NCBI GenBank assembly: GCA_016287765.1
Contig: JAEEWS010000024.1
Span: 1 to 39,357 of the forward strand
Length of the DNA stretch: 39,357 nt
Reading direction: 5' to 3'
Origin: Lachnospiraceae bacterium
GTDB taxonomy: Bacteria; Bacillota_A; Clostridia; Lachnospirales; Lachnospiraceae
Positions 1 to 39,357 of the stretch are shown one piece after another; positions within the stretch are counted from its first letter, which is position 1, and each line of letters opens with the position of its first letter. A program made the translations under genes and the position numbers. A model generated the notes under the pieces. The model searched no databases and was not told the origin of the DNA. It saw only the letters and a program-made list of their open reading frames with translations.

Positions 1-165
1 GGTTAGGGTGTCACTTTTTGAGCCTTTGGGGACGGGGTTAGCGGTTCATTTTGCGCGCAAAATGAACCGCTAACCCCGTCCCCAAAGGCTCAAAAAGTGA
101 CACCCTAACCCCGTCCCCAAAGGCTCATAAAGTGACACCCTAACCCCGTCCCCAAAGGGTCATAA
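1..165. repeat. G-rich dispersed repeat, copy 1 (110-bp perfect palindrome plus two more units)
   Basis: Positions 1-55 are the exact reverse complement of 56-110, centred on GCGCGC. Each arm carries the core GGGGACGGGGTTAGCGG and a second motif ending in GTGTCACTTTTTGAGCC. Two more minus-strand units follow at about 104-128 and 134-160. The window edge cuts the element, so the palindrome may extend leftwards. The last unit runs into the preceding minus-strand gene and provides its TGA stop at 160-162. I know of no exact family name; it behaves like a REP/BIME-type intergenic repeat. Confidence 0.93.
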
Positions 166-1098
166 TACTGCCGTTGCGACTGCGATCAGCAGGGTAATGG
201 TTACAATTGAAACCGCGGTGGTTACTGCGATGGCTGAAGAGAGGATGGAGGTGTCCATCCCCTTTTTTTCAGCGGTTATCATGGGAAGATTTCCCACGGG
301 AACCGCGGCCATAAGGCACATGGCAAGGGTTGCGGTCTTGTCAAAGGAAACAGCATGCAAAATGAACACGATCACTATGGGAAGAAGGACCAGACGCAAA
401 GCGATGAAGACCCATATGCGAAGATCTTTAAGCGAGGACAGCAGGCTGGAACGGGCGATGGATGCGCCAAGCAGTACCATGGAAAGAAATACTGTGGCAT
501 TTCCCACATATTCCGCTGTATTTGCAAGGATGGGCGGAAGCTGGATCCCAAACCAAAAGACGATCAGGCTTATCACAGCCATAATGGTTCCGGGATTTAA
601 AAGCTGACGAAGGGGATTTATCCTGTGACCTTCCTCATTGGGACCCGAGCCCAGAGTGGCAAGGCCGTGGGTATAGAACAGCAGGCTGTAAAATATGTTG
701 ATCACGATAACGTAAATTATTGCATTTGCGGGAAGAATGGCTTTGGCAATGGGAATCCCGAGAAAACCTGTGTTTGTGTAAACACACATGAGATTATAAA
801 ACTTGCGTTTGTCAGGCGCTACCCGAAGGAGCCTAGGGATCAGGTGACCCAAAACCACCAAAAGGGCATAAAAGGCCACACCCAGAATAGCGGCATACAC
901 CAGGTCTTTGTGACCTGCGGTTACATTGCCGCCCAGGATGGAAGCCAGGATCAGGGCCGGGTTACACACATCCACTACGATGGCGGAAAGCTTCCTGGAA
1001 CTTAAGGAGTCCACAACCCCTCTCTTCTCGAGGAAGATCCCGATGGCGACCAGAATGCAGATAACACCCATTTGCTGTAATATTATTGAAATACTCAT
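160..1098 (-). CDS. AEC family (auxin efflux carrier/malate permease-type) transporter
   Basis: Predicted 312-residue integral membrane protein with about ten hydrophobic segments, typical in length of the AEC family (PF03547) of the bile/arsenite/riboflavin transporter superfamily. Family signs include the early 'CNPALILASIL' stretch, the 'NTGFLGIPIAKAI' motif after the fourth helix, and the C-terminal half repeating the fold with 'AAVPVGNLPMITAEKKG'. Family members export organic acids or amino-acid-like substrates; the substrate here cannot be read. The start is supported by GGAGAT seven bases upstream of ATG. The TGA stop lies inside the adjacent dispersed repeat, so the last residues may differ from the ancestral protein. 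No neighbour suggests a pathway. Confidence 0.88.
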   Translation of the reverse strand: MSISIILQQMGVICILVAIGIFLEKRGVVDSLSSRKLSAIVVDVCNPALILASILGGNVTAGHKDLVYAAILGVAFYALLVVLGHLIPRLLRVAPDKRKFYNLMCVYTNTGFLGIPIAKAILPANAIIYVIVINIFYSLLFYTHGLATLGSGPNEEGHRINPLRQLLNPGTIMAVISLIVFWFGIQLPPILANTAEYVGNATVFLSMVLLGASIARSSLLSSLKDLRIWVFIALRLVLLPIVIVFILHAVSFDKTATLAMCLMAAVPVGNLPMITAEKKGMDTSILSSAIAVTTAVSIVTITLLIAVATAVL

Positions 1099-1196
1099 AT
1101 TTTTATCTCCGGATTAAATGATCAGCACACTATTTTATATTCCTTCGCCGGTTTTGTAAATAAATTTTTCTCAAATCTGAAGCCGGAAGGACGGGC

Positions 1197-1224
1197 TTGA
1201 TTTGGCTATGGTTTATGATAAAAT
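1197..1224 (+). promoter_or_regulatory. Candidate promoter for the 1263 cluster
   Basis: TTGATT, a 16-bp spacer and TAAAAT lie 39 bp upstream of the first gene of the 1263-3493 cluster. The match is good but the assignment is by eye only. Confidence 0.5.
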
Positions 1225-1262
1225 GTTATAAAGTTTAGGCAAGAAACGCACAGGATACGAAA

Positions 1263-2156
1263 ATGAAGATCTATTATCACCTTCCGGGGCTGTTTGAATT
1301 TTACGAATTGTATAAAGTTTTCCTGAAACTGTATCGCGAACACAGGGAATATTTTTATGACTTTTGCGAGATCGGATCCATATACGGAGCGCCCGGAGAC
1401 TGCCTTTGGGGCGGCGGGCGAGTGGGCTTCGGAGAGGAAGATCCCGGGAATGTGGCGGCGCTCATGCGGGCATATGCAGTCTCGGCCCGTTTGACTTTCA
1501 GCAATTCACTGATCGAAAAAAAGCATCTTTCGGATAAAAAATGCAATTCCCTTTGCAAACTGTTTGAACATAACGGAACTGCGGAAAACGGGGTGATTGT
1601 TCACTCCGACCTGCTTTTGGAATATATTAGAGAGCATTATCCTGACCTTTACTTTGCATCCTCCACCACTAAGGTGATCACGGATTTTGAAGAGTTTAGG
1701 AAGGAACTGGACCGCAGGGAATTTAAGTATGTGGTGCCGGATTTCAGGCTTAACAAAGAGTTTGACAAGCTTAAAGACCTGACCCGGGAACAAAAGAACA
1801 AGACGGAATTTCTCTGTAACGAATGCTGTTGGTTCGGCTGCAGGGACAGAAAAGCCTGCTACGAAAACGTGAGCAGAAAGAGCCTGGGTGAAAATTGTCC
1901 GGAACATATATGCAAGGCTCCGGGCGGAAACAGGGGCTATCGTTTTTCGGAAGCCATGAAAAATCCGGGGTTCATAGGGCTTGAGGACGTAGAGAAGAGA
2001 TATGCTCCGATGGGCTTCTCCCACTTTAAGATTGAGGGGCGAAGCCTGGGAAGCGCGGTGGTGCTGGAGTTTTTGCTGTATTACATGACGAAACCCGAGT
2101 GGCAGCTGAAGGTCCGGGAGGAGATCTACCTGGACAGCATGCTGGATCTGTTTTGA
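1263..2156 (+). CDS. Unrecognised cysteine-rich protein, possibly U32-peptidase/TIM-barrel related
   Basis: A 297-residue soluble protein that I cannot place firmly. The N-terminal half starts 'MKIYYHLPGLFEF' and contains a glycine-rich 'GAPGDCLWGGGRVGFG'. The middle has a conserved-looking cysteine cluster at about 178-206 (C-x2-CC-x3-GC-x4-KAC, then C-x3-IC), which could bind metal or an Fe-S cluster. Near the C terminus 'GFSHFKIEGRSLGS' resembles the 'GxDSFKIEGRMKS' segment of U32-family proteins (YhbU/YhbV, TrhP). The start has only a weak ribosome binding site (AGGATA). It is followed 12 bp later by the GH26 gene, so co-expression is likely. The U32 relation is inference. Confidence 0.7.
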   Translation: MKIYYHLPGLFEFYELYKVFLKLYREHREYFYDFCEIGSIYGAPGDCLWGGGRVGFGEEDPGNVAALMRAYAVSARLTFSNSLIEKKHLSDKKCNSLCKLFEHNGTAENGVIVHSDLLLEYIREHYPDLYFASSTTKVITDFEEFRKELDRREFKYVVPDFRLNKEFDKLKDLTREQKNKTEFLCNECCWFGCRDRKACYENVSRKSLGENCPEHICKAPGGNRGYRFSEAMKNPGFIGLEDVEKRYAPMGFSHFKIEGRSLGSAVVLEFLLYYMTKPEWQLKVREEIYLDSMLDLF

Positions 2157-2168
2157 GAGAGGAAGATT

Positions 2169-3137
2169 ATGAGCGATAAGATTTTTACATCGGTTAATCC
2201 CAATGCACAGGCGGAAGTGAAAAAGGTGCTGAAATACCTGTCGGACGTGACATACAGGCATATGATCACCGGACAACATACGCAGACCATGGCCCAGGAG
2301 GAACTGCACTATATTGAGCAGATGACGGGAAAACAGCCGGCGCTGCTGGGGTTTGAGCTGCTTTCTTATTCGCCGAACATTAATTACTTTGATACAGATG
2401 ATGAGTGCATGAAGGAAGTTGAAGAAAACTTCGGGACACTTGAAAAAGCCTGGGAGTGGGCGGCAAAGAAGGGGTTGATCACCTTTACCTGGCATTGGTT
2501 TTCGCCTCTTGGGGGCAGATCGAAGTCGTTTTTCTCGTATAATACGGACTTTGATGCGGCTAAGGCAGTGATCGAGGGAACCCCTGAAAACAAGGCCCTT
2601 CTGGCTGATATGGATGTGATGGCCGGAATACTCAGACCTTTTTGCAATAAGCATGTGCCTATTTTGTGGAGACCTTTTCACGAAGGGGACGGTAACTGGT
2701 TCTGGTGGGGCGTTAAGGGGGCAGAGCCTCTTAAAAAGCTTTGGAGGATAATGTTTGACCGGTTTACGAAAAAGCATCATCTGGATAATCTGATCTGGGT
2801 TTGGAATTCGCCGGTTCCCGAGTGCTATCCGGGGGACGATGTGGTGGATGTGATCTCCTGTGATATGTATCCGCCGGAGCATGAGCATACGAGTCAGGCG
2901 GAAAAGTATAATAAGCTTGTCAGGATAACGGAGCAAAAGAAGATCGCGCTCATAGGGGAGACGGGAACTCTGCCTTCTGTAAAGGATGTTGTGGCGGAAG
3001 GTATCGGGTGGGCAAGTTATATGACCTGGTCCCATGAATTCTGTATGAGCGAGAAATTCAGCACATCCGAAGTATTAAAGGAAATGTACGAAAGCCCTTA
3101 TGCGATCACCAAGGAAAGGCTTCCGGTGCTTTATTAA
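2169..3137 (+). CDS. Glycoside hydrolase family 26 (beta-mannanase-type), cytosolic
   Basis: A 322-residue GH26 catalytic domain without a signal peptide, so it should act in the cytosol on imported mannan or glucan oligosaccharides rather than on polymer. Visible family elements are 'MITGQHT' near the N terminus, 'FTWHWFSP' near 110, the acid/base region 'LWRPFHEGDGNWFWWG' (Glu in HE, about 174-189), and the nucleophile segment 'ALIGETGTLP' near 267. A ribosome binding site GAGAGGAAG precedes the ATG. It lies between the U32-like gene and a KdgF-like cupin, suggesting intracellular sugar processing. The exact substrate (mannan, mixed-linkage glucan or xylan) cannot be read. Confidence 0.9.
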   Translation: MSDKIFTSVNPNAQAEVKKVLKYLSDVTYRHMITGQHTQTMAQEELHYIEQMTGKQPALLGFELLSYSPNINYFDTDDECMKEVEENFGTLEKAWEWAAKKGLITFTWHWFSPLGGRSKSFFSYNTDFDAAKAVIEGTPENKALLADMDVMAGILRPFCNKHVPILWRPFHEGDGNWFWWGVKGAEPLKKLWRIMFDRFTKKHHLDNLIWVWNSPVPECYPGDDVVDVISCDMYPPEHEHTSQAEKYNKLVRITEQKKIALIGETGTLPSVKDVVAEGIGWASYMTWSHEFCMSEKFSTSEVLKEMYESPYAITKERLPVLY

Positions 3138-3160
3138 AAGTTGTGATTTTGGAGGTTGAT

Positions 3161-3493
3161 ATGTTAGACGAAAGATGGGTTTTTCATGAAAAGGTTAAGC
3201 CGGAGGATCAGGGAAACGGCGTGGTGAGAAGGGTCCTGGCTTACAGTAAGGATCTTATGTGTGTTGAAAATACATTTAAAAAGGGCGCTGTCGGTGCACT
3301 TCATCATCATCCTCACACCCAGATAACCTACGTGGTCAGCGGTAAGTTTGAGTTTGAGATAGATGGAGTAAAAAAGGTGGTTTCGGCAGGGGATACCATG
3401 CTTAAGACTAACAGCGTGGAGCACGGATGCGTGTGCCTGGAGGAAGGGATCCTGCTGGATATATTTAATCCCATGCGAGAGGATTTTGTGTGA
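3161..3493 (+). CDS. Small cupin protein, KdgF-like
   Basis: A 110-residue single-domain cupin. The first cupin motif is seen as 'GALHHHPHTQITYVVSG', with metal-binding histidines at about 49-52 and Gln in place of the usual Glu, as in KdgF. The second motif ends in 'NSVEHGCVCLEEG'. KdgF-type cupins linearise unsaturated uronates, and other members are sugar-binding or isomerising proteins. I start at ATG 3161 because GGAGG sits five bases upstream; an in-frame GTG at 3143 has no such site. It follows GH26 by 23 bp and probably belongs to the same transcript. The specific reaction is uncertain. Confidence 0.85.
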   Translation: MLDERWVFHEKVKPEDQGNGVVRRVLAYSKDLMCVENTFKKGAVGALHHHPHTQITYVVSGKFEFEIDGVKKVVSAGDTMLKTNSVEHGCVCLEEGILLDIFNPMREDFV

Positions 3494-3501
3494 TGCGGCA
3501 T

Positions 3502-3536
3502 TTTGAACCTTTGGGGACGGGGTTAGGGGTTCATTT
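3502..3536. repeat. G-rich dispersed repeat, copy 2 (single unit)
   Basis: One unit, TTTTGAACC-TTTGGGGACGGGGT-TAGGGGTTCATTTT in outline, fills the gap between two convergent genes. It starts about eight bases after the cupin stop and touches the TAA stop of the minus-strand gene at 3537. It could serve as the shared 3' boundary. Confidence 0.85.
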
Positions 3537-4409
3537 TTAGCAATTTCCGGTGTAAACAAATCTCAGGTTTTCCCGTGCAACTTCAGCCAGGCGGTAAACC
3601 CTTGATGTATCTGTGGCAGGCCGGTCAAGCATATTAAATCTTGGAAAGAATCTGGAAACATGGAGAGGAATTTCGGTTCCGATCCTGTTTCCTTTTTTGT
3701 CGGTTAAAGAAGCTACCCAGGAGGAAAGGGCTCGCATTTCCTCTTCAGAGTCATTTTCACCCGGGACTACAAGCGTCGTAAGCTCCACGTGACAATCCTT
3801 CACGGCCCGCTCGATAAAGGCTTTTACCATATTCAGATCCCCGCCCAGAACATCGTTGCAGTAGTGCTCAGTAAAGCCCTTTAAGTCTATGTTCATAGCG
3901 TCAATAAAGGGCAGGATATCTTCCAACACAGGAATAGACGCTGTACCGTTGGATACCAATACATTTTTCATACCCTTCTCATGTGCAAGTCTGGCGGAAT
4001 CCCGGACATATTCATACCCCACCAGAGGCTCGTTGTAAGTGAAGGCAACGCCTATGTTTCCCATACCTGTGTATCTTTCGGCAAGAGAAGCGAGATCCGC
4101 GGGAGAAACATAACGTACGTATTCAGAAGCAGGATCGGTAAATCCTTTGGTTTCTTCCGACCAGGATATCTCAGAATTCTGACAAAAGGGGCAGCGCAGG
4201 TTACAGCCGTAGCTTCCCACAGACAGGATCCTGCTACCGGGATAAAAGCGTGCCAGGGGCTTTTTCTCAATGGGATCAAGGGCAAGCCCCGTAAGTCTTC
4301 CGTAATTGGCAGCAACTACTTTGCCGTCTTTTACTGTCCTTGCCAGACAAAATCCAAGTTTCCCTTCTTTTATCTCACAATGTCTGAAACATACTTCACA
4401 ACGAGCCAT
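3537..4409 (-). CDS. amrS: AmmeMemoRadiSam system radical SAM enzyme
   Basis: A 290-residue radical SAM protein of the AmrS (PflA-like) family. The SAM cluster motif CNLRCPFC gives Cys69, Cys73 and Cys76, and the N terminus has the typical extra cysteines ('MARCEVCFRHCEIKEGKLGFC'). 'NVLVSNGTAS' and 'IDLKGFTEHYC' match the strands that hold SAM in this family. It follows the fused AmrB-AmrA gene by 11 bp on the same strand, which is the defining neighbourhood. The system's reaction is not settled; a radical modification involving the Memo and AMMECR1 partners is assumed. Ribosome binding site GAAGGGAAC lies upstream of ATG. Confidence 0.92.
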   Translation of the reverse strand: MARCEVCFRHCEIKEGKLGFCLARTVKDGKVVAANYGRLTGLALDPIEKKPLARFYPGSRILSVGSYGCNLRCPFCQNSEISWSEETKGFTDPASEYVRYVSPADLASLAERYTGMGNIGVAFTYNEPLVGYEYVRDSARLAHEKGMKNVLVSNGTASIPVLEDILPFIDAMNIDLKGFTEHYCNDVLGGDLNMVKAFIERAVKDCHVELTTLVVPGENDSEEEMRALSSWVASLTDKKGNRIGTEIPLHVSRFFPRFNMLDRPATDTSRVYRLAEVARENLRFVYTGNC

Positions 4410-4420
4410 ATTGTTCCCTT

Positions 4421-5818
4421 CTACTTGTGTCTTATAACTTCAAATCTTTCCAAAGAATAGTTTTCGTCGGGTGATATCCCGCCTTTCTTCATAGCGATCG
4501 CAACCTGGGTGTCCACATCATCCACGCCTTCCAGATCCGGAAGCAGCAGACCCCGCTTAAAACCGCAGGTAACAATTACTCCGTACCGCTTAACATCCAG
4601 CATATCACGGCTGTCTATGGGCTCCGGGGCGCTTAAGATATCAACGCTTACATCAAGAAATTTAAGTTCATTTTCGGTAATGGGTTCAAAACGCCTGTCT
4701 CTGCTGGAGGCACTGACGGCATTATTTGCTATTTCCTGCGCAATGCAGTCTGTGGTGGGAAGGATAGTGCCTATGCACCCTCGCAGATCACCGCATTTGT
4801 GGATGGAAACAAAGGCACCGGCCTGTTTCTTAAAGATCTCCTCCGGGAGCACCTTGAGCAGGCTTTCCGGAAGGTCCTTAGGGATATTGATCGATCTTTG
4901 ATATTTTACATAATTTTCAACGCAGAACCATGCCAGCCGGGCATATGGATCCGCGGCCTCTCTTTCTTTTTCAAGCTTTTCCGCGAATTTTTTTAAAAAT
5001 CTGCGATCCTCATCATCACCTGTGGGACGGAAGGAGGCAATTCCATATCCTACACCTGTAACATCCTGATGTGAGTACACTTCAGACGTTACCGACATTC
5101 CGTCAAAAGCACCTGCCATAATGACAAAGGATTTGTGACCGCATTCGGCGGCTTTTTGGCAGAAGGAAGGATCGAATTCCAGCATTTCTCCGAAGGCCGC
5201 TCTTTTGGCCAAATCTATTATTCTATCGTCGTAGATCGGGCCTTCGGGAGCAAAACCGTAAGGACCGTAGGTCTGCAATTTATGAGACAGATCTCCGCTG
5301 GCCACAAAAACAGCTTTTCGGCTGAGAGTGTTTACAGCGTCGCGAATGTATATGCCAAGCTGATAATGATCCGCAAGGGAAAGGCCCGAAAGGCCGATAC
5401 GCACGATCTTGGCACCCGGCAGGTACTTTCGGATAAAATAGAGAGGCACCATGGTACCGTGGTCCAGGCGCTTGTCCCGCTCTCCCAGCGTGCCGGCAGG
5501 GAAATGATGCTCGTCAGCGATACGGCAAAGAGTCTGTACCAGCTCAGTATCATAGGGCTCGTCAAAGGTTACATTGGGCGCACGAAAACTGCCGAAGTCG
5601 CCCTTGGCACCGCTCCCCGGGGATATGTGAAAATAGTCCGCGTACATGACCGTATGCGGGCTGGTGATGATGATCGTGTCCGGAGCCAGCTCCGCGATCT
5701 CTTTTGCCACCCGTGTATAGGCGGCGGTGGTCTCCTCTATCTGCTGTTCGCTTCCGTGCCCCACATCCGGCACTATCATAGGCGGATGTGGCACCATATA
5801 TCCTGCTAAGATTCCCAT
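4421..5818 (-). CDS. Fused AmmeMemoRadiSam protein B (Memo) and A (AMMECR1)
   Basis: A 465-residue fusion. Residues about 1-260 are a Memo/class III extradiol dioxygenase-like domain with candidate metal histidines in 'HPPMIVPD', 'SPHTVMYADYFH', 'LDHGTMVPLYF' and 'SGDLSHKL'. Residues about 285-465 are an AMMECR1 domain with the signature 'LRGCIGTILPTTD' and 'DRRFEPITENEL'. I start at ATG 5818 because GGAGGTG sits seven bases upstream; a further upstream in-frame ATG would overlap that site. amrS follows 11 bp downstream. In many genomes A and B are separate genes, so the fusion supports physical cooperation of the two proteins. Confidence 0.92.
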   Translation of the reverse strand: MGILAGYMVPHPPMIVPDVGHGSEQQIEETTAAYTRVAKEIAELAPDTIIITSPHTVMYADYFHISPGSGAKGDFGSFRAPNVTFDEPYDTELVQTLCRIADEHHFPAGTLGERDKRLDHGTMVPLYFIRKYLPGAKIVRIGLSGLSLADHYQLGIYIRDAVNTLSRKAVFVASGDLSHKLQTYGPYGFAPEGPIYDDRIIDLAKRAAFGEMLEFDPSFCQKAAECGHKSFVIMAGAFDGMSVTSEVYSHQDVTGVGYGIASFRPTGDDEDRRFLKKFAEKLEKEREAADPYARLAWFCVENYVKYQRSINIPKDLPESLLKVLPEEIFKKQAGAFVSIHKCGDLRGCIGTILPTTDCIAQEIANNAVSASSRDRRFEPITENELKFLDVSVDILSAPEPIDSRDMLDVKRYGVIVTCGFKRGLLLPDLEGVDDVDTQVAIAMKKGGISPDENYSLERFEVIRHK

Positions 5819-5857
5819 AAAAAACACCTCCGCTATCATTTTAGTACAAAGTTTCCC

Positions 5858-5930
5858 ATTTTTGAACCCCCGGGACGGGGTTAGGGGTTCATTTTTTGAC
5901 CCTCGGGGACGGGGTTAGGGGTTCATTTTT
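5858..5930. repeat. G-rich dispersed repeat, copy 3 (two tandem units)
   Basis: Two head-to-tail units with GGGACGGGGTTAGGGG and GGGGACGGGGTTAGGGG. This is the only copy in a divergent gap: it lies 40 bp 5' of the AmrB-AmrA start and upstream of the 5973 promoter. It therefore cannot be explained as a 3' terminator for either neighbour. Confidence 0.88.
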
Positions 5931-5972
5931 GCATGAGAGTTGAAGAAGTCGGCCGAAAAATAAAATTTTGAA

Positions 5973-6001
5973 TTGTGGTTTTGATAAATAACTGTTATAT
6001 T
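5973..6001 (+). promoter_or_regulatory. Candidate promoter for the prolyl-tRNA editing gene
   Basis: TTGTGG, a 17-bp spacer and TATATT, about 57 bp before the translation start. Spacing is ideal; the -35 box is moderate. Confidence 0.55.
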
Positions 6002-6058
6002 TTAACGAAAATGTATAAGTATACCGCCGGCCATATAATACCGGGGCAAGGAGGCAAA

Positions 6059-6604
6059 ATGGAATTATATAAGGGAAGACCCGAGAATACGGAAGGGCGG
6101 ATGCAGAGAGAGATACGGACTTATGACTTTCTGGATTCCCTGGGGATCGAATACTTTAGGACCGACCACGAAGCAGCCGGAACGATGGAGGCATGTAACG
6201 AGGTTGATGAGATCCTTGGAGTCGTGATCTGCAAAAATCTTTTTCTTTGCAACAGGCAGAAAACGGCATTTTACCTGCTTATGATGCCGGGCGACAAGAA
6301 GTTTAAGACAAAGGAACTTTCCGCGCAGATCGGATCGTCAAGACTTTCTTTTGCGGAGCCGGAAGATATGCTTAAGTATCTGGATATCGAGCCGGGGTCG
6401 GTAAGCATAATGGGTCTGATGAACGACAATGGCCACAAAGTACAGCTTTTGATCGATGAAGATGTATTGAAGGAGGAAAACTTAGGCTGCCATCCCTGTA
6501 TATGTACTTCCAGTCTAAAAATGAAAACCAAAGATGTGATAGAGAAGTTTTTACCGGCTACAGGTCACGGCTATAAGACGGTACATCTTGTGGGAGAGGA
6601 TTGA
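6059..6604 (+). CDS. YbaK/prolyl-tRNA editing (ProX-type) deacylase domain protein
   Basis: A 181-residue YbaK/aminoacyl-tRNA synthetase-associated domain (PF04073). The family hydrolyses mischarged tRNAs such as Ala-tRNA(Pro). Family elements are 'YDFLDSLGIEYFRTDHE' at the N terminus, 'VVICKNLFLCNRQKTAFYLLMMPGDKKFKTKEL' broken into strand and helix with the conserved Lys after the CKN segment, 'SRLSFAEPEDM', and 'PGSVSIMGLMND' with the GSV/GL loop. The C terminus 'LGCHPCICTSSLKMKTKDV' is typical of the stand-alone ProX type. The start at 6059 has AAGGAGG upstream; a longer GTG start at 5975 lacks a site. The stop is directly followed by a repeat copy. Confidence 0.88.
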   Translation: MELYKGRPENTEGRMQREIRTYDFLDSLGIEYFRTDHEAAGTMEACNEVDEILGVVICKNLFLCNRQKTAFYLLMMPGDKKFKTKELSAQIGSSRLSFAEPEDMLKYLDIEPGSVSIMGLMNDNGHKVQLLIDEDVLKEENLGCHPCICTSSLKMKTKDVIEKFLPATGHGYKTVHLVGED

Positions 6605-6674
6605 AAATGAACCCCTAACCCCGTCCCCAAAGGGTCAAAAAATGAACCTCTAACCCCGTCCCGGGGGTTCAAAA
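6605..6674. repeat. G-rich dispersed repeat, copy 4 (two tandem units, minus orientation)
   Basis: Begins immediately after the TGA of the editing gene. Two units carry AACCCCTAACCCCGTCCCC and its variant with CTCTAACCCC. The end of the second unit lies four bases before the -35 box of the next promoter. Confidence 0.88.
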
Positions 6675-6677
6675 TGG

Positions 6678-6706
6678 TTGCAATCCGGGAAAATATATGG
6701 TACAAT
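6678..6706 (+). promoter_or_regulatory. Promoter of the ABC-F leader
   Basis: TTGCAA, exactly 17 bp, TACAAT. This predicts a transcription start near 6713 and therefore a leader of about 260 nt before the ABC-F start codon. Confidence 0.72.
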
Positions 6707-6712
6707 CCCAAC

Positions 6713-6975
6713 ATCATATGAAAGGAGCGCTTTACGCGTAGGTGAAGGAATGATAATCAGATGATCATGTTTAGGTGAACACATTGGTAATGAGTTGGCT
6801 GCCGACGGCAGTTCATTTGTGTACGCTTAAACCGACATCATACATTTCTTCCTATGGCCAGAAACGATATGCGTTTAGCGTTCATATGAACTCTGTCGTT
6901 AATATAGGATTATTGTGTGAGTCTGTTTGCGTATGCAAGCAGGCTCATTTTTTTAGAACGGAGGAACAGGCATAT
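6713..6975 (+). promoter_or_regulatory. Long 5' leader of the ABC-F gene with micro-ORFs and a terminator (probable attenuator)
   Basis: This 5' leader ends in an intrinsic terminator just before the gene. Upstream of that are two overlapping micro-ORFs next to an AGGTGAAGGA site: MIIR (6750-6764) and MIMFR (6761-6778). A small hairpin CTGCC-GAC-GGCAG occurs near 6800-6815. This architecture matches ribosome-mediated transcription attenuation known for antibiotic-resistance ABC-F genes in Firmicutes, where drug-stalled ribosomes on a leader peptide block terminator formation. I could not define a convincing antiterminator by eye, so the mechanism is inference and the leader layout is direct observation. 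Confidence 0.65.
6918..6954 (+). terminator. Intrinsic terminator within the ABC-F leader
   Basis: Stem TGAGTCTGTTTGC with GCAAGCAGGCTCA, loop GTAT, then seven T. The 13-bp stem contains two G-T pairs. It ends 21 bp before the ABC-F start codon and only a few bases before its ribosome binding site, so readthrough must be conditional for the gene to be expressed from the 6678 promoter. Confidence 0.82.
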
Positions 6976-8529
6976 ATGTTGCAGATTAAAAATCTTACAA
7001 TTACGCACAGAAAGGATCTGCGCGTGATAATTGAAAATTTTAATATGACTTTGAACGACGGGGACAAAGCTGTGATCATCGGAGAAGAGGGGAACGGCAA
7101 AAGCACTCTGATGAAGTGGATCTATGACCCGGAAATGGCTGAGGAGTACACCGAGTGCACCGGAGAAAGGGTAATAAATCAAGAGATCATGGGATACCTT
7201 CCCCAGGAACTTCCGGAAGGTGACAGATTGAAAACAGTTTATGAATACTTTTGTGAAGGCATATTTTTTCACGATACTTCACCGGGAGAACTGTCGACAC
7301 TAAGCTCTGATTTCGGACTCACTTCCGACTTCTTTTACAGTGATCAGATAATGGGAAGCTTGTCGGGAGGAGAGAAAGTAAAGGCACAGCTGATGAGAAT
7401 ATTGATTGACAAGCCCACAGTGCTTCTTCTTGACGAGCCTTCAAATGATATTGATATTGCAACATTGGAACTGTTGGAAAAGGTGATAAATGAATGGTCT
7501 CATATCGTACTTTACATATCCCATGATGAGACTCTTGTGGAGAATTCCGCAAATATGATAATCCATCTGGAACAGATCGCACATAAGACCAGGTGCAGAT
7601 ACACGGTGGTCAGGAATGATTATAGAAGTTATATGGCAAGAAGAGCGGATGCTTTTGAAAAACAGGAGCAGAAGGCACTGAATGACAAGAGAGAAAAGAA
7701 ATTGAGGGATGAAAAATACAAGAGGATCCTGCAGAAGGTGGAGCGTGCCCAGGCTACCATTAATCATGCGAATAAGTTTGACCTGGCGGATAAGATGCAG
7801 GCGGCGCATAACCTTAAGGACAAGATGCATACGGTAAAGTCCATGGGAAAACGGTTCGAAAGGGCAGATGAGAACATGACTGAAATGCCGGAGCAGGAAG
7901 AAGCCATATTTTTCAGGCTTGGGAATAAAAATTCAGCAATGCCGGCCGGAAAAACAGTTTTGGAATACTCTTTGGACGAACTCAGAACCCCCGATGGAAC
8001 AAGGGTGCTGGCTAAGGACATTTTCTTAAGGCTAAGGGGCAGCGAAAAGATATGCCTGGTGGGGGCTAACGGGGCAGGGAAAACCACGCTGCTTAAGAAA
8101 ATTGCGGAAGGGCTGTTGGCACGGACGGACATACGTGCGCAGTATATGCCCCAGAATTATGAGGACCTTTTGGATCTTTCGCTTTCGCCGGTGGAATTTT
8201 TGGATGAGACCGGGGAGAAGGCAGAGCGGACGAAGATACGGACATGGCTCGGGGCATTAAAGTACACCGCGGATGAGATGGATCACCCCATAGGAGAGCT
8301 GTCTGGTGGGCAGAAAGCCAAGGTGCTTCTCTTAAAGATGAGTCTGTCGGATGCAAATGTGCTGATCCTGGACGAACCTACCAGAAACTTTTCGCCTCTG
8401 TCGGGTCCTGTGATCCGAAGGATCCTGGCTGAGTTTCCGGGGGCGATCATCAGCATCTCCCATGACAGGAAATATATCAGCGAGGTGTGTACAAAAACCT
8501 ACACTTTATCAACGGAAGGACTAAAATGA
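6976..8529 (+). CDS. ABC-F family ATPase (possible ribosome protection protein)
   Basis: A 517-residue soluble protein with two ABC cassettes and no membrane domain. Cassette 1 has Walker A 'GEEGNGKST', signature 'LSGGEKVKAQL' and Walker B 'VLLLDEPSNDID'. A charged linker follows (about 215-290). Cassette 2 has Walker A 'GANGAGKTT', signature 'LSGGQKAKVLL' and 'VLILDEPTRNFSPLSGP', which replaces the usual DEPTNHLD. Members bind the ribosomal E site and rescue translation or displace antibiotics. The start at ATG 6976 follows a GGAGG; upstream in-frame codons overlap the leader terminator. The TGA stop is part of repeat copy 5. The attenuator leader supports a drug-responsive role; the antibiotic class is unknown. 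Confidence 0.88.
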   Translation: MLQIKNLTITHRKDLRVIIENFNMTLNDGDKAVIIGEEGNGKSTLMKWIYDPEMAEEYTECTGERVINQEIMGYLPQELPEGDRLKTVYEYFCEGIFFHDTSPGELSTLSSDFGLTSDFFYSDQIMGSLSGGEKVKAQLMRILIDKPTVLLLDEPSNDIDIATLELLEKVINEWSHIVLYISHDETLVENSANMIIHLEQIAHKTRCRYTVVRNDYRSYMARRADAFEKQEQKALNDKREKKLRDEKYKRILQKVERAQATINHANKFDLADKMQAAHNLKDKMHTVKSMGKRFERADENMTEMPEQEEAIFFRLGNKNSAMPAGKTVLEYSLDELRTPDGTRVLAKDIFLRLRGSEKICLVGANGAGKTTLLKKIAEGLLARTDIRAQYMPQNYEDLLDLSLSPVEFLDETGEKAERTKIRTWLGALKYTADEMDHPIGELSGGQKAKVLLLKMSLSDANVLILDEPTRNFSPLSGPVIRRILAEFPGAIISISHDRKYISEVCTKTYTLSTEGLK

Positions 8530-8559
8530 ACCCCTAACCCCGTCCCCGGGGTTCATTTT
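8523..8559. repeat. G-rich dispersed repeat, copy 5 (single unit folding on itself)
   Basis: AAAATGAACCCC and GGGGTTCATTTT form a perfect 12-bp inverted repeat around TAACCCCGTCCC. The ABC-F stop codon TGA (8527-8529) is inside the left arm. Confidence 0.88.
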
Positions 8560-8605
8560 CGGTCGGTATCTTGGTATAAAAAATCTACCACTTAGTCAAT
8601 TGGGG

Positions 8606-8634
8606 TTGTTTTTAGGAGTGATAATTGGTATGTT
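8606..8634 (+). promoter_or_regulatory. Candidate promoter for the ASCH gene
   Basis: TTGTTT, 17-bp spacer, TATGTT, 26 bp before the start codon. Moderate match only. Confidence 0.4.
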
Positions 8635-8659
8635 ATGAATTAATGTAAAAGGAGATAAT

Positions 8660-9082
8660 ATGAAGCCAGAAGAAATGTGGAAAAAGTCCGGCTTGGACGG
8701 TGAATATGATGCCTGGGCCTTCGGTGACGATCCGGATGGATTGGCGGAATTGGTTAAAAAGGGAATAAAGACTGCGACCTGTTCGGCGTATATTTTTTAT
8801 GAACTGGAAGGGGAAGAGATCCCTAAGGTCGGCGAATACAGCATTATTGAGGATTCCAATGAGAATGCCGTTTGCATCACGAGGACCACAAAAGTATATA
8901 TAACGGCATATGACGAGGTTACGGCAGAGCATGCGTTTAAAGAAGGCGAGGGCGACAGGTCTCTCGCCTATTGGAGAAAGGTGCATGAGGACTACTTTAC
9001 GGAGGAACTTAAAGAGATAGACAGGCCTTTCGATCAGAAAATGAAGCTGGTCTGCGAGGAGTTTGAGGTGGTTTATTCTTAA
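8660..9082 (+). CDS. ASCH domain protein (YqfB/RNA-binding-like)
   Basis: A 140-residue ASCH domain (PF04266), related to PUA folds. Family features are 'AWAFGDDPDGLAELVKKGIKTATCSAY' in two segments, with the conserved GxKTAT step, then 'ITAYDEVTAEHAFKEGEGD' and 'SLAYWRKVHEDYF', the hallmark C-terminal helix. Members are thought to bind RNA or nucleotides; one bacterial branch hydrolyses N4-acetylcytidine. AAGGAGATAAT precedes the ATG. The TAA stop is followed at once by a repeat copy. The precise substrate is not evident. Confidence 0.88.
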   Translation: MKPEEMWKKSGLDGEYDAWAFGDDPDGLAELVKKGIKTATCSAYIFYELEGEEIPKVGEYSIIEDSNENAVCITRTTKVYITAYDEVTAEHAFKEGEGDRSLAYWRKVHEDYFTEELKEIDRPFDQKMKLVCEEFEVVYS

Positions 9083-9137
9083 AAATGAACCCCGGGGACG
9101 GGGTTAGTGGTTCATTTTTTGACCCTTTGGGGACGGA
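9083..9137. repeat. G-rich dispersed repeat, copy 6
   Basis: A compressed unit (AATGAACCCCGGGGACGGGG) joined to a second partial unit ending GACCCTTTGGGGACGG. It starts directly after the ASCH stop and its right end runs into the ribosome binding site of the HAD gene. Confidence 0.85.
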
Positions 9138-9148
9138 GGATTTAGTTG
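9131..9148 (+). promoter_or_regulatory. Ribosome binding site built at a repeat junction, with TTG start
   Basis: The repeat sequence GGGGACGG changes after 9136 into AGGATTTAGTTG. The GGAGG at 9135-9139 is thus half repeat and half unique, seven bases from the TTG start at 9146. No ATG occurs nearby in frame, which supports the TTG choice. Confidence 0.7.
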
Positions 9149-9796
9149 AAAAAGGATTATTCGGTGATTTTTTTTGATGTGGACGGAACATTGACAGATT
9201 CGGGAACAGGCATCATGAACGGCTTTGCATATGCCATAGAAAAGATGGGCGGACGTGTGGAGGACAGGTCGATGCTTAAGCAGTTTGTGGGACCGCCTCT
9301 CAGAGATTCCTTCGGAAGGGTTTTGGGGTACTCGCAGGAGGATACGGAAAAGGCTGTCGCATTTTACAGGGAATACTACAACGGAATGGGCGGGAATCTT
9401 GAAAACAGTGTTTATCCCGGAGTAGAGGAGCTTTTGAAACGACTTGCGGAACGAGGAAAACGACTGGTGGTGGCTACTTCCAAAGGCGCCCGCGGGACTG
9501 ATTTTGTGCTGGAGCATTTTGGCCTTAAGAAGTATTTTGAGATCATAGCTACCGCGAACGACAGCGACAGACAGCATAAAAACGAAGTGATAGGATATGC
9601 CCTAAAGTTGTGCGGGATTCAGGACATGAACAGTGTCGTGATGGTAGGTGATCGTGAAAATGATATTAGCGGAGCTAAGTGCTTTGGAATGGACTCCATC
9701 GGTGTTTTATACGGCTATGGAAGCCGCGAAGAACTGACAGAGGCAGGAGCGACCTATCTGGCGGAAACTGCGGCAGATGTGGAAAAGTATGTCTGA
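9146..9796 (+). CDS. HAD family hydrolase, phosphoglycolate phosphatase-like
   Basis: A 216-residue HAD phosphatase. Motif I is 'FFDVDGTLTDSG' (nucleophile Asp at about 10), motif II 'VVATSKGA' near 112, motif III Lys in 'RQHKNEVI' near 148, and motif IV 'MVGDRENDISGAK' near 165. The alpha-helical cap of the C1 type lies between motifs I and II. Close relatives dephosphorylate phosphoglycolate, pyrophosphate or nucleotides; the substrate is not readable here. Translation probably starts at TTG using the junction ribosome binding site. The Nudix and SfsA genes follow on the same strand and may share a transcript. Confidence 0.88.
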   Translation: MKKDYSVIFFDVDGTLTDSGTGIMNGFAYAIEKMGGRVEDRSMLKQFVGPPLRDSFGRVLGYSQEDTEKAVAFYREYYNGMGGNLENSVYPGVEELLKRLAERGKRLVVATSKGARGTDFVLEHFGLKKYFEIIATANDSDRQHKNEVIGYALKLCGIQDMNSVVMVGDRENDISGAKCFGMDSIGVLYGYGSREELTEAGATYLAETAADVEKYV

Positions 9797-9836
9797 TAAC
9801 CTTATCATAGAAAACATTTAAATAGGGAGTAGAAAC

Positions 9837-10313
9837 ATGAGCGGATACATTGCGGATATCAGGAAACTGGTGGGCCACAGAACGGTGATCCAATGTGCTG
9901 CAAGCATAATAATCCTTGACGACCAAAACAGGATCCTTCTGGGCAAAAGGGCGGACAACCACCTGTGGGGCTATTCCGGTGGATCTGTGGAGATCGACGA
10001 GAAGGTAGAAGATTGCGCCAAAAGAGAATTGATGGAAGAGATGGGGCTTGAAGCGGTGAACATGGAGTTTTTCTATGTAAACTCCGGAGCGGAGACCCAT
10101 TACATTTATCCAAACGGGGACGAGGTCTCAAATATCGAGATAGTATATGTATGCAGGAATTGGCGAGGTGAGCCCCGGGCTGCTGACGGGGAGGTCGAGG
10201 AACTTAAGTTCTTCAATATAGACGAGATCACGATTGATGAGATATCGCCTCCAATACGGCCTGTTTGGCAAAAACTCACGGAAAACATGAAGGAGAAAAA
10301 TGAAGTACGATAA
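9837..10313 (+). CDS. Nudix hydrolase
   Basis: A 158-residue Nudix protein. The Nudix box is complete: G, then E five residues on, then 'KRELMEEMGLEA', starting from 'GGSVEIDEKVEDC'. The preceding 'RILLGKRADNHLWGYSGG' is the usual substrate-side segment. The family hydrolyses nucleoside diphosphate derivatives. Ribosome binding site GGGAG precedes the ATG. The 3' end overlaps the sfsA start by 14 bp in another frame, implying translational coupling. Specific substrate unknown. Confidence 0.9.
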   Translation: MSGYIADIRKLVGHRTVIQCAASIIILDDQNRILLGKRADNHLWGYSGGSVEIDEKVEDCAKRELMEEMGLEAVNMEFFYVNSGAETHYIYPNGDEVSNIEIVYVCRNWRGEPRAADGEVEELKFFNIDEITIDEISPPIRPVWQKLTENMKEKNEVR

Positions 10314-10953
10314 CATTTATCCTGCGGTGTTTTTAAAACGTCCAAACCGTTTCATAGCGGAAGTAGAATTAAACGGGCATACAGAGACTGTACACGTTAA
10401 AAATACCGGCCGCTGCAAGGAACTTTTGATCCCCGGGTGCGAGGTCTGGCTGACGGCGCCGGGAACTCCGGGCAGGAAAACAAAGTATGACCTGGTGGCG
10501 GTCAGGAAGTTGGACGGGGTGCTTTACAATATTGACAGCCAGGCACCCAACAAGGTGGCCAAGGAATGGCTGGAAGAGCAGGGCTTTGACAAGATCTTGC
10601 CGGAGTACACTTATGGAGATTCCAGGATAGACTTTTACATGGAACGGGGCAGAGAAAAGTATCTGATGGAAGTAAAGGGCTGTACCCTTGAGATGGGCGG
10701 AGTAGGTTACTTCCCCGATGCGCCGACGGATAGAGGCGTGAAGCACATCCGGGAACTTATAAAAGCAAAAGAAGCAGGCTATCATGCTAGCCTCGCCTTT
10801 GTGATACAGATGGATGGGGTTAAAGAAGTCAGGGCAAATGTGGCTACTCATCCTGAATTTGGAGAAGCAATGGAAGACGCAAAAAAGGCCGGCGTGGAGA
10901 TCGTTTTCCTCACCTGCCACGTGGAGCCCGACAAAATAGTAATCGCAAAATGA
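10300..10953 (+). CDS. sfsA: DNA/RNA nuclease SfsA (sugar fermentation stimulation protein family)
   Basis: A 217-residue SfsA protein of normal length. The N-terminal OB-fold part has 'RPNRFIAEVELNGHTETVHV' in pieces and 'NTGRCKELLIPGCEVWL'. The C-terminal PD-(D/E)XK-like part has 'DSRIDFYM' and 'YLMEVKGCTLE' with the catalytic Asp, Glu and Lys, followed by 'FPDAPTDRGVKHIREL'. SfsA was first linked to maltose gene regulation and later described as a nucleic acid-binding nuclease. GAAGGAG in the end of the Nudix gene is its ribosome binding site. Its TGA stop begins repeat copy 7. Confidence 0.93.
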   Translation: MKYDNIYPAVFLKRPNRFIAEVELNGHTETVHVKNTGRCKELLIPGCEVWLTAPGTPGRKTKYDLVAVRKLDGVLYNIDSQAPNKVAKEWLEEQGFDKILPEYTYGDSRIDFYMERGREKYLMEVKGCTLEMGGVGYFPDAPTDRGVKHIRELIKAKEAGYHASLAFVIQMDGVKEVRANVATHPEFGEAMEDAKKAGVEIVFLTCHVEPDKIVIAK

Positions 10954-11018
10954 ACCTTTGGGGACGGGGTTAGGGGTTCATTTTTTGAACCCCTAACCCC
11001 GTCCCCGGGGGTCAAAAA
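10947..11018. repeat. G-rich dispersed repeat, copy 7 (inverted pair)
   Basis: Two units in opposite orientation form a hairpin with 21-bp perfect arms (GGGGACGGGGTTAGGGG plus TTCA) around a short T-rich loop. The sfsA stop codon is the TGA at 10951-10953, inside the left end. The right end AAAAAGG joins the AAGGAG ribosome binding site of the next gene. Confidence 0.9.
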
Positions 11019-11031
11019 GGAGTAGAAAAAA

Positions 11032-11856
11032 ATGAGACTGGGAACATCATCGCCTTTAAAACATGAAACGCCCGAGGAGTGGGCGGAAAACCAGGTTAAG
11101 CTGGGATGCAGATGTGTGAATTTTCCCTTGAGCTGCAATGCGCCGGAGGAGAAGATCATTGCATATAAAGACGCGGCGAAAAAGCATGATCTGCTGATAG
11201 CAGAGGTGGGTATATGGCGTAATGCGCTGGCTGCCGACCCTGAGGAAAGAAAAAAGAACAGGGACTTTTGCATAGGGCAGCTACGGCTTGCGGATTTCCT
11301 TGAAGCCAGATGTGCGGTAAATGTGGCGGGAGCCTTTGGACCCAGATGGGACGGGCATTATAAGGAGAATTTTTCGGAAAATGCCCGGAAAGAGACGGTT
11401 CGGATGGTGAGAGAGATAATCGATGCGGCTGATGTGAAGAAGACTTACTTTACTTTGGAGCCCATGCCCTGGATGATCCCCACAAGCCCGAAGGAATACC
11501 TTGAGCTTCTGGAATCGGTGGACAGAGACAGGTTTGCGGTGCATATGGATGCAATAAACATGATAAATTCTGCCGAAAGATACTTTAATGCCGAGGAATT
11601 CATTGATGAGATCGCAGAAACCCTGGGAGACAGGATCAGAAGCTGCCACATTAAGGATGTTCATCTCTGTGAAGAGTTTACTTTCCGCCTGGCGGAGTGC
11701 GGGCCCGGAGACGGAGAATTTCCTTTGAGATATTATGCGGAAAAAATGAGCGGGTTGAGTAAAGATATGCCTGTTATTCTGGAACATTTAAACACAGACG
11801 AGGAGTATATAAAGTACATGGGAATCTTGAAGGAGGTATTAAATGGGGTACAATAG
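11032..11856 (+). CDS. Sugar phosphate isomerase/epimerase (xylose isomerase-like TIM barrel)
   Basis: A 274-residue AP-endonuclease 2/xylose isomerase-like TIM barrel (PF01261). Candidate metal ligands are Glu in 'TYFTLEPMPWMIP', Asp/His in 'FAVHMDAINM', His in 'IRSCHIKDVHL' and Glu in 'MPVILEHLNTDEEY'. 'FTFRLAECGPGDGEFPLRYY' matches the usual end of the barrel. Such enzymes isomerise or epimerise sugars, inositols or related acids. It overlaps the next gene (an FMN-dependent hydroxyacid dehydrogenase) by 14 bp, so both may act on one hydroxyacid or sugar acid route. AAGGAG precedes the ATG. Confidence 0.87.
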   Translation: MRLGTSSPLKHETPEEWAENQVKLGCRCVNFPLSCNAPEEKIIAYKDAAKKHDLLIAEVGIWRNALAADPEERKKNRDFCIGQLRLADFLEARCAVNVAGAFGPRWDGHYKENFSENARKETVRMVREIIDAADVKKTYFTLEPMPWMIPTSPKEYLELLESVDRDRFAVHMDAINMINSAERYFNAEEFIDEIAETLGDRIRSCHIKDVHLCEEFTFRLAECGPGDGEFPLRYYAEKMSGLSKDMPVILEHLNTDEEYIKYMGILKEVLNGVQ

Positions 11857-12742
11857 GGTTTACGATTCAAACGTCATCACTCAGAAATACATGGATTCTA
11901 TTCTCGTAGAACAGCGGATCATAGGATCAAAGGTGGCAGATACAACCACGGAGTTTTGGGGAGAAAACTTCAGCAGTCCCGTGATGACGCCTGCGTTCTC
12001 GCACCTTAAAAACTACAACGGGCGAGAGGAGAATGGGCTTGTGGAGTATTCGCTTGCGGCTAAAAGCTTGAACATCCTGAATTTCTGCGGTATGATGGAA
12101 AACGATATGTTTAAGAAGATCGCGGATACGGGAGCAAAGACCGCGCGCATAGTGAAACCCTATGAGGACAACGGTAAGATCCGCGACCAGTTGCAATTTG
12201 CGGAGAGTGTGGGGGCCTTTGCGGTGGGCATGGACATAGATCACATTTTCGGGGAAAACGGAAATGACATCTGCGTCGGAGAAAAGATGGCAGTGCAGAC
12301 GGAAGACAGGCTGGAGAGCTATGTAAAGCTCACAAGGCTGCCCTTTATCGTAAAGGGAGTGCTGAGTGTGCGAGATGCCCTTATCTGCGCAGAGATCGGT
12401 GCAAAAGCGATCATAGTCAGTCACCACCACGGAAGGATGAGTTCCGCCGTTCCGCCCATGATGGTCCTGCCCAAGATCAAGGAGGCTTTGAAGGATAAAG
12501 ATGTTAAGATCATCGTGGATTGCGGGATAGAGACGGGAACAGATGTTTATAAGGCCTTAGCCCTCGGAGCAGATGCGGCAGCGGTGGGGAGATCGATGAT
12601 GCCTGCTTTGGAAAAGGATGGTGCTACGGGCGTAGAACAGTTTATAACTCACGTAACCAACGAACTCAGGTTCGTCATGAGCAATACGGGGTTTGCAAAG
12701 GTTTCAGACATAGACGGTTCAGCTCTGTGGATGAAATCATAA
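11843..12742 (+). CDS. FMN-dependent alpha-hydroxy-acid oxidising/dehydrogenase family protein
   Basis: A 299-residue LctD/lactate oxidase-like TIM barrel, shorter than the usual 340-390. FMN-site elements are visible: Lys in 'LPFIVKGVLSVRDAL', 'KAIIVSHHHGRMSSAVPPM', and the phosphate-binding 'IIVDCGIETGTDVYKALALGADAAAVGRSMM' in two pieces. The canonical SNHGGR is SHHHGR here, so the catalytic His and Arg seem kept but the flanking Asn is not. The N-terminal region is trimmed. The start overlaps the end of the isomerase gene by 14 bp. A 2-hydroxyacid substrate is expected; lactate is not assured. Confidence 0.82.
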   Translation: MGYNRVYDSNVITQKYMDSILVEQRIIGSKVADTTTEFWGENFSSPVMTPAFSHLKNYNGREENGLVEYSLAAKSLNILNFCGMMENDMFKKIADTGAKTARIVKPYEDNGKIRDQLQFAESVGAFAVGMDIDHIFGENGNDICVGEKMAVQTEDRLESYVKLTRLPFIVKGVLSVRDALICAEIGAKAIIVSHHHGRMSSAVPPMMVLPKIKEALKDKDVKIIVDCGIETGTDVYKALALGADAAAVGRSMMPALEKDGATGVEQFITHVTNELRFVMSNTGFAKVSDIDGSALWMKS

Positions 12743-12813
12743 AATGAGCCTTTGGGGACGGGGTTAGGGGTTCAAAAAAATGAACCCCTAACCCCGTCCC
12801 CGGGGGTCAAAAA
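12743..12813. repeat. G-rich dispersed repeat, copy 8 (inverted pair)
   Basis: Starts immediately after the TAA of the FMN enzyme. Two opposite units form a hairpin with 21-bp arms and an all-A loop of seven bases. The right end CAAAAAGG runs into the GGGGGAG ribosome binding site of the ABC exporter gene. Confidence 0.9.
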
Positions 12814-12828
12814 GGGGGAGAGACAAAA

Positions 12829-14688
12829 ATGTCGGATTACAAAGATCGCAAGGATAATCCCTTGCACAAGGAATTTGGAATCTGGAGCAACGTAAGGTAT
12901 ATGCTCCGGAAAATGGCACAGTATGAGCCGAGCACTATATTTTTGATGATACTGGGGATCGTTTGTGCCTCGGTAAACTCGGTTTCTTTTGGTGTCGTGA
13001 CGAAATATGCCATCGATATCATTACCGGAGGATATGAAAAGGAAGAGGCAGTGAGACTGCTCATAAAGACGATGGCCATTCTTGCAGCCATACTGATCTT
13101 TTTCACTCTGGGAAACACGATCTCGTATGCAAAAAGCTGGTATCGGCACATCTTCGTCAGGATGAAGATGATAACTGAGAGAATCTCCAGGGTGTTGAGT
13201 CTAAAATATGAAATGCTGGAAAAACCCGACGTGCTGGACATCGCGGAGAGAGCGAATCAGGCTACGGGCGGGAATTACGACAGCGTTGAAGGCATGATCA
13301 AATTTATGGGCTACATAGCGACAAATATCTTCACGGTTATCGTAACCTTTGTTGCGGTTACCGTTCTGGATCGGCGGCTCATCATCGCCCTGATCCTGCT
13401 GGGCATCGTGCAGTTCGTTTACTACCGAAAGGTCGTCAAAAAGGACAAGGAGGAGGTTTGGGACCGCCTTTCACCCGTGTGGCGCAAGACCAATTACATG
13501 GAGAGAGTGACCCGGGACTTCGATTTTGCAAAGGACATAAGGCTGTTTTCGCTCAGCGGCTTTTTGGCGGACAAGCAGCAGAAGATCTATGATGTAAGGG
13601 CGGAGAGGATCGATCACCACGAGGAAATGTGGTTCAGATACGTTTTTTTCACAAGGGTGGCCTATGTGGTAATTCAGGCCTGTATTTATGTGACGCTCTA
13701 TCTTGCGGTGTTCCAAAACAACCTGAGAATCGGTGATTTCACCATGTTCATGTCCTTTGCCCTGACTTTTTCTGCGGCTTTTACCAACATGCTTCAGAAT
13801 TTCGGTAACCTAAAGAAGAATTCCCTTTTCGTGGACGATTTCAGATCCTTTATGGAGCTGGATCTCGGTGATGACGAGCAGGCAGGCATATGTCTTCCCG
13901 ACACGGAAAGCTTTGAAATTGAGTTCGTCAACGTATCCTATCGTTATCTTAAGTCCGAAAAATATGCCTTAAAGAATCTGAACCTCAAGATAAGATCAGG
14001 CGAAAAGCTGGCGGTAGTGGGCCTTAACGGAGCAGGAAAGACCACGATGATAAAACTGCTTTTAAGGCTTTACGATCCCACGGAAGGCTATATCACGCTT
14101 AACGGAACGGACATCAGAGAGTTTAACAGAGAAGAGTACTACAGAGCTTTTGCTCCCGTATTTCAGGATATTGAGATCTTCGCGTTCCTTTTCGGAGAGA
14201 ACATCTCGCTCAAGACTATGCAGAACACTGACAAGGGAAAGGCCCTGGCCTGTGCTGAGGAAGCCGGGCTCAAGGAAAAGATAGAGGCCCTGGTCAAGGG
14301 GCTGGATACGCCTCTTACAAAGATCGTTGAGGAGGACGGTGTTGATCTGTCCGGCGGCGAGAAGCAGAAGACCGCCCTTGCGAGGGCACTGTACAAGGGG
14401 GCGAAGTTCGTGGTTCTGGACGAGCCTACCTCTGCGCTTGATGCCATTGCCGAGCAGCAGCTGTACAACCGCTTTGACGAAATGATCGGGAAAAAGAGCG
14501 CCGTGTACATATCCCACAGACTGGCTTCCACCAAATTCTGCGACCGTGTGGCCATGTTTGCGGACGGTGAGATGATCGAATATGGGACCCATGAGGAACT
14601 AATGCGGGTTGAGGGTGAATATGCACGAATGTTCAACACTCAGGCTCAATACTATCGTGAGGGAAGCGAGGTGATCGAGAATGCTTAA
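12829..14688 (+). CDS. Heterodimeric ABC exporter, subunit 1 (membrane plus ATPase)
   Basis: A 619-residue type IV ABC half-transporter. The N-terminal 330 residues carry about six hydrophobic helices. The ATPase domain has Walker A 'GLNGAGKTT' near 399, Q-loop 'APVFQD', signature 'DLSGGEKQK', Walker B 'FVVLDEPTSALD' and H-loop 'YISHRLAS'. It overlaps the second half-transporter by 8 bp (14681-14688), which argues for a heterodimer. The substrate could be a lipid, peptide or drug. The ATG at 12829 follows GGGGGAG at good spacing. Confidence 0.92.
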   Translation: MSDYKDRKDNPLHKEFGIWSNVRYMLRKMAQYEPSTIFLMILGIVCASVNSVSFGVVTKYAIDIITGGYEKEEAVRLLIKTMAILAAILIFFTLGNTISYAKSWYRHIFVRMKMITERISRVLSLKYEMLEKPDVLDIAERANQATGGNYDSVEGMIKFMGYIATNIFTVIVTFVAVTVLDRRLIIALILLGIVQFVYYRKVVKKDKEEVWDRLSPVWRKTNYMERVTRDFDFAKDIRLFSLSGFLADKQQKIYDVRAERIDHHEEMWFRYVFFTRVAYVVIQACIYVTLYLAVFQNNLRIGDFTMFMSFALTFSAAFTNMLQNFGNLKKNSLFVDDFRSFMELDLGDDEQAGICLPDTESFEIEFVNVSYRYLKSEKYALKNLNLKIRSGEKLAVVGLNGAGKTTMIKLLLRLYDPTEGYITLNGTDIREFNREEYYRAFAPVFQDIEIFAFLFGENISLKTMQNTDKGKALACAEEAGLKEKIEALVKGLDTPLTKIVEEDGVDLSGGEKQKTALARALYKGAKFVVLDEPTSALDAIAEQQLYNRFDEMIGKKSAVYISHRLASTKFCDRVAMFADGEMIEYGTHEELMRVEGEYARMFNTQAQYYREGSEVIENA

Positions 14689-16441
14689 GAAGATATTTGC
14701 GGTCATACGTGTTCTCTTCGGAACGGCATGGAAAAAATATCCCCTGTTTTTTTTGGCGGAAACCGTGAGAACCCTGGCGAACATCGCTCAGCCTTTTGTA
14801 GGGATCTTCATTTCACCGATCATCATCGATGAGCTGATCGGTGACAGGGATCTTAAAAAGATCATTGTTTATACAGGCATATTAATTCTCGGCGAATTTC
14901 TGCTGACTGTTATCGCAGACAGGTCCGGAACCGTTATAAACAAGTATAAGCAGAGGCTGGACAATTATTTTAACATCTTGATCGGAAAACACTCCATGGA
15001 ACTGGATTTCCAGCTCACGGAGGATAAGGCGGCGCTGGAGCAGATCGAACGGGCAAAGACCGGAATAGACTGGTACTCGGGAGGCGTTGTAGGTATCGCT
15101 GAACAGATCTTTCTCTTTGTTGGGAATATCATTAAGATAGCGGGTCTGATTACGATCATAGTCACAAAAGCTCCGCTTTTGATCATAGTGATAGTGGTTT
15201 ATGTCATTATCAGCACATTGATGGCGATACAAAGGAACAAGATAGAAATCGAGGTTTTCGGAAAACTTTCCAAAATAAACAGGCTGTTTGGGTACTTCGG
15301 ATGGAACATTGTGGATCCTAAGTTCGGTAAGGACATAAGACTGTATGAAGCTCAGGAGACAATGGTGGATTATTGGAAGGACAATACCGAGAAGAGCATT
15401 GCCCATTGGAAACATCAGGCAGACGGACAGTTCCCTTATATTATGGCAGATGACATCCTGTCATTTTTAAGAGAAGTCTTTACCGTGGTTTACGTAGCCT
15501 ATCTTGCCATTAACGGAGCATACACCACAGGCATCTTTGCCCAATTGGTGTCGGCCGAGGGAAACTTAAGCAACTCTTTGAGAAGTATCATGCAGAATGT
15601 CACGGAGCTGGTAAAACGCTGTAACTATGCCTATGAATATGTTAAGTTCATGGAGTATCCGACGGCTCTCGAAAAGGGAAATGTGAAAGTGGAAAAGAAA
15701 CAGCATGAGATCGAGTTCAGGCATGTGTCCTTTGCTTACCCGGGGACAGACAGGAAGATCCTGAATGATGTAAACATAAAGATAGCTCCGGGAGAGCATC
15801 TGTCCATAGTCGGTCTCAACGGCGCAGGTAAGACCACCTTTATAAAGCTTCTCTGCAGGCTTTACGATCCCACCGAGGGTGAGATCCTTATGGATGGCCG
15901 GAATATTAAGGAATATGATTATTCCGAATACATGGAGCAGTTTGCACCCGTGTTCCAGGATTACAGGCTTTTTGCGTTATCTGTAAGGGACAATATTACC
16001 TTTGAAAAAGATAACGATGACTTGAACGGTCTGCTTAAGAAGGTGGGACTGTCAGAGTTTGTTGCAAAGCTTGAAAAGGGAACAGATACCAATATTTTTA
16101 AATTTTTCGATGAAGAGGGTGTTGAACCCTCCGGCGGGGAACAGCAGAAGATCGCGATCGCAAGAGCCCTTCACAAGGATTCTCCGGTTGTCATTTTGGA
16201 TGAACCCACGGCGGCTTTGGATCCGGTAGCGGAATATGAGATCTATCGTCAATTTAACTCCCTTGTGGGAGGAAGAAGTGCCTTCTATATTTCACACAGA
16301 CTTTCCAGTTGCAGATTCTGCGATCGTATCGCAGTATTTTCTGAAGGGAAGATCGCTGAGTACGGAACTCATGAGGAATTGGCGGAGGCAGGCGGTCTCT
16401 ACTCGGAAATGTTTGAAGCTCAGGCAAAATATTACAGATGA
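14681..16441 (+). CDS. Heterodimeric ABC exporter, subunit 2 (membrane plus ATPase)
   Basis: A 586-residue half-transporter partner of the preceding gene. Six hydrophobic segments precede an ATPase domain with Walker A 'GLNGAGKTT' near 377, 'APVFQDYRLF', signature 'EPSGGEQQK', Walker B 'VVILDEPTAALD' and 'YISHRLSS'. The signature reads PSGGE rather than LSGGE, so one of the two composite ATP sites may be degenerate, as often in heterodimers, although both subunits keep the catalytic Glu after Walker B. It overlaps the metallophosphoesterase gene by 4 bp (ATGA). Confidence 0.92.
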   Translation: MLKKIFAVIRVLFGTAWKKYPLFFLAETVRTLANIAQPFVGIFISPIIIDELIGDRDLKKIIVYTGILILGEFLLTVIADRSGTVINKYKQRLDNYFNILIGKHSMELDFQLTEDKAALEQIERAKTGIDWYSGGVVGIAEQIFLFVGNIIKIAGLITIIVTKAPLLIIVIVVYVIISTLMAIQRNKIEIEVFGKLSKINRLFGYFGWNIVDPKFGKDIRLYEAQETMVDYWKDNTEKSIAHWKHQADGQFPYIMADDILSFLREVFTVVYVAYLAINGAYTTGIFAQLVSAEGNLSNSLRSIMQNVTELVKRCNYAYEYVKFMEYPTALEKGNVKVEKKQHEIEFRHVSFAYPGTDRKILNDVNIKIAPGEHLSIVGLNGAGKTTFIKLLCRLYDPTEGEILMDGRNIKEYDYSEYMEQFAPVFQDYRLFALSVRDNITFEKDNDDLNGLLKKVGLSEFVAKLEKGTDTNIFKFFDEEGVEPSGGEQQKIAIARALHKDSPVVILDEPTAALDPVAEYEIYRQFNSLVGGRSAFYISHRLSSCRFCDRIAVFSEGKIAEYGTHEELAEAGGLYSEMFEAQAKYYR

Positions 16442-17298
16442 AAAGATCAAAAAGAAAACTCAGGAAAAATAAAATAAGCAAAAGAATAATCCTTCCGGTT
16501 CTGGTGTTATTGTTCATAGTCTGGTCCGTTTCTACCTGGATCCCGGTAACGGAAAGACTTGAGCTTGACATCCTTAAAGAACCGGGGGAGAATGTGAGGA
16601 TAGTGCTGGTTACGGATCTGCATTCCTGTAAATACGGTGAAGGGCAGAAAAGCCTTATTAACCGGATAGATAAGGAAAAACCGGATCTGATCCTTATGTC
16701 CGGGGACATCTTTGACGACAAGCTGGCCGATACCAACGCCAAGGCATTTATAGAAGGGCTGACGGGAAAGTATCCCTGCTACTATGTTACCGGAAATCAT
16801 GAATTCTGGAGCGGAAGAGCAGAAGAAATGAAGACCTATCTTAGAGATAAAGGGGTCAAAGTTCTTGAAGGCGGTTGCGAAAATATATGCGTTAAGGGAC
16901 ATGAGCTGGATATCTGCGGTGTCGATGATCCGGACGGAACCTCCCACAACGGCTGGCTTAAGCAGCTGGAAGCGGCAGCGGAAGGTACAAACGATGACCA
17001 CTGTAGGCTATTGCTCTCCCACAGACCCGAGAGAGTCAGGTATTACGAAAAGTATGATTTTGACCTGATCCTTGCGGGGCATGCCCATGCAGGGCAGTTC
17101 AGGATACCTTTCGTAAATCGTGGCCTGATAGCCCCGAACCAGGGGCTCATGGCAAGGTATGTGAACGGGTTATATGAGCTTTCCAACGGAAGTCTTATGG
17201 AAGTGAGCAGGGGCCTTGCAAGGGAGAGCATTCCTTTACCCAGATACTTTAACCACCCGGAGATAGTGGTGATAGATCTGCATTATAACGAAAAATGA
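16438..17298 (+). CDS. Membrane-anchored metallophosphoesterase (YkuE/YaeI-like)
   Basis: A 286-residue calcineurin-like phosphoesterase with one N-terminal transmembrane anchor at about 15-35. All metal motifs are present: 'VTDLHS' (DxH), 'MSGDIFDD' (GDxxxD), 'TGNHEFW' (GNHE), 'LLLSHRPE' (H) and 'LAGHAHAGQFRIP' (GHxH). The family includes outer-face UDP-diacylglucosamine and lipid phosphatases. The 4-bp overlap with the ABC exporter suggests joint function, for example on an exported lipid or phosphorylated product, which is inference. Its TGA stop is inside repeat copy 9. Confidence 0.9.
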   Translation: MKRSKRKLRKNKISKRIILPVLVLLFIVWSVSTWIPVTERLELDILKEPGENVRIVLVTDLHSCKYGEGQKSLINRIDKEKPDLILMSGDIFDDKLADTNAKAFIEGLTGKYPCYYVTGNHEFWSGRAEEMKTYLRDKGVKVLEGGCENICVKGHELDICGVDDPDGTSHNGWLKQLEAAAEGTNDDHCRLLLSHRPERVRYYEKYDFDLILAGHAHAGQFRIPFVNRGLIAPNQGLMARYVNGLYELSNGSLMEVSRGLARESIPLPRYFNHPEIVVIDLHYNEK

Positions 17299-17363
17299 GC
17301 CTTTGGGGACGGGGTTAGGGGGTCACTTTTTGACCCCCTAACCCCGTCCCCAAAGGCTCAAAA
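17291..17363. repeat. G-rich dispersed repeat, copy 9 (long perfect hairpin)
   Basis: Arms 17296-17324 and 17332-17360 are perfectly complementary over 29 bp with a seven-base loop ACTTTTT. The left arm includes the TGA stop of the phosphoesterase gene. It lies between convergent genes and ends nine bases from the TAA of the minus-strand gene, so it could act as a bidirectional terminator. Confidence 0.92.
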
Positions 17364-17371
17364 TCATTTTT

Positions 17372-18004
17372 TTACCTGAAAGCTCCGAAGAATTTTGCCA
17401 GAGGCTCGATCACAGCGCTGAGATCTTTAATAGCCTTGTTGAGGGCTTCAAAATCCACTTTGTTAAGCTTCTGGATCGTCTCCGTGATAGCCTCGGTGTT
17501 GTTCTCCACCATGGCATTGGAATTTTCTATGAGGACACTGGCCTGATCCATAACGGTATCCATCTTGACGGTGGCTTTATTTATTTCTTCCATAGCCTTA
17601 TCCGCATCTGCGATCACCTGGTCGATCTGGGTGAGACTTGCTTCTGCATGACTGATGAATGCAGTGGTCTGAGGCATGATCACATCATTGGCCTGCGTGA
17701 GAAGATCGTTGGCTTCATTTGCGGCGGAGTTGATCTCAGTGAAGGCTGCCTCCGATTCAGCCATCAGCTTATCTACCTCGGACAGACTGGACTCTGCATG
17801 GTTTATGAATTGCAGAGTTCTGGGAATGATCATTATAAGTGACGCGGTCAGTATTATTACTCCGAATATTACTGAAAAAGAAGCCACTTTGGTGATCTTT
17901 GAATTCTTCTTTTGGTTTATCAACATTTCCTGTAACAGCTCCTCGGCGGTTTTTCCGGGAGTTTCTTTTTTTTCTTCAACACCTAAGTCTTGCCAATTTT
18001 CCAT
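17372..18004 (-). CDS. Membrane-anchored coiled-coil protein with an internal 50-residue repeat
   Basis: A 210-residue protein of no recognised family. A cytosolic N terminus of about 40 residues is followed by one transmembrane segment (about 42-65) and a long alpha-helical, Ala/Asn/Glu-rich outer region. Two tandem copies of about 50 residues are visible, beginning 'FINHAESSLSEVDKLM' and 'FISHAEASLTQIDQVI'; a third, divergent part follows. The pattern is like DUF948 or methyl-accepting-type periplasmic coiled coils but has no signalling domain. AAAGGAGAAATC precedes the ATG. Role unknown; a structural or sensing spacer is possible. Confidence 0.75.
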   Translation of the reverse strand: MENWQDLGVEEKKETPGKTAEELLQEMLINQKKNSKITKVASFSVIFGVIILTASLIMIIPRTLQFINHAESSLSEVDKLMAESEAAFTEINSAANEANDLLTQANDVIMPQTTAFISHAEASLTQIDQVIADADKAMEEINKATVKMDTVMDQASVLIENSNAMVENNTEAITETIQKLNKVDFEALNKAIKDLSAVIEPLAKFFGAFR

Positions 18005-18236
18005 AATGATTTCTCCTTTTAAACTATTAAAACCTAATGCTGATACAATTTTATCATATTGTGACTGTTTTCAAAATAAAATATTCATTATCTTTAGGCT
18101 CCGCCTCCGATGCGACTCTTAAGGTTCACATCCGAATAGAGCATATAAATTCTCGACCGATGTGCATTTCGTGCCCTAAAAAACGCATTTCATACCCAAA
18201 TTAATAATTATTCAAAAAAAATGGTATATTGCTTTT

Positions 18237-18354
18237 AGTAGGTAAAGATCCGGTCGTTGACCGGTGTCGCTGCGGGGATGTATTAAGATAAGAGAATCAT
18301 GGGTCTCAGACGTGAGAACGGCCTCAATAGGGTGAGGTATGGTTCTCTTTTTTT
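18237..18354 (+). ncRNA. Candidate structured small RNA or orphan leader with own terminator
   Basis: A possible promoter (TTAATA, 18 bp, TATATT at 18201-18230) precedes a region with stable folds. There is a hairpin CCGGTC-GTT-GACCGG (18250-18264). A closing stem AGAGAATCAT/ATGGTTCTCT (18291-18300 with 18339-18348) encloses two small hairpins, TCTCA-GACG-TGAGA and CCTCA-ATAGGG-TGAGG, giving a three-way junction. Seven T follow. The next gene has its own strong promoter downstream of this terminator, so the RNA can be an independent transcript. I do not recognise it as a known riboswitch or as 6S, SRP or tmRNA. The rest of the 18005-18447 gap holds only promoters and AT-rich sequence. Confidence 0.55.
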
Positions 18355-18377
18355 ATTTTTTGGGGAAATAAATCAGA

Positions 18378-18406
18378 TTGCAAATAAATCTTTTTGCGAA
18401 TATAAT
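18378..18406 (+). promoter_or_regulatory. Promoter for the C_GCAxxG_C_C gene
   Basis: TTGCAA, exactly 17 bp, TATAAT, 41 bp before the start codon and downstream of the preceding terminator. It shares its -35 sequence with the ABC-F promoter. Confidence 0.75.
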
Positions 18407-18447
18407 GAGAAGATCGATAGAAATATAATTTTAGACGGAGATATGGA

Positions 18448-18840
18448 ATGACAATAAATGAAAGAGCCGAAAAGGCTGTCGAATTAAAGACTATGGGCGG
18501 TTACAACTGTTCACAGGCTGTAACGGCCGTTCTGGCGGATCAGACAGATCTTTCGGAAGAACAATTGAAAAATATAACAGCCGGTTTTTGTGCCGGAATG
18601 GGAAATCTGGAAGCCACCTGCGGAGCACTTATCGGTGCGGGGATGATCGCAGGCCTTAAAACAGAAGGAAAAGGAACTTTGAAGCTTACCAGGACTATTC
18701 AGGAGAGCTTTAAGGATAAATGCGGGGCAATAAAATGTAAGGATCTTAAGACCATGACCGACGGAAAGCCTCTTTGCTCCTGTGAGGAATGTGTAAGGAA
18801 TGCGGTTTTGATCTACGGTGAAGTATTGGGTTTAAAGTAG
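18448..18840 (+). CDS. C_GCAxxG_C_C family redox-type protein
   Basis: A 130-residue small cysteine-rich protein of the C_GCAxxG_C_C family (PF09719). The pattern is clear: Cys21 in 'GGYNCSQAV', Cys48, Cys58 in 'EATCGALIGAG', then Cys92 and Cys97 in 'DKCGAIKCKDL' and 'CSCEEC' at 110-115. Members are presumed redox or metal-binding proteins of anaerobes, often next to oxidoreductases; no reaction is established. A GGAG site precedes the ATG. It is probably monocistronic behind a near-consensus promoter. Confidence 0.9.
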   Translation: MTINERAEKAVELKTMGGYNCSQAVTAVLADQTDLSEEQLKNITAGFCAGMGNLEATCGALIGAGMIAGLKTEGKGTLKLTRTIQESFKDKCGAIKCKDLKTMTDGKPLCSCEECVRNAVLIYGEVLGLK

Positions 18841-18969
18841 CTTTTTTCAAGTCTTTCAACGGCCTAGTACATCGGTTATTAAATAACTGGACCGAATGCT
18901 TGCCTGCTTACCTTGTTCCTGGTAGGAAAGATCATTTTTGCTTTTTTGAAAAAATAATCGTAAATAGTA

Positions 18970-19000
18970 TTGACCTTCCACCGGAAGGAAGGTGTATTTT
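18970..19000 (+). promoter_or_regulatory. MerR-type promoter (19-bp spacer with internal dyad)
   Basis: TTGACC, a 19-bp spacer and TATTTT. Between them lies a perfect dyad ACCTTCC-N7-GGAAGGT (18973-18993). An over-long spacer with a centred dyad is the signature of promoters activated by DNA distortion by MerR-family regulators; the half-site resembles those of CueR/MerR promoters. No merR gene is in the window. It drives the ABC ATPase/permease pair. Confidence 0.75.
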
Positions 19001-19053
19001 TGGGAGGCTCCCGGATAAAAGGTTCCGGGGAAAAATGTAAAAGGAGAATTATA

Positions 19054-19785
19054 ATGGAAAAGAAAGCGGTTTTGGAGATCAAGGGCTACACTAAGGTTTA
19101 CGGCGAAGGCAAAAAAGCGGCCGATAATGTAAACCTTACGGTGGAAAGCGGAGATATCTACGGATTCATCGGGCACAACGGAGCGGGTAAGTCCACTACC
19201 ATCCGTGCAGTGGTGGGAGTATTGGATTTTACCGAGGGAGAGATCTTTGTAAACGGTCATTCCGTTAAGAAGGAGCCTCTGGAGTGCAAGAAGGAACTGG
19301 CCTACATTCCGGATAATCCGGACCTTTACGAGAATCTTACGGGCATACAGTATCTCAACTTTATAGCGGACATCTTCAAAATAGGAGAGGCGGAAAGAGA
19401 AAACGCCATCAAAAAATATGCAGACATGTTTGAGATCACGGACTCTCTTTCGGATATCATAAGTTCTTACTCTCATGGTATGAAACAGAAGCTGGTCATC
19501 ATTTCCGCGTTGATCCATGAACCGAAATTGATGGTAATGGATGAGCCCTTTGTGGGACTGGACCCCAAGGCTGCTTTTACTTTAAAGCAGATCATGCACG
19601 AAATGTGTAAAAACGGTGCTGCCATCTTTTTCTCCACTCACGTTCTGGATGTGGCGGAGAAACTCTGTAACAAAGTGGCCATTATCAGAAAAGGTAAGAT
19701 AGTAATGGAAGGCGAAATGGATGAGCTGGTAAAAGATCAGTCTCTGGAGGAATTATTTTTGGAGGTACATGATGGACAACAGTAA
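19054..19785 (+). CDS. ABC transporter ATP-binding protein (exporter type)
   Basis: A 243-residue ABC ATPase with Walker A 'GHNGAGKST', the signature 'SYSHGMKQKLVI' (SHGMK variant typical of ABC-2 type exporters), Walker B 'LMVMDEPFVGLD' and H-loop 'FFSTHVLD'. It pairs with the following permease, whose start lies inside its 3' end. The start at 19054 has AAAGGAG. The MerR-type promoter upstream suggests induction by a drug, metal or oxidant, which is inference. Confidence 0.9.
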   Translation: MEKKAVLEIKGYTKVYGEGKKAADNVNLTVESGDIYGFIGHNGAGKSTTIRAVVGVLDFTEGEIFVNGHSVKKEPLECKKELAYIPDNPDLYENLTGIQYLNFIADIFKIGEAERENAIKKYADMFEITDSLSDIISSYSHGMKQKLVIISALIHEPKLMVMDEPFVGLDPKAAFTLKQIMHEMCKNGAAIFFSTHVLDVAEKLCNKVAIIRKGKIVMEGEMDELVKDQSLEELFLEVHDGQQ

Positions 19786-21373
19786 TCTCATCCTTATCAG
19801 AATGCTGCTCAAATCCACCAGCCAGCTTAACATATACAAGCATTGCAAGGATAAAAAGAAACGAAAAAGGATAGTGGGAAACTGGGTGGCTTTCGGTTTT
19901 TTATATCTTTTGTTGCTTGCCTATTGCGTAGCTGCAGGTATCGGGTACGGATCCATAGGACTTACGGAGATGCTTCCGTCATTCTGCGCACTTACGATCT
20001 CGGCAGCGGCCTTCATACTTACTCTTTTTAAGACCAACGGATACCTCTTTAATTTTAAAGAATATGACATGCTCATGTCCCTTCCCTTTGATTCCCGAAG
20101 CGTGGCGGGATGTAAGTTCTTATATATGTATGTAAAGGGATTACCGATCATGATGACAGTGGCAGCATCTTTTCTCATCGGATATGCGGTTTATGCCAAG
20201 CCGGCCCTTACGGTATATCCCATATGGCTGATACTTTCATTTGTTTTGCCGATAATACCTATGCTTTTGGCGTCATTCATCGGCTTTTTGATCGCCAGGG
20301 TGGGAGCTGAATTCAGGCATAAAAATATCATCCAGACCGTGCTCATAATGGGAGTTTCCATTCTTGCCGTATGCTCCAGATTTATTATTGAGGACATGTT
20401 TAGGAACAACGAGATAGAAGATGCGCTTTTATCTGCTTCTGAGGGGATAAAAACAGCTGTGGGTATCTATTTTCCGGCATTGTGGTTTACAAAGGCCATA
20501 GGATCCGTCAGCATGATATATGCCTTTGTGCTTATAATAACAACAGCTCTGCTCTTTGAACTGGTGTTCATCCCGGTGGGAAGGACTTACAGAAAGATAA
20601 ACTCAAAGCTCAAGTGTCAGGCTTCGGCCAAGAAATTCCGCATGACAAAACAGAAAAAGTCCGGTGTACGGAATGCCATCGCTTTTAAGGAACTTAAAAG
20701 GATGACGGGCTCGCCCACTTATATGATAAATGCGGGAATGGGAGAGATACTTGCCCTGATCCTGGGCGGAGCGGCCCTGTTCGTGGATTTCGAGAAGCTG
20801 GTAGCGACTGTTACCAACGAAGCTCCGATAAGCATCGAGATGCTTTATCCCGCTATTCCTCTGATCGTATATTTTTGCATCGGAATGGTGGCGACCACTG
20901 CCGTTTCCCCTTCACTGGAAGGAAAGAATTATTGGATAGTGCAGAGTCTGCCTGTGTCCAAAAAGACCTTATATCAGGGAAAGATGCTGTTTAACATGTA
21001 TCTCACGGTGCCTTTCATGCTGATCTCAACGATCAGTATAGATCTGTCCGCAAAAGTGCCTTTACTTACTGCGATCCTGACTATCCTGATGGGGCTTGCC
21101 CTTTGTGCATTCTCCACCACCTGGGGCTGCGTTTGCGGCATAAAGCATATGAGGCTGGACTGGGAGAACGAAGTGGAAGTGATAAAACAGGGAGCGGCGG
21201 TTGCTATATATCTGTTTCCGAATCTTTTGGCTTCCATCTTGATGATCGTAGCTGCTGTGGCCTTGGGAAATAAAATTAACAGAAATCTTATCCTTTCGGG
21301 GCTTACGGTCATAGTATCCGCTCTGGCACTGGTTGCCTATAAAAGAGCTGTTAGCCTGGCGGAGAGAACATAG
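19772..21373 (+). CDS. ABC transporter permease (ABC-2-like exporter)
   Basis: A 533-residue polytopic membrane protein with about twelve hydrophobic segments and a basic loop near 285-300. It overlaps the ATPase gene by 14 bp. GGAGG lies three bases from ATG 19769 and six from ATG 19772; I prefer 19772 for spacing, and the choice changes one residue. It should form an exporter with the preceding ATPase. Substrate unknown. A terminator follows at 21406. Confidence 0.85.
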   Translation: MDNSNLILIRMLLKSTSQLNIYKHCKDKKKRKRIVGNWVAFGFLYLLLLAYCVAAGIGYGSIGLTEMLPSFCALTISAAAFILTLFKTNGYLFNFKEYDMLMSLPFDSRSVAGCKFLYMYVKGLPIMMTVAASFLIGYAVYAKPALTVYPIWLILSFVLPIIPMLLASFIGFLIARVGAEFRHKNIIQTVLIMGVSILAVCSRFIIEDMFRNNEIEDALLSASEGIKTAVGIYFPALWFTKAIGSVSMIYAFVLIITTALLFELVFIPVGRTYRKINSKLKCQASAKKFRMTKQKKSGVRNAIAFKELKRMTGSPTYMINAGMGEILALILGGAALFVDFEKLVATVTNEAPISIEMLYPAIPLIVYFCIGMVATTAVSPSLEGKNYWIVQSLPVSKKTLYQGKMLFNMYLTVPFMLISTISIDLSAKVPLLTAILTILMGLALCAFSTTWGCVCGIKHMRLDWENEVEVIKQGAAVAIYLFPNLLASILMIVAAVALGNKINRNLILSGLTVIVSALALVAYKRAVSLAERT

Positions 21374-21405
21374 GCCATATTATAGAAACTTTATAGATTA
21401 TATAT

Positions 21406-21434
21406 AAGTTGCTCATTGACGGGCAACTTTTTTT
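21406..21434 (+). terminator. Intrinsic terminator after the ABC exporter operon
   Basis: Stem AAGTTGC with GCAACTT, loop of ten bases, followed by T run to 21434. The remaining 150 bp before the next gene hold no clear gene; a 12-codon ATG frame at 21532 lacks a ribosome binding site. Confidence 0.75.
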
Positions 21435-21587
21435 ATGGCATAATCAGTTGAACAAAACCAATTTAGCAAAAGCGAATCTGTATTATTTTAAACATTTTCG
21501 GGGGTAGCAAGATTTGAGCCCACAGCAGACATGAAGAAAGTTGAGGAATGCATAAAAGCATTATTGTAAGAGGGTTAGGAGTTGACT

Positions 21588-22253
21588 ATGTCACGTAGAA
21601 GATTAGTTTTTTCACTTATATTAAAGATCATTGTTTTCGTATCTGCAGCCATTGGTATTCCCATGAGTGCGTTGGCAGATACAAGAGGTTTCATGGCCGG
21701 CAAAACGGTGTTCATGTTCTTCACCGTTCAATCCAATATCCTTATGGCCATTGTTTGTCTGATAGGCGCGATCATGCTTATAAAAGGCACAAAGATCGAT
21801 CAGAGATGGTATGTTTTTAAGTATGTGAGCACTGTGGCCATCACCCTTACGGGAGTGGTGTTCTGCTTCGTGCTTGCCCCCACCCTGGGCCCTTTGGCAT
21901 GGAATGTTCAGAACATCCTGACCCATGTGGCAGTGCCTTTGGCAGCAATTGCTGATTTCTTTGTTTCGGCGCATGAGAACGGGATCGACAAAAAGTATGT
22001 TCCGCTTGTAATGGTTCCGCCTCTGCTTTATGCCGTTTATGCGGGCGTAGGGTATATGCTCGGATGGCAGTTCGCTCCAGGATACAACTATCCCTATTTC
22101 TTCCTGAACTGGGGCAGCCCCGCGGGAGCCTTCGGATTCTCACGCTCGCTTCCTTTTATGGGATGCGTTTGGTGGATCGTTCTGCTCATGCTGTTCTTAT
22201 ACGGCATAGGGCGTTGCTATCTCTGGGCACTTAACAAGACATTAAAGAAATAA
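21588..22253 (+). CDS. Pr6Pr family membrane protein (FAR-17a/AIG1-like fold)
   Basis: A 221-residue protein with six predicted transmembrane segments, of the bacterial Pr6Pr family. Visible marks are 'FFTVQSNILMAIVCLIG' in the second helix, 'NILTHVAVPLAAIADFF' with a conserved His and Asp, and the 'YNYPYFFLNW' loop. Eukaryotic AIG1/FAR-17a relatives are intramembrane threonine hydrolases of fatty-acid esters; the bacterial role is not known. I start at ATG 21588 with AGGAG six bases upstream. Confidence 0.8.
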   Translation: MSRRRLVFSLILKIIVFVSAAIGIPMSALADTRGFMAGKTVFMFFTVQSNILMAIVCLIGAIMLIKGTKIDQRWYVFKYVSTVAITLTGVVFCFVLAPTLGPLAWNVQNILTHVAVPLAAIADFFVSAHENGIDKKYVPLVMVPPLLYAVYAGVGYMLGWQFAPGYNYPYFFLNWGSPAGAFGFSRSLPFMGCVWWIVLLMLFLYGIGRCYLWALNKTLKK

Positions 22254-22284
22254 GAAGCACGGTCTTCCGTCCTCCCGCTTGCGT

Positions 22285-22312
22285 TTGCGTTTCCGCGGCA
22301 GTGTGGTATAAT
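22285..22312 (+). promoter_or_regulatory. Candidate promoter of the 22.3-kb leader RNA
   Basis: TTGCGT, 16-bp spacer, TATAAT. The predicted start near 22319 gives a transcript of about 130 nt to the following terminator. Confidence 0.6.
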
Positions 22313-22318
22313 ACTGTC

Positions 22319-22451
22319 ATATCAGCACAGGGAGGTTGAAAACCGGCGTCGGCTTTTATGCGGCCTTTGCGCTTACCGCCCTTTTGATGATTACGATGCG
22401 GAATCATACAACAGATGATCTGAAATTGACCGGGTTTTCCGGTCTTTTTTT
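22319..22451 (+). ncRNA. Candidate structured leader or small RNA upstream of the DUF5058 operon
   Basis: Between a good promoter and an intrinsic terminator lies a run of local hairpins: GGTT-GAA-AACC (about 22334-22344), a possible GGCG...CGCC closing stem around GGC...GCC (about 22345-22380), and ATGATT...AATCAT (about 22387-22407). A terminator-ended leader about 105 bp before an operon start is typical of a riboswitch or attenuator, but I recognise no known class. A reading frame from TTG 22335 (46 codons, hydrophobic start) is open here, yet its GGGAGG touches the start codon, which makes translation doubtful. Most of the 302-bp gap is explained by this element. Confidence 0.5.
22428..22451 (+). 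terminator. Intrinsic terminator in the DUF5058 leader
   Basis: Stem GACCGG/CCGGTC, loop GTTTT, then seven T. Confidence 0.8.
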
Positions 22452-22555
22452 GCATTTAACTATGTTAATTTCATAACGGATTTGATAAAATATGCTTTAG
22501 CATTGTAACGCAGAGAAAACTTTGCATAATAATCATTAAAAGAGGAGAGTGGATC

Positions 22556-23335
22556 ATGGAACTGTTGTCAAAGCTTAACAGTCCCGTCATGTATCTGATA
22601 TGCGGCGGGATCATACTGTTCGTTGCGATCATCTGTATCATATTTGCCGTCCGTGCCTACAGAGCCGGAAAAGCAATGGGGATAGATGTTGCCAAAATGA
22701 AACGCGTAATTACGGCCAGCGCCACATTTTCGGTGCTGCCGGGAGTCGGCATCCTGCTCGGAGTCATAGCGCTTTCGGGAAGCCTCGGTACACCCTGGCC
22801 CTGGCTGCGTCTTTCGGTCATAGGCGCGCTGCACTATGAGACTCAGGTTGCCGAAGCGGCGGCCGAGGCAGCGGGACAGGAGACGCTTTCGATAGCGACA
22901 ATGACGCCGAAGGCGTTTGCGACCATAGCGCTGCTTATGAGCTTCTGTATCATATGGGGAATGGTGCTTGTGATCTTCACGGGCAAAACATATATGAACC
23001 GCCTTACCAATCCCGACGAAAAGAAGAAGGAGAAGAAGAGCGATAAAAAGTCGGATCTTTCCGGTTTCGGCGACATCGCGATGACGGCGATGTTCATAGG
23101 CCTTGTTTCCGCTTATATTGCGAGCTACATCGGAAACATCGTGTCGTCAAAAGGACTGTTTACATTCAAAGGCAGCTGGCTCTCGCTTGCGGTTTCCGTG
23201 ATCGCCGGCCTCGCCATGGCACTGTTCCTTTTCATAAAGAAAAAGACAAAGGCCGAGTGGATCGACAGCTTTTCGGTTGCGGGAAGCATGCTCATCGCTA
23301 TGGCCGTTGCGGTCTTTCTAGCTAAGCTGGTATAA
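22556..23335 (+). CDS. DUF5058 family membrane protein (putative transporter subunit)
   Basis: A 259-residue polytopic protein with about six transmembrane segments. The N-terminal part 'IIFAVRAYRAGKAMGID' and 'LPGVGILLGVIALSGSLGTP' with 'WLRLSVIGALHYE' are the marks of DUF5058. A lysine-rich cytosolic loop occurs at about 157-167. It is followed 12 bp later by a second membrane protein and then a membrane-anchored M20 peptidase, so the three probably form a small uptake-and-hydrolysis unit. GAGGAGAG precedes the ATG. CGC/CGT and GCG codons appear more frequent than in neighbouring genes. The transport role is inference. Confidence 0.78.
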   Translation: MELLSKLNSPVMYLICGGIILFVAIICIIFAVRAYRAGKAMGIDVAKMKRVITASATFSVLPGVGILLGVIALSGSLGTPWPWLRLSVIGALHYETQVAEAAAEAAGQETLSIATMTPKAFATIALLMSFCIIWGMVLVIFTGKTYMNRLTNPDEKKKEKKSDKKSDLSGFGDIAMTAMFIGLVSAYIASYIGNIVSSKGLFTFKGSWLSLAVSVIAGLAMALFLFIKKKTKAEWIDSFSVAGSMLIAMAVAVFLAKLV

Positions 23336-23347
23336 GGGGGTGGCATT

Positions 23348-24049
23348 ATGAACGAAGAAAACAAAAAGTACTATGACAGATACATAAACAACACGCATCA
23401 CATCGGACGGCTTATGACCACGATCGTCCTGATCCTGCTGCTTGCGGCTCCCTTTGCGATCGGTCTTTATCTGAACACGATGCCTGACCTTCCCGCTGTG
23501 GCAAAGGGCTTCCTCAGTGTCGGGATAGTCTATCTCGTAAGCGGTATCGTTGAATATCTGATATATGTTCCGATGCTGGGCGCGGGCGGAAGCTACCTTG
23601 CCTTCATCACCGGCAACCTCATCAATATGAAGATACCCTGTGCAATAAACGCAAGGGATATCGTGGGCGTAAAGAGCGGCACGCCCGAGAATGAGATCAT
23701 ATCAACGCTTTCCATAGCAACATCGTCTCTTGTGACGATCCTTGTGCTTGCGGCGGGTGTCCTCCTTATGATGCCGCTACAGCCCATACTGCAGTCGCCC
23801 GAACTTCAGCCCGCGTTTGAAAATGTAGTACCCGCGCTCTTCGGCGCAATGGCATATAAATACTACAGACAGAACAAGACGGTAGCGCTCATCGTTCTCT
23901 GCTTTATGATCATCGTTTTCAGCCTGGTTCCTTCGCTCATCGCATCGACCAGCATGATGATGATCCCCAGCGGCGCACTTGCGATAGTATTCTCCTATAT
24001 GCGCTTTAAGAAGCTCAGGGCAGCGGGAAAGGAGGAAAACAAAGAATGA
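23348..24049 (+). CDS. Integral membrane protein, partner of DUF5058
   Basis: A 233-residue protein with about six hydrophobic helices. I do not recognise a named family. A glycine-rich stretch, 'GAGGSYLAFITGNLINMKIP', may line a substrate path. It is tightly packed between the DUF5058 gene (12 bp upstream) and the M20 peptidase (4-bp overlap ATGA), which suggests a two-subunit membrane complex feeding or served by the peptidase. GGGGGTGG precedes the ATG. The codon usage resembles DUF5058 rather than the flanking genes. Confidence 0.75.
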   Translation: MNEENKKYYDRYINNTHHIGRLMTTIVLILLLAAPFAIGLYLNTMPDLPAVAKGFLSVGIVYLVSGIVEYLIYVPMLGAGGSYLAFITGNLINMKIPCAINARDIVGVKSGTPENEIISTLSIATSSLVTILVLAAGVLLMMPLQPILQSPELQPAFENVVPALFGAMAYKYYRQNKTVALIVLCFMIIVFSLVPSLIASTSMMMIPSGALAIVFSYMRFKKLRAAGKEENKE

Positions 24050-25482
24050 TAGTATTGTATATCTTATTGGGGCTCCTCGGAGTCCTTATCCTGCTTGTAT
24101 GCGCGGCAGTTGTACGCACACTCATCACTCCTTCGAAGACTTCCGATTGGGAGCCGAAAAAGGATCCGGAAAGAGAGATGGCATATGCCGAAAAGCTTGC
24201 GGAGATGGTGCGGTTCGAAACCGTATCGGTAAAGGGACAGCTGCGCCGCAAGAGATTCCTTGAATTCCATGAACTGCTGGCAAAACTGTTCCCGCTTGTT
24301 CATGAAAACCTTGAGAAGACCGAGATCGACGGCAGCCTTTTGTTCAAATGGAAGGGAAAGTCCTCGGACAGACCGCTTGTGCTAATGGGACATCAGGATG
24401 TTGTTCCCGCAGAGGGCAAATGGGAGCATGAACCTTTTTCGGGAGATATAGAAGACGGAAAGATATGGGGAAGAGGGACTGCGGACACAAAGTGCTCGGT
24501 AATGGCCTTTTTCCAGGCAGTTGAAGAACTGCTGAAAGAGGGGATAGTGCCCGAACAGGATGTATATCTCTCTTCATCAAATACCGAGGAGATATCCGGA
24601 CAGGGCTGCCCCAAAACAGTTGCGGAAATGAAAAAACGCGGCGTAAAGCCTTTCATAGTAAATGATGAGGGCGGTTCTATAGTGACTGAGCCTATGCCGG
24701 GCATAAAGGGAAATTATGCAATGGTAGGCGTTCTCGAAAAGGGCTTCGGAAACCTTAAGATCATAGCACGATCAAACGGCGGACACTCCAGCTATCCTCC
24801 GAAGAATTCGCCGATCGTAAGGCTTTCCAAGTTTATGACGGATCTTTCAAAGCACAATCCGATGAAGTCGTCGATGAACAAACAGGCAAAGGAAATGTTT
24901 GCAAATATGGCTCCTTACGGACCTTTCCTGATGAGACTGCTGTTCGGTAACCTCTGGCTCTTCAAGCCTCTCCTCGAGGTGCTTATGCCGTCGATCTCAT
25001 CCCAGGCGGCGGCGCTTCTCAGAACGACCATAGCGCCTACGATGCAGTCGGGTTCCGACGGACACAATGTGCTCCCGCAGGAGGCTACGCTGATACTTAA
25101 CCTCCGCTATATCCCTCATCAGGATATGGAAGAGAGCAATGCGCTGATCAGGAAGGTTGCCGCAAAGTACGATCTCGAAGTTGAAGTGATCGACGGTTAT
25201 CCCGCATTCGATCCCGTTGATACATCATCCGATGCTTTCAAACTCGTGGAAGAAGTTGTCGGGGAAGTATTCCCGAAACTGCCCGTGATACCATATGTCA
25301 TGACAGGCGGAACCGATGCAAGACATTATCAGGAGATCTGCGATGCATGCATACGCTTCTCGCCGGTTGTTTACGGCCCCGCACAGATGAAGGGCATGCA
25401 CGGTCTTAACGAAAACCTCGACACCTACAGCCTTCCCGGCGCGGTAGATTACTACAAGGCACTGATATTGAAAAATAAGTAA
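24046..25482 (+). CDS. Membrane-anchored M20 family metallohydrolase (carboxypeptidase S/PM20D1-like)
   Basis: A 478-residue M20 zinc hydrolase with an N-terminal transmembrane anchor at about 2-25. Metal ligands are seen in 'LMGHQDVVP' (His), 'GRGTADTK' (Asp), 'SSNTEEISG' (catalytic Glu pair), 'VNDEGG' and 'MHGLNENLD' (His). The lid domain starts near 225 ('EKGFGNLKIIARSNGGHSS'). Length and the N-terminal anchor resemble carboxypeptidase S and PM20D1, which act on peptides or N-acyl amino acids. It overlaps the upstream membrane gene by 4 bp. The hydrolytic domain's side of the membrane is not certain. Substrate unknown. Confidence 0.88.
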   Translation: MIVLYILLGLLGVLILLVCAAVVRTLITPSKTSDWEPKKDPEREMAYAEKLAEMVRFETVSVKGQLRRKRFLEFHELLAKLFPLVHENLEKTEIDGSLLFKWKGKSSDRPLVLMGHQDVVPAEGKWEHEPFSGDIEDGKIWGRGTADTKCSVMAFFQAVEELLKEGIVPEQDVYLSSSNTEEISGQGCPKTVAEMKKRGVKPFIVNDEGGSIVTEPMPGIKGNYAMVGVLEKGFGNLKIIARSNGGHSSYPPKNSPIVRLSKFMTDLSKHNPMKSSMNKQAKEMFANMAPYGPFLMRLLFGNLWLFKPLLEVLMPSISSQAAALLRTTIAPTMQSGSDGHNVLPQEATLILNLRYIPHQDMEESNALIRKVAAKYDLEVEVIDGYPAFDPVDTSSDAFKLVEEVVGEVFPKLPVIPYVMTGGTDARHYQEICDACIRFSPVVYGPAQMKGMHGLNENLDTYSLPGAVDYYKALILKNK

Positions 25483-25531
25483 GAGAACCGACGGCTTCAT
25501 ATGATAGTGACTTCGAAAAAATAAAAAAAGA

Positions 25532-25560
25532 TTGACAAATGTATAACGTTGATATAAAAT
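25532..25560 (+). promoter_or_regulatory. Promoter of the lipoprotein/FMN operon
   Basis: TTGACA, exactly 17 bp, TAAAAT. The start of transcription is expected near 25567, inside the operator described next. Confidence 0.78.
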
Positions 25561-25567
25561 CCTTGCT

Positions 25568-25601
25568 CGGTTAGCGTATGCTAATTAGCAAAGACTAACC
25601 G
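25568..25601. promoter_or_regulatory. Tandem TTAG-N6-CTAA operator (DtxR-like boxes)
   Basis: Two abutting boxes, TTAG-CGTATG-CTAA (25571-25584) and TTAG-CAAAGA-CTAA (25585-25598), sit just after the -10 box. The pair is enclosed by an outer dyad CGGTTAG/CTAACCG. TTAG-N6-CTAA is the skeleton of DtxR/IdeR sites (TTAGGTTAGCCTAA). Placement over the transcription start implies repression, plausibly by a metal-loaded DtxR-family protein. No such regulator is in the window. Confidence 0.68.
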
Positions 25602-25616
25602 GAAAGGAAATTTTTT

Positions 25617-26810
25617 ATGAAAAGATTTACATCACTTTTACTTGCAGCAACGCTCACTCTCTCTGTCGGACTTGCAGGCTGCGGCAAAAAAACGGAAGAG
25701 CAGGTCATCCCCGATAACGATAAGATCCCTGCTTCGGCGGCGGCAACTTCAACACCTGTACCCACATCAACGCCCACACCTACCTCAACACCAACACCGA
25801 CACCGGTGACTTATGTTTACGGGACAGCTTCTCTCACATATGCTGAGTACTATTCGGGGGATGTATCAGACACAACAGGCTTTGACGCCGTTTCCTCCGC
25901 TACCAATAAAAAGAATGCCATCATGCCCAATATGTATACTGATTTCGTGGATGCAGAAACAAATGCATCCGGTTATCATATTCTGGGTGTTCAAAATGTA
26001 AATGTCGCTGTGCCTGAGGATAAGGCTGAGGCATATGCACAGATCAATCCCACCTTTGTGGTGAAGGGAAAGGAGGCTCCCGCTCAATACAAGACCGTGA
26101 TCGTTGATGGGGATAAGACTTCTTACTCCGCAACAGTTTTCAATACTGTTGCAGTGGTAAAGGATGCAACGGCGACCCTGTCAACTTCCAGCAACTGGGG
26201 TGACTATCTGGTATGCCTGTATGATACAGGCGAGGTTCACCTGCGTAACGGACGTGAAGATGATTTCGACATAAATTCCGCCATAAGCGGTATGATCGTT
26301 GAAACATCCGAAGGCCTCAGAGTTGGTCTTGAAGCGCTTCAGAGCATATGGGTTCAGCCTTATGAGTTTTCCTTCAATGTTTCAAAGGACAGCACCCGCA
26401 ATTCGCGTATCAGCGGATGGGACAACTTAAAGGAACTGGCAAAGCTTGAGGGAGCTACCATCGAAAAGGTTTATTATATTATGCCCGATGCCACATATGA
26501 GTATGATATTCCGGGCGTATATGTAAAGAAACAGTACAAAGGAACAGCTATAACAGGAAAAATGGATGGAAACAATGTTGTTCTTTCGGTAAGCACCTTC
26601 GGCAATCTGGAAAACCCCGTGATCACCGTTACCTATACCGTAGGCAAAGGCAAGCAGGCAAAGAAGACGGTTGTGCTTGAGACGGCCGTCAAGGAAGGTA
26701 CTTCAACCTACACTGTTGATCTTTCCGGAGTGGAACTTTCGGATGAGGGTACATTCAGCGCAGCCATTTCGTCCGATAAGATCGCGGATATTGCGGTTTC
26801 CTTAGAGTGA
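25617..26810 (+). CDS. Secreted lipoprotein with Thr/Pro linker and beta-rich domains (Tp47 domain C-like)
   Basis: A 397-residue lipoprotein: signal peptide with lipobox LAGC (lipidated Cys at about 21), then a Ser/Thr/Pro-rich spacer at about 39-63. The body begins 'YVYGTASLTYAEYYSGDV' and the C-terminal 85 residues form an Ig-like beta unit. It reminds me of proteins with the treponemal Tp47 domain C, at moderate confidence. It is first in an operon with an FMN-binding ferric-reductase-like protein and a MacB/FtsX-type transporter, behind DtxR-like boxes, so a metal or metallophore-binding role outside the membrane is a reasonable guess. AAGGAAA precedes the ATG. Confidence 0.82.
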   Translation: MKRFTSLLLAATLTLSVGLAGCGKKTEEQVIPDNDKIPASAAATSTPVPTSTPTPTSTPTPTPVTYVYGTASLTYAEYYSGDVSDTTGFDAVSSATNKKNAIMPNMYTDFVDAETNASGYHILGVQNVNVAVPEDKAEAYAQINPTFVVKGKEAPAQYKTVIVDGDKTSYSATVFNTVAVVKDATATLSTSSNWGDYLVCLYDTGEVHLRNGREDDFDINSAISGMIVETSEGLRVGLEALQSIWVQPYEFSFNVSKDSTRNSRISGWDNLKELAKLEGATIEKVYYIMPDATYEYDIPGVYVKKQYKGTAITGKMDGNNVVLSVSTFGNLENPVITVTYTVGKGKQAKKTVVLETAVKEGTSTYTVDLSGVELSDEGTFSAAISSDKIADIAVSLE

Positions 26811-26841
26811 TCGGATAAAATGCACCTTTGAAAGGCTTTAT

Positions 26842-28050
26842 ATGTTATTTTTGATCTCTTTGCTCATTATGGGGGCGCTTGTTATATTTCTTGGAGATAG
26901 TTTAAGGAAACATCCGGCCCCCTATTATACAGTAACAACTGCCATCACCCTTCTTCTCATTGTCCTTGACTTTGCCGGAGTGAGATATAAGGGAATAATG
27001 GCTGACTACATAGTTCCCATGTTTACGAAAGGCGCTCTTTCCGGAGCGTTATTTGCCATCATCATGTGGAGCGGAGCTCTTCCGAACGGCAGTAAGGCAG
27101 TGAAACTCATCCTGCCTGTACGGGGCCGGCTTTCTATCATAGCTTCTATCCTAGTATTTTCCCATGCGGTTAATTTCAGGGCTCAACTGATATCCCTGTT
27201 TACAAAGGCCGGAAGTCTCAAAGCTCCGGTTATCGTGGCAACCGTATGTTCGGTGCTGCTCCTCATCATCATGATCCCGCTTTTTATCACATCATTTATG
27301 AGGATCCGCAGAAAAATGGATCCTAAAGGATGGAAGAAACTGCAAAGGTGGGCATATGTCTTCTATGCACTGATCCCTGTGCACATGCTTTTCTTCACCT
27401 ACAGAAACATTTTGCTCGGAAGAAACGGCTATCGATTGAATGCAGTGGTTTATACATTTGTCTTTCTTGCATATGCCGTCTGCAGGGTGCTCAAGGCCGT
27501 GGCTGTTAAGAAGAAGGATCAGTCCGGACTTCCGGCGGTGCAATTGAAGGCAGTTACGGCATGTTCCGTGCTTATTATGATAATGACTGTGGTTCTTTTC
27601 GGCGATGTTAAAGCGGAAGCGGGAACAAGAAAGCAGGAGCTTACGGAAAGCACCAAGGCAGAAACGGTGAATGTTTCGGAAACGTCGGAGATCACCTTGC
27701 CGGAGAAAACAGAAGAAATACCTTCCGGCGGTGATCTTCAAAATGAAGTGTCCGGTGATGCTGCATCAGTTGACGTTGTAAAGACATACAAAGACGGAGA
27801 TTATGTGGGGACAGCCTTCGGTAATTCCGGAGATATAACAGTGAAGGTGAGCATCCGGGATAACGCTGTGACAGATGTTGAAGTGTTGGAGCAGGATGAG
27901 GATGAACCGTATTTTACGGATGCACTGGCAGTGATAGAGCACATCATAGATGCAAACAGTATTGATGTGGATACGGTCAGCGGCGCCACATATTCATCGG
28001 AGGGCATATTGGAGGCTGTAAAAAACGCCATGGTACAGGCAGAGAAATGA
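26842..28050 (+). CDS. Fusion of ferric-reductase-like heme membrane domain and FMN-binding domain
   Basis: A 402-residue protein. Residues 1-255 hold about seven transmembrane helices with an MsrQ/ferric-reductase-like pattern: 'GRLSIIASILVFSHAVNF' (His108) and 'WKKLQRWAYVFYALIPVHMLFF' split over two turns (His181); one usual heme His appears to be Gln168. After an acidic linker (about 260-310), residues 315-402 form an FMN-binding domain (PF04205) with the flavinylation motif DTVSGATYSS, so FMN would be attached to Thr383 by an ApbE-type transferase. The design moves electrons from a membrane carrier through heme to extracytosolic FMN. ATP-binding and permease genes follow at once. Metal reduction is inferred. 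Confidence 0.85.
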   Translation: MLFLISLLIMGALVIFLGDSLRKHPAPYYTVTTAITLLLIVLDFAGVRYKGIMADYIVPMFTKGALSGALFAIIMWSGALPNGSKAVKLILPVRGRLSIIASILVFSHAVNFRAQLISLFTKAGSLKAPVIVATVCSVLLLIIMIPLFITSFMRIRRKMDPKGWKKLQRWAYVFYALIPVHMLFFTYRNILLGRNGYRLNAVVYTFVFLAYAVCRVLKAVAVKKKDQSGLPAVQLKAVTACSVLIMIMTVVLFGDVKAEAGTRKQELTESTKAETVNVSETSEITLPEKTEEIPSGGDLQNEVSGDAASVDVVKTYKDGDYVGTAFGNSGDITVKVSIRDNAVTDVEVLEQDEDEPYFTDALAVIEHIIDANSIDVDTVSGATYSSEGILEAVKNAMVQAEK

Positions 28051-28081
28051 AGAGATCGTGTTAGTACTTGGGAGGCACTAT

Positions 28082-28789
28082 ATGAAAGAAGAATTTCTTG
28101 AGATCAGAGATTTAAAGAAGAGTTTTGGCACGGGAGAAGCAAGACAGGAAGTGCTCCGAGGCATGGATTTTACCGTTAAGAAAGGCGAGTTCTGTGTGCG
28201 CCTGGGACCTTCGGGATCCGGCAAATCCACCCTTTTAAACATCATCGGCGGCATTGATACCCCCGATGCGGGATATGTCAGCATTAAAGGTGACAGGCTG
28301 GCGGATATGAGCGAGAAGCAGCTGACAATATACAGAAGAAAGCATTTAGGATATGTATTTCAGATGTATAATCTCATCCCCAATCTGAACGTGAAGGAAA
28401 ACATCGAAGTGGGGGCCTATCTCTCCGACAGCCCGTTGGATGTGGAGGAAGTGCTTACGACTTTGGGCCTGCAGGAACATAAGTATAAGTATCCGAATCA
28501 GCTGTCCGGCGGTCAGCAGCAGAGAGTTTCCATAGGACGTGCGGTTGTAAAGAATCCGGATGTGCTTATGTGCGATGAGCCAACGGGAGCCCTGGATTAT
28601 AAGACTTCCAAGGAGATACTTAAGCTCATTGAGGACTGCAATAAGAAATACGGCAGCACGGTCATAATGGTGACTCATAACGAGGCCATCAAATATATGG
28701 CAGATCATGTTATAAAGCTTCGAGACGGTGTCGTACGCCATAACGATCTGAACGAAAAGAAAATCCCGGCTTCCGAGCTTGAATGGTAG
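28082..28789 (+). CDS. ABC ATPase, MacB/LolD type
   Basis: A 235-residue ABC ATPase with Walker A 'GPSGSGKST', signature 'LSGGQQQRVSIGRA', Walker B 'VLMCDEPTGALD' and 'MVTHNEAI'. These are typical of type VII (MacB/LolD/FtsE-like) systems that work with FtsX-fold permeases, such as the one encoded 12 bp downstream. I start at ATG 28082 because GGGAGG lies six bases upstream; the longer GTG/TTG options have no site. These transporters do mechanical work on extracytosolic substrates rather than classical transport. Confidence 0.92.
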   Translation: MKEEFLEIRDLKKSFGTGEARQEVLRGMDFTVKKGEFCVRLGPSGSGKSTLLNIIGGIDTPDAGYVSIKGDRLADMSEKQLTIYRRKHLGYVFQMYNLIPNLNVKENIEVGAYLSDSPLDVEEVLTTLGLQEHKYKYPNQLSGGQQQRVSIGRAVVKNPDVLMCDEPTGALDYKTSKEILKLIEDCNKKYGSTVIMVTHNEAIKYMADHVIKLRDGVVRHNDLNEKKIPASELEW

Positions 28790-28801
28790 GAGGCAGATAT
28801 T

Positions 28802-31354
28802 ATGAGAAATCCTCTTATCAAACGGGTTCCCAGAGAACTTAAGACCGACTGGCATAAATACCTTGTTATCATTATCTTCATGGTTATCATGATAGGCGTG
28901 ATCTCAGGCATGTATGTGGGGCACGACAGTATGCTGGCTGCCATACATAACGGAAGAACGGATCTGAACCTGGAGGACGGCTCCTTTGAACTTGCCAAAC
29001 AGGCATCGGATGATATGCTTCGGGACATTGAAACCGGAAATAAAGCGGATGTAAGAAACTATTATCTTGAAAAGGGCTATGAAGAGGCTGACAGGAAAGT
29101 GGAGGAGGCCTTTGAGTCTGTTCCGGCCGAAATGAGAGAAACGGAAGAATTCCGGCAGATGCTTGAAGAGGCATATTCCAAGGCTCACGAGACCGTGAAT
29201 GAAAAGGTTGACGAGGAATGGGGAAAGAATGCGGACAGATATGGTCTTAATGATGACATAACCCCTGTGCCCGTGAAACTTTATGAGAATTTTTACAGAA
29301 ATGAGGAAGAAGACTTTGATAACGACGGAGTTTCGGATGCGACCGTAAGGGTTTTTAAGAGCGACTCCGAGATAGACAGGGCCTCTTTCAACAAGGGGCG
29401 GGCGCCTCAGACCGGCACCGAGATCGCCGTTGACAGGATGCATGCCGATAACGTGGGCATAAAGATAGGCGATAGCATTACCGTGGAGGATGAAGGGTTC
29501 ACGGTAGTGGGGCTTCTTTCTTATGTGGACTATCTGACGCTTCACGAATCCAACACCGATCTTATGTTCGATGCCTTTGGATTCGATGTGGCCATGGTGA
29601 CGCCTGAAGGATTTGAACGTCTGAACTCAAGGATACATTATAATTACGCATATAAATACGTGAAAGCGCCGGAAGTGGATACGGAGAAGGCAGATCATGC
29701 GGGAAACCTCTTAAAGGCTTTGATCACTCAGACCCTGGTTTATGATAATGAGCTCATGGATTTCCTGCCGGAATATCTGAGGCAGGCTACCAATTTTGCT
29801 CCCTCGGATATAGAAGGAGATTCGGCAGGAGCGGCTATACTCTGCTATATATTGATCGGCGTCATAGCTTTCATCTTTGCGGTAACCATAAGTAATACCA
29901 TTGATAAAGAAGCTTCTGTCATAGGAACACTCCGGGCTTCGGGCTACAGCAGGACGGAGCTTGTGATCCATTATATGTCCATGCCCGTGGTTGTTACTAT
30001 CCTGGGGGCTGCGATAGGCAACGCCCTGGGCTATACGGTATTTAAGGATGTGGCCGTAAATCTCTATTATGAAAGCTACAGCCTTCCCGTCTGCTACCCC
30101 GTATGGAGCAAAACGGCCCTTGTGAAGACTACTGTTATACCTCTGGCCCTCATGTTCTGCATAAACCTTATTGTTATCATAAAGAAGCTGCAGCTGAGCC
30201 CCTTGAGATTTTTAAGGCATGATCTGTCAAAGAGTAGGAGGACAAAGGCAAGAAGACTTCCCAAATGGTCCTTCATAAGAAGGTTCAGATTAAGGATATT
30301 CTTTCAGAATATGCCGAATTACGCTATCCTTGCTTTCGGAGTCGTATTTATCGAGCTCATGATGTGCTTTGCCTTCGGACTGCCGGATTCCCTGGACCAC
30401 TATGCCGAGGAAGCACCTGATATGATGTTCGCGCCCTATCAATATATGCTTATGGATAGCAGCGATGATGAAGGAAAAAACATAGAGACTTCCGAAAAAA
30501 CTGCCGAAGCCTTCGGGGCGACGGAACTCCTTTATCCGAAAAAAAAGAGTTCCTTCCGCACGGGAATGGGCAGCGGCGGTGATGAGAGTGTAACGATATA
30601 CGGAATTACAAAGGACAGTTCATATGTAAAGCTTGGAAGCAAGGATAAAGTCTATATATCCAGCGCATTTGCCAAGAAGTTCGGTATTAAGGACGGAGAC
30701 GCCATCACGCTGCATGCGGAATACGAAAACAAGAGCTATACTTTTACAATCTCCGGACAGGTTGATTACGAAGGGGGCATTGCTCTCTTCATGGATATGG
30801 AAAACTTTAACAGAACTTTTGAAAAGGATGATGGGGACTTCACCGGGTTCTTTGCGCGGAACAGGATCACGGATATTGACGACAAGTACATTGCGACAGT
30901 GATCACCAAGGAAGTCATTACCAAAGTAACGACTCAGCTCAATCATTCCATGGGCGGCATCATAGACGTATTTAAATATGCACTTATCGTGCTGGCGGCG
31001 GCCCTCATCTATCTTCTCGCAAAGATCATCATCGAGAAGAACGAGCATGCCATATCCATGGCGAAGATCCTGGGCTTCGTTAACGGAGAGATCGGCTCTC
31101 TCTATATCGTTCCCACGGCTGTAATGGTTGTGATCGCGTCCGTTGTTGGCTTTGTGGCGGGATATTTTCTTATGATATGGATCTTCCACATCTTCATGCT
31201 GCAGATGGACGGGTACTTTGCCTTTTATATGAGCAGGGTTTCCATGGTATTGTCGGTGGTATATCTTTTGATCGGATATGCATTTGTGTCGGTGCTGGAT
31301 CTGGTGAGGATCAGGAAGATACCTTTGGATGTGGCGCTCAAGGATATTGAGTGA
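28802..31354 (+). CDS. FtsX-like ABC permease with a large extracytosolic domain
   Basis: An 850-residue type VII ABC permease. One transmembrane helix at about 20-42 is followed by an extracytosolic domain of some 300 residues, including an acidic coiled-coil part. An FtsX core with three helices follows at about 345-465, then a second outer domain and a final FtsX core of three helices near 720-840. In the first outer domain 'DFDNDGVSDATV' is a DxDxDGxxD Ca-binding-like loop as in dockerin or thrombospondin-3 repeats. GGAGG precedes the ATG. With the ATPase it should push or gate an extracytosolic partner, perhaps the operon's lipoprotein. That link is inference. Confidence 0.9.
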   Translation: MRNPLIKRVPRELKTDWHKYLVIIIFMVIMIGVISGMYVGHDSMLAAIHNGRTDLNLEDGSFELAKQASDDMLRDIETGNKADVRNYYLEKGYEEADRKVEEAFESVPAEMRETEEFRQMLEEAYSKAHETVNEKVDEEWGKNADRYGLNDDITPVPVKLYENFYRNEEEDFDNDGVSDATVRVFKSDSEIDRASFNKGRAPQTGTEIAVDRMHADNVGIKIGDSITVEDEGFTVVGLLSYVDYLTLHESNTDLMFDAFGFDVAMVTPEGFERLNSRIHYNYAYKYVKAPEVDTEKADHAGNLLKALITQTLVYDNELMDFLPEYLRQATNFAPSDIEGDSAGAAILCYILIGVIAFIFAVTISNTIDKEASVIGTLRASGYSRTELVIHYMSMPVVVTILGAAIGNALGYTVFKDVAVNLYYESYSLPVCYPVWSKTALVKTTVIPLALMFCINLIVIIKKLQLSPLRFLRHDLSKSRRTKARRLPKWSFIRRFRLRIFFQNMPNYAILAFGVVFIELMMCFAFGLPDSLDHYAEEAPDMMFAPYQYMLMDSSDDEGKNIETSEKTAEAFGATELLYPKKKSSFRTGMGSGGDESVTIYGITKDSSYVKLGSKDKVYISSAFAKKFGIKDGDAITLHAEYENKSYTFTISGQVDYEGGIALFMDMENFNRTFEKDDGDFTGFFARNRITDIDDKYIATVITKEVITKVTTQLNHSMGGIIDVFKYALIVLAAALIYLLAKIIIEKNEHAISMAKILGFVNGEIGSLYIVPTAVMVVIASVVGFVAGYFLMIWIFHIFMLQMDGYFAFYMSRVSMVLSVVYLLIGYAFVSVLDLVRIRKIPLDVALKDIE

Positions 31355-31374
31355 TGGAGCAAAAATGATATAAT
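31347..31374 (+). promoter_or_regulatory. Candidate promoter for the truncated lipoprotein transcript
   Basis: TTGAGT, 16-bp spacer, TATAAT. The -35 box overlaps the stop codon of the permease gene. Confidence 0.55.
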
Positions 31375-31414
31375 CGCATTGTTAATGATGAATTCAGTTG
31401 AAGGAGGATTACAT

Positions 31415-31627
31415 ATGAAGAAGATCAAGGCTGTATTTCTGATCTCATATGTGGCCCTCCTTATTTTTGCGGCAGCATGCGGAAAGACAGAAGAAGCTCA
31501 AAAGCACAGCCGGACCGGATCTGTGCTCAAGGACCCACGGTGTTCTGGATATAACAGTCTATCCCATAGTCCGGGCATGGGGGTTCATCACGGGCCGGAA
31601 TTTCCGGCTCATTTTTTATTGCGTTAA
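31415..31627 (+). pseudogene. Truncated lipoprotein (signal peptide and lipobox only)
   Basis: A 70-codon frame with a good AAGGAGG site and a lipoprotein signal peptide ('MKKIKAVFLISYVALLIF' then AAAC lipobox, Cys at about 22). After 'GKTEEAQKHS' the sequence loses protein-like character and runs into the 31592 terminator and then its stop. Promoter, leader peptide and terminator form a complete short unit. The simplest reading is a lipoprotein gene whose body was deleted; a genuine short lipopeptide or small RNA is the alternative. Confidence 0.6.
31592..31617 (+). terminator. Intrinsic terminator
   Basis: Stem GGGCCGG/CCGGCTC with loop AATTT, then six T. It lies inside the 3' end of the truncated lipoprotein frame. 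Confidence 0.8.
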
Positions 31628-31647
31628 CGTGGTGATGTTGTTATAAT
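31619..31647 (+). promoter_or_regulatory. Promoter of azlCD
   Basis: TTGCGT, exactly 17 bp, TATAAT. The -35 box starts two bases after the T run of the preceding terminator. Confidence 0.68.
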
Positions 31648-31706
31648 ACTGATTCGATTGGATTTATTGGGCGTTTGCAAATAATACAGAGGGATAACTT
31701 AAAAAA

Positions 31707-32393
31707 ATGAAAACAAAAACTGTTAAACGGGCCTTTCTCCGGTCTGTCCCGGTTCTTGTGGGATATATCGTTCTGGGGATAGGCTTTGGATTGCTTCTTC
31801 GAAATGCCGGCTACGGTGTGGGCTGGGCTGCGGCCATGAGCCTTTTGATCTACGGCGGTTCAATGCAATACGTGGGCGTGGGCCTTTTGGCAAGCGGAGC
31901 CACGGTTATAAATACCATAGTCACATCCATAATGGTAAACGCAAGACATATCTTCTATAGCATATCTATGCTCGACAAGTACAAGGCTGCGGGAAAATAT
32001 AAGACCTATCTTATTTTCTCCTTAACGGATGAAACCTACTCTCTGCTTTGTGATGAAAAGGTGCCTGAGGATGTGGATGTACATCTTTACAGATTTCTGG
32101 TATCGCTCTTTGATCATTCATATTGGATAATCGGAGGTGTTCTGGGGAATCTTATAGGGTCGGTGCTTCCTTTTTCGGCCAACGGTGTGGCCTTTTCCAT
32201 GACCGCTCTTTTTGTTGCAGCTTTTACGGAACAGTGGATAACGAACAAAGATCACCTACCGGCCTTAACGGGGATCTTATGTACGCTGATATCTCTTCTT
32301 ATCTTTGGTAAGGACAATTTCCTTATCCCAGCCATGCTTCTTATCACCGCAGTGCTTGCCATTGCCGGCAGAAAAGAGGTGGGTAAGTCATGA
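31707..32393 (+). CDS. azlC: AzlC family branched-chain amino acid exporter subunit
   Basis: A 228-residue membrane protein of the AzlC family with about six transmembrane segments. Family marks are 'RSVPVLVGYIVLGIGFGLLL' in two turns, 'YGGSMQYVGVGLLA', 'VNARHIFYSISML' and 'SLTDETYSLL'. With AzlD it exports branched-chain amino acids and analogues. It overlaps azlD by 4 bp (ATGA). GAGGGAT precedes the ATG at a slightly long spacing. Confidence 0.93.
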   Translation: MKTKTVKRAFLRSVPVLVGYIVLGIGFGLLLRNAGYGVGWAAAMSLLIYGGSMQYVGVGLLASGATVINTIVTSIMVNARHIFYSISMLDKYKAAGKYKTYLIFSLTDETYSLLCDEKVPEDVDVHLYRFLVSLFDHSYWIIGGVLGNLIGSVLPFSANGVAFSMTALFVAAFTEQWITNKDHLPALTGILCTLISLLIFGKDNFLIPAMLLITAVLAIAGRKEVGKS

Positions 32394-32701
32394 TGCATTC
32401 AGCTGCTTTGGTGGCCACCATGGCCATCGTTTCTTTCCTGCTCAGAGCCCTGCCTTTTATACTGGTGAGAAAGGAGCCGCCAAAGTTCATCGCCTATCTG
32501 GGTAAGGTGCTTCCGCCCGCCATTATAGGTATGCTGGTGGTCTATTGCCTTAAGGATATAAGCGTTACCGCAAAACCCTTCGGACTTCCCGAACTCATTG
32601 CCTGTGTATGCACGGCTGTTGCCCAGGCATGGAAGAGGAATTCAATAATAAGCATACTCACCGGAACGGTGGTTTATATTCTGATCACGTCGTTCATTTA
32701 A
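32390..32701 (+). CDS. azlD: AzlD family branched-chain amino acid exporter subunit
   Basis: A 103-residue protein with three to four transmembrane segments, the small partner of AzlC. 'LLRALPFILVRKEPPKFIAYLGKVLPPAIIGMLVVYCL' (in pieces) is the family core. Normal length. Its start lies in the end of azlC, so the two are translationally coupled. Confidence 0.92.
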   Translation: MMHSAALVATMAIVSFLLRALPFILVRKEPPKFIAYLGKVLPPAIIGMLVVYCLKDISVTAKPFGLPELIACVCTAVAQAWKRNSIISILTGTVVYILITSFI

Positions 32702-32709
32702 AATTAATA

Positions 32710-32752
32710 TTGACATCTATTACGGTTAGTGATATATTACGGTTAGTGATAT
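32710..32752 (+). promoter_or_regulatory. padR promoter with tandem 17-bp operator repeat
   Basis: TTGACA, 17-bp spacer, TATATT. An exact direct repeat of ATTACGGTTAGTGATAT occurs twice without gap (32719-32735 and 32736-32752), covering spacer, -10 box and transcription start. This is a likely autoregulatory site for the PadR protein encoded next. Confidence 0.75.
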
Positions 32753-32781
32753 ACCACTGACTTTTTTTGTGAGGTGATTAA

Positions 32782-33102
32782 TTGAAAGATAATGTAAAAA
32801 GCGGAGCGCTTACGGAAGTCACCTTCTTCATCCTGCTTTCTCTTTATGAGGCCAAGCATGGATATGCCATAATGCAGTTCATTGAAGAGAAGACCGGCGG
32901 AAGACTGGTGCTGGGGGCGGGTTCTCTGTACGGCGCCATAAACACACTGACGGAAAAGGGCTGGATAGAGCCCTATGGTGAAAGCGGCGGAAGAACAAAG
33001 GAATACATCATCACCGAAGAAGGAAAAAAGATCGCGGAAAAGGAACTGGCCCGTTTACGGGAGCTTACTGCCACCGCGGCGGAAATAATGGGGGAAGACT
33101 GA
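32782..33102 (+). CDS. PadR family transcriptional regulator
   Basis: A 106-residue winged-helix PadR protein of the short subfamily. 'FFILLSLYEAKHGYAIMQFIEEKTGGRLVLGAGSLYGAINTLTEKGWIE' (two halves) is the DNA-binding core. It starts at TTG 32782 with GAGGTGA upstream. It controls, most likely, its own operon with the following DUF2812 gene. PadR/DUF2812 pairs are common in Clostridia, and the ligand is unknown. Confidence 0.92.
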   Translation: MKDNVKSGALTEVTFFILLSLYEAKHGYAIMQFIEEKTGGRLVLGAGSLYGAINTLTEKGWIEPYGESGGRTKEYIITEEGKKIAEKELARLRELTATAAEIMGED

Positions 33103-33103
33103 G

Positions 33104-33706
33104 ATGATCAAAAAACACAAGTTTTTTGCCGGCTTCATGGGAAGTCAGGCCAAATGGCTTAATTCCATGTCGGCCAAAGGCTACCGCATGGTGAAGACCG
33201 GAAAACTGGAGTATGAATTTGAGGAATGTGAACCGGGACAGTATATATATGCAGTGGAGTATGTGGGCGACATGTCCTTTGAAGAGGAGGAGAAGTACAA
33301 GGCCTTTTTGGAGGAAATGGGATATAAGGTGTTCTATAAGAACATTAACCTGGACTATTCTGCCTATAAGGTCACCTTTCGCCCCATGGCCAATAAGGGC
33401 GGTCGTGTTTCAAGCACTGCGGCGAATTCCACCTATAACAAGGAACTGCTGATAGTAGAAAAGGAAAATGACGGAAAACCCTTTGAACTTCACACGGAAA
33501 AGGAGGATCTGACGGAGTATTACAAGAGACTCAGCTATCCCTGGTATTTTATGGTGTTTGTGATGCTGGCCGCCGCCGTTTTCGTATGGCCCGCGATACC
33601 CGGGGCGGCAATCCTCGGCGCTTTGGCGGTGCTGTTTTCACTGCCGATAATACATATGGCTGTTAAGATAAGGAAGATAAAAAAGGACGGAAAACTGGAG
33701 GAGTGA
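33104..33706 (+). CDS. DUF2812 domain membrane protein
   Basis: A 200-residue protein with an N-terminal soluble DUF2812 domain ('FFAGFMGSQAKWLNSMSAKGYRM', split, and 'YEFEECEPGQYIYAVEY') and two C-terminal transmembrane helices at about 143-185. It starts one base after the padR stop. Its role is unknown; it probably transmits or responds to an envelope signal with PadR. Confidence 0.88.
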   Translation: MIKKHKFFAGFMGSQAKWLNSMSAKGYRMVKTGKLEYEFEECEPGQYIYAVEYVGDMSFEEEEKYKAFLEEMGYKVFYKNINLDYSAYKVTFRPMANKGGRVSSTAANSTYNKELLIVEKENDGKPFELHTEKEDLTEYYKRLSYPWYFMVFVMLAAAVFVWPAIPGAAILGALAVLFSLPIIHMAVKIRKIKKDGKLEE

Positions 33707-33707
33707 A

Positions 33708-34106
33708 ATGAGAAGTAAAGTAAATATGAAGATAGCGCTGCCGGTGATGATCGGGGTTCTGGTTCTTCTGGTGCTCTTAAAGGTCTTCGGAGTGTTGGAA
33801 AATGTACCGAGCCGGTTGGGCTTTGTGGGTAATGACGGCATACACAGACTTAACGGGTCATATATAAGGCTTTCGGGGGATAAGACACACACCATATCGC
33901 CGTCAAAGGGTTCAACTGCCGTGCATTGTGAGATCACCACAAAAGAGGGCAGTTTGAAGGTTGAGATCATGGAAAAAGAAAGCGGGAAGACCGTTTATGA
34001 AGGAGAGATAAGCGGAAATGAAACCTTCGATGTGGAGGCGGAAGGAAAAGTGACCGTGAAACTCAGTACAAAAAAACATTCCGGAAGTTATCTTTTTCAG
34101 TATTAA
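33708..34106 (+). CDS. Hypothetical membrane-anchored beta-rich protein
   Basis: A 132-residue protein with one N-terminal transmembrane anchor (about 8-27) and an outer region of alternating beta-like strands ('STAVHCEITTKEGSLKVEIM', 'KVTVKLSTKKHSGSYLF'). No family recognised. It begins one base after the DUF2812 stop and GGAGG lies upstream, so it is third in the padR operon. Confidence 0.8.
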   Translation: MRSKVNMKIALPVMIGVLVLLVLLKVFGVLENVPSRLGFVGNDGIHRLNGSYIRLSGDKTHTISPSKGSTAVHCEITTKEGSLKVEIMEKESGKTVYEGEISGNETFDVEAEGKVTVKLSTKKHSGSYLFQY

Positions 34107-34136
34107 AAAAATGGTGAGAAATCTCACCATTTTTTA
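34105..34136. terminator. Bidirectional intrinsic terminator
   Basis: Perfect stem ATGGTGAG/CTCACCAT with loop AAAT, flanked by A on the left and T on the right. It serves the padR operon and the convergent response-regulator gene. Confidence 0.88.
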
Positions 34137-34188
34137 TATGATCATCTTTAATGATGAGTGTGAATCCAAGCATACGGGCTGTCCTTTT

Positions 34189-34917
34189 TTACCTGTCAGG
34201 AAACATAAAACGGAAATAAGCATCTTTAAAAGCCTGTCCCAGACCTCTGGCAATGGGACAGGTCAGACCCGAAACAGTGGTGGCTTCCGCCGAAGAAAAG
34301 TTGTTTATATGCCCGAGGCCAAGTATATAGCTTCTGTGGCATTTGAAAAAAATGTTTTCCTTCATAAGTATTTCTTCGTAGGAAGAAAACTTCCCGATGG
34401 CTTCGGCTGTGGTACCGTCGGACATATGGAAGACCACGTTTTTGCCCTGGGCTTCCAGGCATTCTATCTTTGGAATTTCAAGACTTCTGTAACCGGAATT
34501 GGTCTTAATGGTGATAGTGGCAGATTTTTCGGCCGACTTTACAACCATCCTGTCCAGAAGGTGTGCCATTTTTTCATAAATAATTGGCTTCAACATGTAT
34601 CCTGATGCATTAACATCATAGGACTCGATGGCAAAATCAGGGGTGGAGGTCAAAAATATCAGATTTACATCGATAGATCTTTCTCTGATAAGATGAGCCG
34701 TTTCCATACCGTCCAAAAAAGGCATCATGATATCCAGGAATACCAGATCGGCTTTATTTTTTGAAAGATGATCCAAAAGATCGTCTCCGTTATTAAAAAC
34801 AATGATCTCATCATTCCTTGATCGTTCTTCTATCCAATGTTCAATGTTGGCTTTTGTATTGATGATGCAACTTTCGTCATCATCACATATTACAATTGTC
34901 ATATTTTTCACACTCAT
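34189..34917 (-). CDS. LytTR family response regulator (orphan)
   Basis: A 242-residue regulator. The receiver domain has the acidic pair in 'IVICDDDES', the phospho-acceptor Asp in 'LVFLDIMMPFLDG' near 61 and Lys in 'GYMLKPI'. The C-terminal LytTR DNA-binding domain (about 130-235) has 'IECLEAQGKNVVFHM', 'FFKCHRSYILGLGHI'. No histidine kinase gene is adjacent. The start is uncertain: ATG 34917 or the in-frame ATG at 34902, neither with a strong site. It may control quorum-sensing or cell-surface genes elsewhere. Confidence 0.88.
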   Translation of the reverse strand: MSVKNMTIVICDDDESCIINTKANIEHWIEERSRNDEIIVFNNGDDLLDHLSKNKADLVFLDIMMPFLDGMETAHLIRERSIDVNLIFLTSTPDFAIESYDVNASGYMLKPIIYEKMAHLLDRMVVKSAEKSATITIKTNSGYRSLEIPKIECLEAQGKNVVFHMSDGTTAEAIGKFSSYEEILMKENIFFKCHRSYILGLGHINNFSSAEATTVSGLTCPIARGLGQAFKDAYFRFMFPDR

Positions 34918-35023
34918 TATCTGCCAATTTATAAAAGCATTGAAAACATATCACAGATTGTTGGATTTTTCAAGGGCTTGGGACCTATATGCACCACCTG
35001 AGTTTATTTAATTATATGTTTAT

Positions 35024-35051
35024 TTGTTGTTTTATATATATATGGTAAAAT
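35024..35051 (+). promoter_or_regulatory. Candidate promoter for the GH5 gene
   Basis: TTGTTG, 16-bp AT-rich spacer, TAAAAT. The rest of the 200-bp gap shows no other feature. Confidence 0.42.
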
Positions 35052-35117
35052 CAAAGTGATCAGCAAAAAATATGTAATATTACAGTTACTGAAAAAGGAA
35101 AACAGGAGAAGACATAA

Positions 35118-36149
35118 ATGAAGATATTTGAAGGATACAGTAAAGGTGTTAATCTTGGAGGATGGCTTTCCCAGTGCGATCATACAAGGGAAAGATATGA
35201 CAAATTTATAGTGGAAAAAGATATAGAGACCATAAAAAAATGGGGGCTGGATCATGTGAGAGTGCCCATTGATTACGATCTGATAGAAACTGTAAAGGGA
35301 GACCGGAAGGAAGAGGGGTTCGGATATATCCAAAAAGCTATTGATTGGTGCGGCAAGTACGGACTTAACATGGTACTGGATGTACACAAGACCTTCGGAT
35401 ACAGCTTTGATGACGGTGAAGCAGAGAGCGGGTTCTTTGACAATGAAGCCTACCAGGATCGCTTCTATAAGATGTGGGAGGAACTGGCCCACAGATACGG
35501 AAGATACAGTGACAGAGTGGCTTTCGAACTTTTGAACGAGGTCACCGCGAAGGAGTATTCCGATCGCTGGAATACCATTTCCACCACGTGTATCAAGAGG
35601 ATAAGAAAGATCGCTCCGACCACAAAGATCCTTTTGGGCGGATACTTTAATAACAGCATAGAGGCACTCAAAGATCTTCCTCGGCCTTTGGATGAAAATG
35701 TGATCTACAATTTCCATTGCTATGAACCTTTGGTCTTCACACATCAGGGCGCAGGATGGATCCCTACCATGAACCGGGATTTCAGGATGCCCTTCGAGAG
35801 TACATATGCACAATATAACAGGAATATAAAGGCAAATCTCGGAGACTACGCAAAGATCCTGATACCTGAGGGCGCTTCGGAGAACGATGTGATCGATGTT
35901 TCCTATTTTGAAGGGCTGATAGCTGAGGCGGTGAAAGTGGCGGAAGAAAGAAATGCCGCCCTTTACTGCGGCGAGTTCGGAGTTATAGAAAATGCCACTG
36001 CTGAAGATACACTTAAGTGGTACAGTGAGATATGTTCGTGCTTTAATAAATACAAGATCGGGCGTGCCATGTGGAGCTACCGGAATATGGATTTCGGTAT
36101 TGCGGATGAGCGCATGGACGGGGTAAGGGAAGCAATATTAAGGGCTTAA
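35118..36149 (+). CDS. Glycoside hydrolase family 5, cytosolic
   Basis: A 343-residue GH5 TIM barrel without a signal peptide. Visible elements are 'GVNLGGWLSQ' at the N terminus, 'VRVPIDYDLIE' near 55, 'MVLDVHKTFGYS' near 92, the acid/base Glu in 'AFELLNEVTA' near 140, 'NFHCYEPLVFTHQG' near 202 and the nucleophile Glu in 'LYCGEFGVI' near 286. The family acts on beta-glucans and related glycans. As a cytosolic enzyme it likely trims imported oligosaccharides, like the GH26 protein at 2169. GGAG lies at suitable spacing. Confidence 0.9.
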   Translation: MKIFEGYSKGVNLGGWLSQCDHTRERYDKFIVEKDIETIKKWGLDHVRVPIDYDLIETVKGDRKEEGFGYIQKAIDWCGKYGLNMVLDVHKTFGYSFDDGEAESGFFDNEAYQDRFYKMWEELAHRYGRYSDRVAFELLNEVTAKEYSDRWNTISTTCIKRIRKIAPTTKILLGGYFNNSIEALKDLPRPLDENVIYNFHCYEPLVFTHQGAGWIPTMNRDFRMPFESTYAQYNRNIKANLGDYAKILIPEGASENDVIDVSYFEGLIAEAVKVAEERNAALYCGEFGVIENATAEDTLKWYSEICSCFNKYKIGRAMWSYRNMDFGIADERMDGVREAILRA

Positions 36150-36205
36150 GAGAAAAATAAGGGGAATGTTACCGGTAAACAAGTCAGAAACATCGGAGGT
36201 GTCCT

Positions 36206-38098
36206 ATGTGGAGTTTCAGCTTTGTGGTCCCGACTTTAATGATCCTTATTATCATTCTGGCGTTTTATTTTACGCTACCGAGACTTCCCATCAATAAAAA
36301 CCGTTATTTTGTCACTATGATTCTCATAGAGGTATTTACGGTTATTATGAATATGATTTCCAGCTACGTGGATAACAATTACCGACAGTATTCCGTAGGT
36401 CTGGTAAATATTGTCAATATGCTTTACTTCCTGTCCTACTTTGCCAGGGCTCTAATTATTTACGAGTTTACGGCCGGTGTACTGGGAGTTACCCTGGGAA
36501 AATCGAAGGTGATAAAGTACATCCTAAGGATACCTTTTTATTTCTCTATGGTGTTGACGCTCCTGTCTATGTTTTGGAATATCATCTATTATGTGGACGA
36601 AAACGGATACCATGTGGGGGAAATGTATATTCTCCTTTATTATTGCGGCTTCTTTTACGTACTCATGTCTTTTTTGGCTGTATCCAGGTATCACAAAAGG
36701 CTTTCCGGCAGACGTGAGAAATACAGCATGATCCTGTATAATCTTATAGTCCTGGCAGGCCTCATAATGAGATTATTGTTTCCGACGTATCTGCTCATGG
36801 ATACTTTTGTGCTCATGGCGGTGATCGTTGTTTATCTGGCTTTTGAAAATCCCGAATATTATCTGGAACTGAAAAGCTCAGTATTTAACAGCAGAGCCTT
36901 AAGGGAATATCTGGAAGAGCATATCGTGCATATGAATGATCGATGCCTTGGATTGGTGGTACACCGTTACTATGAGATGAGAGATATCTACGGAGCCGCC
37001 CAGACCGATGCGGGCATGAATATGCTTGGAAAATATCTGGTTTCCATATATCCCAAGGGAAAGATCTTTTATTACAGAAGAGGCCGGTTCGTTATCCTGG
37101 GTAATTCGGATACTGAAATAAAGGAACTCAGCAGGACCATTTCCGAGAGGTTTAAACAGCCCTGGAAGTCCAGTGAAGCGGAAATCTATTTTGATGCGGG
37201 CTTTGCCATCATAGAATTAAGTGACAGAGTGGAATCCACCGATGTACTGCTTAATACCATAACCAGGGCTTTAGCCATGGCCGACATGTCGGACAGCGAG
37301 ATCCCTCTTGATATTAAGTATGATGAGCTTCTGGCCACGGAACAGGAAATGAAGGCCAAAAGAAGCCTTGAGGCAGCCATCGATCTCGGGAATGTGGAAC
37401 TTTTCCTGCAACCCATGTACGATGCAAGATTAGGTAAAATAGCCGGGGCTGAGGCCTTGGCCAGGATCAGGGATGAAAAGGGTAATCTCCTTCCACCTTC
37501 AAGCTTTATAAAGATAGCCGAAAAGAATGGCCGCATTAACGAGATCGGAGAGCAGATCTTTGAAAAGACCTGTAAGTTTATTAAAGAGCACGATCCCAAG
37601 AAATACGGGGTGGAATGGATCAATGTGAATCTCTCCCCCGTTCAGTTCGTACGTAAAGATATCGCGGAAAGATATGCCTATATAGCAGAAAAGTACGGTG
37701 TGGATCCGGGAATGATCCATCTGGAGATAACCGAAGAGGCGATGATAGACGAGTACTTCCTGAACAGGCAGATCAGGGTTCTTGCCGAAAAAGGCTTTAA
37801 GTTTGTGCTGGATGATTACGGCACAGGTTACTCCAATCTGGCAAGACTGAAAAAATGTCCGTTTATAAATATCAAGATCGATATGAGCATAGTCTGGGAT
37901 TACTGTAAAGAGCCGGATTACATCCTGCCCACCATGGTCCAGGCCTTTAAACACATGGGGTTTGGCATTACATCCGAGGGTGTGGAAGACGACAACATGG
38001 CAGAGACCATGAAGAACATCGGTAGCGATTACCTGCAGGGTTATCTCTATTCCAAGCCTCTGCCCGCTGAGGAATTCATAAAACAATATTTGAATTGA
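36206..38098 (+). CDS. Membrane-bound c-di-GMP phosphodiesterase (degenerate GGDEF plus EAL)
   Basis: A 630-residue protein. Six to seven transmembrane helices fill about 1-215. A GGDEF-like domain follows (about 225-370) in which the signature is replaced by 'YYRRGRFVILGN', so it should not make c-di-GMP. The EAL domain (about 390-630) keeps its active-site residues: 'AGAEALAR', 'WINVNLSPVQF', 'LEITEEAMI', 'LDDYGTGYSNL', 'NIKIDMSIV', 'SEGVED' and 'LQGYLYSKP'. It is thus a likely active phosphodiesterase with an N-terminal membrane sensor of unknown ligand. GGAGGTG precedes the ATG. Confidence 0.92.
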   Translation: MWSFSFVVPTLMILIIILAFYFTLPRLPINKNRYFVTMILIEVFTVIMNMISSYVDNNYRQYSVGLVNIVNMLYFLSYFARALIIYEFTAGVLGVTLGKSKVIKYILRIPFYFSMVLTLLSMFWNIIYYVDENGYHVGEMYILLYYCGFFYVLMSFLAVSRYHKRLSGRREKYSMILYNLIVLAGLIMRLLFPTYLLMDTFVLMAVIVVYLAFENPEYYLELKSSVFNSRALREYLEEHIVHMNDRCLGLVVHRYYEMRDIYGAAQTDAGMNMLGKYLVSIYPKGKIFYYRRGRFVILGNSDTEIKELSRTISERFKQPWKSSEAEIYFDAGFAIIELSDRVESTDVLLNTITRALAMADMSDSEIPLDIKYDELLATEQEMKAKRSLEAAIDLGNVELFLQPMYDARLGKIAGAEALARIRDEKGNLLPPSSFIKIAEKNGRINEIGEQIFEKTCKFIKEHDPKKYGVEWINVNLSPVQFVRKDIAERYAYIAEKYGVDPGMIHLEITEEAMIDEYFLNRQIRVLAEKGFKFVLDDYGTGYSNLARLKKCPFINIKIDMSIVWDYCKEPDYILPTMVQAFKHMGFGITSEGVEDDNMAETMKNIGSDYLQGYLYSKPLPAEEFIKQYLN

Positions 38099-38101
38099 TG
38101 C

Positions 38102-38176
38102 ATTTTTGACCCTTTGGGGACGGGGTTATAGGCTCATTTTTTGACACCCGGGGACGGGGTTAGGGGTTCAAAAAAA
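38102..38176. repeat. G-rich dispersed repeat, copy 10 (two tandem units)
   Basis: Two head-to-tail units, GGGGACGGGGTTATAGG and GGGGACGGGGTTAGGGG, beginning four bases after the EAL gene stop and ending nine bases before the first operator of the next operon. Confidence 0.88.
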
Positions 38177-38184
38177 GATTTAAA

Positions 38185-38278
38185 TTTTTAAAGCCTAACT
38201 TTAAAAATCCTATTGACATTTTAAAAATCCTTTGGTATTATCCTTACATAATTTAAAAATTTAAAGTAAAACTTTAAA
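38185..38278 (+). promoter_or_regulatory. Promoter flanked by two TTTAAAG-N5-CTTTAAA operators
   Basis: Operator 1 is TTTTTAAAG-CCTAA-CTTTAAAAA (38185-38207). The promoter is TTGACA, 17 bp, TATTAT (38213-38241). Operator 2 is TTTAAAG-TAAAA-CTTTAAA (38260-38278), beyond the predicted start site. Twin operators either side of a promoter suggest autorepression by the small HTH protein encoded at 38938. Confidence 0.75.
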
Positions 38279-38306
38279 AACACTTAATGAGAAGGGAGAT
38301 CATAAA

Positions 38307-38927
38307 ATGTCAAAGGATAAGACCAAAAAGGGTAAAAAGAGTGTAAAGGAATATGTTGTTGATTTTTTTTCTTTTTTATTGATAATGCTGGTGGTGTTCC
38401 GAGGCTATGAATTGGTGAAACTGGCTAGTATGGACAATGACAGTTTTGAGATAAGAAAGGAAACTGGCGAGCTTTATCCTCAAGCGGGAGAGGTGTACAA
38501 TCTATATATTGACGGCAAAGATAAAACACAGGTGGACTGGAATGAATATGCCCTGCAGGATGAAGACGGGAACACGGATTACAAATACTGTTATCTGATG
38601 CACTGCGTTGATCATTTTATGTATACATTGTTTGTTTGCGCAATGCTGTATCTTGTGCTGGTAATCTACAAGAACTCCGTTTTTGCCACTCCGTTTACCA
38701 GGGAAAATATAAAACTTGTTAAGGCCATATCTCTGCTTCAGGTGGGACTCGCTTTTGTGCCCGAGCTGGTTAGGAAGACCATGTCGCTTGTAAAATTCAA
38801 TTACATTCACAGTGTGATCGACATGGAAAGAGTGTATATGCTTGGCATAGCTGTTGTTATCTGCGGTATAGCCTTTATCTTTGAAAAAGGCCTGATACTC
38901 CGTGAAGATGTGGAAAGCATCGCGTAG
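38307..38927 (+). CDS. DUF2975 domain membrane protein
   Basis: A 206-residue protein with four transmembrane segments (about 18-38, 103-122, 137-158, 173-192) and a hydrophilic outer loop. 'FATPFTRENIKLVKAISLLQVGLA' (in part) is the DUF2975 core. It is followed 10 bp later by a YozG-like regulator, the usual pairing. Function unknown. AAGGGAG precedes the ATG. Confidence 0.88.
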   Translation: MSKDKTKKGKKSVKEYVVDFFSFLLIMLVVFRGYELVKLASMDNDSFEIRKETGELYPQAGEVYNLYIDGKDKTQVDWNEYALQDEDGNTDYKYCYLMHCVDHFMYTLFVCAMLYLVLVIYKNSVFATPFTRENIKLVKAISLLQVGLAFVPELVRKTMSLVKFNYIHSVIDMERVYMLGIAVVICGIAFIFEKGLILREDVESIA

Positions 38928-38937
38928 GAGGTGAAAT

Positions 38938-39156
38938 ATGGCAATAATAATCAGACTTGACCGAATGATGGCGGATAGAAAAATGTCTCTTAACGAACTG
39001 GCTGAAAAAGTGGGGCTGACCAATGTGAACATGTCAAATCTTAAAACCGGTAAGATGAAGGGCATACGTTTTGAAACCCTGAACATGATATGCAAGGTGC
39101 TGGATTGTCAGCCCGGGGATATACTGGAGTACTCGGCTGACGACGAAGAAAAATAA
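38938..39156 (+). CDS. Small Cro/CI-type HTH regulator (YozG-like)
   Basis: A 72-residue helix-turn-helix protein. 'RLDRMMADRKMSLNELAEKVGLTNVNMSNLKTGKMKGIRF' (in segments) is the HTH and 'LNMICKVLDCQPGDILEY' the standard C-terminal helix. The family forms a pair with DUF2975 proteins. It likely binds the TTTAAAG operators upstream. GGAGG lies six bases before the ATG. Confidence 0.92.
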   Translation: MAIIIRLDRMMADRKMSLNELAEKVGLTNVNMSNLKTGKMKGIRFETLNMICKVLDCQPGDILEYSADDEEK

Positions 39157-39172
39157 AGAACAGGAAAGAAAG

Positions 39173-39289
39173 TTTTGACCCTTTGGGGACGGGGTTAGGG
39201 GTTCAACTTTTGAGCCTTTGGGGACGGGGTTAGAGGTTCATTTTTCGGCGCGCAGCGCCAAAATGAACCTCTAACCCCGTCCCCAAAGT
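39173..39289. repeat. G-rich dispersed repeat, copy 11 (two direct units plus one inverted)
   Basis: Two plus-orientation units are followed by a minus unit. The second and third form a hairpin with 29-bp arms around a GC-rich loop containing GGCGCGCAGCGCC. It begins some 16 bases after the HTH gene's stop. Confidence 0.9.
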
Positions 39290-39294
39290 ATCCG

Positions 39295-39357
39295 TCAAAT
39301 AATCGGCGTCTTTTTTAATCCTACCAATTCTGTTAAGATTTGTCCATAAAATACAGG
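39295..39357 (-). CDS. Possible 3' end of a minus-strand gene (partial)
   Basis: Twenty codons read 'PVFYGQILTELVGLKKTPII' before a TGA, entering from the right edge. A second frame (ending at a TAA inside the repeat) is also open, so the true frame is undecided. Its position right beside a repeat copy fits the habit of these repeats to follow stop codons. No function can be named. Confidence 0.3.
   Translation of the reverse strand, partial: PVFYGQILTELVGLKKTPII

Follow-up and report, generated by a model that had tools for sequence, protein, structure and literature searches.

A G-rich, REP-like repeat family at gene ends in Lachnospiraceae and its association with TIRYT-class transposases

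A contig of a Lachnospiraceae bacterium, analysed here over its whole 39,357 nucleotides (the window), carries a family of G-rich repeats. These are most probably non-autonomous, REP-like elements copied from the terminal repeat of a HUH/Y1 transposase of the TIRYT class (similar to RAYT subclass 2.1). The units share a defined anatomy, lie mainly at 3' gene ends, supply stop codons to the genes that they follow and are tied to a clade of transposases found in related genomes; their mobilisation by a TIRYT is what we infer from these sequence relationships. Probably new here is a candidate REP-like partner repeat for TIRYT/subclass 2.1-like enzymes, which were reported to lack one. In a bacterial family common in gut and rumen, a candidate substrate can now be named, counted and seen to vary along with the enzyme, and what subclass 2.1 transposases act on is therefore open to direct testing.

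Repeat units, gene ends and stop codons

A search for the core with up to 3 mismatches returned 22 units at 11 sites (Table 1), at positions within a few bases of those given in the initial annotation; 100 dinucleotide shuffles of the window gave a mean of 0.07 units and a maximum of 1. Three sites hold a single unit, six hold two, one holds three and one holds four. The unit is about 35 nt long: TGA-N(1-2)-CC and the core GGGGACGGGGTTA are set apart by a few bases, and the core is followed by GG-N(1-2)-TCA and then by a linker rich in T or A. The two arms can pair, so that single-stranded unit DNA would form a hairpin with the core in its loop, and the conserved motif GGGGACGG sits inside this loop. 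Folding is weak for a single unit (z -0.5 at S2) and for the tandem at S3 (z -0.9); the S9 pair folds into a 30-bp hairpin. Variants of the left arm show no association with those of the right arm within one genome (26 versus 23.9 expected, and 17 versus 16.3). The repeat matched no Rfam family, the exact 17-nt core was absent from viral contigs, and among the literature titles listed none points to this Lachnospiraceae repeat family. The window and many contigs of G001, the nearest genome (94% identity to the window across 12.6 kb), start or stop inside arrays, and the repeats thus coincide with contig ends in both.

Table 1. Repeat sites of the window, with adjoining genes (map from ORFs and Pfam, run on 20 of the 95 window ORFs) and their state in related genomes
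Site	Position	Strand	Units	Adjoining genes and shared stop codons	State in relatives
S1	1..165		four (+,-,-,- on + strand)	3' of Mem_trans gene 160-1098(-), which ends in TGA 160-162 (- strand) of the right-most arm	junction common to G003, unit there decayed
S2	3502..3536	+	single	convergent cupin and radical-SAM genes 3143-3493(+), 3537-4409(-)	right junction: intact unit in G005, decayed in G002 and G004
S3	5858..5930	+	two, tandem	between divergent genes 4421-5839(-), 5975-6604(+); sole site not at a 3' gene end	same arrangement in G001
S4	6604..6674	-	two, tandem	3' of tRNA_edit gene (+)	one unit in G001; in G005 none directly at the gene end, a pair further down before the next gene
S5	8523..8559	-	single	3' of ABC ATPase gene 6775-8529(+), which ends in arm TGA 8527-8529	two units in G001, another unit type in G005, none in G002
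S6	9083..9137	+	full unit and a second one ending after GGGGACGG	3' of + gene	
S7	10947..11018		inverted pair	3' of sfsA gene 10300-10953(+), which ends in arm TGA 10951-10953	30-nt remnant in G001
S8	12743..12813		inverted pair	3' of FMN-dehydrogenase-like gene (+)	one unit in G001; pair of its own type in G005
S9	17291..17363		inverted pair	between convergent 16438-17298(+), which ends in arm TGA 17296-17298, and 17372-18004(-), no Pfam family	
S10	38102..38176	+	two, tandem	3' of EAL gene 36206-38098(+)	three different terminator-like hairpins in G002, G003 and G004
S11	39173..39289		three (+,+,-)	17 nt past stop of small ORF 38938-39156(+), by eye resembling an HTH protein	

The initial annotation had described eleven wholly intergenic sites, ten of them at 3' gene ends. 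Both statements hold, apart from the stop codons that units share with genes. The TGA of an arm is the stop codon of the gene at 4 of 10 unit-adjacent gene ends in the window, 8 of 20 in G001 and 22 of 31 in its congener G005, and the units may thus be counted as an example of mobile DNA supplying stop codons at large scale. Of the neighbouring genes that face a site with their stop side, 7/8 (window), 15/37 (G001) and 28/45 (G005) lie within 10 bp of it, versus 0/8, 5/37 and 7/55 of those that face it with their start side. These counts leave out sites at contig edges (2, 16 and 2, respectively) and inside a long ORF (1, 1 and 3); the window site so placed reflects a crude ORF caller, with which the ORF/Pfam gene map disagrees. 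Divergent regions also hold units, as at S3 and at 11 of 50 classed sites in G005. That TGA serves as the insertion target is an idea only: empty sites are few (S4 in G005, S5 in G002), and both unit orientations are found.

Transposase loci in related genomes

The initial annotation had stated that no transposase is present in the window; a tblastn search of it (query: the G005 protein, E<=1) found no TIRYT, and 20 of its 95 ORFs were run against Pfam. The initial annotation had also proposed to look for a Y1-transposase gene flanked by the same unit; in the relatives, RAYT-like genes of the cognate clade are so flanked. Among the 30 best TIRYT loci, 25 have a core no more than 200 bp away, 14 of them on both sides. 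By comparison, a core is present at 2 of 24 loci of the IS200-like kind and in 180 of 1200 distant windows of 400 bp; the other 5 of the 30 TIRYT loci have none within 200 bp, and 9 of an initial 14 Y1 loci were not flanked by such units. Profile searches recovered a full TIRYT from G005 and a fragment from G001; that of G002 belongs to another clade, and G003 and G004, both assemblies being 79% complete, yielded none. The G001 fragment is cut by a contig end, and a window-type unit lies 41 bp past its stop.

Of the 12 genomes that have a TIRYT of the window-type clade, 10 hold at least 5 copies of GGGGACGGGGTT, a level reached by 9 of the other 385 (P 2e-13, kinship uncorrected). A TIRYT of any kind is present in 15 of the 19 genomes rich in copies and in 61 of the remaining 378 (P 1e-8, likewise uncorrected). 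Four of these 19 (G030, G131, G151 and G267) yielded no TIRYT even at E<=0.001, and G016, with 122 copies of GGGGACGGTTC, retains one only as a 65-residue remnant. Five copy-rich genomes (G116, G186, G222, G336 and G414) have only distant TIRYTs and differently built units; since GGGGACGGGGTT occurs in them as well, we rejected core type as the mark of a single enzyme clade. On the transposase tree, core subtype follows the enzyme, with 7 changes for 8 states against a shuffled minimum of 10 (28 of 33 rows labelled), and with 11 changes for 9 states against a minimum of 15 once ten more distant rows were added (34 of 43 labelled). Hairpin arms vary between clades yet stay complementary, with a mean stem score of 5.86 versus 4.15 when shuffled (0 of 1000 shuffles; 29 of 33 loci).

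By its motifs and length, set against the published table, the enzyme resembles the HTH-tailed TIRYT/subclass 2.1 type. All five TIRYTs taken from relatives (L177, L179, L180, L181 and L187) match PF01797, and the motifs NHIH and YIHNNP are found in the relatives' TIRYTs. Against the NF047646 model (REP-associated tyrosine transposase), L177 and L179 score above the cut-off and L180, L181 and L187 below it. A C-terminal HTH is matched in L177, L179 and L181, with only HTH_7 in L177 clearly above the Pfam cut-off; the match is weak in L180 (E 0.2) and absent in the shorter L187. The best match to an AlphaFold model of a homologue was 4er8, TnpA-REP bound to a REP hairpin (E 1.3e-7).

Taken together, a transposase encoded elsewhere in the genome and flanked by a matching unit would recognise the unit hairpin, cleave it and disperse units in trans, singly or as doublets. 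Copies would persist mostly just behind stop codons, where they may do little harm because the TGA of an arm can end the reading frame, and slippage between copies might add or remove single units locally.

Site history and alternative readings

Exact GGGGACGGGGTTA cores number 189 in G001 and 0-102 in its congeners, a range of 0-189 within one genus. In genomes with a cognate TIRYT, exact 13-nt cores and 16-nt cores allowing at most 2 mismatches number 189 and 227 (G001) or 102 and 143 (G005), and the corresponding numbers elsewhere are 19 and 33 (G002), 11 and 30 (G003) and 10 and 32 (G004); units are more decayed in those congeners where no cognate enzyme turned up. Comparison of orthologous loci, also proposed initially, revealed differences in unit number from G001 at some sites, which could be due to slippage, and no de novo insertion: all six sites comparable with G001 are filled in both, one of them by the 30-nt remnant. 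Conservation of sites across relatives, which had been named as a finding against a mobile family, is seen in part, as some junctions are common to congeners. Flanks at these shared junctions are about 78-85% identical, and those copies are therefore old.

Such old sites invite a further, tentative reading, which we regard as possible though rather unlikely: gene ends might be near-permanent docking places at which TIRYT replaces resident units in place with the current type, maintaining stop-codon-bearing 3' ends genome-wide. Rewriting of this kind would explain how species of about 80% identity come to have junctions in common (S2, S5, and one side of S7 and S8) with different intact unit types, and why units decay in the absence of the cognate enzyme.

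It is improbable that the host has instead selected the units as intrinsic terminators, often bidirectional ones, or as stabilisers of mRNA 3' ends, with a consensus shared by chance and no need of a transposase. Their placement at gene ends and the retention of some sites between species would fit such a role, six of the first nine sites are terminator-like on at least one strand, and at S10 units alone occupy a position that holds terminator-like hairpins in three congeners. In the direction of the gene, however, T-tails are about as frequent as A-tails at 61 unit-adjacent gene ends (21 and 24, with neither at 16), and unit orientation gives no sign of selection for terminator function. None of 28 unit ends keeps a second terminator, compared with 22 of the 115 ends that lack units (nominal P 0.008), but with matched masks the comparison is 0 of 28 against a mean of 2.2 ordinary terminators and is not significant (P=0.067, also P 0.083); a depletion is thus not claimed. 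Also against this role are the variation in copy number inside one genus, the units in divergent regions, and the repeats that flank transposases and vary with transposase phylogeny. The suggestion that the repeat has replaced normal terminators is accordingly weakly supported, by the S10 hairpins, and terminator function is possible at single sites.

Less probable still is that an ordinary IS (DDE or IS200/IS605), and not a TIRYT, stands behind a MITE-like family. The units are indeed short, inverted-repeat, non-coding and dispersed, and the outer arms of multi-unit arrays in G005 match in 17 of 33 cases versus 8.7 (P 0.0014, the best of 12 tests), but in searches that covered Y1 transposases, cores are rare near IS200-like loci, and G001 with its 189 cores has no PF01797 match other than the truncated TIRYT. 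Chance, or misassembly of a low-complexity G-rich tract, for which the contig ends within arrays might speak, is refuted by the excess over shuffles and by junctions that recur, next to intact genes, in G001 and other separately assembled relatives, and retains virtually no probability.

Comparison with known systems

Copies of a TIRYT terminal repeat thus remain the preferred reading, and the initial proposal of a REP/BIME-type family mobilised in trans by a RAYT/IS200-like enzyme stands in kind: the units are dispersed as single, tandem and inverted copies, vary widely in number within the genus and flank RAYT-like genes. What changes is that they are not canonical GTAG REPs and that the enzyme is of TIRYT type.

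High-copy, extragenic GTAG REP/BIME/REPIN sequences likewise occur as singles and inverted doublets, and their cognate RAYT is flanked by its own repeats, which are more numerous where the enzyme is present (PMC3116915, PMC8049555, PMC2817692); GTAG REPs, too, often supply a stop codon (PMC3733652). Unlike them, window units supply TGA rather than TAG, no GT[AG]G foot was seen by eye on any of the 22, and gene ends are favoured, whereas REP doublets are reported to be placed at random in extragenic space (PMC3116915, PMC8049555, PMC2817692). IS200/IS605 elements (IS608, ISDra2) share the HUH/Y1 fold of the enzyme, but the unit contains no gene, and the relatives' IS200-like loci mostly lack the core (2/24).

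The closest likeness is to the little-studied TIRYT class. As described in PMC3733652 and PMC6006769, TIRYTs and TIRtrons comprise a RAYT-like HUH transposase that carries a C-terminal HTH along with FQ and SS motifs; its gene lies between inverted G-rich repeats, which also occur elsewhere as singles, dimers and clusters. The window's motif GGGGACGG is one position off the TIRtron motif GGGGWSAS (PMC3733652), and GGGGACAG fits it. Within the TnpA-Y1 family, subclass 2.1 (Bertels group 1) is reported to rank second in size; PMC6006769 reports no REP-like sequences near it and calls for further analyses. The window family differs from the described TIRYT/TIRtron repeats in its core placed in the hairpin loop, its clade-specific arms, its roughly 190 exact copies in G001 and its Lachnospiraceae host.

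A G-rich repeat at gene ends

The eleven repeat sites proposed in the initial annotation (S1-S11, left to right) were borne out: allowing up to 3 mismatches, the core GGGGACGGGGTTAGGGG occurs 22 times in the window against 0.07 expected, always at these sites. Extracted units share a common design, TGA-N(1-2)-CC, a few bases, GGGGACGGGGTTA, GG-N(1-2)-TCA and about six T or A, with a period near 35. As had been described, they are single, tandem or inverted, with one unit at 3 sites, two at 6, three at 1 and four at 1. Folding gave long hairpins for inverted pairs (z -8.0 and -11.9), weak structures for single units (z -0.5 and -2.3) and z -0.9 for a tandem pair. Location at 3' gene ends likewise held for 10 of 11 sites, judged by Pfam-supported genes and a small ORF at 38938-39156. 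GGAGG from the truncated unit of S6 could provide the ribosome-binding site of a HAD gene with a TTG start at 9146.

Selected repeat features of the window
Feature	Position	Description	Setting
S1	1-165	unit array	coincides with contig end
S3	5858-5930	sole non-3' site	between divergent genes
S6, second unit and HAD gene start	9121-9146	unit ends abruptly after GGGGACGG	identical bases in G001

Arrays also coincide with the ends of several contigs of G001, the nearest genome (94% identity over 12.6 kb), so in this group they are a probable cause of breaks in short-read assemblies. For gene calls in G001 and the congener G005, a simple rule that takes the longest ORF was applied to 21 and 22 stretches, respectively, chosen for holding units or matching the window. 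In tandem intergenes, the unit was closer to the stop than to the next start in 6/6 cases in the window, 20/31 in G001 and 24/33 in G005. The arm TGA was itself the stop codon at 4/10, 8/20 and 22/31 unit-adjacent gene ends, respectively, and in G005 TGA terminated 26/31 unit-adjacent genes vs 122/318 of all called genes. Across 61 unit-adjacent gene ends, the first unit was in plus orientation relative to the gene at 39 and minus at 22, with T tails at 21, A tails at 24 and neither at 16.

A 21-nt pattern retrieved 116 stretches, all labelled Lachnospiraceae bacterium except one labelled [Clostridium] aminophilum. Exact GGGGACGGGGTTA was present in 9 of 61 genomes searched (189 copies in G001, 42 in G011 and, among congeners G002 to G007, 19, 11, 10, 102, 0 and 0), and no exact 17-nt core was found in viral contigs. 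Unit number was equal in the window and G001 at S3 and S6 and differed at S4 (2 vs 1), S5 (1 vs 2) and S8 (2 vs 1), while the S7 pair corresponds to a 30-nt remnant in G001; slippage can produce such differences. No unit was found at S5 in G002, directly at the gene end of S4 in G005 (a pair lies further down) or within the 130 nt read at S10 in G002, G003 and G004, where three different terminator-like hairpins were seen by eye. No GC-rich terminator was visible by eye in the window between S10 and the next gene at 38307. In G005, S2, S5 and, on one side, S7 and S8 hold its own unit type; the core is followed by ATG in 62/93 cases there, and by AGG in 15/22 in the window and 49/87 in G001. 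Decayed units lie at S2 in G002 and G004 and at S1 in G003. Outer arms of G005 arrays matched above chance (17/33 vs 8.7, the best result among 12 tests), which hints that doublets move as single elements; own and neighbouring arms matched no better than chance.

The associated transposase

Among 14 Y1 loci fetched after a PF01797 search, GGGGAC units surrounded the gene in 5 (G011, G005, G002, G017 and G040; up to ~400 bp away in G040, one side only in G002) and in none of the remaining 9. The G011 and G005 proteins exceed the NCBIfam cut-off for REP-associated tyrosine transposase, and the other three match below it; a C-terminal HTH was matched in G011, G005 and G017, weakly in G002 and not in G040. 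Such RAYT-like enzymes flanked by G-rich inverted repeats are termed TIRYTs. At E<=1e-10 they have 4399 homologues, with names including 'REP element-mobilizing transposase RayT' and 'REP-associated tyrosine transposase [Butyrivibrio sp. AE2015]'. Their only solved sequence relative, 4er8, also comes out on top when a structure model (mean pLDDT 84.9) is compared by fold, and their FQ, SS and HTH tail are consistent with subclass 2.1 as given in Table 1 of PMC6006769. In G001 the TIRYT is a fragment that runs into a contig edge; over residues 96-256 it shares 62% identity with the G005 enzyme, and a window-type unit follows it at 41 bp. Near its TIRYT, G017 carries GGAACCGGGGACGGAGATAAGTTCC-type units in a 30-bp tandem array (L181:2367-2500).

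A profile of three TIRYTs (E<=1e-20) matched 76 of 397 family genomes. With GGGGACGGGGTT counted in the same genomes, TIRYT was present in 15/19 with at least 5 copies (copy-rich) vs 61/378 others (P 1e-8, uncorrected for kinship); copy-rich G030, G131, G151 and G267 had none even at E<=0.001. The core lay within 200 bp of TIRYT at 25/30 best loci (both sides at 14/30), against 2/24 IS200-like control loci, with distance counted from the matched domain, and 180/1200 distant 400-bp windows of the compared loci. Among the 12 of 397 genomes that carry a TIRYT of the window-type clade (the GGGGACGGGGT clade described below), 10 had at least 5 copies, vs 9/385 others (P 2e-13, likewise uncorrected for kinship). 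Exact/degenerate cores numbered 189/227 in G001 and 102/143 in G005, with the cognate TIRYT, vs 19/33 in G002 (other-clade TIRYT), 11/30 in G003 and 10/32 in G004; no TIRYT was found in the latter two, both 79% complete. The repeats are real and strongly non-random; we conclude with good confidence that they are the substrate family of a TIRYT-class transposase, and infer that TIRYT moves them. The initial reading as REP-type repeats moved by a RAYT-like enzyme holds in kind, with dispersed units that also flank such genes, but unlike REPs the units have no GTAG foot.

Transposase lineages and unit types

In a tree of 33 transposases (28 hand-labelled with core type, five without a clear unit), the 12 labelled GGGGACGGGGT rows formed one clade with unlabelled G238 (SH-aLRT 99), and the eight core states required seven changes vs at least 10 in 500 shuffles. 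Five copy-rich genomes (G116, G186, G222, G336 and G414) fall outside it; among ten TIRYT loci obtained from these genomes, nine group in a distant clade (SH-aLRT 96), and 6 of the 10 have the core within 200 bp. The core by itself is therefore shared by more than one clade. Distant-clade units differ in build, the core mostly forming one arm of a hairpin that encloses T-rich and A-rich tracts, as seen at L318, L320, L321, L323 and L326. With these ten loci added, nine states were explained by 11 changes, where shuffles needed at least 15 (34/43 rows labelled).

Arm pairs vary by clade (e.g. TGAACC/GGTTCA, TGATACA/TGTATCA, GAGTCA/TGACTC, GGGACAG/CTGTCCC), with complementarity kept (mean stem score 5.86 vs 4.15 shuffled, reached in 0/1000 shuffles; 29/33 loci with a core within 400 bp). 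Where TIRYT carries GGGGACGGTTC, its copies were numerous in G120 (168), G040 (100), G076 (62) and G147 (59) and few in G221 (17), G306 (10), G002 (8) and G424 (4); window-type-clade genomes had 0-4, except G159 with 20. The TIRYT of the congener G002 is a different one, whose GGGGACGGTTC units have GAGTCA arms (L180), and therefore one genus holds two systems. G007, of the same genus, has 29 GGGGACGGTTC copies and only an IS200-like gene, with no TIRYT match at E<=0.001. G016 has 122 copies and only a C-terminal TIRYT remnant (L316, residues 192-256, E 2e-10); its family may have outlived its enzyme.

Relation to known systems

Passages of PMC3733652 use the name TIRYT for RAYT-like genes that lie between GGGGWSAS inverted repeats, and describe their repeat families as moderately abundant; its main text contains no words beginning Firmicutes, Clostrid or Lachno. 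Passages of PMC6006769 place 20/26 of these TIRYTs in subclass 2.1, report that REP-like sequences were not found for it and call for further analyses. The GTAG foot belongs to GTAG REPs and is lacking from the window units. REPINs are described in parts of PMC3116915 and PMC8049555 as reaching higher copy number in RAYT-carrying E. coli genomes, and window-family copies are similarly commoner where the enzyme is present; REPIN doublets, however, are reported there as randomly placed in extragenic space, unlike the window family. The window family sits best alongside the TIRYT repeats, as a strongly amplified variant of REP-like character.
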